Origin: Frigoribacterium sp. PhB116
GTDB lineage: Bacteria > Actinomycetota > Actinomycetes > Actinomycetales > Microbacteriaceae
Reading direction: 5' to 3'
Length of the DNA stretch: 64,000 bases
Assembly: GCF_004364285.1 (NCBI RefSeq)
Contig: NZ_SOBE01000001.1
Span: forward strand, 620,001-684,000
The notes beneath the pieces are model-generated. The model did not search any database. It worked only from the letters and a program-made list of their open reading frames with translations, and was not told the DNA's origin. Below are positions 1 to 64,000 of the stretch, piece after piece; position 1 is the stretch's first letter; each line of letters opens with the position of its first letter. Both the position numbers and the translations under genes were made by a program.

Positions 1-325
1 TCTTGGAGACGCCCTTGAGCACCGGGACGGTCGCGATGTTGTCGACGACCCGGCGGTGCGGCAGCAGCCCCGAGTTCTGCATCACGTAGCCGATGCTGCG
101 GCGGAGGCCCACGGGCTCGAGGCCGCCGATCTCGTCTCCGTCGATCTCGATCGACCCGCTGGTCGGGTCGACCATCCGGTTGATCATCCTGAGGATGGTG
201 GTCTTGCCGCAGCCGCTCGACCCGACGAAGACCGTCGTCTGACGGGACGGGATGACGAGGCTGAAGTCGTCGACGGCCAGGGTGCCGTCGGGATACTGCT
301 TGGTCACCGAGGTGAACTCGATCAT
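1..325 (-). CDS. Glycine betaine/choline-type ABC transporter ATP-binding protein (C-terminus outside window)
   Basis: This is the first 108 residues of an ABC ATPase that would energise uptake of a quaternary amine such as betaine, carnitine or choline. The Walker A motif GSSGCGKTT sits at residues 35-43 and the Q-loop at Gln83 in the context YVMQNSGLLPH. The aromatic-Q-x-x-G-L-x-P-H form is typical of the ProV/OpuCA/OpuBA branch rather than of amino-acid or sugar importers. The signature motif, Walker B and any CBS domains lie beyond position 1. The ATG at 325 has a GAGGAA Shine-Dalgarno about 8 nt upstream. A TetR gene lies directly upstream on the same strand and could control the operon. 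The family call is good; the exact substrate is inferred. Confidence 0.8.
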   Translation of the reverse strand, partial: MIEFTSVTKQYPDGTLAVDDFSLVIPSRQTTVFVGSSGCGKTTILRMINRMVDPTSGSIEIDGDEIGGLEPVGLRRSIGYVMQNSGLLPHRRVVDNIATVPVLKGVSK

Positions 326-431
326 GGGTGGCTCATTCCTCGTGGGCAGCACGAATCGACACTTGCCAGTCCCGACACTGAACCACACGACGACGGATGA
401 GGGCCGTCCCCGCCTCGTCCTCTTCGCAGAA

Positions 432-443
432 CGGACCGTCCGG
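432..443. promoter_or_regulatory. 12-bp perfect palindrome, possible TetR operator
   Basis: CGGACCGTCCGG is a perfect palindrome lying about 107 bp upstream of the ABC ATPase start and just beyond the stop of the TetR gene. The position suits an operator for the neighbouring regulator. A palindrome this short can arise by chance in GC-rich DNA. Confidence 0.3.
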
Positions 444-457
444 GGCCCGCCGACGCG

Positions 458-1105
458 TCAGGCGAGGGTGAGGTGCGCCTCGAGGTAGGACTTCGACACA
501 CGACGGCACTCGTCCACGAAGCGCGCGTCGCCGTCGCCGCCGGCGAGGAACGCCCGCGCGAGGAGCGAGACGCCGATCTCGACCACGACCTGCACGGCGA
601 GCTCGGAGTCGGCGTCGCGGACGACGCCGAAGCGCTGCTCGAACATCCCGAGCACGGCCTCGGCGAAAGGGCTGAGCGAGGAGGTGGCCTGCGGCGAGCC
701 CGCGTCGGGAGCGTCGCTGAAGCGGATGGCCCGGAAGCCGGGCTCGTTCCGGTAGAGCTCGACCTTGGAGTCGATCACGATGTCGACGGCGCCGCGCCAG
801 TCGGCAGCGCCGTCTGCGTCGAGGGTGTCGGCCACCCGGTTCGTCAAGCGCTGCACGCAGCGCAGCGCGAGGGCGTCGACGACCGCGATGCGGTCGGGGA
901 AGTACCGGTAGACCGTGCCGATGGAGGCGCCGGCCCGCTCGGCGACCATCGCCGTCGTCAGGCGCTCATAGCCGATCTCGTCGATGATCGCGGCGGCGGC
1001 GTCGAGGAGGCCGGTGAGCCGTGCGGAGCTGCGAGCCTGCACGGGCTCGTTCCTGAGCAGCGACGAACCCCCGGGCAGTGCGTCGTGGACGTCGGTGACG
1101 AGCAA
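458..1105 (-). CDS. TetR/AcrR family transcriptional regulator
   Basis: This 215-residue DNA-binding repressor has a canonical TetR N-terminal helix-turn-helix at about residues 45-72, with the block MVAERAGASIGTVYRYF (recognition helix in SIGTVYRYF). The rest is an all-helical ligand-binding and dimerisation domain of normal length (about 130 residues) for the family. The start is TTG at 1105, chosen because AAGGAGA lies 7 nt upstream and no ATG or GTG fits better. The next gene downstream on the same strand is the betaine-type ABC ATPase, so this may be its local regulator. The ligand cannot be read from the sequence. Confidence 0.85.
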   Translation of the reverse strand: MLVTDVHDALPGGSSLLRNEPVQARSSARLTGLLDAAAAIIDEIGYERLTTAMVAERAGASIGTVYRYFPDRIAVVDALALRCVQRLTNRVADTLDADGAADWRGAVDIVIDSKVELYRNEPGFRAIRFSDAPDAGSPQATSSLSPFAEAVLGMFEQRFGVVRDADSELAVQVVVEIGVSLLARAFLAGGDGDARFVDECRRVSKSYLEAHLTLA

Positions 1106-1206
1106 GGGGTTCTCCTTCGTGCGGCGTCGCCGGAGCGACGTGGTGCGTGCGGTGCGGTCCGTGACCGGCGGGTCAGGGTCCTGAGGGGGCGTCAGGGCGA
1201 CCTCGT

Positions 1207-1222
1207 CGACCGATGTCGGTCG
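1207..1222. promoter_or_regulatory. Inverted repeat upstream of the SRAP gene
   Basis: CGACCGA and TCGGTCG form 7-bp perfect arms around a TG centre, 20 bp before the SRAP start and in the region shared with the TetR gene. It could be an operator for either gene. It does not match the palindrome at 432-443 or a LexA box. Confidence 0.3.
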
Positions 1223-1229
1223 CAGCCGG

Positions 1230-1235
1230 GAGAAT
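1230..1235 (+). promoter_or_regulatory. Candidate leaderless -10 (GAGAAT) of the SRAP gene
   Basis: GAGAAT lies exactly 7 nt before the ATG at 1243, the spacing at which transcription would begin at the start codon. The first base departs from the TAnnnT consensus, so this is weaker than the other boxes of this type in the window. Confidence 0.35.
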
Positions 1236-1242
1236 GGTGCGC

Positions 1243-1965
1243 ATGTGCGGACGATTCGTGATGGCGCGTGCCTCGAGCGACCTGGTGCCCTTGTTCGACG
1301 TCGACGTCTCGGGCGACAGTCTCCCAGACCCTTCCTGGAACATCGCTCCGACCCGCCCGGTGACGGTGCTGATCGACGCTGCGCCCCGCGGGGACGACGC
1401 GGGCGGGCCTCCCGTGCGCCGCCTCGCCGCCGCTCGGTGGGGCCTCGTCCCGGCCGGCTCCGACGGTCCGGTCGGCCCCCCGGTGTTCAACGCACGGTCC
1501 GAGACGGCCGCCGAGAAGCCGATGTTCCGCGGGGCCCTGGCCTCACGGCGGGCCCTCGTGCCGGCGACGGGCTGGTACGAGTGGCAGGCGCTGCCCGACG
1601 GGGGCAAGCGTCCCGTCGCGGTGCGGCTCCCCGACGACGAGGTCGTCCTGTTCGCGGCGCTCTACGAGTGGTGGCGCGACCCGGGCGCGGAGGTGGGGTC
1701 GCCGTCCCGGTGGCTGCTGTCCACGACCGTGCTGACCCGCGCCTCCTCGGGTCCGCTCGCGGCCGTCCACGACCGGATGCCCGTGCTCGTCGGCGCCGAC
1801 GTCATGGACGACTGGCTCGACCCGGAGGCCGAGGGCGACGACGACCTGCTGCAGGGCGTCGCGGGGCTGTCCGACGAGATCGCCGCTCGGCTCGTGGTGC
1901 ACGAGGTCTCCCCCGACGTCGGCTCGGTCGCGAACGACTCCCCCTCCTTGCTGCTGCCCGTGTGA
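1243..1965 (+). CDS. SOS response-associated peptidase (SRAP, YedK/HMCES family)
   Basis: SRAP proteins protect cells by forming a covalent thiazolidine crosslink with abasic sites in single-stranded DNA and later reversing it. This 240-residue protein begins Met-Cys-Gly-Arg-Phe, and Cys2 is the family nucleophile after Met removal. That is why the ATG at 1243 was preferred over in-frame upstream starts. Other family residues are visible: Asn83 in FNARSE, Glu113 in GWYEW and His176 in VHDRMP. Length is typical of the family. A GAGAAT box lies 7 nt before the start and an inverted repeat lies just upstream. Despite its name no LexA box is present, so SOS control is not supported here. Confidence 0.93.
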   Translation: MCGRFVMARASSDLVPLFDVDVSGDSLPDPSWNIAPTRPVTVLIDAAPRGDDAGGPPVRRLAAARWGLVPAGSDGPVGPPVFNARSETAAEKPMFRGALASRRALVPATGWYEWQALPDGGKRPVAVRLPDDEVVLFAALYEWWRDPGAEVGSPSRWLLSTTVLTRASSGPLAAVHDRMPVLVGADVMDDWLDPEAEGDDDLLQGVAGLSDEIAARLVVHEVSPDVGSVANDSPSLLLPV

Positions 1966-1997
1966 GGCCGTGAGGGCGCACGGTCGGTCGACCGTGC

Positions 1998-2003
1998 GAG
2001 GAT
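1998..2003 (+). promoter_or_regulatory. GAGGAT box 6 nt before the App1-like start
   Basis: GAGGAT is followed by 6 nt and the ATG at 2010. It resembles the leaderless -10 boxes seen at other genes here, but GAGG could equally act as a Shine-Dalgarno sequence. Confidence 0.3.
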
Positions 2004-2009
2004 GACCGG

Positions 2010-3062
2010 ATGCCCGACATCCGAAAGCCGGCCCCGGCCGCTGTCGAGCCCCTCCTGCACCGGGCGGCGCGCATCGAGAACTCCGTGCACCGGTTCCGCG
2101 AGAAGCGGGCCCGCAAGCGCGGCCTGCGTCCGACGATCGTGCCGTACACGGGCTACGGCTCGAGCGGGTGGGTCCGTGTCCTGTCGCGCGTGCTGCTCAC
2201 GCGGACCGGCACCCTCGACGGCGCCGACCGCGCGAACGTCCGCGGCTGGCGCAGCTTCACGAGCGTGCCCGTCGAGCACGCGGTCGTCGAGGTGACCATC
2301 GGCGGACGGACGCAGACGGTGACCACGGATCGCGGCGGCGTCCTCGACGTGCGGCTCGAGTCCGACCTGGCGCCGGGCTGGCACGTCGTGACGATCACGA
2401 CCGAGGGCTCCCTCCCGGTGGAGGCGCCGGTCGCGGTGATCGACCCCGACGCGCGCTTCGGCATCGTCTCGGACATCGACGACACGGTCATGGTGACCTC
2501 CCTCCCGAGGCCCCTGCTCGCGGCGTGGAACACCTTCGTCCTCAACGAGCACGCTCGGCGGCCGGTGCCCGGCATGGCCGTCCTGTACGAACGGCTGCAC
2601 GCGTCGTCGGGAGGCTGCCCGGTCGTCTACCTGTCGACGGGCGCCTGGAACGTCGCCCCCACGCTCTCGCGGTTCCTCTCGCGGAACCTCTATCCCCGCG
2701 GCCCCCTGCTGCTCACGGACTGGGGTCCCACGCACGACCGCTTCTTCCGGAGCGGTCGACTCCACAAGCAGGGCTCGCTCGACCGGCTGGCGGAGGAGTT
2801 CCCCCAGGTACGGTGGCTGCTCGTCGGCGACGACGGGCAGCACGACGAGGAGCTCTACGGCCGGTTCCTGCACGACCACCCCGAGAACGTGGCCGCGGTG
2901 GCCATCCGCGAGCTGTCGCCGAGCGAGGCCGTGCTGGCCGGAGGGCGGTCCCGGTCGGAGCACGCCCAGGGCACCGATGTCGCCTGGGTGTCCGCGCCGG
3001 ACGGCGCCGGCCTCTGGGACCAGCTGACGGAGGCAGGGGTCGTCACCGCCCGGACGCCCTGA
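2010..3062 (+). CDS. App1-type phosphatase domain protein (DUF2183)
   Basis: This 350-residue protein belongs to the HAD-like App1 family, whose yeast member dephosphorylates phosphatidate. The catalytic DxDxT motif is DIDDT at residues 155-159. Downstream blocks match the family: VVYLSTGAWN (Ser/Thr motif II), a Lys in LHKQGS and an acidic motif in LLVGDDGQHD. The N-terminal 150 residues form a beta-rich accessory region. There is no signal peptide, so it should be cytosolic. In bacteria the substrate is not established, and lipid phosphate is an inference from yeast. It is monocistronic, between SRAP and the HipB gene. Confidence 0.88.
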   Translation: MPDIRKPAPAAVEPLLHRAARIENSVHRFREKRARKRGLRPTIVPYTGYGSSGWVRVLSRVLLTRTGTLDGADRANVRGWRSFTSVPVEHAVVEVTIGGRTQTVTTDRGGVLDVRLESDLAPGWHVVTITTEGSLPVEAPVAVIDPDARFGIVSDIDDTVMVTSLPRPLLAAWNTFVLNEHARRPVPGMAVLYERLHASSGGCPVVYLSTGAWNVAPTLSRFLSRNLYPRGPLLLTDWGPTHDRFFRSGRLHKQGSLDRLAEEFPQVRWLLVGDDGQHDEELYGRFLHDHPENVAAVAIRELSPSEAVLAGGRSRSEHAQGTDVAWVSAPDGAGLWDQLTEAGVVTARTP

Positions 3063-3088
3063 GCCGTCGCGAGAAGTTGCGGTCCCGC

Positions 3089-3143
3089 TATGACGGGAAA
3101 TCCGGTTGTCAGGATGCGATGTGGCTCTTATGATCGGAAATCC
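3089..3143 (+). promoter_or_regulatory. Two direct repeats, 40 bp apart: likely HipB operators
   Basis: TATGACGGGAAATCC (3089-3103) and TATGATCGGAAATCC (3129-3143) are 15-bp repeats with two differences. Their starts are exactly 40 bp apart, about four helical turns, so both face the same side of the DNA. The second copy contains the predicted -10 hexamer. HipB-type antitoxins autorepress by binding repeated operators in their own promoter, so these are the natural candidates. Confidence 0.6.
3106..3134 (+). promoter_or_regulatory. hipBA promoter (TTGTCA - 17 nt - TATGAT)
   Basis: TTGTCA at 3106-3111 and TATGAT at 3129-3134 are separated by 17 nt. Each differs from the housekeeping consensus by one base. 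This is the best sigma-70-type promoter in the window and lies 28 nt before the hipB start. Confidence 0.7.
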
Positions 3144-3161
3144 ACGTACAGGAGGACCATG

Positions 3162-3506
3162 ATGGATCAGCCCTTCCCCGATCCCCCCGCGCGGTCCACG
3201 GACGAGTGGGAGGCCCGGATCGGCAGCCAGGTGCGGGCGTCGCGACTCGATGCCGGGCTCGACCAGATCTCGTTGGCACGCCGGGCCGACCTCTCGACCA
3301 GCACCCTCCAGTCGCTCGAGAACGGCCGCGGGAGCACCCTCTCGACCCTGGTGCGCGTGCTGCGGGCCCTCGGCGCCGAGGACGCCCTCGACGCCCTGGC
3401 CCCGGCGAGCGCCGTGAGTCCCATCGACGTCCTCCGATCGGCCGACCCGGCCCCGCGTCGTCGCGTGTACCGGCCACGGGCACCGCGCGGGAGCAGCGGG
3501 TCGTGA
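3162..3506 (+). CDS. HipB-like XRE-family antitoxin/regulator
   Basis: This 114-residue protein carries an XRE helix-turn-helix at about residues 22-75, with visible landmarks IGSQVRASRL, QISLARRADLSTSTLQSLENG and a following helix. The C-terminal tail is basic and probably disordered. HipB antitoxins bind HipA and repress the operon. Two ATGs lie in tandem; 3162 is preferred because GGAGGA then has 5 nt spacing, against 2 nt for 3159. Its stop overlaps the GTG start of the hipA-like gene in a GTGA motif, so the two are translationally coupled. The promoter upstream carries paired repeats that probably serve as autoregulatory operators. Confidence 0.85.
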   Translation: MDQPFPDPPARSTDEWEARIGSQVRASRLDAGLDQISLARRADLSTSTLQSLENGRGSTLSTLVRVLRALGAEDALDALAPASAVSPIDVLRSADPAPRRRVYRPRAPRGSSGS

Positions 3507-4783
3507 GCTGGGTGCCGGTCCAGGCGGTCGAGGTCACGGCCTGGGGCGAGCGGGTCGGCGCGGTCGCCCTCGACCCCGCGCTCGGTGCGTACGTGTTCGA
3601 GTACTACCCCGAGTGGGCGGCGCGGGGCGTCGAGCTCGCCCCGCTGACCATGCCGGTCCGTCGGCGCCGGCACGTGTTCCCGCAGCTGCCGGAGACGACG
3701 TTCCACCGCCTCCCCGCGTTGCTGGCGGACGCTCTGCCCGACGACTTCGGGAACGCCGTGATCGACGCGTGGCTGGCGAGGCAGGGCGTCGGGCGCGGGG
3801 CGGCGACGCCGCTCGACCGGCTGGCCTACATGGCGGACCGGGCGATGGGCGCCCTCGAGTTCCGGCCGTCCCGGGGGCCGCGTCACCGGACCGCGAGCGC
3901 GGTCGAGCTGAGCGACCTGGTCGCGGGTGCGCGGAGCGTCCTCGACGCCGAGTTCTCGGACGACCGGGAGAACGAGTCGGCGGTCCGCTCCCTGATCCAG
4001 GTGGGGACGTCGGCGGGAGGGGCCCGGGCCAAGGCCGTGGTCGCGTGGGACCGCGAGACCGGCGAGGTCCGGTCCGGCCAGCTGCCGGCTCCCGAGGGGT
4101 TCGAGCACTGGCTGCTGAAGCTCGACGGCATGGGCGCCGACTCGGAGCTCGGGCAGGGCGACTCGTCGGGCAGGGTGGAGCTGGCGTACTCGGCGATGGC
4201 AGGGGCCGCCGGCATCGACATGGCCGAGTGCCGGCTGCTCGAGGAGGGCGACAGGGCCCACTTCATGACCCGGCGCTTCGACCGGCTGCCGTCGGGCAAG
4301 GCGCACACGGTGACCCTCTGCGGCACGGCGCACCTCGACTTCCGCCAGCGACAGGTGCACGACTACGGACAGCTGTTCGACGTGGCGACCCGCGTCGTCG
4401 GGCGGGAGGCGCTGCCGCAGGCGTTCCGGCGCATGGTGTTCAACGTGCTGGCGGCGAACAACGACGACCACACGAAGAACACGTCGTTCCTGCTCCGGTC
4501 GGCGACGTCGCCGTGGGAGCTGGCGCCCGCGTACGACGTGACGTTCGCGCACAACCCGACGGGCAGGTTCACGTACCAGCACCTGATGGGGGTCGACGGC
4601 GTGTGGCGCGACCCCGCCGAGGCGGACGTGATGCGCCTGGCCGACCGACACCTCGTGCCCGGCGCGTCGGACATCGTGGCGGAGGTGCACGACGCGGTCG
4701 CCGGCTGGCGCGGCTTCGCCGACGAGGCCGGGGTGCCGGGGGGCGTCGCGCGTCACGTGCAGGAGAGCCTGCTGCCCTGGTGA
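3503..4783 (+). CDS. HipA-family Ser/Thr kinase toxin
   Basis: HipA toxins are kinases; E. coli HipA phosphorylates glutamyl-tRNA synthetase and stalls growth. This 426-residue protein shows the family catalytic block NNDDHTKN at about residues 319-326, the metal-binding LAPAYDVT motif shortly after, and the Gly-rich GTSAGGARAKA loop that corresponds to the regulatory P-loop of HipA. There is no separate HipA N1 domain gene. The GTG at 3503 overlaps the hipB stop, so translation of toxin follows antitoxin. The kinase target here is unknown. The pair is a plausible active toxin-antitoxin module, since no key residue appears lost. Confidence 0.88.
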   Translation: MSWVPVQAVEVTAWGERVGAVALDPALGAYVFEYYPEWAARGVELAPLTMPVRRRRHVFPQLPETTFHRLPALLADALPDDFGNAVIDAWLARQGVGRGAATPLDRLAYMADRAMGALEFRPSRGPRHRTASAVELSDLVAGARSVLDAEFSDDRENESAVRSLIQVGTSAGGARAKAVVAWDRETGEVRSGQLPAPEGFEHWLLKLDGMGADSELGQGDSSGRVELAYSAMAGAAGIDMAECRLLEEGDRAHFMTRRFDRLPSGKAHTVTLCGTAHLDFRQRQVHDYGQLFDVATRVVGREALPQAFRRMVFNVLAANNDDHTKNTSFLLRSATSPWELAPAYDVTFAHNPTGRFTYQHLMGVDGVWRDPAEADVMRLADRHLVPGASDIVAEVHDAVAGWRGFADEAGVPGGVARHVQESLLPW

Positions 4784-4816
4784 CGGAGGCCCCTGGCCGA
4801 TGTCGGGGGCCCGACC

Positions 4817-4843
4817 TACACTCGAGGTCGAACACACGTTCGA
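4817..4843 (+). promoter_or_regulatory. LexA (SOS) box with -10 element before the DUF6504 gene
   Basis: TCGAACACACGTTCGA at 4828-4843 matches the actinobacterial LexA operator (GAAC-n4-GTTC core). A TACACT -10 lies at 4817-4822, so LexA would cover the transcription start. The same 16-mer occurs before dnaE2. Confidence 0.9.
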
Positions 4844-4856
4844 ACGAGGAGGCGGC

Positions 4857-5183
4857 ATGAAGGTCGACGAAGCGGTGCCGGTCGAGACGACCGAGGGCGG
4901 GGCGCCGTTGCGGTTCGTCTGGCGGGGGGTCGTGTACGGCGTGGTGAGCCCGCCGGAGCGGTGGGTCACCCGACGCGAGTGGTGGCGATCGGCGGCCAGG
5001 GCGCCCCGTGGCGCCGGGGAGGCGCTGCTCGAGCTGCCGGTCTGGCGGGTCGACGCGCTGCCGCTGACCGACGGGGCGCACCGGGTCGACGGCACCTTCG
5101 ACCTCGCCTGCGACGGCGCCGACGGCTCGTGGCTGCTCCTCGGCGTGTTCGACGACCGGGTCGAGCAGCAGCTGTTCGCGTGA
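4857..5183 (+). CDS. DUF6504-like protein under SOS control
   Basis: This small protein of 108 residues resembles the DUF6504 family, which in actinobacteria is commonly found beside the translesion genes imuB and dnaE2. Visible traits are an N-terminal beta-rich part (RFVWRGVVYGV), a WxxRREWW segment and a C-terminal FDLACDGADGSWLLLGVFDD block. No catalytic motif is recognisable. The ATG at 4857 has GAGGAGGC upstream, and a consensus LexA box lies 13 bp before the start. No imuB is next to it: the next genes are riboflavin transport and a glycosidase. A role in damage tolerance is inferred from the LexA box and family context. Confidence 0.75.
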   Translation: MKVDEAVPVETTEGGAPLRFVWRGVVYGVVSPPERWVTRREWWRSAARAPRGAGEALLELPVWRVDALPLTDGAHRVDGTFDLACDGADGSWLLLGVFDDRVEQQLFA

Positions 5184-5243
5184 CGTCGCGAGACGCCCGC
5201 GACCCTCGGGAATGCCCGGGGTGCAAGACTCGTTCTCACGAGT

Positions 5244-5372
5244 GCTTCGGGGACGGTGTGATTCCGTACCGGCGGTGACAGCCCGCGACCCTCTCGACAC
5301 CGAGAGGCTGATCCAGTGACAGCCCTGCGAGGGCAATTCTGGAGCCGACAGTAAAGTCTGGATGAGAGAAGC
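5244..5372 (+). ncRNA. FMN riboswitch (RFN element)
   Basis: The conserved RFN blocks are present in order: GCTTCGGGGACGGTG, ATTCCGTACCGGCGGTGACAG, GCCCGCGA, CTGATCCAGTG, TTCTGGAGCCGACAGT and AAAGTCTGGATGAGAGAAGC. The closing P1 helix pairs GCTTC (5244-5248) with GAAGC (5368-5372). It lies 75 nt before ribM. FMN binding is expected to lower expression of the riboflavin importer. Confidence 0.96.
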
Positions 5373-5398
5373 GAGCGTCGATCGCGCCTGCGGTTGCG

Positions 5399-5442
5399 CC
5401 TCCCCGATCCGACGACGCCCGGCGTCGTCACCGACGAGGAGG
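5399..5442 (+). promoter_or_regulatory. Candidate riboswitch expression platform (SD sequestration)
   Basis: CCTCC at 5399-5403 can pair with GGAGG (5438-5442) of the ribM Shine-Dalgarno. Between them GACGACGCC/GGCGTCGTC (5411-5429) forms a perfect hairpin that would bring the two together. No U-tract follows, so control of translation rather than termination is the likelier mechanism. Confidence 0.5.
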
Positions 5443-5447
5443 ACACG

Positions 5448-6134
5448 ATGACCCTGATCCGCTGGCTGTTCGACGCGCAGCTCGTGCTGGGCGACCAGAC
5501 GATCCTGTGGCGCGAGGTGATCGGCAACGTCTTCGGCCTGCTGAGCGCCCTCGGCGGCATGCGCCGCAAGGTGTGGGCCTGGCCGGTCGGCATCGTGGGC
5601 AACGCCCTGCTGTTCACCGTGTTCCTCGGGGCCGTCTTCGACACCCCGAACCCGGTGAACCTCCTCGGCCAGGCAGGGCGTCAGGTGATGTTCATCGCGG
5701 TGTCGATCTGGGGCTGGTACCGCTGGAGCCGCTCCCGCGACGGAGGCGCGAGCGCACCTGTCGAGCCCCGCTGGGCCGGCGCGAAGAACCGGGTCGTGCT
5801 CGTCGTGGCCCTGTTCGGCGGCACCGCCGTCCTCACCCCCGTCTTCAGCGCCCTGGGCTCGTACGAGCCCGTGTGGGCGGACGCCTGGATCTTCACGGGC
5901 TCGCTGCTCGCCACCTGGGGCATGGCCAAGGGCTGGGTCGAGTTCTGGCTGATCTGGGTCGCCGTCGACCTCGTCGGCACGCCCCTGCTCTTCAGTGCCG
6001 GCTACTACGCCTCGGGCCTCATGTACGTCTTCTACGGCGCCTTCACCCTGGTCGGCTTCTTCGTGTGGGCGCGCACCCGCCGCAGCAAGCCGCAGGTCGA
6101 GACCCTCTGGCCCGACCCGACGCTGCAACGCTGA
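5448..6134 (+). CDS. ribM: PnuC-family riboflavin transporter
   Basis: This 228-residue integral membrane protein has about seven hydrophobic segments and the PnuC-family hallmark WGWYRW after the third, followed by a second conserved stretch ending in GYYASGLMYVFYG. PnuC-type carriers move nicotinamide riboside, thiamine or riboflavin by facilitated diffusion with trapping by a kinase. The FMN riboswitch directly upstream identifies the riboflavin branch (RibM/PnuX) known from Streptomyces and Corynebacterium. The start ATG has GAGGAGGA 4 nt upstream. ribF, the trapping riboflavin kinase, lies elsewhere in this window at 33 kb. Confidence 0.93.
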   Translation: MTLIRWLFDAQLVLGDQTILWREVIGNVFGLLSALGGMRRKVWAWPVGIVGNALLFTVFLGAVFDTPNPVNLLGQAGRQVMFIAVSIWGWYRWSRSRDGGASAPVEPRWAGAKNRVVLVVALFGGTAVLTPVFSALGSYEPVWADAWIFTGSLLATWGMAKGWVEFWLIWVAVDLVGTPLLFSAGYYASGLMYVFYGAFTLVGFFVWARTRRSKPQVETLWPDPTLQR

Positions 6135-6166
6135 GCCGAGCCGGGTTGGATCAGAGCAGCCGCTGG

Positions 6167-6172
6167 CAGGAT
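6167..6172 (+). promoter_or_regulatory. CAGGAT box 6 nt before the GH15 start
   Basis: CAGGAT then 6 nt then ATG (6179) resembles the leaderless -10 pattern, but AGGA could also serve as a weak Shine-Dalgarno sequence. The ribM stop lies about 33 nt upstream. Confidence 0.3.
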
Positions 6173-6178
6173 GTGCCC

Positions 6179-7984
6179 ATGCCCCTGGCCATAGAGAACT
6201 ACGCGCTCATCGGCGATCTGCACACCGGCTGCCTCGTGGGCACCGACGGCAGCATAGACTGGCTCTGCCTGCCCCGCTTCGACTCGGCGTCCGTCTTCGG
6301 CGCCCTGCTCGGCGACCCCGACCACGGGCGCTGGCTCGTCGCCCCGGTCGACGCCGCCTCGACGTCCACCCGGTCGTGGGTCGAGGACACCTTCGTCCTC
6401 GTCACGCGCTGGACGACGCCGACCGGCATCGTCGAGGTGACCGACCTGATGCCGGTCGGCGACCGTCGCGCCGACGTCGTGCGGCGCATCAGGGGCGTCG
6501 AGGGCACCGTCGCGATGCACGTCGACCTCCGCATCAGGTTCGACTACGCCGCCGCCCTCCCCTGGGTGCGCCAGGTGCCCGACGGCGACGACGTCGCGCT
6601 GCTCGCCGTCGCCGGTCCGGACGCGGTCGTCGTCCGCGGCCCCCGCCTCACCGCGGTCGACCACGCCCACCAGGCCGAGTTCGACGTCGCCGCCGGCGAG
6701 ACGGTCGACATGACGTTCACCTGGTACCCCTCGCACCGCGAGCCTCCCGCCGGGGTCGACGTCCAGGCGGCCCTCGACAAGACCGTCTCCTGGTGGCGGG
6801 ACTGGGCGTCGCGCTCGGAGGAGCCCACTGCCTACGCCGCCGAGGTGCGGCGGTCGTTGCTGCTGCTCCGCGCCCTCACGAACGAGGACACGGGCGGCAT
6901 CGTGGCCGCGGCGACGACGAGCCTGCCCGAGCAGCGAGGAGGCGCCCGCAACTGGGACTACCGCTACGTCTGGCTGCGCGACGCCTCCATGACCCTCCAG
7001 GCCCTCATGCTCCACGGATACGCCGACGAGGCCCAGAAGTGGCGTCAGTGGCTGCTCCGCGCCATCGCCGGCGACCCGGCCGACGTCCAGATCATGTACG
7101 GGCTCGCTGGCGAGCGCACCCTCACCGAGAGCGAGCTGCCGCACCTGCCGGGCTGGGAGGGCGCCTCGCCGGTGCGACTCGGCAACGCCGCCTACCAGCA
7201 GTACCAGGGCGACATCTTCGGCGAGGTCATGGTCGCCCTGCACGAGGCTCGCGAGCTCGGGGTCACCGAGAGCGCCGCCTCCTGGCCCCTGCAGCGCGTG
7301 CTGATGCAGTTCATCGAGGACAACTGGACCCGGCCCGACAACGGCATCTGGGAGATCCGCGGCGAGCCCCGGCACTTCACCCACTCGCGAGTGATGATCT
7401 GGGCGGCGCTCGACCGTGCCGTCGCAGGCATCGAGCAGCACGGCCTCGACGGCCCCGTCGAGCGCTGGCGCAGCCTCCGCGAGGAGGTGCGACGCGAGAT
7501 CGAGGAGAAGGGCTGGGACGCCGAGCGCGGCACCTACACCCAGCACTACGGATCCTCCGAGGTCGACGCCTCGCTGCTGCAGCTCGCCCAGGTGGGCTTC
7601 GTCGCGCCCGACGACCCGCGCATGCTCGGCACCGTCGCCGCGATCGAGCACGACCTCATGAGCGACGGGCTGCTGCTGCGCTACCGCACGGAGTCCGGCG
7701 TCGACGGGCTCGAGGGCGCGGAGAACCCGTTCCTCACCTGCTCGTTCTGGCTCGTCGAGCAGTGGGCGCGCTCAGGGCGCCTCGCCGAGGCGACCGCTCT
7801 GATGGACCGGCTCGTCGGCTGGTCCAACGACGTGGGCATGCTCTCGGAAGAGATCGAGGTCGCCACCGGGCACCACCTCGGCAACACCCCGCAGGCGCTG
7901 TCGCACCTCGCCCTCGTCCGGGCCGCCGATGCGATCGGCCGAGCACGGGACGCCGACGGCGGGCCGGTGTCGCAGGACGTCTGA
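6179..7984 (+). CDS. Glycoside hydrolase family 15 protein (glucoamylase/trehalase-like)
   Basis: This 601-residue cytosolic protein has the layout of bacterial GH15 enzymes: an N-terminal beta-sandwich starting IENYALIGDLHTG and SIDWLCLPRFD, then an (alpha/alpha)6 barrel. Barrel landmarks are NWDYRYVWLRDA near residue 258 and the general-acid region GIWEIRGEPRHFTHS around residues 390-402. Members hydrolyse alpha-glucosidic bonds; actinobacterial ones of this size include trehalases and oligosaccharide glucosidases, so the substrate is uncertain. It has no signal peptide and lies 44 nt after ribM on the same strand. A long perfect hairpin after the stop separates it from the convergent zwf gene. 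Confidence 0.92.
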   Translation: MPLAIENYALIGDLHTGCLVGTDGSIDWLCLPRFDSASVFGALLGDPDHGRWLVAPVDAASTSTRSWVEDTFVLVTRWTTPTGIVEVTDLMPVGDRRADVVRRIRGVEGTVAMHVDLRIRFDYAAALPWVRQVPDGDDVALLAVAGPDAVVVRGPRLTAVDHAHQAEFDVAAGETVDMTFTWYPSHREPPAGVDVQAALDKTVSWWRDWASRSEEPTAYAAEVRRSLLLLRALTNEDTGGIVAAATTSLPEQRGGARNWDYRYVWLRDASMTLQALMLHGYADEAQKWRQWLLRAIAGDPADVQIMYGLAGERTLTESELPHLPGWEGASPVRLGNAAYQQYQGDIFGEVMVALHEARELGVTESAASWPLQRVLMQFIEDNWTRPDNGIWEIRGEPRHFTHSRVMIWAALDRAVAGIEQHGLDGPVERWRSLREEVRREIEEKGWDAERGTYTQHYGSSEVDASLLQLAQVGFVAPDDPRMLGTVAAIEHDLMSDGLLLRYRTESGVDGLEGAENPFLTCSFWLVEQWARSGRLAEATALMDRLVGWSNDVGMLSEEIEVATGHHLGNTPQALSHLALVRAADAIGRARDADGGPVSQDV

Positions 7985-7990
7985 CGACGG

Positions 7991-8027
7991 CGACGGCCGC
8001 CCCGCTCGGTGAGCGGGGCGGCCGTCG
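7991..8027. terminator. Bidirectional terminator between GH15 and zwf
   Basis: CGACGGCCGCCCCGCTC (7991-8007) and its exact reverse complement (8011-8027) form a 17-bp stem with a GGT loop between two convergent stop codons. No U-tract is seen, as is usual in GC-rich actinobacteria. Confidence 0.85.
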
Positions 8028-8046
8028 ACTGCAGGAGCGTCGAGGC

Positions 8047-9411
8047 TCAGGCGGGCCAGTCCGACGGGCCGGTCGAGCCGGCCGCGTAGGTGTCGAGCGG
8101 CACGTCGCCGGCCTTCCAGGCTTCGATCACCGGAGCGACGATCGCCCAGCAGCGCTCGGCGACGTCACCGCGGATCGACAGCGTCGGGTCGTCGTGGAAG
8201 ATGCCGCTGAGGACCTCGCCGTAGGGGGTGAGCTCGGGCTTGCCCAGGGTGACCGACATCGTCGACTTCTCGAGGTCGAAGGGGTTGCCCGAGCCGTTGG
8301 TCGTGACGCCGAGCTCCATCGTCTCGGGGCTGATCTCGATGCGGAGCGTGTCGGGCGTCGACGAGCCGTTGAGGCCCTCCGGGAGCGCGGGCACCGGCTT
8401 GAAGGTGATCAGCACCTCCTTGCGGATCTTCGTCATGCCCTTGCCCGAGCGGAGGATGAACGGGACGCCCGCCCAGCGACGGGTCTTGACCTCGAACTCG
8501 ACCTCGGCCAGGGTCTCGGTCTGGCGCGCGTTGTCGACGCCGTCCTCGTCGGCGTAGGCGGGCACGTCCTTGCCGTCGATGGTGCCGGCCGCGTACTGCG
8601 CGCGGCGGCTCGAGGCGATCGGGTCGGCGCCCTTGACCCACGTCGCGCGGAGCACGCGGGCGATCTCGCTGCGCAGCTCGACCGAGTCGATGCTCGACGG
8701 GGCGTCCATCGCGATGACGGCGAGCACCTGCAGCAGGTGGCTCTGGATCATGTCGATCAGCGCGCCGGCCTTGTCGTAGTACTGCGCGCGGCCCTCGAGG
8801 CCGAGGACCTCGTCGTAGAAGATCTCGACCTTCTCGATGTTCTCGCTGTTCCAGACCGGCTCGAAGAGGCGGTTGGCGAAGCGCAGGCCGATCATGTTGA
8901 GCACCGTGGCGCGACCGAGGAAGTGGTCGGTGCGGTGGATGCGCTCCTCCGGCACGATCTTGAGCAGCTCGGCGTTGAGCTCTCGGGCACTCGCCTCGTC
9001 GGAGCCGAAGGGCTTCTCGAGCGCGAGGCGGAGGCCGTCGGGCAGGTCGATCTCGGCGAGCGCCTGGATCACCTTGGTGCTGATGGCCGGGGGCAGCGCG
9101 AAGTACATGACGGGCGTGCCCTCAGACGCCTCGAAGAGGGCCTTCAGGTGCTCGACCGTGGTCGGGTCGCCCTGGATGTACTGGCTGGACGCCAGCGTCT
9201 TCTTCGCGAGGTCGCTGCCCGCGTCGCCGTTGAAGGCGGTCGTGACGACGTCGTCCCATTCTTCGGGGCTGCGCTCGCTGCGGCCGGTGCCGATCAGCTG
9301 CACGTCGACCCCGCGGTCGCTCTTGAGCAGGCTCGCGAGACCGGGGAGGAGGAGGCGCTCGGTCAGGTCTCCCGAGGCTCCGAGGATGATGAGGGTGGTG
9401 GTGTCTGTCAC
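8047..9411 (-). CDS. zwf: Glucose-6-phosphate dehydrogenase, short form
   Basis: The enzyme oxidises glucose-6-phosphate to 6-phosphogluconolactone with NADP+, the entry to the pentose phosphate pathway. From the GTG at 9411 it is 454 residues, close to the shorter actinobacterial Zwf form and below the usual 490-515. The Rossmann motif GASGDL is at residues 11-16. The active-site block near residue 160 reads HRTDHFLGR where most family members have RIDHYLGK; the catalytic His is kept but the following residues are altered. LEKPFGSD and YYDKAGALIDMIQSHLLQ are standard. It is monocistronic, with a terminator shared with GH15. Start is moderately sure: GGAAG lies about 8 nt upstream. Confidence 0.9.
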   Translation of the reverse strand: MTDTTTLIILGASGDLTERLLLPGLASLLKSDRGVDVQLIGTGRSERSPEEWDDVVTTAFNGDAGSDLAKKTLASSQYIQGDPTTVEHLKALFEASEGTPVMYFALPPAISTKVIQALAEIDLPDGLRLALEKPFGSDEASARELNAELLKIVPEERIHRTDHFLGRATVLNMIGLRFANRLFEPVWNSENIEKVEIFYDEVLGLEGRAQYYDKAGALIDMIQSHLLQVLAVIAMDAPSSIDSVELRSEIARVLRATWVKGADPIASSRRAQYAAGTIDGKDVPAYADEDGVDNARQTETLAEVEFEVKTRRWAGVPFILRSGKGMTKIRKEVLITFKPVPALPEGLNGSSTPDTLRIEISPETMELGVTTNGSGNPFDLEKSTMSVTLGKPELTPYGEVLSGIFHDDPTLSIRGDVAERCWAIVAPVIEAWKAGDVPLDTYAAGSTGPSDWPA

Positions 9412-9591
9412 AGGTACGGCTTCCGTGAAGGCGGCGACGGGTCGCCGCTCGGTGTGTGAGGGGTACGGGCTGCCGGGCCGGGGCGGAGTCGCGGCACGCC
9501 GTGGGCGCATCCGCGAGACCGGCGCAGGGCGCGGCGGGGCGTTCGGCGACGATGCCTCCCCCACCGTACTGCGCCCGGGCGTCCGACGCCG

Positions 9592-10908
9592 TCAGCGTTC
9601 GCGGGCAGCGTCCTCCGCCTCGCCGTCGGCGGCCGGGCCCTGCGCCTCCTGGCGTCGTTCGCTGTCACGCGGCGCGGTGTCGCGGGGCGCCGTGGGGTCG
9701 TCGACGGGGCCGGTGCTCGTGGTGCCGCCGACCTCGGCAGCGACGTCGTCGGCATCGACGTCGCCGTCTCCGTCGAGGTCGCCGACCGCCTCGTCGTCGG
9801 GGCGGGGAGCCGTCGAGTCGTCGGGGTCGAGCGCGGCGACGATCCGTCCGAGCGAGACGGCGACCGAGACGCCGCCGCTCGTGGCGACCGTCGGCAGCTC
9901 GCGGTGCGTGTCGATGGCCCGCCAGAGCGCCTCGACGTCGCGGCGGGCGGTGACGAAGGCGTCCCGGTCGTCGCCGCCGCGCCTCCTGATCACCTCTCCG
10001 ACGCTGCGGACGGCACGGGCGACGAGGGGGGCGAGGTCGTCGACGATGCCGATCTGTCGGCCGATCCGGCGGCCGAGGATGCCGGAGACCTCGGCGAGGT
10101 CCTGCAGGTGGAACCCCACCCGCTCGAAGACGACGAGGTCGGCGTACTCGGTGCCGAGGTCGCGTCGTCGCAGCAGCCACCGCGGGTTGAGGCGGCGCGA
10201 CTCGTCGGCGTACTGGACGGCGTCGCGGACGTGCCGCAGGGTGCTCGGCAGGACCGCGACGCGTCGCTCCCAGTCGTCGTCCTCGATCGGCCAGTCCGCC
10301 TCGAACACGGTGGCGACGTCGTCGGCGCGGTCGGCGAGCGACGCCTGCACGAGCCGGAGCCGCTGCTCGGCACGGCCGGTGTAGAGGGGCGGCACCAGGA
10401 GGAGGTTGACGAGGACGCCCACGGCGACGCCGACGCCGATCTGCACGACGTAGCCGGTGGAGTAGTCCCCTGCGTTCGCTCCGCCGAGCAGCAGCACGAA
10501 GAGCCCGGCGGTCAGCACCCAGTCGCGGCCGGCGCCCAACCAGCGGATCCCCGCGATGAGCGTGCCGAGGCCGACGACGAGCGCCACGGCCAGCACGCCC
10601 GGCTGCCCCTCCTGCAGGGCGAACACCGTCGTCGCGAGCAGCACCCCGATCACGAGGCCGAGGATCGTCTGCAGCCCCTGCTTGAGCGACGTCTTCACGG
10701 TCGGCCAGAGCGCCAGCACGGCCCCGAGCGGAGCGTAGTAGGGGTACTCGGCGGCCACGCCGGGCACGTGGGGCGCGATCCAGTAGGCGAGAGCCGCGGC
10801 GAGCGCCCCCTTCGCGGCCATGAGGAGGCGCGGCTGGGCCAGCAGGGTCCGCGTCCACCGGGAGGCGGTCCTGGCGGAGTCCTGGGCGGCGGCTCGTCGG
10901 TCTGGCAT
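9592..10908 (-). CDS. FUSC/aromatic-acid exporter-like membrane protein
   Basis: This 438-residue protein has six hydrophobic segments in its first 190 residues, a long soluble region and a highly acidic disordered tail (about 70 residues rich in Asp, Glu and Thr). The arrangement, including the AAALAYWIAP and YYAPLGAVLALWPT segments, matches the FUSC / aromatic acid exporter family (YeeA, AaeB-like), here as a single half-unit. Such proteins are thought to export aromatic acids or other anions, but the substrate here is unknown. The ATG at 10908 was chosen by similarity of the N-terminus; no good Shine-Dalgarno is present. It is divergent from dnaE2, with a LexA box in between. Confidence 0.75.
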   Translation of the reverse strand: MPDRRAAAQDSARTASRWTRTLLAQPRLLMAAKGALAAALAYWIAPHVPGVAAEYPYYAPLGAVLALWPTVKTSLKQGLQTILGLVIGVLLATTVFALQEGQPGVLAVALVVGLGTLIAGIRWLGAGRDWVLTAGLFVLLLGGANAGDYSTGYVVQIGVGVAVGVLVNLLLVPPLYTGRAEQRLRLVQASLADRADDVATVFEADWPIEDDDWERRVAVLPSTLRHVRDAVQYADESRRLNPRWLLRRRDLGTEYADLVVFERVGFHLQDLAEVSGILGRRIGRQIGIVDDLAPLVARAVRSVGEVIRRRGGDDRDAFVTARRDVEALWRAIDTHRELPTVATSGGVSVAVSLGRIVAALDPDDSTAPRPDDEAVGDLDGDGDVDADDVAAEVGGTTSTGPVDDPTAPRDTAPRDSERRQEAQGPAADGEAEDAARER

Positions 10909-10982
10909 CTGACGATGATGACAGCAGGGCGCGGTCGCCGCCTGGGGCGCCGGCAGGGTCGTCGTACCCCGCCAGTGCGACG

Positions 10983-11006
10983 TACACTCGTCGAACACAC
11001 GTTCGA
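10983..11006 (+). promoter_or_regulatory. LexA (SOS) box with -10 element before dnaE2
   Basis: TACACT at 10983-10988 is followed by TCGAACACACGTTCGA at 10991-11006, identical over 16 bp to the box before the DUF6504 gene. The box would overlap the transcription start. It lies between divergent genes and could also affect the FUSC-like gene. Confidence 0.9.
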
Positions 11007-11054
11007 ACCGACCTCGGCCGGGAGGTCCGACGAGAGAAGCACAGAGGCAGCACG

Positions 11055-14000
11055 ATGCGTTTCACCCACCTCCACGTGGCATCGTCGTTCAGCGCGCACT
11101 ACGGCACGACGCCGCCGGCGCAGCTCGTCGAGCACGCCGCCGCCCACGGCGCGGACGCGCTGGCGATCACCGACCGCGACGGCCTCTACGGGGCGATCCG
11201 GCACATCGGCGCCTGCCGGGCGGCGGGCATCGACCCGATCGTGGGCGTCGAGCTCGGCTGCGTCGACGACACGGCCGACGACGAGGGCCAGGGTGGCGCT
11301 GCGGCCGGTGCCGGTCCCGGGGGCAGGGCGGGCGCCTCCTCGGTCGACCGGATCGTGGTGCTCGCGCACGGGGCGGGCGGGGGGCGTCCGGGTGCGGGCT
11401 GGGCCGCTCTCTGCCGGTTGATCAGCGCCGCGCACGGCAGGGCGACGAGGCGGGTGAGCGGCAGCGCGAACAGCGTCGCGACGATCCCGCGGTCACGGCT
11501 GCGGGCGTTCCTCCGCAGCGACGAGGGCGCCGACGCGACGGTGCTGCTCGGGCCCGACTCCGACGTGGGGCGGCTGGTGGCGGAGGGCAGGCACACTGCC
11601 GCTGCGGCGTCGCTGGCCGCCTGGGCGCGCGAGCTGCCCGGCGGCGTGGCCGTCGAGGTCGTCTGTCACCTCACCGAGCCGGGCGAGAGCCGCAGCGTGC
11701 GGCACGCGGCGCGCATGCTCGAGCTGGCCGAGCACGTCGGGGTGCCCGCCGTGCTGACCAACGCGGTGCGCTACCTCGACCCCGACGGCGCGGTCACGGC
11801 CGACGTGCTCGACTCGGCGGGGCACCTGGCCCCGCTGGGGGCGTTCACCCCGCAGCCGAACGCCCAGGCGTCGCTCAAGCGGGGCGACGAGATGCGCGCG
11901 CTGGCGACCCTCGTCGCCGACGCCTCCTCGTGCCCCCGCCGGGCGGCAGAGGAGATGCTCGCCGAGACCGAGCGGCTCGCCGACCGCTGCCGCCTCGACC
12001 CCGACGCCGACCTGCGCTGGCGCCGACCGAAGACGCCCGAGCTCAGCGCCATCGGCGTCGACGGCGATCCCGACCAGGTGCTGTTCCGTCGGGCCGAGGC
12101 GGGCGTCACCGAGCGCTTCGGCCACGCCGACCAGGCCCTCCGTCGCACCGTCGACGAACGGATGCGCTACGAGCTGGGGATCATCACGGGCTTCGGCTTC
12201 GCGAGCTACTTCCTCACCGTCGCCGACGTCTCGGCCCTGATGCGCGACATGCGGGTGCGGAACGCCGCGCGGGGGTCGGGCGCCGGCAGCTTGGTCACCT
12301 ACCTCCTGCGCATCTCGAACGTCGACCCGATCGAGCACGACCTGCTGTTCGAGCGGTTCCTCGGCAACAAGCGCGAGACGCTGCCCGACATCGACATCGA
12401 CGTCGAGTCGGCCAGGCGGCACGAGATCTACCGGGCGATCTTCGACCGCTACGGCAGCAACCGGGTCACCCTCATGTCCATGCAGTCGACCTACCGCGGC
12501 CGGGGGGCGGTGCGCGACGCCGGCCAGGCCCTCGGGCTCGACGACGACCAGATCGACCTCGTCGCGAACAACGTGTGGCGCTCGAACGCCCGCGACCTCC
12601 GCACCGCCATGGCCGAGAAGCCCGAGCTGCGGGCCATCGCCGACCTCGCCCGGCAGAACGGCCAGATCGACCTGCTCGTCGACCTGACCGAGCGGCTCGA
12701 CCGACTGCCCCGGCACATCTCGATGCACCCGTGCGGGGTGATCCTCGGCGACTCCGACCTGCTCAGCACGACCCCGGTGCAGCCGAGCGGCATCGGGCTG
12801 CCGATGAGCCAGTTCGACAAGCACGACATGAACGACGCGGGCCTGCTGAAGCTCGACGTGCTCGGGGTCCGGATGCAGAGCTCGATGGCCTACGCGCTCG
12901 ACGAGATCGAGCGGGTGAACGGCGCCCGCGCCGCCCTGGCCGGCGGGCTCGCCGTCGACGTCCCCTACGTGAACCGGCAGGGGCGGGTCGAGCTCGACGA
13001 GATCCCGCACGACGACGAGCCCACCTTCGAGGCGATCCGCACCACCCACACCCTCGGCATGTTCCAGATCGAGAGCCCCGGGCAGCGCGAGCTGATCGGC
13101 AAGATGCAGCCCGACCGCTACAGCGACCTGATCGCCGACATCTCGCTGTTCCGCCCCGGCCCGATGAAGGGCAACATGGTCGCGCCGTTCCTCGACACGA
13201 AGCACGGGTTCCAGCGGCCCGACTACCTGCACCCGAGCTTCGCGCCGTTCCTCGACGACAGCTACGGCGTGGTGATCTACCACGAGCACGTGCTGCGCAT
13301 CCTCGAGGCCACGATGGAGGTCTCGCTCGCCGAGGCCGACGAGATCCGCCGGCACATGGGCAAGGGCCAGGACGACGCCCTCGAGGTCGAGTTCCGACGC
13401 CGCACGACCGGGAACGTCGACGACGACGGCAGGAGGCGGTTCACCGACGCCCAGGTCGACAAGATCTGGGCGGTGCTCAAGGGGTTCGGCTCCTTCGGCT
13501 TCTGCAAGGCGCACGGCGCCGCGTTCGCGCTGCCCACCTACCAGACCGCCTGGCTCAAGACCCACTACCCGGCGGAGTTCCTCGCCGGGGTGCTGACGCA
13601 CGACCCCGGGATGTACCCGAAGCGGCTGCTGCTGACCGAGGCGCGACGCATGGGCGTGCCCGTGCTGCCGCTCGACGTCAACGCGTCGACCGACGTCTAC
13701 AGGGTCGAGCGGGTGCGTGCCCCGGCGACGCCGATCGCGCCCAGCCGCCCCGGCGACCTCGGCATCCGGCTGTCGTTGTCCGACGTGCACGGCATCAGCG
13801 ACTCCGAGCTCGCCCGCGTCGTCGTGGGCCGGCCCTACGAGTCGATCACCGACTTCTGGCAGCGGGCCACGCCGTCGCGGCGGCTGATCGAGCGGCTGGC
13901 GCAGGTCGGCGCGCTCGATTCCCTTGCCGGCCCCGGGCGGACGAGGGGCGACGTGCTCGCCCGTGTGCGGTCGCTGACGCAGCGCACCGCACGGCCACGC

Positions 14001-14561
14001 GCCTCCGACGTGCAGAACCAGCTCGACTTCTCGGTCGACGACTCGGCGGAGGTGCCCACCGGCACCCCCGACGTGAGCCTGCGCGAGAGGGTGGGCGACG
14101 AGCTCGACATCCTGTCGATGGAGGTCAGCGAGCACGTGATCGAGAGCTACCGCCCGATGCTCGACGACCTCGGCGTCGTCCGGGCAGCCGATCTGCGCGA
14201 CCACTGGAACGGCACCACCGTGCTCGTCGCGGGAATCCGGATCGCCACCCAGACGCCGCCGATGCGCAGCGGCAAACGGGTCGTGTTCATCAGCGTCGAC
14301 GACGGCACGGGCTGCGCCGACGCGACGTTCTTCGAGGAGGCGCAGGCGAGGTCGGGGCCGCTGCTGTTCGGCACGAAGCTGCTGCTGATCCAGGGGCGGA
14401 CCAGGCGCACCGGCGAGCGCGGCATCTCGCTCGAGGCCGAGGCCGCCTGGGACCTCAAGGCGATGTGGCGCGACTGGCAGGCAGGTCGTGCGGCGGCGGG
14501 CGCGGCCGGAGCGGCACCGGAGGGGCACGAGCTGCCCGACCTCTCGGACGCGTCCGCGTGA
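11055..14561 (+). CDS. dnaE2: Error-prone DNA polymerase DnaE2
   Basis: This is the alternative C-family replicative polymerase used for damage-induced mutagenesis, normally with ImuB and an ImuA-like partner. It has 1168 residues. The PHP domain opens the protein (FTHLHVASSFSAHYG, ITDRDGLYGA). The polymerase active site PDIDIDVE lies at about residues 444-451, preceded by GRGSGAGSLVTYLL-like sequence (here ARGSGAGSLVTYLL). A helix-hairpin-helix region and an OB-fold near the C-terminus follow. The consensus LexA box upstream makes SOS induction very likely. The distinction from DnaE1 rests on the SOS box, the shorter length and absence of the DnaE1 C-terminal extension. imuB is not nearby. 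Confidence 0.95.
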   Translation: MRFTHLHVASSFSAHYGTTPPAQLVEHAAAHGADALAITDRDGLYGAIRHIGACRAAGIDPIVGVELGCVDDTADDEGQGGAAAGAGPGGRAGASSVDRIVVLAHGAGGGRPGAGWAALCRLISAAHGRATRRVSGSANSVATIPRSRLRAFLRSDEGADATVLLGPDSDVGRLVAEGRHTAAAASLAAWARELPGGVAVEVVCHLTEPGESRSVRHAARMLELAEHVGVPAVLTNAVRYLDPDGAVTADVLDSAGHLAPLGAFTPQPNAQASLKRGDEMRALATLVADASSCPRRAAEEMLAETERLADRCRLDPDADLRWRRPKTPELSAIGVDGDPDQVLFRRAEAGVTERFGHADQALRRTVDERMRYELGIITGFGFASYFLTVADVSALMRDMRVRNAARGSGAGSLVTYLLRISNVDPIEHDLLFERFLGNKRETLPDIDIDVESARRHEIYRAIFDRYGSNRVTLMSMQSTYRGRGAVRDAGQALGLDDDQIDLVANNVWRSNARDLRTAMAEKPELRAIADLARQNGQIDLLVDLTERLDRLPRHISMHPCGVILGDSDLLSTTPVQPSGIGLPMSQFDKHDMNDAGLLKLDVLGVRMQSSMAYALDEIERVNGARAALAGGLAVDVPYVNRQGRVELDEIPHDDEPTFEAIRTTHTLGMFQIESPGQRELIGKMQPDRYSDLIADISLFRPGPMKGNMVAPFLDTKHGFQRPDYLHPSFAPFLDDSYGVVIYHEHVLRILEATMEVSLAEADEIRRHMGKGQDDALEVEFRRRTTGNVDDDGRRRFTDAQVDKIWAVLKGFGSFGFCKAHGAAFALPTYQTAWLKTHYPAEFLAGVLTHDPGMYPKRLLLTEARRMGVPVLPLDVNASTDVYRVERVRAPATPIAPSRPGDLGIRLSLSDVHGISDSELARVVVGRPYESITDFWQRATPSRRLIERLAQVGALDSLAGPGRTRGDVLARVRSLTQRTARPRASDVQNQLDFSVDDSAEVPTGTPDVSLRERVGDELDILSMEVSEHVIESYRPMLDDLGVVRAADLRDHWNGTTVLVAGIRIATQTPPMRSGKRVVFISVDDGTGCADATFFEEAQARSGPLLFGTKLLLIQGRTRRTGERGISLEAEAAWDLKAMWRDWQAGRAAAGAAGAAPEGHELPDLSDASA

Positions 14562-14581
14562 GGCTCTCGGACGCGTCTGCG

Positions 14582-14587
14582 TAGGGT
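14582..14587 (+). promoter_or_regulatory. Leaderless -10 (TAGGGT) of the GST-like gene
   Basis: TAGGGT is followed by 7 nt and the ATG at 14595, so transcription probably starts at the start codon. It lies just after the dnaE2 stop. Confidence 0.55.
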
Positions 14588-14594
14588 GGCGAGC

Positions 14595-15617
14595 ATGAGC
14601 GACGAGCAGCAGGCGAAGGGCACGTACGTCGAGCCCGGCCAGGAGTACACCCGCGACACGAACTACATCGAGGACAGGATCACGCGCGACGCCGTCGACG
14701 GCTGGCCCGTCGAGGCCGGCCGCTACCGGCTCGTCGCCGCCCGCGCCTGCCCCTGGGCCAACCGCACCGTCATCTCGCGCCGCCTCCTCGGCCTCGAGGG
14801 AGCGATCTCGCTCGGCCTGCCCGGGCCGACCCACGACGCCCGCAGCTGGACCTTCGACCTCGACCCGGACGGCCGCGACCCCGTGCTCGGCATCGAGCGC
14901 CTGCAGGAGGCGTTCCTCGCCCGCACCCCCGACTACGCCCGCGGCATCACCGTGCCCGCGATCGTCGACGTGCCGACCGGCAAGGTGGTCACCAACGACT
15001 TCCCGCAGATCACCCTCGACTTCGCCACCGAGTGGACCGAGCACCACCGCGAGGGTGCGCCCGAGCTCTACCCCGAGCACCTGCGCGCCGAGATCGACGA
15101 GGTGAACGCCGTCGTGTTCCGCGACGTGAACAACGGCGTGTACCGCGCCGGGTTCGCCGGCTCGCAGAAGAGCTACGAGCGGGCGTACCGCACGCTCTTC
15201 GAGCGCCTCGACTGGCTGTCCGAGCGCCTCGCGGGGCAGCGCTTCCTCGTGGGTGACACCATCACCGAGGCGGACATCCGCCTCTTCACCACCCTCGCCC
15301 GCTTCGACGCCGTCTACCACGGCCACTTCAAGTGCAACCGCTCGAAGCTGGCAGAGATGCCGGTGCTCTGGGCCTACGCCCGCGACCTGTTCCAGACGCC
15401 CGGCTTCGGCGACACGATCGACTTCGCCCAGATCAAGGCGCACTACTACGTGGTGCACAGCGACATCAACCCGACGGGGATCGTCCCGGCCGGCCCCGAC
15501 CCGTCGGGCTGGCTGACCGAGCACGGCCGTGAGGAGCTCGGCGGGCGGCCGTTCGGCGACGGCACTCCGCCGGCCGCGCCTCCCGAGGGCGAGCGGGTGC
15601 CGCCGCTCGTCGCGTGA
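14595..15617 (+). CDS. Glutathionyl-hydroquinone reductase-like protein (GST Xi class)
   Basis: Xi-class glutathione transferases reduce glutathionyl-hydroquinones through an N-terminal catalytic cysteine. This 340-residue protein carries the class motif ACPWANR with Cys52, a thioredoxin-like first half (VPAIVD, VVTNDFPQI) and an all-alpha C-terminal domain with the typical FLVGDTITEADIRLFTTLARFD, YHGHFKCNRSKL and HYYVVHSDINPTGIVP blocks. Actinobacteria use mycothiol rather than glutathione, so the physiological thiol is probably mycothiol; this is inference. The following dksA-like gene overlaps its stop by 4 bp. Confidence 0.88.
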   Translation: MSDEQQAKGTYVEPGQEYTRDTNYIEDRITRDAVDGWPVEAGRYRLVAARACPWANRTVISRRLLGLEGAISLGLPGPTHDARSWTFDLDPDGRDPVLGIERLQEAFLARTPDYARGITVPAIVDVPTGKVVTNDFPQITLDFATEWTEHHREGAPELYPEHLRAEIDEVNAVVFRDVNNGVYRAGFAGSQKSYERAYRTLFERLDWLSERLAGQRFLVGDTITEADIRLFTTLARFDAVYHGHFKCNRSKLAEMPVLWAYARDLFQTPGFGDTIDFAQIKAHYYVVHSDINPTGIVPAGPDPSGWLTEHGREELGGRPFGDGTPPAAPPEGERVPPLVA

Positions 15618-15949
15618 CCGACCCGACCGGGCAGCTACGCCGGACCCGTGACGAGGCGCTCGCGCTGGCCGAGCGACTCCTGCGCGACATGGAGGCGGTG
15701 GCCGAGGCCCGCGAGGGAGCGAACGTCGACGACGAACACGACCCCGAGGGCTCGACCATCGCCTACGAACGGTCGCAGCTCGACGCGGTCCGTCGTTCAG
15801 CCCTCGAGCGCGCCGCCGACGCCGAGGCGGCGCTCGGCCGGGTGGCCGACGGCACCTTCGGCCGCTGCGAGCGCTGCGCCGCGCGGATCGGCGAGGCGCG
15901 GCTCGAGGCCCGGCCCACCGCCCGCCTCTGCATCGACTGCGCTCGCTGA
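15614..15949 (+). CDS. DksA/TraR-type C4 zinc-finger protein
   Basis: This 111-residue protein has an N-terminal helical hairpin region followed by a C-terminal four-cysteine zinc finger, CERC with 17 residues to CIDC. This is the TraR/DksA finger. DksA-like proteins bind RNA polymerase in the secondary channel and alter initiation, but actinobacterial small versions such as RbpA-unrelated TraR/DksA proteins are poorly characterised. The GTG start overlaps the stop of the GST-like gene in a GTGA motif, so translation is coupled. The acidic coiled-coil tip cannot be assigned with certainty. Confidence 0.8.
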   Translation: MTDPTGQLRRTRDEALALAERLLRDMEAVAEAREGANVDDEHDPEGSTIAYERSQLDAVRRSALERAADAEAALGRVADGTFGRCERCAARIGEARLEARPTARLCIDCAR

Positions 15950-16077
15950 CCCTGCCCTGCGGGGCACCCCCGCGGCACTTCCGCCGCGAGCAGCCGCGAC
16001 GTAGGCTGCCGACACCACGGCGACGATGCCGGGCCCGACTGCCCTGCCGACGCCTCCGCTCGATGACGAGGGGCGAC

Positions 16078-17430
16078 ATGGCAGCGGCCCGACCCGACCC
16101 GCCGACCGCTCGTGCGTCCCGCGGGGCCGCGCGCCGGCTCCTGCTCGCGGCGTCCTGGAAGCGGGCCGCCGACCACCGTGTCGACCCCGACGCGCTCCCC
16201 CTGCTCGAGCTGCCCGACGACGACCTGGCCTCGTGGCGCCGCGAGCACCCGCTCGCGCTGCTGCTGCCGGTCGTCCAGCGCCTCCTGATCGACGACGTCG
16301 AGGGCAGCGGCCTGCTGGTGGCCGTCGGCGACGAACGCGGTCGCCTGCTCTGGGTCGAGGGCGACCGCGAGGCACGGCGCCGGGCCGAGTCGATGCTCTT
16401 CGTCGCCGGGGCCGGCTGGGCCGAGTCGAGGGTCGGCACCTCCGCGCCCGGCACCGCCCTCGAGCTCGACCGCGGCGTGCAGGTCAGGGGGCCCGAGCAC
16501 TTCTCCCACCTCGTCCAGGAGTGGAGCTGCACCGCCGTCCCCGTGCACGACCCCGCCGACGGACGCCTCATCGGCGTGGTCGACATCACCGGCGACGACC
16601 GTGCCGCCGGCGAGCAGACGCTGCCGCTGCTGCGCGCGACGGTCGCCGCGATGGAGGCGGAGCTCGCCCTCTCGAGGACGCGGTCCCCACGCCGCGTCGG
16701 CACCGGCGCAGGCGCGGCCCCCGGCGCCGCCTCCAGCCCCAGGACCGGCTCCCGCCCCGCCCGACGGCCTCGGGCCCACCAGACCGGTCCGGCGACGCCG
16801 GCACCCCCGCGGCTCGACGTGCTCGGCCGTGACGAGGCGGTGCTCCACGCCGGCTGGACCGCCACGACGCTGAGCGCCCGGCACTCCGAGCTCCTCCTCC
16901 TGCTCGCCGCTCGGCCGGAGGGGTGGTCGGCCGAGGCGCTGGCCGACGCGATCTGGGGCGAGCGCGGCGCGGTCGGCACCCTGCGGCCCGAGCTCGTCCG
17001 GCTCCGCCACGTGCTCGAGGCGGTCGCCCCCTCGCTCGTGCCGACGTCGCGGCCGTACCGGCTGCCGACGGGACTGGCCACGGACGCCGACGAGGTCGTG
17101 CACCTGCTCGACCGCGGCGCGCACCGCGCCGCCCTGCGCGCCGCGACGGGCCCGCTCCTGCCGGGCTCGTCGGCCCCGGGCGTCGAGAGCCTCCGCGCCG
17201 AGCTCGCGCGACACCTCGGGGAGTCCCTGCGCACCTCCGGCTCGGTCGACGTGCTGCTGCAGTGGGTGGCCACCGCCCAGGGCGCCGACGACGAGCCGGC
17301 CCGCCGCGAGCTGCTGCGGCTGCTGCCGCCCCGGTCGCCCCGCCGGGCGGGTCTCGTCGCGGGCGCCGTCGGGGGTACCGCAGCGGATCGAGACGCGCAA
17401 CGGGACGCAACGTCGGCCGACCTACCCTGA
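16078..17430 (+). CDS. GAF-domain transcriptional regulator with SARP/OmpR-like winged helix
   Basis: This 450-residue regulator has an N-terminal sensory part like that of AcoR-type activators, with a GAF domain at about residues 60-195 (DERGRLLWVEGD, LVQEWSCTAVPVHDP). A Pro/Arg/Ala-rich linker follows. The C-terminal half has a winged-helix segment LSARHSELLLLLAARPEGWS and ALADAIWG, as in SARP/BTAD regulators, instead of the AAA+ and Fis domains of true AcoR. ATG 16078 was chosen because GAGGGG lies 5 nt upstream. It sits 54 nt before an aldehyde dehydrogenase and DUF779 gene on the same strand, and probably controls them in response to an alcohol or aldehyde. Confidence 0.75.
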   Translation: MAAARPDPPTARASRGAARRLLLAASWKRAADHRVDPDALPLLELPDDDLASWRREHPLALLLPVVQRLLIDDVEGSGLLVAVGDERGRLLWVEGDREARRRAESMLFVAGAGWAESRVGTSAPGTALELDRGVQVRGPEHFSHLVQEWSCTAVPVHDPADGRLIGVVDITGDDRAAGEQTLPLLRATVAAMEAELALSRTRSPRRVGTGAGAAPGAASSPRTGSRPARRPRAHQTGPATPAPPRLDVLGRDEAVLHAGWTATTLSARHSELLLLLAARPEGWSAEALADAIWGERGAVGTLRPELVRLRHVLEAVAPSLVPTSRPYRLPTGLATDADEVVHLLDRGAHRAALRAATGPLLPGSSAPGVESLRAELARHLGESLRTSGSVDVLLQWVATAQGADDEPARRELLRLLPPRSPRRAGLVAGAVGGTAADRDAQRDATSADLP

Positions 17431-17484
17431 CCCCACGGGCCGCGCGATCCGTGGCCTCCGACACCGTCGTCGAAAGGGACAGCC

Positions 17485-19025
<1,541 letters not shown>

Positions 19026-19026
<1 letters not shown>

Positions 19027-19478
19027 TGGAGACCGCAGCGAAGGAGGTTCGGGTCGTCCCGGCCGATCCTGCCCCGGCCCCCGAAGCGGTCGCCCTGCCC
19101 TCCCGGGTCGACGTCTCCGCGGAGGCGGCGGCATTCCTCGTCGACCTCACGGCCGAGCACGGCCCCCTGATGTTCCACCAGTCGGGCGGCTGCTGCGACG
19201 GCTCGTCGCCGATGTGCTATCCGGTGGGCTTCTTCCGGGTCGGCGCGGTCGACGTCCACCTCGGCGACCTGCACGTCGACGGTCTCGACCCGATCGAGGT
19301 CTACATGTCGCGCAGCCAGTTCGAGTACTGGAAGTGGACGCACCTCACGATCGACGTCGTCGCGGGCCGGGGCGCCGGCTTCTCGGTCGAGTCGCCCGAG
19401 GGGCGCCGGTTCCTGATCCGGTCGCGCATGCTCGACGACGCCGAGCAGGCAGCCCTCGGGCTAGTCCCGGGGAGCTGA
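19026..19478 (+). CDS. DUF779 family protein
   Basis: This 150-residue protein has the DUF779 core, including MFHQSGGCCDGSSPMC with a Cys-Cys pair and third Cys that could bind metal, a YMSRSQFEYW block and a C-terminal FSVESPEGRRFLIRSR strand region. Its function is not established, but the family is repeatedly encoded next to aldehyde dehydrogenases as here. The ATG overlaps the preceding TGA (TGATG), so translation is coupled. An accessory role in aldehyde metabolism is inferred from this arrangement only. Confidence 0.85.
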
Positions 19479-19497
19479 CCGAGAGGACCCCGCAGGT

Positions 19498-20172
19498 CTA
19501 CGGCGTCTGCGCCGCTGCCGTCCCGCCCTCGGCGGGCGGCAGGGCGTAGACGCCGTGGCCGGTCCGCACGATGACGCCCTGCCGCGCCAGGACCGAGAGG
19601 GTCGAGAGCACGCTCGAGCGGCGGTAGCCCGGGAGCGCCTCGACGATCCCGGTGGTGCGCAGGGCCCCGGCGCGGAGCACCTCGGGCAGCCGCTCCGCGA
19701 GCGAGTCACCCGACGAGCTGCCCGCGGGGGCCTGCGGCCCGTCGTCGGCCGAGGCAGGGTCGACCCCGGCCTCGGCGACGTACTCGGCACGGGCGTGCGC
19801 CAGCCCCTCCGCGGTGACCCGCGTCGTGGCGCCGTCCGGCCCCGCGGCCTGGGCGTACGGGCCGAGCGTCAGCGACCGGCCGACCCGGCCGTGGACCGCC
19901 GACGCGCTGGTGCCCTGGTGCTCGGCGATCTCCGGGTAGGAGGCGCCGCCCAGCAGCAGGACCGCCTCCCCCTCGAGAGCCAGCCACTGCCCCAGGCTCG
20001 CGATCTCCCAGCCCGCCGCCGTGACGGCGGAGCCCCAGACCTCGATGTCGTCGCCGTGCTCGGTCGTAAGGGCGTGCAGGTCGGCCAGCAGGTCGACGAG
20101 GCGCCCCCGGGCGTCGTCGACGATCTCGGCCGTGAACTGCGGCGGGCGTCGAAGTTTGATCGGTCGTGACAT
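19498..20172 (-). CDS. Uncharacterised winged-helix protein
   Basis: The family of this 224-residue protein is not recognised. Two DNA-binding-like regions are visible. The first is a helix-turn-helix-like block around residues 88-112 ([23 protein letters not shown]). The second is a C-terminal winged-helix candidate ([28 protein letters not shown]). The N-terminal part is helical and Leu-rich. The ATG at 20172 was chosen because TAGTCT lies 7 nt before it, the leaderless pattern seen elsewhere here. It is divergent from rplU with 88 bp between starts, so it may influence that ribosomal operon, but no evidence beyond position supports this. Confidence 0.65.
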
Positions 20173-20179
20173 CTGTGAA

Positions 20180-20185
20180 AGACTA
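20180..20185 (-). promoter_or_regulatory. Leaderless -10 (TAGTCT) of the winged-helix gene
   Basis: On the minus strand TAGTCT lies 7 nt before the ATG at 20172, without a Shine-Dalgarno sequence. It sits inside the rplU upstream region. Confidence 0.5.
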
Positions 20186-20260
20186 TCCAAGTTGCCCGAG
20201 CGGCAGCGCGACGTCGTCCGGCGATCCGGACGTCACACCCCAATCTTCCCAGGAGTTCCC

Positions 20261-20572
20261 ATGGCATTCGCAATCGTGCGCGCCGGCGGCCGTCAGGAGA
20301 AGGTCGAGGTCGGGACGATCCTGACCGTCGACCGCCTCAAGGCCTCGGCATCCGACACCGTCTCGTTCGTCCCCGTCCTGCACGTCGACGGCGACACGAT
20401 CCTCACCGGCGACGACCTCGCGAAGGTCACCGTCGAGGGCGAGGTCCTGAACGACCTCCGCGGCCCGAAGATCGTCATCCAGAACTACAAGAACAAGACC
20501 GGCTACAAGCGTCGCATGGGCTTCCGTGCCGACCTGACCCGCGTCAAGATCACCTCGATCACCACCAAGTAG
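20261..20572 (+). CDS. rplU: 50S ribosomal protein L21
   Basis: L21 binds 23S rRNA in the large subunit. At 103 residues it is full length, with the expected [15 protein letters not shown] start, a central [11 protein letters not shown] loop and the C-terminal rRNA-binding [14 protein letters not shown] signature. The ATG has AGGAG 5 nt upstream. The 88-bp leader contains a short hairpin, GTCCGG/CCGGAC with a CGAT loop at 20216-20231, which could serve regulation. rpmA follows after 38 nt. Unusually, the upstream gene is a divergent winged-helix gene rather than an RNase E/G gene. Confidence 0.98.
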
Positions 20573-20610
20573 CACCGCGACGCCGAAGACATCCCAGGAG
20601 CTGACACCAC

Positions 20611-20880
20611 ATGGCACACAAAAAGGGCGCATCGTCCACTCGTAACGGCCGCGACTCGAACGCACAGCGCCTCGGCGTGAAGCGCTTCGGCGGCCAGGTC
20701 GTCCTCGCCGGCGAGATCATCGTCCGCCAGCGCGGCACCCACTTCCACCCCGGCGCCAACGTCGGTCGTGGCGGTGACGACACCCTGTTCGCCCTCGCCC
20801 CCGGCGCGGTCGAGTTCGGCAACAAGGGCGGCCGCAAGGTCGTCAACATCGTCGCGAGCCAGGTCGCGGTCGACGCGTAG
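20611..20880 (+). CDS. rpmA: 50S ribosomal protein L27
   Basis: L27 reaches the peptidyl transferase centre with its N-terminus. At 89 residues it is complete and starts [20 protein letters not shown], the standard mature-type N-terminus without the cleaved Firmicute extension. The ATG has AGGAGCTG 8 nt upstream. It forms an operon with rplU and ends before a double hairpin. obgE, which normally follows rpmA, is not present here. Confidence 0.98.
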
Positions 20881-20884
20881 CACC

Positions 20885-20947
20885 CGGTCCCGCGCACGCG
20901 CGGGACCGTCCGACGGCGGTCGCCCCCTCACGGGGGCGGCCGCCGTC
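20885..20947 (+). terminator. Tandem hairpins ending the rplU-rpmA operon
   Basis: CGGTCCCGCGC (20885-20895) pairs with 20898-20908, and GACGGCGGTCGCCCCC (20912-20927) pairs with 20932-20947 around a TCAC loop with one G-U pair. Two strong stems follow the rpmA stop without a U-tract. Confidence 0.8.
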
Positions 20948-21015
20948 GTCGTGTCCCCCCGCCTTGTACCCTCCCGGTCCAGGGCGCTCCCGGTCCCCCG
21001 GCGTAGACGGGACGG

Positions 21016-22191
21016 ATGAAGGCTCTCACCTACCAGTCCATCGCCGACGTCGCCGTCACCGAGGTGCCCGACCCCACCATCGTCGATCCCGCCGACGCGA
21101 TCATCAAGGTCACGTCCGCCGCGATCTGCGGCAGCGACCTGCACCTGTACGACGTCTTCGACCCCTACCTCGACAAAGGCGACGTGCTCGGCCACGAGAC
21201 CATGGGCGTCGTGACCGCGGTCGGCTCCGCCGTCTCGCGCATCCAGGTCGGCGACCGCGTCGTCGTCCCCTTCGTCATCGCCTGCCGCGAGTGCTTCATG
21301 TGCCAGCGCGGCCTCTTCTCGCAGTGCGAGACCACCCAGGTCACCGAGTACGGCTCCGGCGCCACCCTCTACGGCTACACCAAGCTCTACGGGCAGGTCC
21401 CCGGCGGCCAGGCCGAGCAGCTGCGCATCAAGCTCGCCGACGCCAACCTCGTCAAGGTCGGCCACGACCTCCCCGACGAGCGCTACCTCTTCCTCAGCGA
21501 CATCCTCCCCACCGCCTGGCAGGGCGTGGAGTACGCGAACGTGCCCGACGGCGGCACCGTCGTCGTGCTGGGCCTCGGCCCGGTCGGCCAGTTCGCCTCG
21601 CGCATCGGCGTGCACAAGGGCTTCCGCGTCATCGGCGTCGACCCGGTGCCCGAGCGCCGCGCGATGGCGGAGCGCCACGGCGTCGAGGTCCTCGACCTCA
21701 CGAAAGACGTGGCCGACGTCATCAAGGGCATGACCGACGACCGGGGGCCCGACTCGGTCGTGGACGCGGTCGGCATGGAGGCCCACGACCACGGCGGCGT
21801 GAGCATGGTGCAGAAGTTCGCGGCGGCGCTGCCCGACAAGGTCGGCCAGGCACTGATGCAGAAGGCGGGCGTCGACAGCCTCAGCGCGATGCACCTCGCT
21901 TTCGAGGTCGTCCGCCGCGGCGGCACCGTCTCGCTCAGCGGCGTGTACGGCGGCACCGCCGACCCGACGCCGTTCCTCACGCTCTTCGACAAGCAGATCA
22001 CCATCCGCATGGGCCAGTGCAACGTGCACCAGTGGATGGACACCCTCATGCCCCTCGTCGAGGACCCGTCCGACCCGCTCGGCACCGAGGACCTCACGAC
22101 GCACCCGGTGCCCCTCGACCGGGCGCCCGAGATGTACGAGATCTTCAAGAAGAAGGAGGACGGCTGCATCAAGGTCGTCCTCAAGCCCTGA
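21016..22191 (+). CDS. Zinc-dependent alcohol/formaldehyde dehydrogenase-like (MDR superfamily)
   Basis: This 391-residue member of the medium-chain dehydrogenase superfamily resembles the glutathione-independent formaldehyde dehydrogenase-like group. Catalytic zinc ligands are visible as Cys38 (ICGSDLH), His60-Glu61 (GHETMG). The structural-zinc loop CRECFMCQRGLFSQC has four Cys. The cofactor-binding GLGPVGQ motif lies near residue 190. Reaction is NAD(P)-linked oxidation of an alcohol; the substrate is not determined. It stands alone between two strong terminators. Start ATG 21016 is preceded by G-rich sequence but no clear Shine-Dalgarno. Confidence 0.9.
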   Translation: MKALTYQSIADVAVTEVPDPTIVDPADAIIKVTSAAICGSDLHLYDVFDPYLDKGDVLGHETMGVVTAVGSAVSRIQVGDRVVVPFVIACRECFMCQRGLFSQCETTQVTEYGSGATLYGYTKLYGQVPGGQAEQLRIKLADANLVKVGHDLPDERYLFLSDILPTAWQGVEYANVPDGGTVVVLGLGPVGQFASRIGVHKGFRVIGVDPVPERRAMAERHGVEVLDLTKDVADVIKGMTDDRGPDSVVDAVGMEAHDHGGVSMVQKFAAALPDKVGQALMQKAGVDSLSAMHLAFEVVRRGGTVSLSGVYGGTADPTPFLTLFDKQITIRMGQCNVHQWMDTLMPLVEDPSDPLGTEDLTTHPVPLDRAPEMYEIFKKKEDGCIKVVLKP

Positions 22192-22213
22192 CCGACCGCA
22201 CCATCCGCTCACC

Positions 22214-22271
22214 GGGCCGGACCCGAGAGCCGAGGAGGCGCCTCCTGCGCCCCCGGCCTCGGGTCCGGCCC
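22214..22271 (+). terminator. Terminator after the alcohol dehydrogenase gene
   Basis: GGGCCGGACCCGAG (22214-22227) pairs perfectly with 22258-22271. Inside the loop lies the self-complementary GAGGAGGCGCCTCCT, related to the GGAGGCGCGG element found in other intergenic hairpins of this window. Confidence 0.8.
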
Positions 22272-22396
22272 TGAGTTCGCCCACCGTTCACCGGAACACG
22301 CAGGTCCGTTCACCCCACACGGAGCTACCGGATGATGGACTGGTGTCGAACACACAACGAGGGTCCCGATCCCGAGGCCCCCGTCGGTGACATCGA

Positions 22397-23374
22397 ATGA
22401 GAGCACTCATGGATCTCCGGACGGCCGAGCACCCCCGGCCAGAGCACTTCGTCCTGCACCTGAGCGACACGCACCTCGTCGGAGGCGACAGGCCCCTCTA
22501 CGGGGCCGTCGACAGCGAGGCCCGCCTCGGCCAGATCATCCGCGAGATCGAGGCCTCGGGCGTCCGCCCCGAGGCGATCGTGCTGACGGGCGACCTCACC
22601 GACAAGGGCGAGCCGGAGGCGTACCGCAAGCTCCGGGCACTGCTCGAGCCGGCGGCCGAACGGCTCGGCGCTCAGCTCATCTGGGCCATGGGCAACCACG
22701 ACGAGCGCGGGGCGTTCCGCGAGCAGCTCTTCGGGCAGCTCCCCTCCGACCGGCCCGTCGACCTCGTCTACGACGTGAACGGGCTCCGCGTCATCACGCT
22801 CGACACGAGCGTCCCCGGTCACCACCACGGCGAGCTCAGCGGCGCCCAGCTCGACTGGCTCGCCGAGGAGCTCAGCACGCCCGCCCCCGACGGCACGGTC
22901 ATCGCCATGCACCACCCGCCCGTCCCGTCCGTGCAAGATCTGAGCGTGCTCGTCGAGCTGCGCGACCAGGCCTCACTCGCCGAGGTGATCGAGGGCAGCG
23001 ACGTCCGCACCATCATCGCCGGCCACCTGCACTACTCGACCACCGCGATGTTCGCGGGCGTCCCCGTGAGCGTCGCCTCCGCCACCTGCTACACGCAGGA
23101 CCTCAACTCGCGTCTCGGCGGCACCCGCGGCCGCGACGGCGCGCAGTCGTTCAACCTCGTGCACCTGTACCGCGACACGGTCGTGCACTCGGTCGTGCCG
23201 ATGGGCACCTACGACACCGTGGGCGAGCCGGTCTCCGCTGAGTCCACGGCCGAGCGCCTCGCCGTCGCCGGCGTGCGGATCGAGGCCGCCGCGCCTCGGC
23301 ACCGCCGCACCGACACGGCGCCCGTGCCGATCGTGCGCGACCTCGCGCTGACGGGTCCGATCGACACCCTCTGA
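22397..23374 (+). CDS. CpdA/Icc-like metallophosphoesterase
   Basis: This 325-residue calcineurin-type phosphoesterase has all the binuclear metal motifs: [27 protein letters not shown] and AGHLHYS. These match the class III cyclic nucleotide phosphodiesterase group (CpdA, Rv0805-like), which hydrolyses 3',5'-cAMP and related 2',3'-cyclic nucleotides. The C-terminal 50 residues are basic and may contact the membrane, as in Rv0805. Two in-frame ATGs exist (22397 and 22409); neither has a convincing Shine-Dalgarno, so the start is uncertain by 4 residues. It ends before a bidirectional terminator. Confidence 0.88.
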
Positions 23375-23402
23375 GGACGCGCGGCCCGCACGGCCGCCTG
23401 AC

Positions 23403-23440
23403 GACGACGCCGCCCCCGGGCTCCCGGGGGCAGCGTCGTC
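23403..23440. terminator. Bidirectional terminator between cpdA-like and GH92 genes
   Basis: GACGACGC-CG-CCCCCGGG (23403-23420) pairs with CCCGGGGG-CA-GCGTCGTC (23423-23440), a long stem with one internal mismatch pair, lying between convergent stops. Confidence 0.8.
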
Positions 23441-23461
23441 ACCGTCAGTCGACAGGGCCGG

Positions 23462-26400
23462 TCAGCGCGTGGTGAGCCGCCGGGCACGCCACGACCGACG
23501 CACGAGCAGGGCACCGAGGAGGAGCGCCGTCAGCGCCGCCGCCACGAGCGCCCCGAGGGGGCCGGCTCCCGTGAATGCGAGGGCTCCGCGGTCGGCGAGG
23601 GTCGACGACGAGCCGTCGGAGGCGGTCCCGTCGCCCGAGGACCCGGGCGAGGTGCCTGCTCCCTGGCCGACGCCGTCTCCCCCGCCGCCCGGCGGGTCGC
23701 CGGGCACCACCGGGGCAGCCCCGACCGACACGGGCACGGCGATCGAGGCCGGGGCGAAGGGCACGGGTGCGAACGCCGGCAGGTCCGCCGCGCTCGAGAC
23801 CGTCACCGTCGCCGTGCGGTCGCCGGCCACGTCGAAGGCCCGGGTCGTCGTCACGAGCCAGGTGTCGCCGTCGGGGACGACCGTGGCCGGGGCGGCGACG
23901 CCGTCGTCCCACTCGACCTGCGCCTCCATCGCGGTGGTCTCGGTCGAGAGCACGGCCGGCGTCGGCGTGACGCCCGAAGACTCGGGGAAGGCCGGCGTCA
24001 CCGGGGTCAACGACGCACGGGCGAGCCGCAGCTCGACGGTGCTGCCCACCTCGGCCGGCACCGGCTGCACGCCGACCGGAGCGAGGGCGAGCTCGGCCTG
24101 GTCGGAGGCCGACACGCTCGGGACGGCGTCGTCCGGGCCGGTGCCCCAGGTGAGGCCCTCGGGCGACGAGGCGAGGTCGAAGATCAGCTCGGCGCCGTCC
24201 TGCAGGTCGGTCGCGTCGAACCAGGTGCGCGTGTGCGGCACGCCGTCGACGCTGAGGCCGCGGACGTAGCGGGGGGAATCGCCGGAGGCGGCGGGCGCGG
24301 ACACCGAGACCTGCGCGCCGTCGTCGAGCGTGATCGTCGCCGACAGCACCCGCGGCGCGTTGACGGCCATGATGCCCGAGCCGGGCTCGACCGGCATCAT
24401 GCCGAGCGAGGCCAGCACGTACCAGGACGAGAGGGTGCCGAGGTCGTCGTTGCCGACGCCTCCGCCAGGCGTGTCCGGGAACCGGTTGAGGTTGGCGGCC
24501 AGCACGTCGTTGACCTTCGCGGGCTCGCCGACGAAGTCGTAGAGCCAGGGGTCGATCAACATGGGCTCGTTGCCGGGGTTGTAGCCGATGCTCGAGTAGT
24601 AGTCGCTGCCGCCCTCGGCCCAGCTCGCCGGCGAGACGCCCGGCGCGGCGCGCAGGGCCGGCAGGTCGACGTACTGGTCGAGGCGCTCCAGGAACGACTC
24701 ACGACCGCCCATGGCGTCGACGAGGCCGGGGACGTCCTGCGGGGCCATCCACTGGTAGTGCCAGGGCGTGCCCTCGTGGAAGCCGGACTGCTGCACCTCG
24801 GCGAGCTCGGGCGCGGAGTTGAACGTGCCGTCGGGTCCGACAGCGTTGACGATGCCGGTGAAGCCGCCCGTCAGCTCGACGTCGGGGTTCCACAGGGTGC
24901 GCCAGTTGCGGCCCCGCTCGAGGAACGGTGCCGCCTCGTCGTCCTTGCCGAGTCGCTGCGCCGCCGCGCCGATCGCCGCGTCCGCGAGGGCGAACTCCAT
25001 CGTCGCCGAGCCGCCGTGGCGGTACTCCTCGAACTGCCCGCCGAGCCCGCCGCCGTTCTCGGCGTACCAGGGCACGTGCCCGTTCGCGAGGTAGAACTCG
25101 GCGCTCTGGCGGCCCACGGAGGCGACGCCCGCCGGAGGCGCGGTGGTCGCGTTCTCGGTCAGGAAGCCCCAGAGCTCGTCGTGGATGTCGTCCGGCACCG
25201 TGCCCAGGGCGAAGTTCTCCGCCAGCCAGGGCGACACCGGGTCGCCGGCCATGATGTTCGTCTCGAGCGCGCCGAGCGACCACCGGGGCAGCCAGCCGCC
25301 CTCGATCCTCGCGCGGTGCATCGACCGCACCACGTCCTCCGCCCGGTCGTGCTCGAACAGCGCGTGCAGGGTCGCCTGCGTGCGGTACGTGTCCCAGAGG
25401 GAGAAGCGCTGGTAGTAGGTCCATCCGTCGGCGACGTGCTGCTGCAGGTCCATCCCGAGGTAGCGGCCGTCGACGTCGCTGCCGATCGTCGGCGACAGGA
25501 GGCTCTTGTAGAGCTGCGTGTAGAAGACCCGCAGCTGCTCGTCGGTCTCGGTCGTCACGTCGAAGCGGCCGAGCGCGTCGTCCCACGCCGCGGCCGTCGA
25601 GGCGCGCACGGAGTCGAAGCCGAGACGCTCGCCGTCGACGGTGGTCTCGGCGACGCGGTTGCCCCGGGCTCCGTCGAGGTCGACGAACGAGACGCCCACG
25701 CTGAGCTCGACCGTCCGGTCGGTCGTCGTGTCGAACGTCGCGGCCGCGCCGTTCAGGCCGACGTCGACGGCGCTCGCCTCGGACGCGGGCACGAAGCTGC
25801 CGTCCGTCCCCCATGTGCCGTGCATCGCGGCGGGACGGTCGAACTCGGCGCTGAAGAAGTACCGGACGGAGTCGTCGGTGCCGCCGCAGAAGCCGCCGTT
25901 GTCGACCCAGCCCTCGACGGTGCGGTCGTCGAGCCACGTGACGCTGCTGGCGCCGGCGTCACGGAGGGTCTGGCCCACGTTGACCGAGACGGAGCCCGTG
26001 GCGCCCTCGGGGAAGGTGTAGCGGTGCTCGCCGACGCGTGTCGACGCGGTGAGCTCGACCTCGACGTCGTCGGCCAGGAGCGCCGTGTAGTACCCGGCCG
26101 AGGCCTGCTCGGTGGTCGCCTGGTCCTTCAGGGCGATCGCCGTCCGCTCGGTGACGGGGGCGCCGCCGGCGCTCGGGGTGACCAGCACCTCCCCCGCGGC
26201 CGGGCAGCCGGCGCTGTTGACGTGCTGGTGGCTGAAGCCCCAGACCTCGCCCGCGTCCTTGCTGTACGACGTCGACGCGTACGAGGCCGTGTTGTCGGGG
26301 CTCAGCTGCACCATGCCGAACGGCGCCGTCGCGCCGGGGAACGCGTTGCCCTCGCTCTCGGTGCCGACGAAGGGGTTCACGAGCGCCGACAGGCCCGTGT

Positions 26401-26599
26401 CGGGGGCCGAGACGCCGACGCCGGGGGCGGGAGCGGCCTGGGCCGGCACGGCGGCGAGGCCCGTGAGGGCGCCTCCGCCGACGGCGACCGCGAGGGCGGT
26501 GAGGGCTGCGGCGACGCGACGGCCGTGCGGGCGGGAGCCGGAAGGCGACGGGGAACGACCCTGACGTCGTCCCGGGGCGGGGGTGATCGGGTGGGGCAT
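23462..26599 (-). CDS. Secreted, wall-anchored GH92 alpha-mannosidase
   Basis: GH92 enzymes are calcium-dependent exo-alpha-mannosidases that trim mannans and glycoproteins. The 1045-residue protein starts with a basic region and a hydrophobic core ending AQAAPAPG, a signal peptide of about 55 residues. The GH92 body runs from NPFVGTESEGNAFPGA through DTYRTQATLHALF, GGWLPRW and YNPGNEP to GNDDLGTLSSWYVLASLGMMP near residue 740. A beta-rich region and a Gly/Ser-rich linker follow. The C-terminus is a sorting signal: LAFTG at 1007-1011, a hydrophobic segment and an Arg-rich tail, fitting the LAxTG class used by actinobacterial class E sortases. It is monocistronic, with GAGGAC upstream of ATG. 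Confidence 0.92.
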   Translation of the reverse strand: MPHPITPAPGRRQGRSPSPSGSRPHGRRVAAALTALAVAVGGGALTGLAAVPAQAAPAPGVGVSAPDTGLSALVNPFVGTESEGNAFPGATAPFGMVQLSPDNTASYASTSYSKDAGEVWGFSHQHVNSAGCPAAGEVLVTPSAGGAPVTERTAIALKDQATTEQASAGYYTALLADDVEVELTASTRVGEHRYTFPEGATGSVSVNVGQTLRDAGASSVTWLDDRTVEGWVDNGGFCGGTDDSVRYFFSAEFDRPAAMHGTWGTDGSFVPASEASAVDVGLNGAAATFDTTTDRTVELSVGVSFVDLDGARGNRVAETTVDGERLGFDSVRASTAAAWDDALGRFDVTTETDEQLRVFYTQLYKSLLSPTIGSDVDGRYLGMDLQQHVADGWTYYQRFSLWDTYRTQATLHALFEHDRAEDVVRSMHRARIEGGWLPRWSLGALETNIMAGDPVSPWLAENFALGTVPDDIHDELWGFLTENATTAPPAGVASVGRQSAEFYLANGHVPWYAENGGGLGGQFEEYRHGGSATMEFALADAAIGAAAQRLGKDDEAAPFLERGRNWRTLWNPDVELTGGFTGIVNAVGPDGTFNSAPELAEVQQSGFHEGTPWHYQWMAPQDVPGLVDAMGGRESFLERLDQYVDLPALRAAPGVSPASWAEGGSDYYSSIGYNPGNEPMLIDPWLYDFVGEPAKVNDVLAANLNRFPDTPGGGVGNDDLGTLSSWYVLASLGMMPVEPGSGIMAVNAPRVLSATITLDDGAQVSVSAPAASGDSPRYVRGLSVDGVPHTRTWFDATDLQDGAELIFDLASSPEGLTWGTGPDDAVPSVSASDQAELALAPVGVQPVPAEVGSTVELRLARASLTPVTPAFPESSGVTPTPAVLSTETTAMEAQVEWDDGVAAPATVVPDGDTWLVTTTRAFDVAGDRTATVTVSSAADLPAFAPVPFAPASIAVPVSVGAAPVVPGDPPGGGGDGVGQGAGTSPGSSGDGTASDGSSSTLADRGALAFTGAGPLGALVAAALTALLLGALLVRRSWRARRLTTR

Positions 26600-26646
26600 G
26601 GGGGCGTTGTCCTCCTCGACGAACGATCCGCGCCTCCTGCTCGCCC

Positions 26647-26668
26647 GGGTGCACGTCGGCGTGCACCC
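26647..26668. promoter_or_regulatory. Inverted repeat in the GH92 upstream region
   Basis: GGGTGCAC and GTGCACCC form perfect 8-bp arms around a 6-nt centre, 48-69 bp before the GH92 start. The form suits an operator of a sugar-responsive regulator or a leader hairpin. The surrounding 26600-26806 region also holds a copy of CCGCGCCTCC at 26628 and nothing else recognised. Confidence 0.4.
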
Positions 26669-26806
26669 GACCGGACGGCGACGTCACGGGGCGGCACGGC
26701 TCGGGGCCGACAGCGGGAGGGCGTGACTTGTCTACCACGAGACGTACCCCGGACGACACTCGTCGGGGTACGTCGACCGACGGGGCGGCCCCTGGGTGCT
26801 GGTCCC

Positions 26807-26837
26807 GCCGGACGGCTCCGTGGCCGTCTCGTCCGGC
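26807..26837 (-). terminator. Terminator-like hairpin after the MpaB-like gene
   Basis: GCCGGAC (26807-26813) pairs with GTCCGGC (26831-26837), with further inner pairing, directly after the stop codon at 26838. Confidence 0.5.
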
Positions 26838-27644
26838 TCAGCCGCGGGCGAGGTACGCGCGCAGCCGGCGCAGGTAGTGGTCGCGGAGCACGTGCCGCAG
26901 GCGAGCCGGCAGCCGCGGCACGACGAGACGGCAGAGCAGCAGCACCGCGCCGAACGCGCGGGCCCGGACGGGCCCCCACGGGAGCCTGAAGGCCTCGCGC
27001 AGGCGATCCGGCAGCAGCCCGGTGGTCACGAGCCGGGCGAGGGGCATGGCGAGCCGCAGCGCGAGGGGCACGGCCCGCGGGTGCAGCAGCTGGTGCGCCA
27101 CGTCGCGCGTGACGTCGTCGACGACGAGCTCGTCGAGACGCGCGTCCCACCAGGCGCGGAAGGTCGCCCGGTCGGCGGGCCAGGCCCCCGGGGGCAGCTG
27201 CAGCGCGGTCCCCACCCGCTCGTAGTCGCGGTAGACCGCCTCGGACGCCGCGACGGGGCCGTAGACGCGCTCGTACAGGTCGATCGCCGAGTCGTAGAGC
27301 GTCGCGGCGACCCAGAGCTGCAGCTGCGGGTCGTGCGCGTCGTAGGCCACGGACGAGGAGGCGTCGCTCCGGACCGGTGCGTGCGCCCGGTCGACGAGAC
27401 GGCGCACCGCCGCCGACTCCTCCTCGCTGCCGTAGACGATCGCGTAGAGGTAGGTCATCGTGCCGTGCAGGCGCTGCAGCGGCCGGTCGACGAAGTCGCT
27501 GTGCTCGGCGACGCCGTGGCCGACGCCCGGGCACGCGAGCTGGAGCAGGATGGCGCGTCCGCCCGCGCCGAGCAGCAGGGCCTCCCCTGCCATGTCGCGG
27601 ATGCCGCGCACGTCGCGGCCCCGCCTCACCTGGTCCTCGTGCAC
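26838..27644 (-). CDS. MpaB-type oxygenase domain protein (DUF2236)
   Basis: This 268-residue protein belongs to the large actinobacterial DUF2236 family related to fungal MpaB and rubber oxygenase Lcp, which are heme-dependent. Family features seen are GGAGRAILLQLACPGVGHGVAEHSDF at the start, MTYLYAIVYGS, an HDP motif in VAYDAHDPQLQLWV (candidate heme-region His) and YERVYGP. The function of most bacterial members is unknown. The GTG start at 27644 is supported by TAGGCT exactly 6 nt before it. The gene is divergent from the Nudix gene, and the two -10 boxes are 35 bp apart. Confidence 0.85.
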   Translation of the reverse strand: MHEDQVRRGRDVRGIRDMAGEALLLGAGGRAILLQLACPGVGHGVAEHSDFVDRPLQRLHGTMTYLYAIVYGSEEESAAVRRLVDRAHAPVRSDASSSVAYDAHDPQLQLWVAATLYDSAIDLYERVYGPVAASEAVYRDYERVGTALQLPPGAWPADRATFRAWWDARLDELVVDDVTRDVAHQLLHPRAVPLALRLAMPLARLVTTGLLPDRLREAFRLPWGPVRARAFGAVLLLCRLVVPRLPARLRHVLRDHYLRRLRAYLARG

Positions 27645-27650
27645 CGGGCC

Positions 27651-27656
27651 AGCCTA
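27651..27656 (-). promoter_or_regulatory. Leaderless -10 (TAGGCT) of the MpaB-like gene
   Basis: TAGGCT on the minus strand lies 6 nt before the GTG at 27644, with no Shine-Dalgarno. Confidence 0.6.
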
Positions 27657-27691
27657 GGGCGGCCGCCCGGGGAGGCCGCCGGGCGCCTCGC

Positions 27692-27697
27692 TAGGCT
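27692..27697 (+). promoter_or_regulatory. Leaderless -10 (TAGGCT) of the Nudix gene
   Basis: TAGGCT lies 6 nt before the ATG at 27704. The same hexamer and spacing occur on the opposite strand 35 bp away for the divergent MpaB-like gene. Confidence 0.6.
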
Positions 27698-27703
27698 CTC
27701 GGC

Positions 27704-28243
27704 ATGGCCACCCCCGACTTCGTCCTGTCCCTCCGCGAGGCCGTCGGCACCGCGCCGCTCTGGCTCTCAGGCGTCACCGCCGTCGTGACGAAGGGCGACG
27801 ACGTGCTCATGGTCCGCCGCTCGGACACCGGGGCGTGGACGCCGGTCACCGGGATCGTCGATCCGGGCGAGCACCCTGCCGACGCGGCCGCCCGCGAGGT
27901 GCTCGAGGAGGCGGACGTGACGGCCGAGCCCGTCCGTCTCGCGGGCGTCGGCGTCACCGGGGTCGTCACCTACCCGAACGGCGACCAGGCGAGCTACCTC
28001 GACCACACCTTCGCCCTGCGCTGGGTCTCGGGCGAGCCCGCCCCGGCCGACGGAGAGAACACGGAGGCGCGGTGGTTCGCCCGGGACGCGCTCCCGCCGA
28101 TCAGCGACGAGATGCGCGGCAGGATCGACGCCGGGCTCTCGGACGAGCCCGGCGCCCGGTTCACCGCGGCGGGCGAGCTCCGGGGAGGCGGCCGGCACCG
28201 GGACGACGTCGGCGGTCCTGCCGGCGCGGCCCCCGCCTCCTAG
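27704..28243 (+). CDS. Nudix hydrolase
   Basis: This 179-residue protein has a near-complete Nudix box, G-x5-E-x7-REVLEEADV, at about residues 49-71; the last Gly of the consensus is Asp. Nudix enzymes cleave nucleoside diphosphates linked to another moiety, such as dNTPs, sugar nucleotides or NAD derivatives. The substrate cannot be read here, though the N-terminal LWLSGVTAVVTKGDDVLMVRRSDTGAW and the short acidic loop are usual for small actinobacterial housekeeping members. The tail after residue 150 is Gly/Ala-rich. Its TAG stop overlaps the stop of the convergent Stealth gene within CTAG. Confidence 0.9.
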   Translation: MATPDFVLSLREAVGTAPLWLSGVTAVVTKGDDVLMVRRSDTGAWTPVTGIVDPGEHPADAAAREVLEEADVTAEPVRLAGVGVTGVVTYPNGDQASYLDHTFALRWVSGEPAPADGENTEARWFARDALPPISDEMRGRIDAGLSDEPGARFTAAGELRGGGRHRDDVGGPAGAAPAS

Positions 28244-29871
28244 GACTCGATGCTGCCCTGCGGGCCGCCGGCACGCAGCGTGCGTCGCTCCTGCTCGGCG
28301 GCCTCGCGCGCGACCCGGTCCATCTCGGCCTGCTCCCACGGCGCCGCGAACGGGAAGTAGCGCTCGAGGAAGTCGGTCACCGTGTCGGTGCGCTCCTCGT
28401 CGGTCACCTCGGGGAAGCTGCCGTCGTTCAGGCAGAAGAAGTCGAACGAGCGCTTCTTCAGCACCTCGGACAGCGACGCGAGACCGGAGACCATCGTGGT
28501 GTCGACGTAGCTCACCTTGGCGTTCTCCTGCACGATCGCCCGGCCGGTCATCAGCGTGTAGTAGTGGTACAGCGAGTTGGTGACCGAGATGTTCTCCTTC
28601 GCGCGGAACGGGCTGGCACCCGTGGCGGCGAAGTCGTCGTGGAACTCGTGCTCCATCTCGAACAGCACGCTGCGGCGGAGCGGCGCGGCGGTGTGCTCGA
28701 GGTGACGCGTCGTGACCCGCCCGAAGCGCTGCTGCAGGAGGCGACGGTTGACCCGGGCGGCGTTCTCGAAGCCGCTGCGCTCGGGGTTGTTCAGCCCGAG
28801 GCCGATGCGGGTGTCGGCCTCGATGAACTTCGACACCGAGCCGGGCGAGAAGAACATCGACGGCGCGACGGGACGGCCGAAGAACATGTCGTCGTTCGAG
28901 TAGAGGAAGTGCTCGCTGAGCCCCTCGATGTGGTGCAGCTGCGACTCGACGGCCTGCGAGTTGTGGGTCGGCAGCCAGGAGAGGTCGGAGAAGAACTCCT
29001 CGCTGCGGACGACGCGGACCCGGGGGTGGTCGCCGAGCCACTCGGGCACGGGCGAGTCGGTCGCGATGTAGATGTTCCGCACCCACGGCGCGAACATGTA
29101 GACCGAGCGGAGCGCGTACTTGAGCTCGTCGATCTGACGGAACCGCGCGGGGGCGTCGTCGCCCTCGCCCACCACGTGGCCGTTCGCGCGGGCTGCTCGG
29201 GCGCGCTGGTACTCGACGGAGTTGCCGTCGACCCACGAGAAGACGATGTCGACGTCGAAGGTGATGTCGGTGGCGTGGTCGTCGAACATGTGGGCGAGCG
29301 TGGGCCACTGCATGCCGTAGCGCTCGACGGTCTCCTCGACGGCCTCGGAGCGCGGCAGGTCGGTGCGCATGAGCGCGTTCTCGACCGGGACGAGGATCTG
29401 GTCGTCCGTGGGGATCCAGAACTCGACCTGGACCGCGGTGCCGGCGCCGTAGCGCAGGCGCCCGATGGGCTCGACGCGCGGACGGTAGAGGCGGAAGATG
29501 CGCTCGTCCTCGTCGAGCAGGCCGCCCTCGGACACGAGCACGGCCTGGCCCTTGGGGGGCTTGGCGTAGAAGGGCTCGGTCGCGGCCGCTGCGGTCATCG
29601 CCTCGGCGAAGGCGTCGCGGTGGACCGTGTCGACGGCGATGACGGGACGGACGTCGTTGCCCCGCACCAGCAGGAAGGGGACCTCGGCCTCGTCGAGCAC
29701 CCGACGGATGAAGAGCAGGTCCTCGATCATCGACTGCTGCGGGGTGAGGTGGCCGTTGAGGAGCGTGAACTGGCCCTTGCGGACCACGACGTCGTCGCGG
29801 TCCAGACCACCGGCTCGGGGACGGGGCGTCAGGAGCGGACTCTCCGTCGTTCCGGTGATCTCGGTGACCAT
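28240..29871 (-). CDS. Stealth-family sugar-phosphotransferase
   Basis: Stealth proteins transfer sugar-1-phosphate units in synthesis of capsules and other phospho-linked surface polymers. The 543-residue protein has the family regions in order: CR1 (DIVFSWVDGN, near residue 200), CR2 (RFRQIDELKYALRSVYMFAPWVRNIYIATDS then HNSQAVESQLHHIEGLSEHFLYSNDDMFFG), CR3 (HTAAPLRRSVL...) and CR4 around ENISVTNSLYHYY. About 190 N-terminal residues precede CR1, as in actinobacterial members with an extra domain. No other polysaccharide genes lie beside it, so the polymer is unknown. Start ATG 29871 is preceded by GGGAG at about 12 nt, a little far. Confidence 0.9.
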   Translation of the reverse strand: MVTEITGTTESPLLTPRPRAGGLDRDDVVVRKGQFTLLNGHLTPQQSMIEDLLFIRRVLDEAEVPFLLVRGNDVRPVIAVDTVHRDAFAEAMTAAAATEPFYAKPPKGQAVLVSEGGLLDEDERIFRLYRPRVEPIGRLRYGAGTAVQVEFWIPTDDQILVPVENALMRTDLPRSEAVEETVERYGMQWPTLAHMFDDHATDITFDVDIVFSWVDGNSVEYQRARAARANGHVVGEGDDAPARFRQIDELKYALRSVYMFAPWVRNIYIATDSPVPEWLGDHPRVRVVRSEEFFSDLSWLPTHNSQAVESQLHHIEGLSEHFLYSNDDMFFGRPVAPSMFFSPGSVSKFIEADTRIGLGLNNPERSGFENAARVNRRLLQQRFGRVTTRHLEHTAAPLRRSVLFEMEHEFHDDFAATGASPFRAKENISVTNSLYHYYTLMTGRAIVQENAKVSYVDTTMVSGLASLSEVLKKRSFDFFCLNDGSFPEVTDEERTDTVTDFLERYFPFAAPWEQAEMDRVAREAAEQERRTLRAGGPQGSIES

Positions 29872-29924
29872 CTAGGCTCAACTCCCTGTGCTCGCCTCGG
29901 GCAGGCTCGTGCACGTCGACACCC

Positions 29925-29930
29925 AATTTA
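29925..29930 (-). promoter_or_regulatory. Candidate -10 (TAAATT) of the Stealth gene
   Basis: TAAATT on the minus strand, about 54 nt before the Stealth ATG, is one of the few AT-rich hexamers in this area. No good -35 was found, so the call is tentative. Confidence 0.35.
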
Positions 29931-29997
29931 GCGGTCCGCGGAGCGGGCCGCGTGCAGGGGTGCTGGCGGGTGGCGGAGGATGCGGCGTGCAGGGCGG

Positions 29998-30378
29998 TCA
30001 GCGACACCGTCCGGGGGCGGGACGACCGCCTCCGGCGCCGCGGCCCGCCTCGGCGTTCGGCACCTTGGTGCGGACGCCCGCGACGATGAAGACGACCGCT
30101 GCCGCGAACTGCATCGCGGCCCAGGGCTGACCGCTGAGGGGCACGACGACGACCGGGTTCCAGAGGACCGCGATCGCGCCGAGCAGCGCGACCGCCCACC
30201 AGGCCCGCCCGCGCCAGGCGAAGACCGCCATGATCAGGGCGAGGATGGCGACCACGTAGCGCACGACGGTGAACGTGCCGGAGTCGAGCAGGAAGGCCCC
30301 CACCGTGAGCACGACGGCGCCGAGCAGGCCGGGCGCGAGGGCCGGGCGGAGGAAATCGGGGGCCTGGGGCGTGGGCAC
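29998..30378 (-). CDS. Small membrane protein (DUF6804-like)
   Basis: This 126-residue protein has four hydrophobic segments and a conserved-looking WNPVVVVPLSGQPWAAMQF stretch between the third and fourth, resembling the DUF6804 membrane family; this assignment is tentative. The N-terminus is short and cytosolic, and the C-terminal 25 residues are Gly/Arg/Pro-rich. The start GTG at 30378 has GAGAGG about 9 nt upstream. A perfect 18-bp palindrome lies 22 bp before the start. No function is proposed. Confidence 0.65.
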   Translation of the reverse strand: MPTPQAPDFLRPALAPGLLGAVVLTVGAFLLDSGTFTVVRYVVAILALIMAVFAWRGRAWWAVALLGAIAVLWNPVVVVPLSGQPWAAMQFAAAVVFIVAGVRTKVPNAEAGRGAGGGRPAPGRCR

Positions 30379-30399
30379 GGAGCCGCCTCTCGTCGATGT

Positions 30400-30417
30400 C
30401 GGGCACGATCGTGCCCG
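30400..30417. promoter_or_regulatory. 18-bp perfect palindrome upstream of a membrane protein gene
   Basis: CGGGCACGATCGTGCCCG is a perfect 18-bp palindrome centred about 31 bp before the GTG at 30378. It is a strong operator candidate, or a small hairpin in the leader. Confidence 0.5.
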
Positions 30418-30460
30418 GGAGAGCCTAGCGACGGGCGTCGTGGCGCACCCTGGACGCGGC

Positions 30461-30496
30461 GACGCCCCCGGGACGACGGTTCGTCGAGGGGGCGTC
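30461..30496 (-). terminator. Terminator after the SGNH hydrolase gene
   Basis: GACGCCCCC (30461-30469) pairs with GGGGGCGTC (30488-30496), and an inner stem GACGA/TCGTC caps it. It lies 19 nt after the SGNH stop. Confidence 0.75.
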
Positions 30497-30514
30497 GGGG
30501 CTGAACGGCGGACC

Positions 30515-31099
30515 TCAGTCGATGTCGTAAGGGACGTGCAGCACCGTGAGGGGCCGGCTCATCGGCGGCTCGCCGCGGAGGCGCTCCAGCCCGGGCAGGA
30601 GCTCGGCGACCCAGGCACGGTAGCCCTCGTCGCTCAGGTGCACGCCGTCGGTGGTGAACTCAGGGCGGAGCGCCTCGCCCGACTCGTCGGCCAGTGCCGG
30701 CCACAGGTCGAGCCACTGGGCCCGGACCGTCGACGAGAACTGGCGGAGGTGGCGGTTGGCGTCCTGGATGCGCGGCGCCTGGTCGGCGGTGCGCGGCAGG
30801 ATCGACTGCAGCAGCAGGCGCGTGCCCGGCAGCTCGCGACGCATCGTCACCATGAGCGACTCGACGCCGCGGACGACCTGCTCCACGGTGCGTCGGGCCG
30901 TGAAGTCCTCGTTGCCGATCAGCAACACGACGGAGTCGGGACGTGCCGCGACGACCTCGTCGAGGCGCTCCGTCAGGCTCGCCGTGGTGTCGCCGTCACG
31001 GCCCAGGGCGACGACGTCGTCGTCCGGGAACCAGGCCGACCAGTCGCCGCCTGCCGTCGTGCTGTCTCCGACGAAGACCAGTCTCTCGCCGTGCGCCAT
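30515..31099 (-). CDS. SGNH/GDSL-family hydrolase
   Basis: This 194-residue esterase or lipase-like protein has the block I motif GDSTTAG with the nucleophile Ser13, a Gly-containing block II (ALGRDGDTTASL), the LLIGNED segment where block III Asn is expected, and a block V Asp-x-x-His in TTDGVHLSDEGY. No signal peptide is present, so it is probably cytosolic. The substrate is unknown; the family includes thioesterases, acetyl-esterases and lysophospholipases. Start ATG 31099 has CGGAGG 5 nt upstream and replaces longer in-frame alternatives. It is followed by a strong hairpin. Confidence 0.85.
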   Translation of the reverse strand: MAHGERLVFVGDSTTAGGDWSAWFPDDDVVALGRDGDTTASLTERLDEVVAARPDSVVLLIGNEDFTARRTVEQVVRGVESLMVTMRRELPGTRLLLQSILPRTADQAPRIQDANRHLRQFSSTVRAQWLDLWPALADESGEALRPEFTTDGVHLSDEGYRAWVAELLPGLERLRGEPPMSRPLTVLHVPYDID

Positions 31100-31205
31100 G
31101 GGTACCTCCGGGTGGTGTCGATGTGCCGAGGGGCCGGACGGCCCCCGGCGTGTCGTCTCGGGGAAGCGTACCGCTCGCGGCCTGCGCACGACCCGGGCGG
31201 CCGTC

Positions 31206-31406
31206 TCAGCGGCGGAAGCGCCGCGGCCGCCGAGCGGCGATCCGGTCGAGCGCGTGCCGGACGCTCGGCAGCAGCACGACGAACGAGACCACGACCACGA
31301 GCACCCCGAAGGCCACGCCGAGCCAGAGGGGCACCGGCGAATCCGCACCGGCCTCCGCGGGATAGAGCGGGGTCGGCGTCGCCGCAAGGACGGCCGCGAG
31401 GGTCAC
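31206..31406 (-). CDS. 66-residue single-span membrane protein coupled to the SDR gene
   Basis: This small protein has a short N-terminal region, one clear transmembrane segment (VPLWLGVAFGVLVVVVSFVVLL) and a basic tail rich in Arg. The GTG start at 31406 overlaps the stop of the SDR-DUF2867 gene in a GTGA motif, so it is translated by coupling. Orientation by the positive-inside rule puts the tail in the cytosol. No family is recognised. The overlap supports a real gene that works with the preceding oxidoreductase at the membrane. Confidence 0.6.
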   Translation of the reverse strand: MTLAAVLAATPTPLYPAEAGADSPVPLWLGVAFGVLVVVVSFVVLLPSVRHALDRIAARRPRRFRR

Positions 31407-33052
31407 GACCGGGCCGCGGCGACCTCGGACGCCACGTCGGACGCCACGTCGGCACCGGCACCGGCAGCGCTCTCCGAACCCGAGCCCAGGCCCGACGCGT
31501 CCCGTGCGGCCGTCGCCGTGATCCGGCGCAGCATGCCGCTGAAGATCACCCCGTGGAACGGCAGGATGGCGAACCAGTACAGCCGGCCGCCGAGCCCGTG
31601 CGGGAAGAACACGGCGCGCTGGCGGTAGTGCGAGCCACCTCCCTCGCGCGGGGTGACGCGCATCTCGAGCCATGCCCCGCCCGGCGCCTTCATCTCGGCG
31701 CGCAGCCGCAGCAGCCGGCCTCGCTCGAGCGTCTCGACGCGCCACCAGTCGAGCGCGTCGCCGACCCGGAGGGACGTGGCGCTGCGCCGCCCGCGACGGA
31801 GCCCCACTCCCCCGACGAGCCGGTCCATCCAGCCGCGCGCGGCCCAGGCGAGCGGGAACGAGTACCAGCCGTTCTCGCCGCCGATGCCCTCGACGACGCG
31901 CCAGAGCGCCTCCGGCGACGCGGTCGAGTCGGTCTCGCGGTCGTCGGTGTACACCGTGTGCCCCGACCAGTCGGGGTCGCTCGGCAGGAGGTCGCTGGGG
32001 GCGCCGGCGACCGACGAGTCCTGCCAGCTCGTCTCGACCTCGCCGTCCTTCTCGCGCTGCAGCGCAAGCCGCACGGCGGCCCGGTAGCGCAGGAGCCCCT
32101 CGGCGGGCGGCGGCACGACGTCGTCGATGTCGCTCTCGCTCACTACGCAGTCGTACTGCAGGGAGGCGATGATCGGGATCGCGAGGGCGCGCGGGATCGG
32201 CGTGACGAGGTTCACCCACTGCGAGGCGAGCCAGGGCGTGAAGACGGGCAGTGAGGCGATCGGGCGCTGCGCGAGGCCCGCCTCCAGCGCGTACCCGTTC
32301 ATCATCTGGCCGTACCGGAGCACGTCGGGCCCGCCGATGTCGAACGTGCGGTTGACGTCGGCGGGCACGTCGGCCGAGCCGATCAGGTAGTGCAGCACGT
32401 CGCGGACGGCGATCGGCTGGATGTGGTTGCGGACCCACTTCGGCGCGGGCATGTAGGGCAGCACGTCGGTGAGGTGGCGGATCATCTCGAAGGACGCGGA
32501 GCCCGACCCGATCACGACCCCGGCCTGGAGGGCGACGGTGGGCACGCCGCTCGCCAGGAGCACGTCGCCCACGTCGCGGCGGCTCCGGAGGTGCTTCGAC
32601 AGCTCCCCGTCGGGGTGCAGGCCCCCGAGGTAGACGATGCGGGCGACCCCGGCGTCGCGGGCGGCGTCCGCGAACACGTGGGCGGCCTCGGCCTCGGCCC
32701 TCTCGAAGTCGCCCTTGCTGCCCATGGCGTGGGCGAGGTAGTACGCCACCTCGACGCCGTCGAGCGCGACGCGGACGGACTCGGGGTCGGTCAGGTCGCC
32801 CTGGACGACCTCGACGTCGTCGGCCCACGGCACGTCGACGAGCTTCTCGGGCGAGCGGACGAGGACGCGCACGTCGGCTCCGGCCTCGACCAGGCGCGGG
32901 GTGAGGCGGCCTCCGATGTAGCCGGTGGCCCCGGTGACGAGCACGCGGCGGCGCGAGACCGCCTCGTCCGTGTCGCGCGTGACGTCGGTCTCGACGGGCG
33001 CCTCGGGCGTTCCGGTGGGCGCGTTCGTCGTCGGGTCGTTCTCAGCAGGCAT
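31403..33052 (-). CDS. SDR-family NAD(P)-binding protein with DUF2867 domain
   Basis: This 549-residue protein has an atypical short-chain dehydrogenase domain in its first half: VTGATGYIGG Rossmann motif at about residues 40-49, acidic DLTDPESV, and YLAHAMGSKGDFE with conserved Tyr. The second half is a DUF2867 domain with GWYSFPLAWAARGWMDRLVGG and a hydrophobic C-terminal part (LYWFAILPFHGVIFSGML). This two-domain form is common in actinobacteria and the proteins are thought to act on a membrane or quinone-linked substrate; the reaction is unknown. TACCGT 7 nt before the ATG suggests a leaderless mRNA. A 66-residue membrane protein is coupled downstream. Confidence 0.85.
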   Translation of the reverse strand: MPAENDPTTNAPTGTPEAPVETDVTRDTDEAVSRRRVLVTGATGYIGGRLTPRLVEAGADVRVLVRSPEKLVDVPWADDVEVVQGDLTDPESVRVALDGVEVAYYLAHAMGSKGDFERAEAEAAHVFADAARDAGVARIVYLGGLHPDGELSKHLRSRRDVGDVLLASGVPTVALQAGVVIGSGSASFEMIRHLTDVLPYMPAPKWVRNHIQPIAVRDVLHYLIGSADVPADVNRTFDIGGPDVLRYGQMMNGYALEAGLAQRPIASLPVFTPWLASQWVNLVTPIPRALAIPIIASLQYDCVVSESDIDDVVPPPAEGLLRYRAAVRLALQREKDGEVETSWQDSSVAGAPSDLLPSDPDWSGHTVYTDDRETDSTASPEALWRVVEGIGGENGWYSFPLAWAARGWMDRLVGGVGLRRGRRSATSLRVGDALDWWRVETLERGRLLRLRAEMKAPGGAWLEMRVTPREGGGSHYRQRAVFFPHGLGGRLYWFAILPFHGVIFSGMLRRITATAARDASGLGSGSESAAGAGADVASDVASEVAAARS

Positions 33053-33059
33053 GTCGACG

Positions 33060-33065
33060 ACGGTA
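33060..33065 (-). promoter_or_regulatory. Leaderless -10 (TACCGT) of the SDR gene
   Basis: TACCGT on the minus strand lies 7 nt before the ATG at 33052, with no Shine-Dalgarno. Confidence 0.55.
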
Positions 33066-33076
33066 CGCCGCCGGTC

Positions 33077-34012
33077 TCAGGACAGGCCGAGGACCTCGCG
33101 CGTGCGGACGACGTCGGCCCGGATGTGCTCGATCAGCGCGTCGATGCCCTCGAAGGCCACGTTGCCGCGGACCCAGTCGACGAACATCACCGTCAGCTCC
33201 TGGCCGTAGAGGTCCATCGAGACGTCGAGCAGGTGTGCCTCGACCTGCTTCTCGGGCACGCCCTCGAAGGTCGGGTTGTGCCCCACCGAGACGGCGGCGG
33301 GATAGGTCGTGTCGCCGACCAGCACGCGGGCCGCGTAGACGCCGTCGGCCGGGACGTAGCCCTCGCTGTCGGGCGCGAGGTTGGCGGTCGGGAAACCGAG
33401 CTCGCGACCGCGCTGCTCGCCGTGCACGACGATCCCGCGGACGGCCGGCTCCCGGCCGAGCAGTTCGCCGGCGCGCGCGACGTCGCCGGCCTCGAGCAGC
33501 TCCCGGATCCAGGTCGAGGAGGCGCGGCGCCCGCCCCCGAGACGCACGTCGTCGATCGACACGACCTCGAGCCCGCGCTCGGCGCCGAGCTCGCGCAGCG
33601 TGTCGACGTCGCCGCTGCCCCGGACGCCGAAGCGGAAGTCGTCGCCGACGAAGACGACGCGGGCGTGCAGGGCGCCGACGAGGATCCGGTCGACGAACTG
33701 CGCGGGCGTGAGGCTGCGGAGCTCGTCGTCGAAGGTGAGCATGAGGGTCGCCGCCACCCCGGCGGCCCCGAGCAGCTCGCGCTTCTGGCGGTTGCTGACG
33801 AGCGACCGCGGCACCGAGCCCGGCCGCAGCACGGCGAGGGGGTGCCGGTCGAAGGTGACCACGGCCGAGGTGAGGCCGCGCTCGGCCGCCACCTGCTCGA
33901 GCAGGTCGATCACGGCGCGGTGCCCCACGTGCACGCCGTCGAACTTGCCGATCGTCACCGCGGTCGGGCCGACATCGGCGGGCACGTCGGCGAGGGCGTC
34001 CCAGAACTGCAC
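33077..34012 (-). CDS. ribF: Bifunctional riboflavin kinase / FAD synthetase
   Basis: RibF converts riboflavin to FMN and FMN to FAD. The 311-residue protein has the N-terminal nucleotidyltransferase domain with GKFDGVHVGHRA (the HxGH class I motif), SSTWIRELLEAGDVARAGELLG, and the C-terminal flavokinase domain with GRELGFPTANL (PTAN motif) and VSVGHNPTF. It is full length. The GTG start at 34012 follows the stop of a small membrane protein gene by 5 nt, with GGAG upstream, so the two are an operon. It supplies the trapping step for the riboflavin importer at 5.4 kb. Confidence 0.96.
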   Translation of the reverse strand: MQFWDALADVPADVGPTAVTIGKFDGVHVGHRAVIDLLEQVAAERGLTSAVVTFDRHPLAVLRPGSVPRSLVSNRQKRELLGAAGVAATLMLTFDDELRSLTPAQFVDRILVGALHARVVFVGDDFRFGVRGSGDVDTLRELGAERGLEVVSIDDVRLGGGRRASSTWIRELLEAGDVARAGELLGREPAVRGIVVHGEQRGRELGFPTANLAPDSEGYVPADGVYAARVLVGDTTYPAAVSVGHNPTFEGVPEKQVEAHLLDVSMDLYGQELTVMFVDWVRGNVAFEGIDALIEHIRADVVRTREVLGLS

Positions 34013-34017
34013 GGGAG

Positions 34018-34455
34018 CTACTCCGTCCGGTCGGCGGCGTCCGCCTCGGCGGCGACGGCGGGCCGGGAGCGGAGCAGCCAGAGGATGCCCAGCACGGGCA
34101 GGACGAGGGGGACGAAGCCGTAGCCGCGCCCGAACCACGACCACACGGTGTCGTCGGGGAACAGCTCCGGGTCGAGCACGGTCACCAGGCCGACGATCAG
34201 CACCCCGGCGAGCTCGAACGAGATGGTCGCCCAGGCGACGGCGTACGAGGTGCGTCCGCGGCGGATCAACGACACGGTGGCGACGATGTAGACCACGGCG
34301 GCGAGGGCGCTCAGCGTGTACGCGAGCGGCGCCTCGTCGAACTGCTCGAGGATCTGGAACACGGACCGGCCGGTCGCCGCCAGGGCGAGCACCGCGTACA
34401 CCGCGATGAGGACCCGGCCGACGCCGACCGCACGAGAAGACTTCTGAGTGACCAT
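34018..34455 (-). CDS. Conserved small membrane protein upstream of ribF
   Basis: This 145-residue protein has four predicted transmembrane segments, the last followed by an Ala/Asp/Glu tail. A WSWFGRGYGFVPLVLPVLGILWLL block before the final span looks conserved. No function is known. ATG 34455 is used; an in-frame GTG at 34458 is also possible because a TATCCT box lies only 5-8 nt upstream. Its stop is 5 nt before ribF, so the two are likely co-transcribed. A role in flavin metabolism is not implied by anything but position. Confidence 0.65.
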   Translation of the reverse strand: MVTQKSSRAVGVGRVLIAVYAVLALAATGRSVFQILEQFDEAPLAYTLSALAAVVYIVATVSLIRRGRTSYAVAWATISFELAGVLIVGLVTVLDPELFPDDTVWSWFGRGYGFVPLVLPVLGILWLLRSRPAVAAEADAADRTE

Positions 34456-34463
34456 CACCGACA

Positions 34464-34469
34464 AGGATA
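34464..34469 (-). promoter_or_regulatory. Candidate -10 (TATCCT) before the ribF operon
   Basis: TATCCT on the minus strand lies 5 nt before GTG 34458 and 8 nt before ATG 34455. It would drive a near-leaderless mRNA for the membrane protein and ribF. Confidence 0.45.
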
Positions 34470-34513
34470 TGGCGCGCGCCTGTGCACCGGCGCCAGGACG
34501 CAGGAGGCGCTCG

Positions 34514-34882
34514 TCACGCGACCTGGACGGTCCAGATCTGCAGCATGCGGTAGACCATGACCGCGACCGCGAAGACGGCCGCCGCGAGCACGAGGTTGCT
34601 CCACCGGGTGCGGTCGACGAGCGCCCAGACGACGGCGAGCGGCGGCAGCAGGATCGCCGAGACGAGGTAGATGTAGAACTCGACGACGTTGCCCGTCGGC
34701 GGGTTGCCCGCGAACGGCGCGACGATCGCGACCACCAGCTGCACGAGCAGCAGCAGCAGCACGAGCGCCGTGGCGCCGACCGTGATGTCGTTCGGCAGCT
34801 TGCCCGAGAAGCCGGCCACCAGGCAGACCAGCCCGGCGACGCAGGCCACGATCACCTGGGCCCAGGTGAACCACTCGATCAC
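34514..34882 (-). CDS. Small four-span membrane protein coupled to truB
   Basis: This 122-residue protein begins MIEWFTWAQVIVACVAGL and has four hydrophobic segments separated by short loops, including VDRTRWSN before the last. It is not recognised beyond a conserved actinobacterial membrane protein. The ATG overlaps the truB stop in an ATGA motif, so it depends on truB translation. The gap to the next gene downstream (34455) is 58 nt and carries a separate -10. Confidence 0.7.
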   Translation of the reverse strand: MIEWFTWAQVIVACVAGLVCLVAGFSGKLPNDITVGATALVLLLLLVQLVVAIVAPFAGNPPTGNVVEFYIYLVSAILLPPLAVVWALVDRTRWSNLVLAAAVFAVAVMVYRMLQIWTVQVA

Positions 34883-35778
34883 GCGCGCACCTCGTCGGTC
34901 GGGAAGTTGACGATGGGCACGGCACGGCCGCCGCGCACCGAGACCAGCCCGGCGAGGTCGCCCGAGGCGGTCACCGCGGCCACGGGGCCCTCGGTGTCGG
35001 CCAGCCCCGCGACGGGCCGCTTGCCGTGGCCGAGGTCGGTCGCCTCGTCGGCCGTCATCGACCAGACGGCAAACAACGAGGAGGCGACCGCCGAGGGAGC
35101 GAGGAGGGCCGGCGCGACCTCGATGCCCTCGAGCACCGCGGCGTCGGCCACGTCGAAGGATCCGACCCGCGTGCGCCGCAGCGCGGTGAGGTGCCCGCCC
35201 ACGCCCAGCGCGCCGCCGAGGTCGCGAGCCAGGGCCCGCACGTAGGTGCCCGACGAGCAGCTGACCCGGACGTCGAGGTCGCGGACGGCCACGCCGTCGG
35301 CGACGGCGTCACGGCGGTCGAGCACGACGAACTCGGAGACCACCACGTCACGCGCCTTGAGCTCGACCTCGACGCCCTCACGGGCCAGGTCGTAGGCACG
35401 TCGACCGCCCACCTTGATGGCGCTGACCGTGGTCGGCACCTGGCTGATCGGCCCGGTGAGGTCGGCGATGCCGGCGTCCACCGCGGCGTCGGCCACACCC
35501 GACGCGTCGGAGGTGGAGGTGACCTCGCCCTCGGAGTCGTCGGAGGCGGTGGAGACGCCCAGCCGGATCGTCGCCTCGTACGTCTTGTCCAGCCCGACGA
35601 GGAACGTGAGGAGCCTGGTCGACGAGTTGAGGCCGAGCACGAGCAGGCCGGTGGCGAGGGGATCGAGCGTGCCCGCGTGGCCGACCTTGCGGGTGCCGGC
35701 GGCCTTGCGGACGCGGGCGACCACGTCGTGGCTGGTGATGCCCTGCGGCTTGTCGACGAGGAGGATGCCGCTGTTCAC
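34879..35778 (-). CDS. truB: tRNA pseudouridine-55 synthase
   Basis: TruB isomerises U55 in the T-loop of tRNAs. The 299-residue protein has the catalytic Asp39 in GHAGTLDPLATGLLVL and the standard start ILLVDKPQGITSHDVV. KTYEATIRLG, DLTGPISQVPTTVSAIKVGGRRAYDLAREG and GTYVRALARDLG are typical motifs. A C-terminal TruB-PUA-like region is present. The GTG start at 35778 has TAGCGT 6 nt upstream, so the mRNA is probably leaderless. A small membrane protein gene is coupled downstream. Confidence 0.96.
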   Translation of the reverse strand: MNSGILLVDKPQGITSHDVVARVRKAAGTRKVGHAGTLDPLATGLLVLGLNSSTRLLTFLVGLDKTYEATIRLGVSTASDDSEGEVTSTSDASGVADAAVDAGIADLTGPISQVPTTVSAIKVGGRRAYDLAREGVEVELKARDVVVSEFVVLDRRDAVADGVAVRDLDVRVSCSSGTYVRALARDLGGALGVGGHLTALRRTRVGSFDVADAAVLEGIEVAPALLAPSAVASSLFAVWSMTADEATDLGHGKRPVAGLADTEGPVAAVTASGDLAGLVSVRGGRAVPIVNFPTDEVRA

Positions 35779-35784
35779 GCGACG

Positions 35785-35790
35785 ACGCTA
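35785..35790 (-). promoter_or_regulatory. Leaderless -10 (TAGCGT) of truB
   Basis: TAGCGT on the minus strand is 6 nt before the GTG at 35778. The upstream gene ends only 24 bp away, so truB has its own promoter despite the tight spacing. Confidence 0.55.
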
Positions 35791-35813
35791 CCGCACCGTG
35801 CCCGGGCCGACGC

Positions 35814-36377
35814 TCAGCACGCGTCGTCGAACACGCGGCGCGGGTGCTCGGGGTCGGCGACGTCGACGACCGCCGTGGCGACGGCCCGCAGGCCGCCGCG
35901 ACCGCCGCCCGGGGTGACCCAGACCGTGTAGTTCCAGAGCCCGGCGAGCTCGGGGCGCCCGAGCGCCTCGCCGTCGACGACGAGCAGGGCGTCGTCGGGG
36001 CCCGTCACCCAACGCGGCTCGACCTCGCGCTGCGAGGCGCTGTCGAACGCCGCCGGCACCCATGCGGTGCTGCCGCCCAGCCGGAACGGCTCCACGAGGA
36101 CCCGGCGCAGGAGCGCCCCGTCGACCGGGGCGGGCTCGCCGTCGGCGACCGCGCCTCCCTCGCCCCGGGGCCTGCCGAAGTCGGAGACCGACGCTCGGAA
36201 GGCCGCGTGGCCCGCCTCGACCAGGGCAGCCGCGAGGTCGTCGGCGAAGGCCGACTGACCGGCACCCGCGGGGCCGTCGACGGCGACGAACGCCCGGCCC
36301 CTCGAGTAGTTGTGCAGGATCTCGGTCGCGAGAGCGCGCAGCGTGTCCTTCTTGGCGGGGGCCCAACGAGTCGTCAT
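35814..36377 (-). CDS. Uridine kinase-like P-loop protein with altered Walker A
   Basis: This 187-residue protein has the fold pattern of small uridine kinase-like ATPases: AFVAVDGPAGAGQSAFADDLAAAL near residues 29-53, a following DFGRPRGEG segment, a central VDGALLRRVLVEPFRLGG and a LLVVDGEAL strand. The usual GxxxxGKS/T reads GPAGAGQS, so the phosphate-binding lysine is Gln41. True kinase activity is therefore doubtful; it may bind nucleotide without hydrolysis. ATG 36377 has TAGGGT 6 nt before it. It is divergent from mutY, and the two -10 boxes are 32 bp apart. Confidence 0.7.
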   Translation of the reverse strand: MTTRWAPAKKDTLRALATEILHNYSRGRAFVAVDGPAGAGQSAFADDLAAALVEAGHAAFRASVSDFGRPRGEGGAVADGEPAPVDGALLRRVLVEPFRLGGSTAWVPAAFDSASQREVEPRWVTGPDDALLVVDGEALGRPELAGLWNYTVWVTPGGGRGGLRAVATAVVDVADPEHPRRVFDDAC

Positions 36378-36383
36378 GCGGTC

Positions 36384-36389
36384 ACCCTA
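36384..36389 (-). promoter_or_regulatory. Leaderless -10 (TAGGGT) of the P-loop gene
   Basis: TAGGGT on the minus strand lies 6 nt before the ATG at 36377. It faces the mutY -10 (36422-36427) across 32 bp, so the two promoters share the same DNA. Confidence 0.6.
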
Positions 36390-36421
36390 GGCCGGGCGGC
36401 CGACAGCGGTCCGAGCGCCCG

Positions 36422-36427
36422 TAGGAT
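36422..36427 (+). promoter_or_regulatory. Leaderless -10 (TAGGAT) of mutY
   Basis: TAGGAT lies 6 nt before the GTG at 36434, with no Shine-Dalgarno. Confidence 0.6.
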
Positions 36428-36433
36428 CGTCCG

Positions 36434-37303
36434 GTGACCATCGCCCCCGCCGTCTCGTCGTGGTTCCGCGAGCACGGGCGCGACCTGCCCTGGCGTCGGC
36501 CCGGCTTCACCGCCTGGGGCACCCTCGTCAGCGAGGTCATGCTGCAGCAGACACCGGTCGTGCGGGTCGTCCCCCGCCTGGAGCAGTGGCTGGAGCGCTG
36601 GCCGACGCCCTCGGACCTCGCCGCCTCCCCCGCCTCGGAGGCGGTGCGCGCGTGGGACCGCCTCGGGTACCCGCGCCGGGCGCTCGCCCTGCACGCCGCC
36701 TCCGTCGTCATCACCGAGCGGCACGGCGGCGTCGTGCCCGAGACCGTGCCGGAGCTGCTGGCTCTGCCGGGCGTGGGCGACTACACCGCACGCGCGGTGG
36801 CGGTGTTCGCCTACGGTCACCGGCACCCGGTCGTCGACACGAACGTGCGCCGGGTGCTCGCCCGTGCGGTCGAGGGCCTCGCAGAGCCCTGGGCGCCGAA
36901 CGCCCGCCGCGACCTGCCGGCGATGGAGTCGCAGCTGCCGACCGACGTCGCCGAGGCCCGGGTCGCCAGCGCCGCGGTGATGGAGCTCGGCGCGCTCGTC
37001 TGCACGGCGCGGTCGCCGCGCTGCGACGAGTGCCCGCTGGTCGTGCAGTGCGCGTGGGTGCTGGGCGGGCGCCCCGAGCACGCGGGGCCTCCCCTCCGCC
37101 GTCAGGCCGCCTTCGCCGGCTCGGACCGACAGGTACGCGGCCTGGTCATGGCCGAGCTGCGGGCCAGTGACGTGCCGGTCACGAGCGACGAGGTCGACCG
37201 CGTGTGGCCCGACGCCGAACAGCGCGACAGAGCCCTCGCCGGCCTCCTCCGTGACGGGCTGGTCACGGGATCGGTCGACGAGGGCTGGTCGCTGCCGAGC
37301 TAG
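36434..37303 (+). CDS. mutY: A/G-specific adenine glycosylase, short form
   Basis: MutY removes adenine mispaired with 8-oxoguanine. The 289-residue protein has the glycosylase core: general-acid Glu34 in EVMLQQT, helix-hairpin-helix LPGVGDYTA, catalytic Asp135 in HPVVDTNVRR, and the 4Fe-4S ligands C-x6-C-x2-C-x5-C in CTARSPRCDECPLVVQC. The C-terminal Nudix-like domain that recognises 8-oxoG in E. coli and Bacillus MutY is absent; only about 65 residues follow the cluster. Such short forms are common in actinobacteria. The start is GTG with a leaderless -10. Confidence 0.93.
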   Translation: MTIAPAVSSWFREHGRDLPWRRPGFTAWGTLVSEVMLQQTPVVRVVPRLEQWLERWPTPSDLAASPASEAVRAWDRLGYPRRALALHAASVVITERHGGVVPETVPELLALPGVGDYTARAVAVFAYGHRHPVVDTNVRRVLARAVEGLAEPWAPNARRDLPAMESQLPTDVAEARVASAAVMELGALVCTARSPRCDECPLVVQCAWVLGGRPEHAGPPLRRQAAFAGSDRQVRGLVMAELRASDVPVTSDEVDRVWPDAEQRDRALAGLLRDGLVTGSVDEGWSLPS

Positions 37304-37324
37304 GCGCCCGGCAGCCGAGCTGGG

Positions 37325-37882
37325 TCAGCGCGTGGAGCCGTCCGGCTCCACCGTGCCGTCGTCGACGGCGCCCGACTCGACGTCGGCCTCGTCGACGACC
37401 GGAGCGACCTCGTCGGTGTCGTCATCGTCGAGGTCGTCGTCCTCGTCGTCGTAGTCGTCCTCGTCGCGGGGCTTGACGTAGGGATCGGAGTCTCCGGCGT
37501 ACTCGGCCGTGGCGGCGACGGTCTGGCTGTCCTGGTCGCGCTGACGCGCCTCCTGCAGGAGGCGGTCGATGGACGCCGCGTTCTCGGGCAGGGCGTCGAG
37601 GATGAACTCGAGGCTCGGGGTGAGCCGTGCCGTGATGTTCTTGCCGACCTCGCTGCGCAGCATGCCCGTGGCGGACTTGAGGGCGGCGCCGGTGTCGGCG
37701 CGCTCCTCGTCGGTGCCGTAGACCGTGTAGAACACGGACGCGTGCTGCAGGTCACCGGTCACCTTGACGTCGGTGATGGTGACGAACCCGAGGCGCGGGT
37801 CCTTGATGCCGCGCTCCAGCCGCCGCGCCACGATCTCGTGGATGCGGTCGGCCATCTTGCGGGCGCGCTGTGCGTCGACCAT
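37325..37882 (-). CDS. rbfA: 30S ribosome-binding factor A
   Basis: RbfA assists late 30S assembly and 16S 5' end maturation. The first 110 residues are the KH-type domain with RMADRIHEIVARRLERGIKDPRLGFVTITDVKVTGDLQHASVFYTVYG. A 70-residue tail follows that is extremely acidic (runs of Asp/Glu) and predicted disordered, longer than in most species. It ends the nusA-infB block on this strand; a strong hairpin separates it from infB, so its level may differ. GAAGGAG lies 7 nt before ATG. Confidence 0.95.
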   Translation of the reverse strand: MVDAQRARKMADRIHEIVARRLERGIKDPRLGFVTITDVKVTGDLQHASVFYTVYGTDEERADTGAALKSATGMLRSEVGKNITARLTPSLEFILDALPENAASIDRLLQEARQRDQDSQTVAATAEYAGDSDPYVKPRDEDDYDDEDDDLDDDDTDEVAPVVDEADVESGAVDDGTVEPDGSTR

Positions 37883-37922
37883 TCGTTGCTCCTTCTGCTG
37901 TTCGCCCGCAGGCGAGAGGGGT

Positions 37923-37958
37923 GAGGCCCCGCCCCGACCGTGGTCGTGGCGGGGCCTC
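37923..37958 (-). terminator. Hairpin between infB and rbfA
   Basis: GAGGCCCCGCC (37923-37933) pairs with GGCGGGGCCTC (37948-37958), with an inner CGACC/GGTCG stem. It may partly terminate transcription after infB. Confidence 0.6.
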
Positions 37959-37978
37959 TGACGATGCGTCGCCGGGCG

Positions 37979-40786
37979 TCAGCCCCGCGGCTTCTCGACC
38001 ATCTCGATGGTCTCGATCTCGTCGCCGATCTGGATGTCGTTGAACTTGCCCAGACCGATTCCGGCCTCGAAGTCCGTCCGCACCTCGGTGACGTCGTCCT
38101 TGAAGCGACGCAGCGAGTCGATGGCGAGGTTGTCGCCGACCACCACGCCTTCGCGGATGACACGGGCCCGGGCGTTCCGCGTGATCGTTCCCGACCGCAC
38201 GATGACACCGGCGATGTTGCCGACCTTCGACGAGCGGAAGATCTCGCGGATCTCGGCGACACCGGACTGCTTCTCCTCGAACTCGGGCTTGAGCATGCCC
38301 GTGAGCGAGTTCTCGATGTCCTCGAGCGCGGCGTAGATGACCGAGTAGAAGCGCACGTCGACGCCCTCTCGGGCAGCACGCTCGCGGGCCTTCGTGTCCG
38401 GTCGGACGTTGAACCCGATGATGACCGCGTTGTCGACGGTCGCCAGGTTGACGTCGCTCTCGGTGACGGCGCCCACGCCGCGGTGGATGATGCGCAGCTG
38501 CACGCTGTCGTCCACCTCGATCTTGAGCAACGACTCCTCGAGCGCCTCGACGGCACCCGACACGTCGCCCTTGATGATGATGTTGAGCGCCTCGACCTTG
38601 CCCTCTTCGAGAGCACGGGTGAAGTCCTCGAGCGAGATGCGCTTGCGGGCCTTGGCCAGCGACGCGTTGCGCTCGACGGCCTCGCGCTTCTCGGCGATCT
38701 GACGGGCCGTGCGGTCCTCCTCGGTGACGAGGAACGTGTCGCCGGCACGGGGCACGCTCGAGAGTCCCTGCACGAGCACGGGACGGCTCGGGAAGGCCTC
38801 GTCGACGGTCTCGCCGTTCTCGTCCATCATCGCGCGGACACGGCCGTAGGCCGTTCCCGCCACGATCGCGTCGCCCACCCGCAGGGTGCCCGACTGGATG
38901 AGCACGGTCGCGACGGCGCCGCGGCCCTTGTCGAGGCGTGCCTCGATGGCCACTCCACGAGCGTCCTTGTCCGGGTTCGCCCGCAGGTCGAGACCGGCGT
39001 CGGCCGTGAGGAGGACGGCCTCGAGCAGCGCGTCGATGTTCTTGTTGTCGCGTGCGGACACGTCGACGAACATCACGTCTCCGCCGTACTCCTCGGCGAC
39101 GAGGCCGTACTCGGTCAGCTGCTGACGCACCTTGGCCGGGTTCGCGCCCTCCTTGTCGATCTTGTTGACCGCGACGACGATCGGCACGTTGGCAGCCTGG
39201 GCGTGGTTCAGCGCCTCGACCGTCTGCGGCATGATGCCGTCGTCCGCCGCGACCACGAGGATCGCGATGTCGGTGACCTGCGCACCACGGGCACGCATGG
39301 CGGTGAACGCCTCGTGGCCCGGGGTGTCGATGAAGGTGATGGCTCGCTCGACGCCCTCGTGGGGCGCCCAGACCTGGTAAGCACCGATGTGCTGCGTGAT
39401 GCCGCCGGCCTCGCCGGCGACGACGTTGGCGTTGCGGATCGCGTCGAGCAGTCGGGTCTTTCCGTGGTCGACGTGGCCCATGACCGTGACGACGGGCGGA
39501 CGGACCTGCAGCACGTCCTCGTCCTCGTCCTCGAGCTCCTGCTCGAGGTCGATGTCGAAGCCCTCGAGCAGCTCCTTGTCCTCGTCCTCGGGAGAGACGA
39601 CGAGGATGCGGTAGCCGAGCTCTTCGCCGAGCACCTGGAACGTCGCGTCGTCGAGCGACTCCGTGGCGGTCGCCATCTCTCCCAGGTGGAAGAGGACGGT
39701 CACCAGGTTGCCGGGGCTGGCGTCGATCTTGTCGGCGAAGTCGCTGATGGACGCGCCGCGACGCAGACGGACGATCGTGCTGCCGTCGCCGCGGGGGACG
39801 CTGACGCCGCCCAGCGACGGCGCGGAGCGCATCTCGAACTCGGCCCTCTTGGTCCGCTTCGACTTGCGCGCCTTGCTCTTGCCGCCGCCGCGACCGAACG
39901 CGCCGGCCGTGCCGCCGCCGGGGCCGCGACCACGGCCGCCACCGCCGCCGCCCGCAGGGCGGGGAGCGCCGAAGCCGGGACGGAAGCCGCCGGCTGCGCC
40001 GGGAGCACCGCCGCCGGGACGCTGGAAGCCGCCGCCGGCACCGCCGGGACGACCACCGGCACCCGCGGGGCGCTGGCCGAAGCCGTTGGGGCGGGGGCTG
40101 GCGCCGACGCCGGGACGCGGAGCGCCCGGACGAGGAGCACCGGGACGGGGAGCCATCGGCCGCGGCCCTGCTGCTCCGCCGGGGCGGGGCATGCTGGTCG
40201 CGGCGCCGGAGCCGCCGGGACGGGGCGCGCTCGGGCGGCCCATGCCCTGGTTGCTGGCGAAGGGGTTGTTGCCGGGACGGGGGGCACCGGGACGGGGACC
40301 GCCGGGCTTCGGCGCGGACGCGCCGGCCTCTGCGGGAGCGTCGGACTCGGCGGGAGCCGTGCCCGACTCCTTGGCGGCCGCGGCCGCGGCACGCTCGGCC
40401 TCGGCCTTGGCCTGGCGCTCGGCGACGGTGAGCGGCGCGACGGGGGCAGGTGCCGCCTCCGTGTCGTCAGCGGCGGCCGGGGCCTCGACGGGAGCGGTGG
40501 GCTGCTCGGCGACGGGAGGCTTGGGTGCGGCAGGACGGGGCCCGCCGGGCTTCGGTGCGGAGGAGGCGGCGGGAGCCGACGCCTTCGGGCTGGCGGCAGG
40601 TGCGGCGCCGGCCTTGGGCGCGGCAGCGGCGCCGGCGAACGCCTGGCGCAGCTTGCGGGCCACGGGGGGCTCGACGCTGGAGGACGGTCCCTTGACGAAC
40701 TCGCCCATCTCCTTGAGCTTCTCTAGTGCTGTCTTGCTGTCGATCCCCAGCTCGCTGGCGATCTCGTGTACGCGTGGTTTAGCCAC
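37979..40786 (-). CDS. infB: Translation initiation factor IF-2
   Basis: IF-2 is the GTPase that places initiator tRNA on the 30S subunit. The protein has 935 residues. An N-terminal IF2-N domain ([29 protein letters not shown]) is followed by about 280 residues of Ala/Pro/Gly/Arg-rich low complexity with repeated PRPGAPRPG units. A second N-domain with [13 protein letters not shown], the G domain (G1 GHVDHGKT near residue 437, then DTPGHEAF and NKIDK) and the C-terminal domains follow. The GTG start has AGGAGAACT upstream. Low-complexity length is usual for high-GC actinobacteria. Confidence 0.98.
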
Positions 40787-40881
40787 AGTTCTCCTGTCTC
40801 GGGCCCCTTCCCGGTCAGGAGGGAGCCGTCAGTTCTGGACGGGTCTCATTTCGAGCCGCTCATTAGTTGTCCATGTGCCTG

Positions 40882-41187
40882 TCAGCCTGTTCTGTCGTGG
40901 CCAGTGGTCGTGGTGGAACTCGGGGTGTGCACATCGGTCTGCAGCCGCATCAGGTGGTCGCGGAGCTGCTCGGTGTCGGGCTCGGAGTCGAGGCGGAGCG
41001 CACGGCGGAAGGCCCTGCGTTTCACTGCCGACTCGAACGCGTCCATCGAAGGCGTCAACCACGCGCCCCGCCCGGGCAGCGTGGCGGTCTCGTCGACCAC
41101 CAGGCGTCCGTCACGGGCGACGACCCTCACGAGTGAGGACCGTGGAGCGCGCGCTCGAGTACCGATGCACGTTCTTACGGGTACCAC
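40882..41187 (-). CDS. ylxR: YlxR-family (DUF448) nucleic-acid binding protein
   Basis: This 101-residue protein lies in the usual nusA-ylxR-infB order. In Bacillus the homologue (RnpM) binds RNase P RNA. The family signature is visible as PVRTCIGTRARAPRSSLVRVVARDGRLVVD, a GRGAWL block and the helix FESAVKRRAFRRALR. The first motif is usually RTCxxCR, and the second Cys is Thr here. The start is GTG 41187 with GAGGGGG upstream. The protein is translated just after a hairpin separating it from nusA. Confidence 0.9.
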   Translation of the reverse strand: MVPVRTCIGTRARAPRSSLVRVVARDGRLVVDETATLPGRGAWLTPSMDAFESAVKRRAFRRALRLDSEPDTEQLRDHLMRLQTDVHTPSSTTTTGHDRTG

Positions 41188-41214
41188 TCTACCCCCTCGG
41201 GTCGGCGGACGGGA

Positions 41215-41259
41215 GACGCCGGGGGCGAACGGCGTGGTGCGCCGCTCATCCCCGGCGTC
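41215..41259 (-). terminator. Hairpin between nusA and ylxR
   Basis: GACGCCGGGG (41215-41224) pairs with CCCCGGCGTC (41250-41259), and an inner GGCG/CGCC stem adds to it. It lies 9 nt after the nusA stop and may attenuate read-through into ylxR-infB. Confidence 0.55.
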
Positions 41260-41267
41260 CCGGCCGG

Positions 41268-42257
41268 TCAGTCGTCCTCGAGGATCGAATCGGGCTGGAT
41301 GTCGATGCGCGCGCCCGTGAGCTTCGCGGCGAGACGGGCGTTCTGCCCCTCCTTGCCGATGGCGAGCGACAGCTGGTAGTCGGGCACCAGGGCCCGGACG
41401 GCCTTCGTCGCCTGGTCGATGACGAAGGACGACGACACCTTGGCCGGCGACAGCGCGCTGGCGACGAAGACGGGCAGGTCGCTCGAGTAGTCGACGATGT
41501 CGATCTTCTCGTCGCCGAGCTCGGTCTGCACGGCCCGCACCCGGGCGCCCATCTCGCCGATGCACGCGCCCTTCGCGTTGACGCCGGGCTCGGTCGCGCG
41601 CACCGCGATCTTGGTGCGGTGCCCGGCCTCGCGGGCCAGGGACACGATCTCGACGACGCCGCTGGCGATCTCGGGGACCTCGAGCGCGAAGAGCTTGCGG
41701 ACGAGCGAGGGGTGCGTCCGCGAGACGGTGATCTGCGGCCCCTTCGTGCCCTTGCTGACGCCGGTCACGTAGACGCGGATGCGCGTGCCGTGGTCGTACT
41801 TCTCGCCGGGCACCTGCTCCTCGGGAGGCAGGATCGCCTCGACGGTGCCGAGGTCGACGTGCACCATGCGGGGGTTCGGCCCCTGCTGGATGACGCCGGC
41901 GACGATGTCGCCCTCGCGCCCCTTGAACTGGCCGAGGACCTTGTCGTCGCCGATGTCGCGCAGGCGCTGGTTGATCACCTGCTTGGCCGCGAAGGCGGCG
42001 ATGCGGCCGAAGTCGCTGGGGCTGTCGACGGACTCGCCGACGACCTCGCCTTCCTCGTCGCGCTCGATGGCGAAGACGGACACGTGCCCGGTCTTGCGGT
42101 CGAGCTCGACCCGGGCCGCAGGGACGCGGCTCTCCGGCTGGTCGGTGTGCTTGAGGTAGGCCGTGAGGATGGCCTGCTCGATGATGCCCACGAGTTCCTC
42201 GAAGGGGATCTCGCGCTCGCGTTCCATGAGACGCAGCACGCTCAGGTCGATGTCCAC
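41268..42257 (-). CDS. nusA: Transcription termination/antitermination factor NusA
   Basis: The 329-residue protein has the N-terminal RNA polymerase-binding domain (MDIDLSVLRLMEREREIPFEELVGIIEQAI), the S1 domain around residues 110-185 and two KH domains (PSLVRKLFALEVPEIASGVVEIV; SSFVIDQATKAVRALVPDYQLSLAIGKEGQNARLAAKLTG). It lacks the C-terminal acidic repeats of E. coli NusA, as expected for actinobacteria. It is usually preceded by rimP, but here proS lies directly upstream behind a strong terminator, so nusA should have a promoter within 42258-42357. Confidence 0.97.
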   Translation of the reverse strand: MDIDLSVLRLMEREREIPFEELVGIIEQAILTAYLKHTDQPESRVPAARVELDRKTGHVSVFAIERDEEGEVVGESVDSPSDFGRIAAFAAKQVINQRLRDIGDDKVLGQFKGREGDIVAGVIQQGPNPRMVHVDLGTVEAILPPEEQVPGEKYDHGTRIRVYVTGVSKGTKGPQITVSRTHPSLVRKLFALEVPEIASGVVEIVSLAREAGHRTKIAVRATEPGVNAKGACIGEMGARVRAVQTELGDEKIDIVDYSSDLPVFVASALSPAKVSSSFVIDQATKAVRALVPDYQLSLAIGKEGQNARLAAKLTGARIDIQPDSILEDD

Positions 42258-42357
42258 TGAGGGCCTCCACTGTTCAGATCTTCAGGCTGCGCACACGGTG
42301 GCGCGCACAGCATCCCCCTACGGTACCCGAGTGCGACGGGGGCGGAGGACCGGACGC

Positions 42358-42402
42358 GGCCCGCGCCTCCTGCGTCCGTGGGGACGCGAGGAGGCGCGGG
42401 CC
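42358..42402 (-). terminator. Terminator of proS built from the GGAGGCGCGG element
   Basis: GGCCCGCGCCTCCTGCGTCC (42358-42377) pairs with 42382-42402 with one bulged base and a 4-nt loop, the longest stem in the window. It holds CCGCGCCTCC and its complement on opposite arms. Confidence 0.85.
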
Positions 42403-42409
42403 GACGACG

Positions 42410-44167
42410 TCAGGAGGCGCGCGGAGCCGAGAGGGCCGCGACTGCCTCGGCCACCGGGACGGGCGTGCGCTCGCCCGTACGGCGGTCCCAGAGCTCGACG
42501 ATCCCCTCGCCGGCGGAGCGCCCGACGACGACGATCTGCGGGACGCCGAGCAGCTCGGCGTCGCCGAACTTGACCCCGGGCGAGACCTTGGGGCGGTCGT
42601 CGTAGAGAACGTCGAGGCGGTGCGCCTCGAGCTCGGCGGTGAGCGCCTCGGCCACCTCGAAGACGACCGGGTCCTTGCCGGTCGCGACGACGTGCACGTC
42701 GAACGGCGCGACGTTGGCGGGCCAGACGAGGCCCTTGGCGTCGTTGTTCGCCTCGGCGATCACCGCGAGGATGCGCGTCACGCCGATGCCGTACGAGCCC
42801 ATCGTCACGGTGACCTGCTTGCCGTTCTCGTCCAGCACCTTGAGGCCGAGGGCCTCGGCGTACTTGCGGCCGAGCTGGAACACGTGGCCGATCTCCATGC
42901 CGCGGGCCGTCTCGATCGGACCGGAGCCGTCGGGGGCCGGGTCGCCCTCGTGGACCTGCGCCGCCTCGACGACGCCGTCGTGCTCGAAGTCCCGACCGGC
43001 GACGAGCCCGGCGACGTGGACGCCGTCGATGTTCGCTCCGGTCACCCACGAGCTGCCCTCGACGACCCGGGGGTCGACGACGTAGCGGATCGCGGCTCCC
43101 CAGCCCGCGCCGCCGGGCCCGATGTAGCCCTTGACGAGACCGGGGGTCCGGGCGAAGTCGGCGTCACCCGCCGCGTCGACCTCGGCGGGCGCGAAGGCGA
43201 CCTCGAGGCGCTTCATGTCGACGTCGCGATCGCCGGGCAGGCCCACGACGACGAGCTCGCGCGTCCCGTCGAGGTGCGTGAGCGCGACGACGACGTTCTT
43301 CAGGATGTCGGCAGCAGCCCAGTCCCGGCCGTCCTGGCGGGGGTGCGACGCGTTCAGCTGGTCGACGAGCGACGCGATGGTCGGCGTCACGGCCTTGTCG
43401 AGCATCACCGGGGCCGGCTGACCCTCGATCTGCCTGACCTCGGGCACCGTCGTGGTGAACGCCTCGACGTTCGCGGCGTAGCCGCCGGCCGAGCGGACGA
43501 AGGTGTCCTCGCCGACCTCGGTGGGGTGGAGGAACTCCTCGGAGCGCGAGCCGCCCATCGCGCCGGCGTCGGCCTGGACGATGACGTACTCGAGGCCGAG
43601 ACGCGTGAAGATGCGCTCGTAGGCGTCGCGCTGCAGCTGGTAGCTGGCCTCGAGCCCGGCGTCGCTGGCGTCGAACGAGTAGGCGTCCTTCATCGTGAAC
43701 TCGCGACCGCGCAGCAGGCCGGCACGGGGCCGTGCCTCGTCGCGGTACTTGTCCTGGATCTGGAACAGCGTCAGCGGCAGGTCCTTGTACGACGAGTACA
43801 GGTCCTTCACCAGGAGCGTGAAGGCCTCCTCGTGCGTGGGGGCGAGCAGGTAGTCGGCGTCCTTGCGGTCCTTGAGGCGGAACATCCCCTCGCCGTACTC
43901 GGTCCAGCGGCCGGTCGCCTCGTAGGGCTCGCGCGGCAGCAGGGCCGGGAAGTGCACCTCCTGCGCGCCCGCGGCGGTCATCTCCTCGCGGACGACGGCC
44001 TCGATCCTGGCCTTGACCCGGAGGCCCAGGGGCAGCCAGGCGAACACGCCGGGCGCCTGGCGGCGGATGTAGCCGGCCCGCACGAGGAGGCGGTGGCTGG
44101 TCACCTCCGCGTCGGAGGGATCTTCACGGAGGGTGCGGACGAAGAGCTGGGAGAGGCGCGTGGACAC
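42410..44167 (-). CDS. proS: Prolyl-tRNA synthetase, bacterial type with editing domain
   Basis: ProS charges tRNA-Pro. The protein has 585 residues. Class II motifs are visible: motif 1 ([22 protein letters not shown]), motif 2 ([32 protein letters not shown]), an INS editing insertion in the middle and motif 3 ([16 protein letters not shown]). The C-terminal anticodon-binding domain ends the protein. The GTG start has TATGCT 6 nt upstream and no Shine-Dalgarno, which selects 44167 among in-frame options. A long terminator separates it from nusA. Confidence 0.97.
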
Positions 44168-44173
44168 CCGCCC

Positions 44174-44179
44174 AGCATA
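44174..44179 (-). promoter_or_regulatory. Leaderless -10 (TATGCT) of proS
   Basis: TATGCT on the minus strand lies 6 nt before the GTG at 44167. This gives an essential housekeeping gene a leaderless mRNA. Confidence 0.6.
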
Positions 44180-44234
44180 GGGGCGTGCCCGGAGGGGACG
44201 CGGCCCCGTGCCCCGAGGCTCGTCCCGGTCACGC

Positions 44235-45059
44235 TCACCAGGGCTTGCCGTCGTACTCCCCCGGCGCCTGCTCGTAGTACCGCTCGCGGTCGGTGTCCTG
44301 CTGGCGCTCCTGCTGGCTCTCGTCGCCCTGCTGCTGCAGCTGGTCGAGCGGGTCGGTGCCGCCCGCCCCGGCGTCGCCCTCGTCCTCGCCGCCGCCCTGC
44401 CCGGGATCCGAGCCGTCGCCTCCCGAGGGGTCGCCCTGGTCGCCGCCCTCGGCCTGCTGCTGCTTGTCGCCCAGCCTGCCCTGCGCGTCGTCGAGGGGCT
44501 GCGACGTGTCGGGCTGCTTCGGGTCGTCCGGGGGCTGGAAGCAGCCCTCGGGAGCCTCGGCGATCGTCGATTGCCCCAGCTCGTAGAGCTGCTCGGCGTC
44601 GGCGTAGCGCAGCTCGAGCAGCGCGGCGTCGCCCTGGGCCTCGATGACGAGCACGAGGTCGGTGCGGATGACGCACGAGATCGTCTCGTCGCCCTCGGGC
44701 GCGAGGTCGAGCGCGGTGACGAACTCCTGCCGCGCGACGTCGAGCACCCCGACCCTCGCCCACGCCGTGCCGCGGTCGAAGTGGTGCACCCACGGCTCGA
44801 CCACGTTGGCGACGCCGAGGGGCGCGGTGAGGGAGGCGGCACGCTCGTAGGCCCGGGCGTCGTAGGCGTGCTGCGTCAGGCCCGCGAAGAGCGGGAGGCT
44901 GAGCAGCTTGAGCGCCACGAGCAGCACGACCAGCACGACCGGGGCCGACCAGAGGAACATCCGGCGTCGGAGCCGGCGACGGTACTGGTCGAGGCTCGGC
45001 TCCGCGGCGGTCGCCCGGTCGCGGTCGTCGACGGGCGGCGGGGCGAGGGTGTCGGTCAC
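44235..45059 (-). CDS. Membrane-anchored TPR-like protein, last gene of the MoxR-VWA string
   Basis: This 274-residue protein has an Arg-rich N-terminus, one transmembrane segment at about residues 36-56, and an extracellular or periplasm-side region with two TPR-like helices ([31 protein letters not shown]). A 90-residue Gln/Gly/Asp/Glu-rich disordered tail ends it. It resembles BatC-like components of Bacteroides-type bat operons only in layout; direct homology is not claimed. The GTG start overlaps the stop of the preceding VWA gene (GTGA), so all genes of the string are coupled. Confidence 0.65.
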
Positions 45060-46120
45060 GACGACGTCCTTCCGGGTGCACGGTCGGCCCGGGGCCGGAC
45101 GCGGATCTCGGCGAGGGCTCGGGCGACGACGGCCACCTCGACCAGGGCGAGCAGGAACAGCGGGACGGCGGCGATCCAGTACAGGTCGACGACGGCCTCG
45201 GCACGGCCCTCGTCCGAGGCGACAGACCCGTCGCGCGCGTCGGCGACGACGGCCCCGACGCCCGTGTCGACCTCCCGGTGCACGTAGTCGACGCCCAGCT
45301 GGGAGGCGATCGTGCGGAGGGCGTCCTCGTCGATCACCGAGAGGGCGTCCGGCTCGCCCGGCTGCGTCCTGTCCTTGATGTACTCGGTGCTGCTGTAGGC
45401 GTCGCCGTACCCGTCGAAGACCTTCATGCGCCCGCCCGCGGCGGTGCCGTAGCCGAGCACCGCTCCCCCGTCGACGTCGGCTGCAGCCGCCGCGAACGAG
45501 CCGGGCGCCTCGTCGGCCGTCTGCTCTCCGTCGCCCAGGTAGTAGACGACGTTCGCCCTCTCGGGGTCGGCCTCGCGCGCCTCCTGCAGTCGCTCGGCCA
45601 GGAGGTCGGAGGCCTCGGTGATGCTGCTGCCGCTGGAGTAGTAGGTGATCTCCTGGTTCATGACGGAGGCCGCGGTCACGACGGCCGCCGCGTCGTCGGT
45701 GAGCGGGGTGCGGAGCACGGCGGTGCTGTCGAACGAGATGAGCGAGAAGCGGGCGCCGGCCAGCTCGCTCGCGATCGCGTCGACGTCGCTCCGGACGCCC
45801 TCGAGCCGCGGGCGGTCGCCGTCCCAGTCCTCCGCCGCGATGCTGGAGGTGGTGTCGACGACGAAGAACACGTTGAGCGCCGCCGTCGACGCCTGCGCGC
45901 TGCCGCCGGGCACGCCCGGGCGCACGGCGACGACGAGCAGCAGCAGCGCCACCACGAGACGGCGGACCCAGCTGCGCAGGAGGCGGCGGTCGCCCCGCTC
46001 GGCGACGACCCGCCACCCGACGAAGCCCAGCAGCGCGACGCCGAGGACGGCGAGCAGCCACCACGGGAGAACGGGCTGCAGCACGATCGCGGCGGGCAGC
46101 GCCGCCGTCGCCGCGGTCAC
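45056..46120 (-). CDS. VWA-domain membrane protein (BatB-like, altered MIDAS)
   Basis: The protein of 354 residues has two N-terminal transmembrane segments, a VWA domain at about residues 75-300 and a third span before a short Arg-rich tail. This is the arrangement of BatA/BatB-type proteins, in which the VWA faces the cell surface side. The metal-ion-dependent adhesion site DxSxS reads DTTSS here, so the first Ser is Thr and metal binding may be weakened. The GTG start overlaps the stop of the upstream VWA gene. It is one of two adjacent VWA proteins downstream of MoxR. Confidence 0.8.
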   Translation of the reverse strand: MTAATAALPAAIVLQPVLPWWLLAVLGVALLGFVGWRVVAERGDRRLLRSWVRRLVVALLLLVVAVRPGVPGGSAQASTAALNVFFVVDTTSSIAAEDWDGDRPRLEGVRSDVDAIASELAGARFSLISFDSTAVLRTPLTDDAAAVVTAASVMNQEITYYSSGSSITEASDLLAERLQEAREADPERANVVYYLGDGEQTADEAPGSFAAAAADVDGGAVLGYGTAAGGRMKVFDGYGDAYSSTEYIKDRTQPGEPDALSVIDEDALRTIASQLGVDYVHREVDTGVGAVVADARDGSVASDEGRAEAVVDLYWIAAVPLFLLALVEVAVVARALAEIRVRPRADRAPGRTSS

Positions 46121-47118
46121 AGCCGCACCCGCCAGAGCAGGACGAACGAGGCCGCGGCGAGCAGGAGCGCGACGATGACGGCGACCTGCGGGGCGTCGGT
46201 CGTGACGAGGCGACGTGTCCCGGTGAAGAGGCCCGCCTCCTGGTCGTCGATCTGCTGCACGATCTCGGCCACGGTGGTCGCGCCGTCGAGCGCGTAGTAG
46301 GCACCGCCGGTCGACTCGACGACGGTGCGCAGCTCGCCGGCGACCTCGTCCGCCACGGCGTCGTCGGAGTAGTCCGCGGGGTTCAGCGCGTAGACCCGGA
46401 TGCCGCGGTCGGTCGCGAGCTGCCCCGCCTCGTCGAGCGTCAGCAGGGCCGCGCCGTTCACGTAGTTGTCGGTCGCCAGCACGATCGACTTCGGCCGGGT
46501 GCTCTCGCTGCCCCCGTCGAAGCTGAGGGCGCAGGCGGCGAGGCCGTCGCCGATCAGGGAGGCGCCCTGCCCGAGGTCGGTGCCCGTCCAGTACCGCGTG
46601 CCGTCCTCGCCCGCGCTGTCGAAGGAGTCGCGGTACTGGCTCAGCTGCTCGGCGACGAAGTCGTAGTCGTCGGTCAGGGGGAACGCCTGCACGGACGAGC
46701 TGTCGAAGAGGGTCAGCCCGATCCGCTCGCCGTCGAGGCCCGACGCGAGCTCGGCGAAGGTCGACACGATCTGGGAGTCGACCTCGGTCATCGACCCCGA
46801 GACGTCGAGGCAGAGCACGATGTCGCGCTTGTAGGACGGCGGCTCGACGACCTGGACCGTGCCCGGCCGGGCGATCAGCAGGGCGCCGAGGCCGGTGAGG
46901 GCGACGACGAGGACGAGGGCGCCCACGAGCGCCGCGCGGTAGCGGGCGACGAGCCGGCGGTACACGGGGAGCTCGGTCAGGCGCTCGCTGTGGGCGACGG
47001 GGGTGCCGGCGCGGCGCAGTCGTGCGCGCTCGCGGCGTCGCAGCACGAGCCAGAGCCAGGCGCCGAGCCCGGCGACGACGAGGGCTGCGAGCAGGGCCCA
47101 CCACCAGATCAGGACCAC
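46117..47118 (-). CDS. VWA-domain membrane protein (BatA-like)
   Basis: This 333-residue protein has an N-terminal transmembrane segment (LIWWWALLAALVVAGLGAWLWLV), another at about residue 60-80, a VWA domain with intact MIDAS DVSGS (IVLCLDVSGSM), and a final span at the C-terminus (VAVIVALLLAAASFVLLW). VWA proteins next to MoxR ATPases are thought to be clients or partners in metal-dependent assembly. The GTG start at 47118 overlaps the upstream gene by 10 nt; the downstream VWA gene overlaps by 4 nt. Confidence 0.85.
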   Translation of the reverse strand: MVLIWWWALLAALVVAGLGAWLWLVLRRRERARLRRAGTPVAHSERLTELPVYRRLVARYRAALVGALVLVVALTGLGALLIARPGTVQVVEPPSYKRDIVLCLDVSGSMTEVDSQIVSTFAELASGLDGERIGLTLFDSSSVQAFPLTDDYDFVAEQLSQYRDSFDSAGEDGTRYWTGTDLGQGASLIGDGLAACALSFDGGSESTRPKSIVLATDNYVNGAALLTLDEAGQLATDRGIRVYALNPADYSDDAVADEVAGELRTVVESTGGAYYALDGATTVAEIVQQIDDQEAGLFTGTRRLVTTDAPQVAVIVALLLAAASFVLLWRVRL

Positions 47119-47588
47119 GAGCGCACCACCTCGCGCGCGGTCTCGGCGGCACGGTCGGGGTCGCCGGAGTGCTGCTGCGCGAAGGCCGGCGGGTACCACT
47201 GCTCGACCGCGTCGGCCACGCGGGGCAGGTCGGCCTCGCGCAGGTCGGCGAGGGTCATCACGTGCGTGTCGGCGCCCGCCGTCTCGTGGACGAAGAACCG
47301 GAGGAGGAGGCTGAGCCGGCTGTGCACCGCCCGCTCGCCGAGACGGCCGTCGCGGGAGGCGGCCTGCACCTCGTCGATCAGGCCGAGGTATCGGAGCCGG
47401 ACCGACGGCAGGTCGACGACCGCGGCTGCTGCCGCCCGGCGGGCCGACGGGGGCAGCCGCCGCGCCGAGAAGCGCAGCACGAAGACGATCCACGCCGCCA
47501 CGAGGCCCAGGAGGACGAGCCCGAGCACCAGCCAGAGGACCCAGAGCGGGTACTGGTACGGCCCGAAGAAGCCCCTGTCGTCAAGCAC
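47109..47588 (-). CDS. Membrane protein with long cytosolic helical domain (DUF4381-like)
   Basis: This 159-residue protein has a single N-terminal transmembrane segment (YPLWVLWLVLGLVLLGLVAAWIVFVL), and a helical cytosolic part with RLRYLGLIDEVQAASRDGRLGERAVHSRLSLLLRFF. It corresponds in place and shape to DUF4381 proteins found between DUF58 and VWA genes in MoxR operons; the sequence link is weak. The GTG start at 47588 overlaps the DUF58 stop by 8 nt. Function is unknown. Confidence 0.7.
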   Translation of the reverse strand: MLDDRGFFGPYQYPLWVLWLVLGLVLLGLVAAWIVFVLRFSARRLPPSARRAAAAAVVDLPSVRLRYLGLIDEVQAASRDGRLGERAVHSRLSLLLRFFVHETAGADTHVMTLADLREADLPRVADAVEQWYPPAFAQQHSGDPDRAAETAREVVRSWS

Positions 47589-48462
47589 GGCGGTGCTTCT
47601 CCATCAGCGTGAAGAGCCCGGGCACGACGCCCGCCTGGCTCGACAGCCTCTCGCTGCTGATGCCCAGTGCCTGCAGCTGCCGGCCGGCGTCGTCCGTACG
47701 CCGCTCGGACGACTCGTCGAAGGCGCGTCGCAGGGCCGCGTTCTCGCGCAGGTACGCCGGGAGGGCCGTGACCTCCTGCACGTCGTAGACGTCCCCGGCG
47801 TGGCCGGACCGCGTCATGAGGTCGGCGTCGCCGACCGTGACCCAGACGATCTCGTGCTGGGCGCGAAGCCGTCGGAGGAGCCTCACCAGCTCGGCGTCGA
47901 CGACGACGTCGTCGGTCACCACGACGAGGATCGACCGGCGGCGGACGCCGCGGGCGACCCAGTCGAGGACGCCCCGCAGGTCGCTGCGGGGTGCGTCGAG
48001 CGAGACACGACGGTCGACCTGGCGGAGGAGGCGCTCGAGGTGCGCCTCGGTCGCCCCGGCGGGGAGGGCGACGGTGCCGCCCTCGTCGCCCGCGACGAGC
48101 GAGACGACGTCGCCGTGGCGCGACGCGATGTAGCCCAGGGCGCCGGCCGCCATGATCGCTATCTCTTTCTTGGTCTCGCCGCTGGCGGCCGTCGCGGCCA
48201 TGTTGCGACCGGTGTCGACGACGAGGACCAGCGACCGCCTCCTGCTGGCGACGTAGCGCTTCACCAGCGGTTCGCCGTGACGGGCGGTCGCCTTCCAGTC
48301 GATGTCCTTCACCTCGTCGCCCGGCACGTAGGCCCTCAGGTCGTCGAAGTCGTGGCTGCGGCCGTGGTGGACCGACGCCCAGCCGCCCTCGAGCAGGTCG
48401 AGGGTGCGGCGGTGCGCGAACAGGGACATCTTCGTGCGCACCCGGAGGAGGAGGCTCGCCAC
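47581..48462 (-). CDS. DUF58-domain protein
   Basis: This 293-residue protein belongs to DUF58, a VWA-related cytosolic family almost always encoded after MoxR. Family blocks are SVHHGRSHDFDDLRAYVPGDEVKDIDWKATARHG and the following LVLVVDTGRNMAA, where the VWA-like DTGRN replaces a full MIDAS. Start GTG 48462 was chosen by comparison with family N-termini; a downstream ATG is possible. It sits 5 nt after the moxR stop. The role is unknown but probably in MoxR-dependent assembly. Confidence 0.85.
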   Translation of the reverse strand: MASLLLRVRTKMSLFAHRRTLDLLEGGWASVHHGRSHDFDDLRAYVPGDEVKDIDWKATARHGEPLVKRYVASRRRSLVLVVDTGRNMAATAASGETKKEIAIMAAGALGYIASRHGDVVSLVAGDEGGTVALPAGATEAHLERLLRQVDRRVSLDAPRSDLRGVLDWVARGVRRRSILVVVTDDVVVDAELVRLLRRLRAQHEIVWVTVGDADLMTRSGHAGDVYDVQEVTALPAYLRENAALRRAFDESSERRTDDAGRQLQALGISSERLSSQAGVVPGLFTLMEKHRRA

Positions 48463-48467
48463 GGTCG

Positions 48468-49535
48468 TCAGGGAGTCTGCACGGAGGCGAAGACGGCATC
48501 GATGATCGTCTCGGGGGCCACGTCGTCCGCCGTGGCCTCGTAGCCGAGGATGACGCGGTGCCGCAGCACGCCGTGCCGCAGGTGCTTCACGTCTTCCGGG
48601 ATGACGTAGTCTCGGCCGTGCAGCAGGGCCAGGGCACGCGCGGCTTGCATGAACGCGATGCTGGCACGCGGGCTCGCGCCGAACTGGACGTAGTCGGCGA
48701 GGCTGCCGGGGATGTACTGCTGCGGGTGCCGCGTCACGTAGATCAGCTGGACGATGTAGTTGACGATCGACGCGTCGACGTACACGCGCTTGGCCAGTTC
48801 TTGCAGCCACACGACGTCCTCGAGCGAGACGCCGGTCGGCGCGTCGACCTGCTGCTCGTCGTAGACGCCGGCCTCGATGCGCCGGATGACCTCGGCCTCC
48901 TCGGCGGGCGACGGGTAGTCGAGCACCTCTTTCAGGAGGAACCGGTCGAGCTGCGCCTCGGGCAGCTGGTACGTGCCCTCTTGCTCGATCGGGTTCTGCG
49001 TGGCCAGCACGAGGAAGGGCCGGGGCAGCGGGTAGACGGTGCCGCCGATGCTCGTCTGCCTCTCTTGCATCGCCTCGAGCATCGCGCTCTGGGTCTTCGC
49101 GCTCGAGCGGTTGATCTCGTCGAGCAGCACGAAGTTCGAGTGCACGGGGCCGAGCTGCGTCACGAAGGTAGACTTCTGCGCGTCGTAGATCTGGGTGCCG
49201 GTGATGTCGCTCGGCAGCAGGTCGGGCGTGCACTGGATGCGGGTGAAGCTCGCCTCGACGGACTGCGCGAGCGTCGCCGCCGCGGTCGTCTTGGCCAGCC
49301 CGGGGACGCTCTCGAGCAACACGTGCCCGCCCGTGATCAGCGCGATCAGCAGGGTGTCGCGGAGGCCGGTCTGGCCCACCACCTTGCGCGAGAACGCGTG
49401 CGACACGGCATCGACGACACCGGCGGCACGCTCGAGGTCGGCGGGGCTGATCGGGGTGCCGACCGCGGCGGGAGGCGGGGGCGTCGTCGAGGTGTCGGTC
49501 ACCCGGCCCACTGTAACCGAGGCGTCCGACGTCAC
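48468..49535 (-). CDS. MoxR-family AAA+ ATPase
   Basis: MoxR ATPases are chaperone-like motors that mature partner protein complexes. The 355-residue protein has Walker A as GHVLLESVPGLAKTT (variant GxxxxxKT), Walker B VLLDEINRSSAKTQSAMLEAM, sensor LVLATQNPIEQEGTYQLPEAQLDRF and a C-terminal lid. Three in-frame GTGs are possible. The one at 49535 is preferred because it overlaps the metI stop (GTGA) and has GAGGAGGG 10 nt upstream; GTG 49502 has no good Shine-Dalgarno. This makes it translationally coupled to the methionine transporter gene. Confidence 0.9.
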   Translation of the reverse strand: MTSDASVTVGRVTDTSTTPPPPAAVGTPISPADLERAAGVVDAVSHAFSRKVVGQTGLRDTLLIALITGGHVLLESVPGLAKTTAAATLAQSVEASFTRIQCTPDLLPSDITGTQIYDAQKSTFVTQLGPVHSNFVLLDEINRSSAKTQSAMLEAMQERQTSIGGTVYPLPRPFLVLATQNPIEQEGTYQLPEAQLDRFLLKEVLDYPSPAEEAEVIRRIEAGVYDEQQVDAPTGVSLEDVVWLQELAKRVYVDASIVNYIVQLIYVTRHPQQYIPGSLADYVQFGASPRASIAFMQAARALALLHGRDYVIPEDVKHLRHGVLRHRVILGYEATADDVAPETIIDAVFASVQTP

Positions 49536-50191
49536 CGCCGGAGCGCCCTCCTCGCGAGGTGGTTGCCCAGGAACTGGACGAGCTGCACCAGCACGATGAT
49601 GAGCAGCACCGCGCCCCACGTGACCACGGGGTCGAACTGCCGGTAGCCGTAGAGCAGGGCGAACGCGCCGAGTCCCCCGCCGCCGACGTAACCCGCGACC
49701 GCCGACATGTCGACGAGCGCGACGAAGATGAACGTGTAGCCGAGGATCAACGGGCCGAGCGCCTCCGGCAGCACGATGCTCCCGATGATCCGGAACGGCC
49801 CTGCACCCGCGGCCCTGGCCGCCTCGACGACGCCCGGCTGCACGGTGAGCAGGTTCTGCTCGACGATCCGCGAGATCGCGAACGAGGCCGCGAGCGACAA
49901 CGTGAAGATGATGGCCGTGTTGCCGACGCCCGTGCCCACGACGGCCCGGGCGAGGGGCTGCGCGGCCGCGAGGAAGATGATGAACGGGATCGGCCGGAAC
50001 ACGTTGACGACCACGTTGAGGACGCCGAAGACGACGCGGTTCGCGAAGAGGGCGCCCTCGCGCGTGAGGTAGAGGGCGAGCCCGAGCAGGAGCCCGCCGA
50101 GCCCGCCGAAGAGCAGGGTCAGGGCGACGATGTAGACGGTCTCGTAGGCCGCCTTCCAGAGCTGGGGCTGCAGGTCGATCAGGGAGTCCAT
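49532..50191 (-). CDS. metI: Methionine ABC transporter permease
   Basis: MetI forms the membrane channel of the D/L-methionine importer. The 219-residue protein has five hydrophobic segments and the permease EAA loop (EAARAAGAGPFRIIGSIVLPEALGPLILGYTF). RPIPFIIFLAAAQPLARAVVGT and the C-terminal GYVGGGGLGAFALLYGYRQF are conserved in MetI. It starts 2 nt after metN, and its stop overlaps the GTG of the moxR gene, the unusual feature here. Confidence 0.94.
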   Translation of the reverse strand: MDSLIDLQPQLWKAAYETVYIVALTLLFGGLGGLLLGLALYLTREGALFANRVVFGVLNVVVNVFRPIPFIIFLAAAQPLARAVVGTGVGNTAIIFTLSLAASFAISRIVEQNLLTVQPGVVEAARAAGAGPFRIIGSIVLPEALGPLILGYTFIFVALVDMSAVAGYVGGGGLGAFALLYGYRQFDPVVTWGAVLLIIVLVQLVQFLGNHLARRALRR

Positions 50192-50193
50192 GG

Positions 50194-51273
50194 TCAGCGA
50201 GCCTCCGCGTCGTGGGCCGGCCGGACGGGCGCGGCCTCGGTCGTGGGCGAGGCCGGGAGCTCGGTCGCCGCGGCCCCGAGCTCGGCGACGGCCGCCGAGA
50301 CGTCGCCGTCGGCGCCCGTGAGGGCCAGGGTCAGGGTGCCGAAGGTGCGCCCACCGATCTCGTCGATGCCGCCGAAGACGATCTCGAAGCGGACGCCGTG
50401 GCGGGCGAGCACGCCGAAGACCTGCTGCTGGTCGACGCCGCCCTCGGAGACGCGCACGGTCACGAGGCGGCCCTCGTGGCGACGGCGGAGCGCTGCGAGG
50501 TCGTCGCCCTCCGGCGAGCCGGCGACGACGGTGGAGACGAAGCGCCGTGTGGACGCCTCGCGCGGGGCCGAGAAGACCTCGAAGGTGCGTCCGATCTCGA
50601 CGACCCGACCACGGTCCATCACGGCGACGCGGTCGGCGATCGACTTGATGACGTCCATCTCGTGCGTGATGACGACGATGGTGATGCCCAGCTCGGCGTT
50701 GACCCGCCGGAGCAGGGCCAGCACCTCCTGCGTGGTCTCGGGGTCGAGCGCGCTCGTCGCCTCGTCGGCGAGCAGCACGCCCGGCGACGTCGCGAGTGCG
50801 CGGGCGATCCCGACGCGCTGCTTCTGGCCGCCCGACAGCTGGTCGGGGCGGGCGTGCGCCTTGTCGGCCAGCCCGACGAAGTGCAGCAGCTCGCTGATCC
50901 GCCGCTGGTGGTCGGCCTTCGGCACCCCGGCCGCCTTGAGCGGGAACTCGACGTTGCCCCAGACCGTCTTCGACGAGAACAGGTTGAACTGCTGGAAGAT
51001 CATGCCGATGCCGGCGCGCACCCCGCGGAGCTCGCGCTCGCGCAGCCCGGTCACGGGACGGCCGTCGATCTCGATCCGGCCGCTCGTCGTCGGCTCGAGC
51101 GCGTTGATCAGGCGCACCAGCGTGCTCTTGCCGGCGCCGGAGTAGCCGATGATCCCGAAGATCTCGCCGTCGGCGATCTCGAGGCTGACGCCGTCGACGG
51201 CCGTCAGCGGTGCGGCGCCCTTCTCGCGGGGCGGGTAGGTCTTGACGACGTCGGTCAGGGTGATGGCGGGCAT
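50194..51273 (-). CDS. metN: Methionine ABC transporter ATP-binding protein with NIL domain
   Basis: The 359-residue ATPase has Walker A GYSGAGKST, signature LSGGQKQRVGIARAL, Walker B VLLADEATSALDP and the switch His (ITHEMDVI). The C-terminal 90 residues are the NIL domain that binds methionine in the E. coli transporter and inhibits it when the cytosolic pool is high. A long Ala/Pro/Glu tail ends the protein. It lies after an intergenic hairpin that separates it from metQ. Confidence 0.95.
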   Translation of the reverse strand: MPAITLTDVVKTYPPREKGAAPLTAVDGVSLEIADGEIFGIIGYSGAGKSTLVRLINALEPTTSGRIEIDGRPVTGLRERELRGVRAGIGMIFQQFNLFSSKTVWGNVEFPLKAAGVPKADHQRRISELLHFVGLADKAHARPDQLSGGQKQRVGIARALATSPGVLLADEATSALDPETTQEVLALLRRVNAELGITIVVITHEMDVIKSIADRVAVMDRGRVVEIGRTFEVFSAPREASTRRFVSTVVAGSPEGDDLAALRRRHEGRLVTVRVSEGGVDQQQVFGVLARHGVRFEIVFGGIDEIGGRTFGTLTLALTGADGDVSAAVAELGAAATELPASPTTEAAPVRPAHDAEAR

Positions 51274-51295
51274 GGTCTCCTCGTCACGGTCGGAA

Positions 51296-51336
51296 GGGCC
51301 CGACCAGCGCGCCGTCGTGGCGAGCGGGTCGGGCCC
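51296..51336 (-). terminator. Hairpin between metQ and metN
   Basis: GGGCCCGACC (51296-51305) pairs perfectly with GGTCGGGCCC (51327-51336). Placed between the binding-protein gene and the ATPase gene, it can stabilise metQ mRNA or reduce read-through, giving excess binding protein. Confidence 0.65.
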
Positions 51337-51354
51337 GGGCGGGGGCAGGCGGCG

Positions 51355-52272
51355 TCAGCCGTTCTGCTCCACGAGCTCCTTCGTCTGCTCGAGCGACTCG
51401 CGCAGGTCGGCGACGGGCACCTTCGTGGTGAGGGCCGTGCCGCCCGAGTTCTCGACGACGCCGTCGGTGACGGCCTTCGTGTCCTGGTAGATCTGGACGA
51501 GCTTCTGGTACGTCTCGTTGTCCGCGTCGCCCTCACGAGCGGCGAAGACGTTGACGTAGGGCAGCGACGCCGGGTCGGAGGCGTCGTCCTGGGCGATGAT
51601 CGTGTCGGGCGAGAGCCCCGCCTTGGTGGCGTACTCGTTGTTGATGATCGCGCCGTCGAAGTCGGGCAGCGACGTCGCGGCGAGGTCGGCCGCGACGGGC
51701 GAGACCGTGACCGTCGACGCCTCGGTGTCGATGTCGTCGAGGCCGGAGAAGATGTCGCCGCCGTCCTTGAGCTCGATCAGGCCGTTCGACTGCAGCACGA
51801 GGAGCGAGCGGGCGAGGTTGCTCGCGTCGTCGGGCACGGCGACGGTGTCGCCCTTGCTGAACTGGTCGAGCGAGGTGTGCTCCTGCGAGTACAGGGGCAG
51901 CGGGTAGATCGCCGTCGAGCCGATCGGCACGAGGTCGGCGTCGGCCGACACGTCGTACTGGGCCAGGTAGACGATGTGCTGGAACTGGTTGAGGTCGAGC
52001 TCGTCCTCGGTCAGCGCCGGGTTCGGCTGCTCGTAGTTGGCGAAGTCGACGATCTCGACGTCGATGCCCTCGTCGGCGGCGGCCTGCGTGAAGGTGGCCC
52101 AGTACGGGTCGCTCGCGCCGACGACCCCGATGCGCACGGCGTCGCCGCCCCGGTTCGCGACGGCGATGCCGACGCCCACGGCGGCGAGGACGACGACGAC
52201 CGCCACGACGATCGCGATCAGCCGTCCGCGCTTCTTCTTCGGGGCCTCGATCAGGGGTGTTGCCTCGGACAT
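51355..52272 (-). CDS. metQ: Methionine-binding protein with N-terminal membrane anchor
   Basis: This 305-residue NlpA/MetQ-family protein delivers methionine to MetNI. The mature domain shows the family blocks VRIGVVGASDPYW, VEIVDFANYEQPNPALTEDELDLNQFQH, PLPLYSQEHTSLDQFSKGDTVAVPDD and NGLIELKD. MetQ is normally a lipoprotein, but here the N-terminus has a Lys/Arg-rich stretch followed by a hydrophobic segment (residues about 18-38, ending AVANRGG) with no lipobox Cys. It is therefore probably an uncleaved membrane anchor. AGAGG lies upstream of ATG. It heads the met operon. Confidence 0.92.
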   Translation of the reverse strand: MSEATPLIEAPKKKRGRLIAIVVAVVVVLAAVGVGIAVANRGGDAVRIGVVGASDPYWATFTQAAADEGIDVEIVDFANYEQPNPALTEDELDLNQFQHIVYLAQYDVSADADLVPIGSTAIYPLPLYSQEHTSLDQFSKGDTVAVPDDASNLARSLLVLQSNGLIELKDGGDIFSGLDDIDTEASTVTVSPVAADLAATSLPDFDGAIINNEYATKAGLSPDTIIAQDDASDPASLPYVNVFAAREGDADNETYQKLVQIYQDTKAVTDGVVENSGGTALTTKVPVADLRESLEQTKELVEQNG

Positions 52273-52497
52273 GACGTTCCTCTCAGACGGTGCGACGCAC
52301 GTCGCCGGCTGCTGCTGCCGGCACCACGACCGTGCGTCCCTCCATCGTGACCGGCGGGGCGGGCCGGGTCACAATCGGCGCGTCACACGGCGACACACCT
52401 GCTCCGCGAGCATGCACGAACACTGATCGGGAGGCCGGGAGGCGGGGGCACCAGCGTCGGCCGGACACGTCACCGGCGGCAGGCAGGCTGCGACGCG
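52273..52497 (-). promoter_or_regulatory. metQ upstream region, no riboswitch recognised
   Basis: This 225-bp stretch between metQ and the ispG terminator should hold the metQ promoter. It contains several short inverted repeats (for example TGCTC-CGC-GAGCA near 52400) and a short in-frame ATG that could begin a 20-residue peptide ending at the metQ Shine-Dalgarno. No SAM or T-box riboswitch, and no clear promoter, can be supported. Confidence 0.3.
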
Positions 52498-52538
52498 GAG
52501 GAGGCGCGGTGCGGCCGGAGCCTGCACCGCGCCTCCTC
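52498..52538 (-). terminator. Terminator of ispG built from the GGAGGCGCGG element
   Basis: GAGGAGGCGCGGTGC (52498-52512) pairs perfectly over 15 bp with 52524-52538 around an 11-nt loop, 36 nt after the ispG stop. Both arms carry the 10-mer, as in the proS terminator. Confidence 0.8.
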
Positions 52539-52574
52539 GGGGCGGTCGGGTCGGTGACCGACCCGCGATCAGCC

Positions 52575-53723
52575 TCAGACCGTGAGGACTTGGGGCGAGC
52601 CGACCTCGCCCGGGGGCATCTCGGCCGCGAGGCGGTTGGCCTCGTCGATCAGCGTCTGGACGATCTCGGACTCGGGCACGGTCTTGATGACCTCGCCCTT
52701 GACGAAGATCTGGCCCTTGCCGTTGCCCGACGCGACGCCGAGGTCGGCCTCGCGGGCCTCGCCCGGGCCGTTCACGACGCAGCCCATGACCGCCACGCGG
52801 AGCGGGACCGTCATGCCCTCGAGGCCGTCGGTGACGTCGTTCGCGAGCTTGTACACGTCGACCTGCGCACGACCGCAGCTGGGGCAGCTGACGATCTCGA
52901 GCTTGCGCTCGCGCAGGTTCAGCGACTGGAGGATCTGCAGGCCGACCTTGACCTCCTGCGCAGGAGGCGCGCTGAGGCTCACGCGGATGGTGTCGCCGAT
53001 GCCCTCGCCGAGCAGGATGCCGAAGGCCGTGGCCGACTTGATGGTGCCCTGGAACTCGGGGCCGGCCTCGGTCACGCCGAGGTGCAGGGGCCAGTCGCCA
53101 CGCTCCGCGAGCTGCCGGTAGGCCTTGACCATGATGACCGGGTCGTTGTGCTTGACCGAGATCTTGAAGTCGTGGAAGTCGTGCTCCTCGAAGAGGGACG
53201 CCTCCCACACCGCGGACTCGACGAGCGCCTCGGGCGTCGCCTTGCCGTACTTCTGCAGGATGCTGGGCTCGAGCGACCCGGCGTTCACGCCGATGCGGAT
53301 CGAGACGCCCGCGGCCTTGGCGGCGGCGGCGATCTTGCCGACCTGGTCGTCGAACTTGCGGATGTTGCCGGGGTTGACGCGCACCGCGGCGCAGCCGGCG
53401 TCGATCGCCTGGAACACGTAGTTCGGCTGGAAGTGGATGTCGGCGATCACCGGGATCTGGCTCTTCTTCGCGATGATCGGCAGCGTCTCCGCGTCGTCGC
53501 GAGTGGGCACGGCGACGCGCACGATGTCGCAGCCCGAGGCGGTGAGCTCGGCGATCTGCTGAAGCGTCGCATTGATGTTCGTGGTGGGCGTGGTGGTCAT
53601 CGACTGGACGCTGACGGGAGCGTCGCCTCCGACGAGGACCTTGCCGACCTTGATCTGCCGCGACTTGCGTCGCGGGGCAAGGGTTTCGGGGACCTTCGGC
53701 ATTCCGAGATTGACTGCAGGCAC
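52575..53723 (-). CDS. ispG: 4-hydroxy-3-methylbut-2-enyl diphosphate synthase
   Basis: IspG (GcpE) catalyses the penultimate step of the MEP pathway, converting the cyclic diphosphate to HMBPP with a 4Fe-4S cluster. The 382-residue protein shows the TIM-barrel start [22 protein letters not shown], and the C-terminal cluster ligands in [13 protein letters not shown] and [20 protein letters not shown]. It is full length. The GTG start has TACGAT 7 nt upstream. It precedes no gene closely; the terminator is 36 nt after the stop. It lies with rseP and dxr, the usual actinobacterial trio. Confidence 0.97.
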
Positions 53724-53730
53724 GTCGTCG

Positions 53731-53736
53731 ATCGTA
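53731..53736 (-). promoter_or_regulatory. Leaderless -10 (TACGAT) of ispG
   Basis: TACGAT on the minus strand lies 7 nt before the GTG at 53723, with no Shine-Dalgarno. Confidence 0.55.
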
Positions 53737-53824
53737 GACCCGTGCGCTGGGCGCGCGATGTCGGAGGCGAGGACGCCCAGCGGGCCAGCAGGTCAGGACG
53801 TCCGCGGGCCGGCTGCCGAGCGGG

Positions 53825-55156
53825 TCAGCGGATCAGCGAGATCGGGTTCACGATGTCGGCGTAGGCGAGCAGCAGCCCCATGCCGCCGAGGACGATCACG
53901 ACCGCGAACGTGAGCGGGATGACCTTCGCCGTGTCGACGGGCCCCGGGTCGGGGCGGCGGAAGAGCTTGGCGAAGCCACGACGGATCGCCTCGATCAGCG
54001 CGCCCGCGACGTGGCCGCCGTCGAGGGGCATCAGCGGCACGAGGTTGAAGACGAACAGGGCGACGTTGAGGCTGGCGAGCAGGCTCACGAGGAACGCGGC
54101 CCGGTCGATGAACGGCACGGTGTCGAGGCTGACCACCTCGCCCGCCATCCGGCCGACCCCGACGACGCTCACGGGGCCGTTCGCGTCGCGCTCTCCCCCG
54201 CCGAACGCGGCCTGGGCGACGGCGACCATGCGCTGCGGCAGGTGCACGATGACGTTCGCGACGTGCCCGATGTTCGTGCCGACGGTCGGCAGCACGGCCG
54301 TGACCGGCTGCTGCACCGTCACCGTCGCGAAGCCGATGCCGACGAAGCCGACCTCCTGGGTGACCGGGGCGCCGTCGTCGCCCACGACGGGCACGCCCGC
54401 CGAGTCGATCACCTGGCGTGCGGAGAGCGCCGGGGTGACCTCGAGCGTCTGCTCGCTCCCGTCTCGCTCGACCACGACGCTGAGGGTCTGGTCGGGAGCC
54501 GCGCGGAACGCGCTCGTCACCTGGTCGCCGTCCGTCATCGCCACGCCGTCGATCGACACGATGCGGTCGCCGTTCTCCATGCCGGCCGCGAAGGCGGGCG
54601 CCGCCGTGGCGTCGGCCGGGCACTCGGTCTCGGTCGAGCCGGCGGGCAGCACGCACTGGTTGACGAGGCCGACGGTGGTGCTCGACTGCGCCGTGCCGAA
54701 GCCGCAGAGCAAGATCGTGAAGAGCACGATCGCGATGAGCAGGTTCATCGTCGGCCCGCCGAGCATGATGATGATCCGCTTGTAGACGGGCAGCCGGTAG
54801 AAGGTGCGGTGCTCGTCGCCCTGGTCGATCGTGTCGGCGCTGGCGGTGCGCGCGTCCTGGACGAGGGTCTGGAAGAAGCCCGTGCTCGCCGTCCGGCCCC
54901 TCTGGCCCTCCCGCGCCGGGGGGTACATGCCCGACATCGAGATGTAGCCGCCGAGCGGCAGCGCCTTGACGCCGTACTCGGTCTCGCCCCGGCGGCGGGA
55001 GAAGACCGTCGGCCCGAAGCCGATCATGTACTGCCCGACCTTGACGCCGAACTTCTTGGCCGGCACGAGGTGCCCGATCTCGTGCAGCGCGATCGAGACG
55101 GCGAGCCCGATGACGATCACGACGATGCCGAGCAGGTAGAGCAGGACGGTTTCCAC
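53825..55156 (-). CDS. rseP: Site-2 intramembrane metalloprotease (RseP family)
   Basis: RseP-type proteases cut anti-sigma factors within the membrane. The 443-residue protein has the zinc motif HEIGH near residue 23 in the first span, a PDZ-type domain in the middle (ADFAAGMENGDRIVSIDG-like, here AAPAFAAGMENGDRIVSIDG), and the second active-site motif MPLDGGHV with catalytic Asp in the C-terminal spans. MLGGPTMNLLIAIVLF follows the family pattern. The GTG start at 55156 has TACCCT 6 nt upstream. The anti-sigma substrate is not in the window. It lies between dxr and ispG. Confidence 0.93.
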   Translation of the reverse strand: METVLLYLLGIVVIVIGLAVSIALHEIGHLVPAKKFGVKVGQYMIGFGPTVFSRRRGETEYGVKALPLGGYISMSGMYPPAREGQRGRTASTGFFQTLVQDARTASADTIDQGDEHRTFYRLPVYKRIIIMLGGPTMNLLIAIVLFTILLCGFGTAQSSTTVGLVNQCVLPAGSTETECPADATAAPAFAAGMENGDRIVSIDGVAMTDGDQVTSAFRAAPDQTLSVVVERDGSEQTLEVTPALSARQVIDSAGVPVVGDDGAPVTQEVGFVGIGFATVTVQQPVTAVLPTVGTNIGHVANVIVHLPQRMVAVAQAAFGGGERDANGPVSVVGVGRMAGEVVSLDTVPFIDRAAFLVSLLASLNVALFVFNLVPLMPLDGGHVAGALIEAIRRGFAKLFRRPDPGPVDTAKVIPLTFAVVIVLGGMGLLLAYADIVNPISLIR

Positions 55157-55162
55157 CGGGCA

Positions 55163-55168
55163 AGGGTA
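55163..55168 (-). promoter_or_regulatory. Leaderless -10 (TACCCT) of rseP
   Basis: TACCCT on the minus strand lies 6 nt before the GTG at 55156. The 129-bp gap to dxr also holds one copy of CCGCGCCTCC (55230-55239) without a paired copy. Confidence 0.5.
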
Positions 55169-55285
55169 GCCGTCCGAGACGGGGAGCCGGCCCCGCACCG
55201 GCCATGGCGACGCTGTGAGGGGTCGGGGTCCGCGCCTCCTCGGCCCGGCCGTGTGCCCGACGAACTGACGGCGGGACGGTGGCCG

Positions 55286-56365
55286 CTAGCGGCGGGCGAG
55301 CAGCGCGTCGGCAGCCTCGCGGGCCCAGCGCTCGGCCTCGAGCACGCCTTCGAGGGTGCTCGGCCCCGCTGTGTGCCGGTCGACGACCTCGCGCACGGTG
55401 TCGAGGATGCCCAGGTAGCCGACCCTGCCGTCGTGGAACGCGTGGACGGCCTGCTCGTTCGCCGCGTTGAACACGGCGGGCCAGGTGGCGCCCGCCCGGC
55501 CGACCTGCTTCGCCAGCAGCACGGACGGGAACGCCTCGTCGTCGAGCGGCTCGAAGGTCCAGGTGGAGGCGGTGGTCCAGTCGAGGGGCACGCCCACGCC
55601 CGGCACGCGGTCGGGCCAGGCCATCCCGAGCGAGATCGGCAGTCGCATGTCGGGCGGCGACGCCTGGGCGATCGTGGAGCCGTCGACGAACTCGACCATC
55701 GAGTGCACGATCGACTGCGGGTGGACCGTCACGTCGATGTGGTCGTAGTCGACGTCGAAGAGCAGGTGCGCCTCGATCACCTCGAGCCCCTTGTTGACGA
55801 GCGTCGACGAGTTCGTCGTGACGACGCGGCCCATGTCCCACGTGGGGTGCGCGAGGGCCTCGGCGGGGGTGACGTCGGCGAGGGAGGCGCGCGTCCGGCC
55901 GCGGAAGGGCCCGCCGGAGGCGGTGAGCACGAGGCGACGGACCTCGCCGCGGTCGCCGGAGCGGAGCGCCTGCGCGATGGCGGAGTGCTCGGAGTCGACC
56001 GGCACGATCTGCCCCGGTGCCGCGCGCTCGCGCACGAGGTCGCCGCCGACGATCAGGCTCTCCTTGTTGGCCAGAGCCAGCGTGGCGCCGGAGTCGAGCA
56101 CGGCGAGCGTCGGCGCGAGGCCCACGCTGCCCGTGATGCCGTTGACGACGACGTCGGCCTCGACGTCGCGGACGAGCGCCACCGACTCGTCGGTGCCGAG
56201 CGCGGTGTGCTCGACGCCGAAGCGGGCTGCCTGCTCGGCCAGCAGGGCGGCGTTCGAGCCGGCCGACAGCCCGACGACGGTGAACAGGTCGGGGTGGGCG
56301 GCGACCACGTCGAGCGCCTGCACGCCGATGGAGCCGGTGGAGCCGAGGAGGATGACGCGACGCAT
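55286..56365 (-). CDS. dxr: 1-deoxy-D-xylulose 5-phosphate reductoisomerase
   Basis: Dxr makes 2-C-methyl-D-erythritol 4-phosphate with NADPH, the committed step of the MEP pathway and the fosmidomycin target. The 359-residue protein has the Rossmann motif [14 protein letters not shown] at the start, [12 protein letters not shown], the active-site [21 protein letters not shown] and [28 protein letters not shown]. It is slightly short at the C-terminus but complete. ATG 56365 has TAGGCT 6 nt upstream. Confidence 0.97.
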
Positions 56366-56371
56366 GCGGTC

Positions 56372-56377
56372 AGCCTA
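56372..56377 (-). promoter_or_regulatory. Leaderless -10 (TAGGCT) of dxr
   Basis: TAGGCT on the minus strand lies 6 nt before the ATG at 56365, the same hexamer and spacing as at the Nudix and MpaB-like genes. Confidence 0.6.
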
Positions 56378-56409
56378 GGGGCGCGCCCGGCCCGGTGCGG
56401 AGGTACCGC

Positions 56410-57396
56410 TCAGGCCACGGCGAGGACGTCGATGACGAAGACGAGCGTGTCGCCGCCCTCGATGCCCGCGCTCGGCTGTCCGCCGTCGCCGTAGCCCTCG
56501 GCGGGCGGGACGACGACGAGCACCTGCGAGCCGACGGTCTGGCCGATCATCGCCGCGGCGAAGCCCGGGACGACCTGCGCGGTCGAGAACGGGGTCGGGG
56601 TGCCCTCGCCCCAGCTCTCGTCGAAGACCTTCCCGTCGCGCCAGTTGACGCCCTGGTACTGGACCGTCACGTTCGCGGGGTCGGGGACGACCTCGCCGTC
56701 GCCCTTCTTGAGCACCTCGACCTGCAGCTCGGCCGGCGGGTCGGAGTCGGGGATCGTCACGGTCGGACGGCCGTCGTCGGCGAGGCTCACCTCGGGGAAG
56801 CCCGGCTGAGCGGGCTGGTCGACGCCGGTCGCGCGCGTCGGCACGATCGAGAACGTGTCGACCACGATCACGGCCGCCGCGTTCGGCGGCGCGGTGCCCG
56901 TCTGGGCCGGCTGCATGTCTGCCGCGCTGGCGACCGTCACCGATCGCGAGCCGGCCTGGTTGCAGAGCAGCGCGGCTTCCAGCCCGGGCACGTAGTAGTC
57001 GGCGCTGATGGTGAGCTGCTCGCCGCTGCCGCGCTCGTAGCCGGCCGAGCTCAGCTCGGCGCCGGTCGTGGCGTCGAAGACCGTCACGGCCACCTGCACG
57101 ACGTCGCCCGACTTCGTCTCCGGCCCGGTGCCCTGCGAGACCACGGCCCGCTGGCTCGTCGCCGCGCCCAGGGGGCCGGAGAGCGCGATGGTCGGCTTCT
57201 GCCCCACCTCGCCCGACACCTCGACCGAGTCCGCCTCGGCGCCGCCGCCGAGGCAGGCGGTCGCGGCAGGGCTCGCGCCGGGCGTGCTGGCCGACGGCAC
57301 GGGCGCCGCGTCGTCCGTGCAGCCGACCAGGGCGACCGCGAGGAGCGGCACCCCGACCAGGCCGAGGAGGCGCGCGCGGCGACCGATGACGGTCAC
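56410..57396 (-). CDS. Lipoprotein with a degenerate and an intact FKBP domain
   Basis: This 328-residue protein has a lipoprotein signal (RRARLLGLVGVPLLAVALVGCTDD, lipobox Cys about residue 25). Residues about 75-185 form an FKBP-like unit (VVSQGTGPETKSGDVVQVAVTVFD, YYVPGLEAALLC) that lacks the aromatic active-site residues. Residues about 215-328 form a canonical FKBP domain with VTVQYQGVNWRDGKVFDESW, VVPGFAAAMIGQTVGSQVLVVVPPAEGYG and LVFVIDVL. FKBP domains isomerise X-Pro bonds. The GTG start lies 2 nt after the stop of a paralogous FKBP gene; the shared linker sequence shows recent duplication. Confidence 0.88.
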   Translation of the reverse strand: MTVIGRRARLLGLVGVPLLAVALVGCTDDAAPVPSASTPGASPAATACLGGGAEADSVEVSGEVGQKPTIALSGPLGAATSQRAVVSQGTGPETKSGDVVQVAVTVFDATTGAELSSAGYERGSGEQLTISADYYVPGLEAALLCNQAGSRSVTVASAADMQPAQTGTAPPNAAAVIVVDTFSIVPTRATGVDQPAQPGFPEVSLADDGRPTVTIPDSDPPAELQVEVLKKGDGEVVPDPANVTVQYQGVNWRDGKVFDESWGEGTPTPFSTAQVVPGFAAAMIGQTVGSQVLVVVPPAEGYGDGGQPSAGIEGGDTLVFVIDVLAVA

Positions 57397-57398
57397 GG

Positions 57399-57962
57399 TC
57401 AGTTCGCGGCCAGGATGTCGATCACGAAGACGAGCGTGTCGTCGCCCGCGATGCCGGCCTGCGGAGCGCCCGCCTCGCCGTAGCCCTCGGCCGGCGGGAT
57501 GACGACGACGGTCTGCGAGCCGACGGTCTGGCCGACGATGCCCGCTGCGAAGCCAGGGATGACCTGGCCGGTGCCGAACGTGGTCGGCTCGCCGCGCTTC
57601 CAGCTCTCGTCGAAGACCGTGCCGTCCTTCCAGAGCGAGCCCTGGTACTGGACGGTGACCTGGGCGCCGTCCTCGACGACGGGGCCGTCGCCCTTGATCA
57701 GCGTCTCGACCTGGAGCTCGGTCGGCGCCTCCGTGCCCGGCAGGGTGACGGTCGGGCGGCCGTCGGAGTCGAGCTCGACCGTCGGGAAGCCGGCCTGCGG
57801 CTCCTGCGCCTCGCCGCTGGCACGGGTGGGCACGTCGGAGGGAGCGCTCGACGACGAGGACGGGGCGGAGGTCGCGGTGTCGCCGGTGCTGGCCTCGGAG
57901 GCACAGGAGGCGAGGCCCAGCACGAGGACGGGGACGGCGAGCAGGGAGAGGGAGCGGCGCAT
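57399..57962 (-). CDS. FKBP-type peptidyl-prolyl isomerase lipoprotein
   Basis: This 187-residue lipoprotein has a signal peptide with lipobox LASC (Cys20), a Ser/Thr-rich linker, and one FKBP domain with VTVQYQGSLWKDGTVFDESW, VIPGFAAGIVGQTVGSQTVVVIPPAEGYG and LVFVIDIL. It should act outside the membrane on folding of secreted proteins. The ATG has GAGAG upstream. Its domain and preceding linker (GFPTVELDSDGRPTVTLPG) closely match those of the downstream double-domain paralogue. Confidence 0.92.
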   Translation of the reverse strand: MRRSLSLLAVPVLVLGLASCASEASTGDTATSAPSSSSSAPSDVPTRASGEAQEPQAGFPTVELDSDGRPTVTLPGTEAPTELQVETLIKGDGPVVEDGAQVTVQYQGSLWKDGTVFDESWKRGEPTTFGTGQVIPGFAAGIVGQTVGSQTVVVIPPAEGYGEAGAPQAGIAGDDTLVFVIDILAAN

Positions 57963-57986
57963 GGGAGTCTCTCGATCGAGGGGCGG

Positions 57987-58018
57987 GGACGGCGCGGAGC
58001 CGGGACGGCACGGAGCCG
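57987..58018. repeat. 16-bp tandem duplication upstream of the FKBP gene
   Basis: GGACGGCGCGGAGCCG (57987-58002) is followed directly by GGACGGCACGGAGCCG (58003-58018), one mismatch. It sits 25-56 bp upstream of the FKBP start and may duplicate a regulatory site. Confidence 0.6.
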
Positions 58019-58102
58019 CCCGGGTCGCGAGGCGCCGGGTCAGGTCATTCTGCCCCACGCTGCCGCAGGGCCCGCTGAACGGCCGAGGCACGTCGACCCG
58101 GA

Positions 58103-58582
58103 TCAGGAGGCGGCGGCCACCAGGGTCGTGGGCTCGTGGCCGACGGGGAACGCGACCGACGCGGCGATGAAGCACTTGCGGGCGGCCTCGGCGTGCAGCG
58201 TGCCCGCGAGCTCGACCATCGACGCGTCCGCCACGGTGACGACGGGCCGCAGGGTGGCCGAGGTGAAGCGGCCTCCCCCGTCGGCGGTCTGCGCCATGGA
58301 GCCCTCGGCCGAGTCCCGGTAGGCGACCACGACCACGCCCGCGGACGCGGCGACGTGCAGGTAGCTGAGGAGGTGGCACTCGGCCAGGGCGGCGAGGAGC
58401 AGCTCCTCCGGGTTCCAGCGATCGGCGTCGCCGTGGAACGTGCGGTCGGCAGACCCCTGGATGTCGTGGAGCTTGCCGGCGGCGGAGACGGTGGCGTCGC
58501 GACCGTAGCTGCGGTACGACGTCGTGCCGGCTCCCCGGTCTCCCGTCCAGGCGAGGTCGACGGCGTAGTGGTGGTCGAGCAC
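58103..58582 (-). CDS. OsmC/Ohr-family protein
   Basis: OsmC-family proteins reduce organic peroxides with a pair of cysteines. The 159-residue protein has the fold pattern with NPEELLLAALAECHLLSYLHVA, where the Cys is replaced by Glu-Cys-His context (AECH), and a C-terminal Cys in ARKCFIAASV. Both candidate catalytic Cys are thus present. It resembles the YhfA/OsmC-like subgroup rather than Ohr. The GTG start has GAGGAG 6 nt upstream. It is divergent from the asparaginase gene. Confidence 0.88.
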   Translation of the reverse strand: MLDHHYAVDLAWTGDRGAGTTSYRSYGRDATVSAAGKLHDIQGSADRTFHGDADRWNPEELLLAALAECHLLSYLHVAASAGVVVVAYRDSAEGSMAQTADGGGRFTSATLRPVVTVADASMVELAGTLHAEAARKCFIAASVAFPVGHEPTTLVAAAS

Positions 58583-58607
58583 GGGATCCTCCTCGGCGGG
58601 GCGTCGA

Positions 58608-58613
58608 TACACT
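58608..58613 (+). promoter_or_regulatory. Leaderless -10 (TACACT) of the asparaginase gene
   Basis: TACACT lies 7 nt before the ATG at 58621, with no Shine-Dalgarno. Confidence 0.6.
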
Positions 58614-58620
58614 CCCCATC

Positions 58621-59649
58621 ATGACCCACCTGAGCGCCTCCGCCGGCGACCCGCGCCGTCCCCTCACCGCCGACGGGAGCGTCGAGCTCGCCGTCCTCGT
58701 CCGTTCGGGCCTCGAGGAGAGCCGCCACCTCGGCGCCGCGGTCGTCGTCGGGCCGGACGGGGCCGTGCTCCGCTCGGTCGGCGACGTCGGGGCTTCGATC
58801 TACCCCCGATCCTGCCTCAAGCCGCTGCAGGCTCTCACCGTGCTGCGCGCCGGCGTCGACCTCCAGGGGCCGCAGGCGGTGCTCTCGACCGCCAGCCACG
58901 CGGGCACCCCCGCCCACCTCGAGGTCGTCGAGGCGATGCTCGCCCGCGGCGACCACGACGAGCACGACCTGCTCTGCCCCGCCGACTGGCCCGGCGACCG
59001 CCGCAGCGCCCGCCTGCTCGACGAGCCCCGTCGCGCGGCCATGAACTGCTCGGGCAAGCACGCCGCCTTCCTCCTCGCCTGCGACCAGCAGGGCTGGGAC
59101 ACGGCCACCTACACCGCGATCGACCACCCCCTCCAGGCGGCAGTGCGAGAGACCGTCGCCGAGTTCACCGGCGAGGTCGTCGACCACGCCGGGACCGACG
59201 GCTGCGGCGCTCCCGTGTTCGCCACGACGGTCACCGGCCTCGCCCGGGCCGTCGGCCGGGTGGCCGGGTCGGCGGGCGACGTCCGAGACGACCGAGACCC
59301 CGACGCGGCGCACCTCGTCCGCTCGGTGCTCGCCGACGCGTGGGCCGTCGACGGCCCGGGACGGGACAACACGGTCACGATCGACGAGCTCGGCGTGTTC
59401 GCCAAGCTCGGGGCCGAGGGCGTCATGGTGATGGGGACCACCGGCGGCGTCGGGGTCGCGGTCAAGGTGCTCGACGGGAACGTCCGCGCCGGCACCCTCG
59501 TCGCCCTGCACCTCCTCGTGGAGCAGGGCGTCGTGGAGCAGGCTGCCGCCGACCGCGTCACCGCCGCGACCCTCGAGAAGGTGCTCGGCGGGGGCGTCCC
59601 CGTCGGCTCGCTCCGACTCAGCGGGGCGCTCACGGCTGCTCAGGCGTGA
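58621..59649 (+). CDS. Asparaginase (type II-like, PF06089 family)
   Basis: The 342-residue protein belongs to the asparaginase family typified by Rhizobium etli AnsA and unrelated to the E. coli type. Family blocks are VVVGPDGAVLRSVGDV, SIYPRSCLKPLQALTVL, LSTASHAGTPAHLEVVEAML, MNCSGKHAAFLLAC and TDGCGAPVF. The Ser and Lys of RSCLKPLQ and the Cys/Ser motif NCSGKH are the known active-site residues of the family. The enzyme hydrolyses L-Asn to Asp and ammonia. It overlaps the 3' end of the convergent next gene by 20 nt. Confidence 0.93.
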   Translation: MTHLSASAGDPRRPLTADGSVELAVLVRSGLEESRHLGAAVVVGPDGAVLRSVGDVGASIYPRSCLKPLQALTVLRAGVDLQGPQAVLSTASHAGTPAHLEVVEAMLARGDHDEHDLLCPADWPGDRRSARLLDEPRRAAMNCSGKHAAFLLACDQQGWDTATYTAIDHPLQAAVRETVAEFTGEVVDHAGTDGCGAPVFATTVTGLARAVGRVAGSAGDVRDDRDPDAAHLVRSVLADAWAVDGPGRDNTVTIDELGVFAKLGAEGVMVMGTTGGVGVAVKVLDGNVRAGTLVALHLLVEQGVVEQAAADRVTAATLEKVLGGGVPVGSLRLSGALTAAQA

Positions 59650-60574
59650 CCCGCTGACGGCGACGTCCGTCGGGGGCGTCGGGGGCACCGGCGGCGTCGG
59701 GGGCGTCGGGGGCGTCGAGCACCGACGTCCACGCCGGAGCGACCGGCACCGAGCAGGCCGTGCCGTCGCGTCGGACGACGGCCACGGCACCGTGGCGCGA
59801 GATCTCGACGACGCAGGCGGCGGACGGGCCGGAGCCACCGCCTCCTCCGCCCTGCCCTGCCTCGGCCTCGGCAGCCCGGCTCTCTCCCCCGCCGTGTTCG
59901 TCGGCCACCGTCGGCTGCCAGGTCACGAGGCCGTCAGGAGCGCCCCGGTGCCGCAGCTGGGCGCGGTAGCCGCCCGCGAGGGACCGGGCCAGCAGCTCCG
60001 GGCCCCGCACGTGCACCCCGCCGGCGGCGTCGACGCAGAGCGGACCGTCGGACAGCTCGGCGACGCGCCGTCGGAGCACCTCGGTGCGGGCGTGACGCAC
60101 GACGGCGGTGCCGGTGTCGCCCACGAGGACGATCCCGCTGTCGACCCGGCCGCTGCCGAGCACCACGAGCGAGCGCACGCCCACGACCGGTGGGACCTCA
60201 CCTCGACGGAGCCGTTCCACGAGGTCGGCCGAGGTCGGCCAGACGTGCTGCAGGGAGCGACGACGTGAGTCGAGCCGGGCGTCGCAGATCGCCTCGGTCT
60301 CGTCGAGGGCCGCGAACCACCGGTCTCGGGCGGCGCGGGCCGCCTGCCGTCCGACGAGGCCCGCGAGGCCCTGCGCCGAGGCCACCGACGCCCCGGCCAG
60401 GAGGACGGCGAGGAGGTCGAGGTCGCCACGGGCCGCTCCCGCACCCCCGACCGTCAGGCCGGCGACCAGGGCGGCGGCGACGGAGAGGACCCGACGCGAC
60501 GGCTCGGGCGACGGAGAGGGCACCACGACCACGCCGGGCGAGGAGGAGGTGGTCGCGGTGTCGGGGACGGTCAC
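59630..60574 (-). CDS. Membrane protein resembling the N-terminal part of EccC-like secretion ATPases
   Basis: This 314-residue protein has two adjacent hydrophobic segments at about residues 30-70, a helix with RDRWFAALDETEAICDARLDSRRRSLQHVWPTSADLVERL, and then a beta-rich part. The R...R...HVWPTSADL pattern is like the pre-ATPase region of EccC/FtsK-type secretion ATPases, but no ATPase domain follows. This resemblance is by eye and not certain. The C-terminus holds a DAPDAPDAAG repeat encoded by a 9-bp tandem repeat. It is downstream of the zinc-ribbon/FHA gene on the same strand, with a 102-bp gap. Confidence 0.5.
   Translation of the reverse strand: MTVPDTATTSSSPGVVVVPSPSPEPSRRVLSVAAALVAGLTVGGAGAARGDLDLLAVLLAGASVASAQGLAGLVGRQAARAARDRWFAALDETEAICDARLDSRRRSLQHVWPTSADLVERLRRGEVPPVVGVRSLVVLGSGRVDSGIVLVGDTGTAVVRHARTEVLRRRVAELSDGPLCVDAAGGVHVRGPELLARSLAGGYRAQLRHRGAPDGLVTWQPTVADEHGGGESRAAEAEAGQGGGGGGSGPSAACVVEISRHGAVAVVRRDGTACSVPVAPAWTSVLDAPDAPDAAGAPDAPDGRRRQRVTPEQP
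59669..59713. repeat. 9-bp tandem repeat in the 3' end of the membrane protein gene
   Basis: Five units of GTCGGGGGC run from 59669 to 59713, the third degenerate (ACCGGCGGC). They encode an Asp-Ala-Pro repeat on the minus strand, so unit changes keep the frame. Confidence 0.85.
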
Positions 60575-60676
60575 GAGGTCAGCCCACCACGACGACCCGG
60601 CACCGTGGCGGCTGTCCCCGACCCGAGGTCGGACCTCGGCTCGGAGAGCGGCCTGGGGAGGGATCAGCTCACGTGA

Positions 60677-62698
60677 TCAGCTCACGATGAAGAACTGCTC
60701 GCCGATCTCGACCCTCGTGCCGCGGGCCACGCGCACGCGCGTTCCCGGCTCGACACGTCGCGCGGGCTGCTCGTGGGGCCGCACGACGGTGCCGTTGCCC
60801 GACCACCGGTCGCTCACCCACAGGGCCCCGAGCTCCTGACCGAACTCGAGGTGGGTCTTCGAGACGGACTTGCCCGGGTCGGCGATGCGGACGAGGTGGT
60901 CGAAGCGCTCCCCCGGCTGGGGCGACGGCGCCCGTCCGAGCAGGCCCGAACCGTCGACGGTGACGCTCTCGCCCGTGCTGAACTGGAAGAGGTACTCCGT
61001 GCCGACGGGGCCCCTCCTCACGAGACGGGTCTCGTCGACGTCCTCGTCCGTGACCAGTCGGGAGCGGGCGTCACCGGCGAGGAGACCCGACAAGGCCGAC
61101 GCCGGCGCAGCCGTCGGCATGGGAGGCAGGTCGGGGAGACCAGTCGCGCCGTCTCCTCCGGGCGCCCCTGCCCAGCGGCCGGGGACCGCCCCGGGCTTGA
61201 CCGGCGGCTCGGACGACGGAGCGGTCGGGCGGTCGGCCTGTCGCTCGGGCGGCAGCTCGGCACGGTGCTCGTCGACGACCGGAGTCGCCTCGCCGCCCGC
61301 GTCGACGACGTTCTCGGGATCGGGTGCGGGTGCGGGTGCCGGTGCCGGTGCCGGTGACGCTGCCGCAGCGCTCGGACGCCACTCGGGCGGCAGCGGGGCG
61401 ACCGGTCCGGTGAAGGACAGCGCAACCGACTGCACGACGGCCCCGCACTCGGGGCAGAAGATGTCGTCCTCGTCGAGCAGGGCGCCGCAGTGCGTGCAGT
61501 GCTCGACGACCTTCTGCTGACCGGGCTCGACCAGCGGGACAGGGTCGCCGTCCGGCACCGGCGCGACCGCCGGGGAAGCGCCGGGGACGGCCCGAGGCAG
61601 CGGGGTCACCGGAGCCGTGTCGCCGGCCACGCCGTCGGGAGCGGGAGCCGGTTCACGGAGGGGCACCGGGGCCACGGGGTCGGCCGCAGACGGCCGCCCT
61701 GGCTCGGACGACTGCCCGGGCTCGGATGCGTCGGGACCGGGGTGGGGTGCCACCTCGGACGAGAGCTCGGGCTCGGCGGCGTCCTCGCCGTCGTCGGCTC
61801 CGGGGACGGGCCCCGCGGGGTCGGCCGGTCCCGGCGTCTCGTCCGGCGCCGTCTGGGTCTCGGTCGTTCCCGGGGCGGAGCTGTCGTGTCCGTCACCCGA
61901 GTCGTCCCCGTCGGCCGCGGCCGAGGAGTCGACGGCTCCGCCGCCCTCGGGACGGGCGGCGTCGTCCGCCGGGCGGGCCGCGGGGGGCGTCTCGTCGTGC
62001 GGGGCCGGGACGTCGTCCTCGGCGGGCAGCCGCGAGAACGACGCCGTCCACAGGGGGGCCGACGTCGGTCGCGGGCCGTTGTCGGCGTGCGGAGTGGGCG
62101 CACGCAGAGGTGCGGGCGCGGGCGCCGGAGCGGCCGCCGGCGCCACGGAGTCCGCAGGCAGAGGAGCCGATGCCGGTGCCGGTGCCGCCGGCTCCTCGAC
62201 CTCCGACGGCGACTCGGTCGAGGGCTCGGCGGACGACGGATCGTCCTGTCGTGCGCGGGCCTCCGCCTCGCGGTCGACGAGGGTCGCGTCAGCGCCCGTG
62301 GTCTCGACCGACCGGGCCGGGACGATCCACGCGGGAGGCGCCTCCTCCGCTCCGGCCTCGGCCGCGCGACGCTCGCCCCCTGCGCCCTCGTCCCCAGGAT
62401 CACGGTCGGGGGCAGCCTCGTCGCGTGCGGCCCCGACGGGTGCCTGGTCGACCGGCTCCTGCTCGACGCGGCGGTCTCGGACCCACCAGGGTGCGTCGCC
62501 CGACGTCGTGGGCCGCGGCGGCTGGCGGAGCTGCCACGCCGGCGGCTCGGCCTGCGCGCCCGCGCCTGAGCCGGCTTCCGCGCCCTCGTCGCGACGTGCG
62601 GCCGCCGCAGCGACGTCGGCGCTCGTGACGGCGCGGCCGCACACTCCGCAGAACATGGCGCCGACGGGCAGCGGGCTGTCGCAGGTGGGGCAGTGCAT
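60677..62698 (-). CDS. Zinc-ribbon and FHA-domain protein
   Basis: The 673-residue protein starts with a zinc ribbon (MHCPTCDSPLPVGAMFCGVCG), followed by about 380 residues of Pro/Ala/Asp/Glu-rich disorder, a second ribbon (CTHCGALLDEDDIFCPECG) near residue 405, more disorder and a C-terminal FHA domain at about residues 585-673. FHA residues are visible in GLLGRAP, SVSKTHLEF and WVSDRWSGNGTVVR, including Ser and Asn for phosphothreonine binding. It would bind a phosphorylated partner. The ATG has AGAGG 5 nt upstream and follows the transglutaminase-like gene by 8 nt. Confidence 0.85.
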   Translation of the reverse strand: MHCPTCDSPLPVGAMFCGVCGRAVTSADVAAAAARRDEGAEAGSGAGAQAEPPAWQLRQPPRPTTSGDAPWWVRDRRVEQEPVDQAPVGAARDEAAPDRDPGDEGAGGERRAAEAGAEEAPPAWIVPARSVETTGADATLVDREAEARARQDDPSSAEPSTESPSEVEEPAAPAPASAPLPADSVAPAAAPAPAPAPLRAPTPHADNGPRPTSAPLWTASFSRLPAEDDVPAPHDETPPAARPADDAARPEGGGAVDSSAAADGDDSGDGHDSSAPGTTETQTAPDETPGPADPAGPVPGADDGEDAAEPELSSEVAPHPGPDASEPGQSSEPGRPSAADPVAPVPLREPAPAPDGVAGDTAPVTPLPRAVPGASPAVAPVPDGDPVPLVEPGQQKVVEHCTHCGALLDEDDIFCPECGAVVQSVALSFTGPVAPLPPEWRPSAAAASPAPAPAPAPAPDPENVVDAGGEATPVVDEHRAELPPERQADRPTAPSSEPPVKPGAVPGRWAGAPGGDGATGLPDLPPMPTAAPASALSGLLAGDARSRLVTDEDVDETRLVRRGPVGTEYLFQFSTGESVTVDGSGLLGRAPSPQPGERFDHLVRIADPGKSVSKTHLEFGQELGALWVSDRWSGNGTVVRPHEQPARRVEPGTRVRVARGTRVEIGEQFFIVS

Positions 62699-62706
62699 CG
62701 GGACCT

Positions 62707-64000
62707 CTAACGCTCGGGACGTGTCCCGCCATGGTATCCACGGAGCGAGCGGAGCGAGACCGCGGCCTTGGCGCGCTGCCACCGCGTCAGGTCGGCGTCG
62801 AGCGACCGGCGCATCTCGGCCACGGCCGCCCAGACGCGGTCGGCGTCCTCGGCCGGCGGCGGCGTCGGGGCGAAGACGGCCCGGTCCGCGACGCGGGCCA
62901 GCACGGCCGGCCGGGCCCCGCCGACCGCCTGGGCGACCTCGCTCCGCGTCCCCGACCGCGGGGTCTCGATGCCGTGGTCCACGACGGCGTCCTCGAACTC
63001 GCGCCACCCGCCCGTGATCCGCGACGCGGCGTCGGGAGCACGACGTCGGGCACGGCGACGGCGCAGCTTGACCGCCACCACGGCCAGGAACGGCGCCGCG
63101 ACCACCCCGGCGACGAGCGCCGTCCAACCGATCACCCGGACGACGACGAGCAGCACCGCCAGCCAGGCGGGCGCCGTGTCGGGGTCCTCCTGCTCGGACT
63201 GCGGCGGCGTCTGGTCGTCGCGCACCTGAGGCTCCTGCGGCGGCGGCTGGACGACCGACTCTGGGCGCGAGACCTCGCTCGGGTCCTGCACGACGTCCTC
63301 GGGGATGGGGCGCTCGGCCGGGACGGGATCGAGCGCGACCCAGCCCGCCTGGGCCGTGTCCACCTCGATCCACGCGGTGACGTCTCCCCCGCGCACCGGC
63401 ACCGGGCCGGTCGCGTCGGCGAGCTCGTCGGCGTCCGGGACGAAGCCCATGACCACTCGCGAGGGGAAACCGAGCTCGTCGGCCATCAGGGCCGCGGCCG
63501 TCGCGTACTGCTCGGCGTCGCCGACCATGACCGGGTCCGTGAAGAGCTGGGCGATGCGCGCCGAGCCGTGGCCCGACAGGCTGATCGGCTCGTCGGCTCC
63601 GACACCGTGGCTGATGTAGCCGTCCTCGGCGAGCAGGTCGAGCACGGCCTGCAGGCGGGCGCCCGGTCCCTGCACGCCCTCCGCCGCCTCCTGCACGGCG
63701 TCGGTCAGCTCGTCGGGGACGGCACGGGGCGAGGGGACCCGGGCCGAGCCGGGCGTGAGGCCCTCCAGCTCGCCCTCGGCGGGCTGGTCGGGCAGCACCG
63801 CCTCCAGCCGGTAGCGGTCGCCCTCCTCGAGCCCGCCGACGACGGCGGCGGTGCCGCTCGTGTCGTTGTAGAAGAAGGCGTCGCGCCGGTCGGTCGCCGT
63901 CGCGCCGCCGAAGTCGATCGACTCGAACTTGCCGACCGTCGGCAGCCAGACCCCGCTGTACCCGTCGACGGTGACGGCGAGGGTGGTCTGTCGCCCGGAC
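62707..64000 (-). CDS. Transglutaminase-like membrane protein, catalytic residues lost (N-terminus outside window)
   Basis: The reading frame is open to the window end, giving the last 430 residues. A transglutaminase-like domain covers the region VMVGDAEQYATAAALMADELGFPSRVVMGF to TAWIEVDTAQAGWVALDPVP, followed by a Pro-rich linker, a transmembrane segment (AWLAVLLVVVRVIGWTALVAGVVAAPFLAVV) and an Arg-rich cytosolic tail. Active transglutaminases have Cys in the GxCxxFA position and His before AWxE. Here these are Glu (DAEQYA) and Thr (TAWIE), and only the Asp (LDPVP) remains. It is therefore probably a binding protein. Layout matches the TgpA/DUF3488 group, whose N-terminus holds several spans. 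Confidence 0.82.
   Translation of the reverse strand, partial: SGRQTTLAVTVDGYSGVWLPTVGKFESIDFGGATATDRRDAFFYNDTSGTAAVVGGLEEGDRYRLEAVLPDQPAEGELEGLTPGSARVPSPRAVPDELTDAVQEAAEGVQGPGARLQAVLDLLAEDGYISHGVGADEPISLSGHGSARIAQLFTDPVMVGDAEQYATAAALMADELGFPSRVVMGFVPDADELADATGPVPVRGGDVTAWIEVDTAQAGWVALDPVPAERPIPEDVVQDPSEVSRPESVVQPPPQEPQVRDDQTPPQSEQEDPDTAPAWLAVLLVVVRVIGWTALVAGVVAAPFLAVVAVKLRRRRARRRAPDAASRITGGWREFEDAVVDHGIETPRSGTRSEVAQAVGGARPAVLARVADRAVFAPTPPPAEDADRVWAAVAEMRRSLDADLTRWQRAKAAVSLRSLRGYHGGTRPER

What the first reader, a model, noticed from the sequence alone, without database searches (positions are those of the whole stretch)
14582..58613. Widespread leaderless promoters: TAnnnT exactly 6-7 nt before the start codon
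At thirteen genes a TAnnnT hexamer lies 6 or 7 nt before the start codon with no Shine-Dalgarno between. They are the GST-like gene (14582), winged-helix gene (20180), MpaB-like (27651), Nudix (27692), SDR (33060), truB (35785), P-loop protein (36384), mutY (36422), proS (44174), ispG (53731), rseP (55163), dxr (56372) and asparaginase (58608). SRAP, App1-like and GH15 have related but weaker boxes. This spacing places the transcription start on the start codon. Leaderless mRNAs are common in actinobacteria; notable here are the strict spacing and the use in essential genes such as proS, ispG and dxr. The pattern also fixes start codons.
Basis: partly seen in the sequence, partly recalled or inferred. 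Interest (0 to 1): 0.7.

Follow-up and report, generated by a model that had tools for sequence, protein, structure and literature searches.

The report
Leaderless-gene promoters across a Frigoribacterium genome
In this bacterium about one gene in seven seems to have its promoter pressed right against its start codon, so that the message begins with the first codon; this is a known habit of its phylum, but here it also produces tiny back-to-back promoters that appear to serve two genes at once.

Summary
All 13 TAnnnT boxes lie exactly 6 (8 genes) or 7 nt (5 genes) before an in-frame ATG/GTG; a 14th (MoxR-like, start 49502) was missed. The genome is a Frigoribacterium (Microbacteriaceae). In 800 kb sampled elsewhere in it, 104 of 692 genes (15%) have such a box, against about 3.4 expected from other spacings; shuffles give 3.65 against 105 of 699. 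The excess exists only at ATG/GTG, is strongest at divergent genes, comes without Shine-Dalgarno or -35, and is kept in 167 of 167 genus orthologs. This is the leaderless-promoter class already described for Actinobacteria (Zheng 2011; Cortes 2013; Shell 2015): a new member of a known kind. No 5' end was mapped.
Following it led outside the window to an architecture my searches did not find in print. At pabB/pabC-like genes, 4.6 kb to the left, a 17-bp sequence (CATAnnnTnAnnnTATG) carries both start codons and both -10 boxes, each box beginning inside the other gene's start codon. Nested forms occur at this pair in 14 of 28 other Microbacteriaceae genera first examined (but were not seen in the other family genomes checked), and the geometry recurs at three unrelated gene pairs in two other families.

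The parts
14582..14587 (+). TAGGGT, gap 7, ATG 14595, GST-like
   Evidence: not covered by the genus comparison
20180..20185 (-). TAGTCT, gap 7, ATG 20172, AbiEi-like/winged-helix (its only Pfam hit is below cut-off)
   Evidence: 10 of 10 distinct genus orthologs
27651..27656 (-). TAGGCT, gap 6, GTG 27644, MpaB-like
   Evidence: 12 of 12
27692..27697 (+). TAGGCT, gap 6, ATG 27704, Nudix; head-to-head with MpaB, starts 60 bp apart
   Evidence: (12 of 12)
33060..33065 (-). TACCGT, gap 7, ATG 33052, NAD(P)H-binding/DUF2867 ('SDR')
   Evidence: 12 of 12; the start codon shifts along the protein in relatives and the box shifts with it
35785..35790 (-). TAGCGT, gap 6, GTG 35778, truB
   Evidence: 13 of 13
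36384..36389 (-). TAGGGT, gap 6, ATG 36377, P-loop protein
   Evidence: 12 of 12; no Pfam hit, NCBIfam kinase hits far below cut-off
36422..36427 (+). TAGGAT, gap 6, GTG 36434, mutY-like; head-to-head with the P-loop gene, starts 57 bp apart
   Evidence: (12 of 12)
44174..44179 (-). TATGCT, gap 6, GTG 44167, proS
   Evidence: 13 of 13 genus, 34 of 43 family
49510..49515 (-). TACAGT, gap 7, GTG 49502, MoxR-type AAA; not in the finding
   Evidence: 14 of 14 genus; 0 of 3 family
53731..53736 (-). TACGAT, gap 7, GTG 53723, ispG (GcpE)
   Evidence: 15 of 15 genus, 44 of 53 family, 0 of 39 beyond
55163..55168 (-). TACCCT, gap 6, GTG 55156, rseP-like M50 protease
   Evidence: 14 of 14 genus, 41 of 43 family
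56372..56377 (-). TAGGCT, gap 6, ATG 56365, dxr
   Evidence: 14 of 14 genus, 20 of 39 family
58608..58613 (+). TACACT, gap 7, ATG 58621, asparaginase II family
   Evidence: 14 of 14 genus, 4 of 10 family
1230..1235 (+). GAGAAT, gap 7, ATG 1243, SRAP: weaker box
1998..2003 (+). GAGGAT, gap 6, ATG 2010, APP1: weaker box
6167..6172 (+). CAGGAT, gap 6, ATG 6179, GH15: weaker box

Best explanation
The boxes are -10 elements, most likely of the housekeeping sigma factor. They sit so close to the start codon that transcription begins on its A or G, giving leaderless mRNAs whose 5' AUG/GUG is taken directly by the ribosome. Shown by sequence: the box, its spacing, its restriction to ATG/GTG, the missing Shine-Dalgarno and -35, the concentration at divergent genes, the conservation. 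Inferred: the transcription start, the sigma factor, and 5'-terminal start-codon recognition. Because such a promoter needs only about 12 bp, divergent leaderless genes can be packed until the two promoters interlock, as in the 17-bp pabB/pabC element outside the window.
For: Gap profile without any gene calling: in 800 kb TAnnnT before ATG counts 57 (gap 6) and 27 (gap 7), before GTG 35 and 20, background about 11.5 per gap for ATG+GTG together; TTG 4 and 4, CTG 9 and 5, no peak. -1 is C in 59% of 94 gap-6 and 71% of 49 gap-7 sites. 53 of 190 divergent genes carry it against 11 of 206 tightly co-directional ones, p = 5e-10. SD-like words in 13 of 104 leaderless-type genes (control position 19 of 104) against 292 of 578 others (control 93). 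TTG at a spacer of 16-19 bp from the box in 0 of 104. Letters: excess at gaps 6+7 about 114 for TAnnnT, 30 for CAnnnT, 22 for GAnnnT, 4-5 for TTnnnT, TAnnnA and TAnnnG, about 1 for AAnnnT and negative for TGnnnT, TCnnnT, TAnnnC, so A at position 2 and T at position 6 are nearly required. Sense TAnnnT 50 against antisense 9 upstream of 119 leadered genes. 167 of 167 distinct genus orthologs keep it; the gap only switches between 6 and 7 (23 cases), the start only between ATG and GTG (12 cases); box T, A, T 100% identical against about 50% at 20-40 bp upstream of the box. RbpA and CarD-domain families present.
Against: No RNA 5' ends. Some of these genes could also be transcribed from a second upstream promoter. 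GAnnnT counts carry a coding-frame periodicity, so that excess is soft. In the ortholog test any in-frame ATG/GTG between -90 and +60 nt of the expected start could score, so each ortholog had several chances; counts at other gaps from the same search were few in the genus apart from a recurring second in-frame start 21 nt further on in ispG. Orthologs without the box outside the genus do not always show an SD (dxr 5 of 23 and ispG 14 of 39 beyond the family; dxr 4 of 19 in the family), so loss of the box is not always a visible switch to SD.
Confidence: 0.94

Rival explanations
1. The box is an RNA-level translation signal in a 5' leader, not a promoter.
For: Fixed distance to the start codon.
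Against: Rare at tightly co-directional genes (11 of 206 against 53 of 190 divergent), found sense-oriented upstream of leadered genes, conserved roughly 50-70 nt before nusA in the genus together with a GGAGG.
Confidence: 0.03
2. Chance or composition artefact of a 73% G+C genome, or of choosing start codons to fit the box.
For: Start codons are ambiguous in high-G+C genomes, and searched a zone of -90 to +60 nt for a fitting start.
Against: The peak appears without gene calls and not at TTG/CTG; other gaps searched in the same way give 0-9 (gaps 8 and 9: 7 and 6; the rest 0-5); shuffles give 3.65 against 105; 167 of 167 conserved.
Confidence: 0.01
3. A dedicated alternative sigma factor regulon using TAnnnT.
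For: No -35 motif.
Against: Same box upstream of leadered genes including nusA; the window genes are functionally mixed; about 15% of genes.
Confidence: 0.02

Closest known systems
TA-led (leaderless) genes of Actinobacteria and Deinococcus-Thermus, Zheng et al. 2011 (PMC3160421; passages seen)
   Same: TANNNT core whose middle carries little information in high-G+C groups, first T about 12 nt before the start codon, more than 20% of genes in Actinobacteria, concluded to be leaderless
   Different: Here one genus is followed gene by gene, with 167 ortholog comparisons, the ATG/GTG against TTG/CTG contrast, and head-to-head architecture
Leaderless transcriptome of Mycobacterium (Cortes 2013 PMC3898074; Shell 2015 PMC4633059; passages seen)
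   Same: TANNNT without -35 consensus; ATG or GTG at the 5' end necessary and sufficient, TTG and CTG ineffective
   Different: There 5' ends and ribosomes were mapped; here only sequence
-10 region adjacent to ORFs in Deinococcus-Thermus (PMC12340547; search listing, abstract and outline seen)
   Same: -10 box placed directly before the ORF, leaderless mRNA
   Different: Other phylum
Bidirectional promoters, divergent TSSs 7-25 bp apart, most often 18 bp (PMC10268837 and PMC12825309, passages seen; the original Warman 2021 paper is not held)
   Same: Head-to-head starts so close that binding of one polymerase should prevent the other
   Different: Predicted starts at pabB/pabC are 12 or 13 bp apart, the boxes do not share their -7/-11 bases but reach into the opposite start codon, and both products are predicted leaderless mRNAs. 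Predicted, not mapped. Divergent TSSs 10-23 bp apart are reported in E. coli, so the distance alone is not new.

Membership tests
Actinobacterial leaderless (TA-led) promoters | TANNNT with first T about 12 nt before the start codon | tested here: met
   14 of 56 window genes, 104 of 692 sample genes; shuffles
Actinobacterial leaderless (TA-led) promoters | start codon ATG or GTG only | tested here: met
   no peak at TTG/CTG
Actinobacterial leaderless (TA-led) promoters | no Shine-Dalgarno | tested here: met
   13 of 104 against 292 of 578
Actinobacterial leaderless (TA-led) promoters | mRNA 5' end at the start codon | not testable with these tools
   needs 5'-end mapping
Canonical -35/-10 sigma-70 promoter | TTGACA-like -35 at 16-19 bp from the -10 | tested here: not met
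   TTG in 0 of 104 at spacers 16-19; DNA upstream of the box differs entirely among MpaB/Nudix orthologs (start distance 39-169 bp) while boxes stay
Bidirectional promoters (TSSs 7-25 bp apart) | divergent starts within 7-25 bp: the two pairs inside the window | tested here: not met
   57 and 60 bp between start codons
Bidirectional promoters (TSSs 7-25 bp apart) | divergent starts within 7-25 bp: pabB/pabC element | tested here: inconclusive
   12-13 bp between start codons, but TSSs not mapped

The most novel reading that the evidence does not exclude
Microbacteriaceae use a nested bidirectional leaderless promoter: 17 bp (or 18 bp with both gaps 7) that is at once the whole intergenic region, two -10 boxes and two start codons, CATAnnnTnAnnnTATG. 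The +1 A of each mRNA pairs with the -12 T of the opposite promoter, so a polymerase starting one gene blocks the other, tying two steps of p-aminobenzoate synthesis to one DNA element. The same geometry occurs at unrelated gene pairs in other families. In part of the genus the pabC-side start has become a conserved 7-codon leaderless ORF (MSGxPTR or MFGAPTR) whose stop overlaps the next start (ATGA), suggesting leaderless loading followed by translational coupling.
Probability: 0.6. Interest if true: 0.65.

Novelty: new member of a known kind. Interest (0 to 1): 0.4.

Why it matters
For this family, a search for 'leaderless' with 'Microbacteriaceae' listed 3 papers, none on this subject by title; the box gives a rule for choosing start codons and for finding promoters from sequence alone. 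The nested element, if both starts are confirmed, would be a very compact two-gene control region, and offers a natural test of how a -10 element without -35 is recognised and how two polymerases compete for the same 12 bp.

Tried and rejected
A general excess of leaderless short ORFs: 11 intergenic cases at gaps 6/7 against about 7.5 expected from control gaps, not convincing. Excess pairing of leaderless genes: 9 head-to-head pairs against about 8 expected if leaderless status is independent (my estimate: about 100 divergent regions, 28% of divergent genes leaderless), so no sign of a preference for pairing. A -35 or extended -10 (TGn): not found.

Limits of the pabB/pabC element. In an order-wide draw, 0 of 29 further loci near pabB hits carry the nested motif; 4 of the 29 are other Microbacteriaceae, and some of the 29 may be trpE rather than pabB (29 of the 66 other genomes with a hit were laid as loci). 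In the order-wide pattern search, 18 of 22 other Microbacteriaceae genomes lack the exact 12-bp form anywhere; of the 4 with a match, 3 were read and are not pab and G143 was not read. These 22 genomes belong to only five genera. So the element is scattered in the family.

Order-wide, most matches to the 17-bp pattern look one-sided or due to chance: my tally of the table is 92 matches in 65 genomes against 30 for the reversed control pattern in 26, of 297 genomes; the listing of places was cut. Of 50 loci read outside the genus (30 given by the tool, 20 that I chose for G+C-rich letters), 7 have frames of at least 100 codons on both sides, and 3 of these 7 have Pfam-supported genes on both sides.

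Literature on the nested element: 'bidirectional promoter + leaderless + divergent' (3 papers listed), 'bidirectional promoter + mycobacteri + transcription start sites + divergent + overlapping promoters' (12 of 18 listed) and 'pabB + pabC + divergent + leaderless' (10 of 14 listed) gave no title on it; I saw listings only, and only openly licensed papers are held.
Full report
What was checked. The 13 boxes were read directly at their coordinates and all are there, 8 at gap 6 and 5 at gap 7. A codon-bias gene caller trained on 800 kb of the same genome was then used without reference to the box; 14 of 56 window genes, the 13 plus a MoxR-type gene at 49502, have TAnnnT at gap 6 or 7 before an in-frame ATG/GTG near the coding start. 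Gene names were confirmed by Pfam, except the P-loop gene, which has only weak NCBIfam hits, and the winged-helix gene, whose only Pfam hit is below its cut-off.

Organism. The ispG protein is 98% identical to that of Frigoribacterium faeni AS3.2, next best 95%. So: genus Frigoribacterium, family Microbacteriaceae, 3.37 Mb, 73% G+C in the window. Sixteen genomes of the genus are held, this one included.

Genome-scale test. In 40 stretches (800 kb) outside the window, the number of TAnnnT before ATG/GTG is about 11.5 per gap at control gaps and jumps to 92 at gap 6 and 47 at gap 7; TTG and CTG show no jump. By gene, 104 of 692 (15.0%) carry it, while control gaps give 0 to 5 counts each, mean 1.7; the shuffle test, on 699 genes, gives 105 against a mean of 3.65. 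CAnnnT and GAnnnT add some more; A at position 2 and T at position 6 are nearly required, as expected of a -10 element.

What kind of signal. The box favours genes that must have their own promoter: 28% of divergent genes, 17% with 21-100 bp to a co-directional neighbour, 10% with more than 100 bp, 5% with 20 bp or less. Shine-Dalgarno-like words are at background in these genes and frequent in the rest. There is no -35 hexamer. C is preferred at -1 and G at the second base after the box. The same hexamer is enriched on the sense strand upstream of leadered genes, 50 against 9, and nusA shows it before a leader with a GGAGG. RbpA (two matches) and the CarD domain family (two matches) are present; their role at -35-poor promoters is recalled knowledge.

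Conservation. In genus orthologs of 13 window genes (GST not covered; 14 of 15 other genomes fetched as stretches, G009 only at ispG), 167 of 167 distinct upstream regions keep the box at gap 6 or 7, with 23 switches between 6 and 7 and 12 between ATG and GTG. The SDR-like and asparaginase starts move along the protein and the box moves with them. In the rest of the family proS keeps it in 34 of 43, ispG 44 of 53, rseP 41 of 43, dxr 20 of 39, P-loop 4 of 4, mutY 6 of 10, truB 3 of 10, asparaginase 4 of 10, moxR 0 of 3, SDR-like 0 of 1; beyond the family proS 14 of 27, rseP 6 of 32, dxr 1 of 24, ispG 0 of 39. At 20-40 bp upstream of the box identity in the genus is only about 50%. The rate of such sites over background is 12.9 per 100 kb in the own sample, 27.7 in loci of other Microbacteriaceae and 11.9 in other Micrococcales and neighbours; the latter two sets lie around ispG, a leaderless-rich region, so rates are not strictly comparable.

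Packing. Two head-to-head pairs lie in the window, MpaB/Nudix (starts 60 bp apart) and P-loop/mutY (57 bp). In 13 genus loci the first pair varies from 39 to 169 bp, 39 bp being commonest (8 of 13), with both boxes kept in all distinct orthologs. At 39 bp the place of any -35 falls in the opposite promoter, a natural argument that no -35 is needed. Across the fetched loci, head-to-head leaderless pairs number 9 (own sample and window), 21 (genus, mostly orthologs of the two window pairs), 25 (family) and 4 (beyond), against 0, 0, 1 and 0 in three control gap pairs together.

The nested element. At G000:C1:615379-615395 the starts of a pabB-like gene (Chorismate_bind well above cut-off; TIGR00553 score 294.5, below its cut-off 328.4) and a pabC-like gene (Aminotran_4 above cut-off; aminodeoxychorismate-lyase models far below theirs) are 12 bp apart. 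CATACCCTGAGTGTATG contains both ATGs and both boxes. In 16 genus genomes: 6 have it at 12 bp; 2 at 13 bp with both gaps 7; 7 keep an 18-bp form whose pabC-side ATG opens a 7-codon ORF (MSGxPTR or MFGAPTR) with a TGA that overlaps a further ATG as ATGA, that ATG being the pabC-like start in 6 and the start of a second, 5-codon ORF again joined to pabC by ATGA in one (L230); and 1 has two separate leaderless promoters 69 bp apart. One of the 7 (L235) failed the automatic frame check but shows the motif. In the family, 48 of 60 genomes gave a hit and 28 new loci were laid, one per genus; 21 of the 28 have a divergent pabC-like gene; 14 carry the nested element (11 at 12 bp, 3 at 13 bp), 2 the symmetric TAnnnTA form at 18-19 bp, 1 a pair at 65 bp. 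In one of the 14 (L282) the automatic pabC frame check failed, probably because the match runs past the start; its ORF is 258 codons. Four other family loci in an order-wide draw lack it, and at least 21 of 22 family genomes in the pattern draw lack its exact 12-bp form at pab apart from one unread match counted as unknown. The free positions vary while the T, A, T positions hold, but the search pattern fixes those letters, so this is not an independent test. Nested pairs with Pfam-supported genes on both sides also occur at two M20 peptidases (L248), LysR/PF03601 (L244) and LacI/FGE-sulfatase (L240), in two other families; four further loci with long frames on both sides had Pfam support on one side only.

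Verdict. The finding is right and well supported, but its kind is known: Zheng et al. predicted it for Actinobacteria in 2011 (passages), and mycobacterial work mapped it and showed the ATG/GTG rule (passages). The new material is the interlocked divergent form, which needs 5'-end mapping.

Noticed in passing
L017:15379-15395 (G000:C1:615379-615395): 17-bp nested bidirectional leaderless element between pabB-like and pabC-like genes; nested forms in 14 of 28 further genera of the family, absent from other family genomes checked.
   Followed up: yes
L229-L235, between pabB and pabC: Conserved 7-codon ORF (MSGxPTR or MFGAPTR) starting at the pabC-side leaderless ATG, its TGA overlapping a further ATG (pabC in 6 of 7; in L230 a second 5-codon ORF comes between).
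   Followed up: partly
window 42313 (-), nusA leader: TACCGT box 6 nt before an ATG opening a 23-codon ORF that runs into the nusA start, with a GGAGG before nusA; the leader is conserved in the genus. Either a leaderless upstream ORF or simply an mRNA starting with AUG.
   Followed up: partly
box-relative positions -3 and -2 (promoter -15/-14): About 90% identity among genus orthologs though I saw no consensus base, while the base next to the box is only 63% identical; unexplained.
   Followed up: no
L073-L101 against L023-L072: Other Micrococcales and neighbours use gaps 6 and 7 about equally (41 and 45), Microbacteriaceae prefer 6 (220 and 77).
   Followed up: no
G000:C1:250078-250401 and 363226-363543: Two RbpA-family matches in one genome.
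   Followed up: no
L179, L030, L037: Head-to-head leaderless pairs 23 bp apart; in L030 and L037 the two boxes share a single TA step, AGCCTACGGT.
   Followed up: no
window 3473-4783 (+): HipA-family gene.
   Followed up: no
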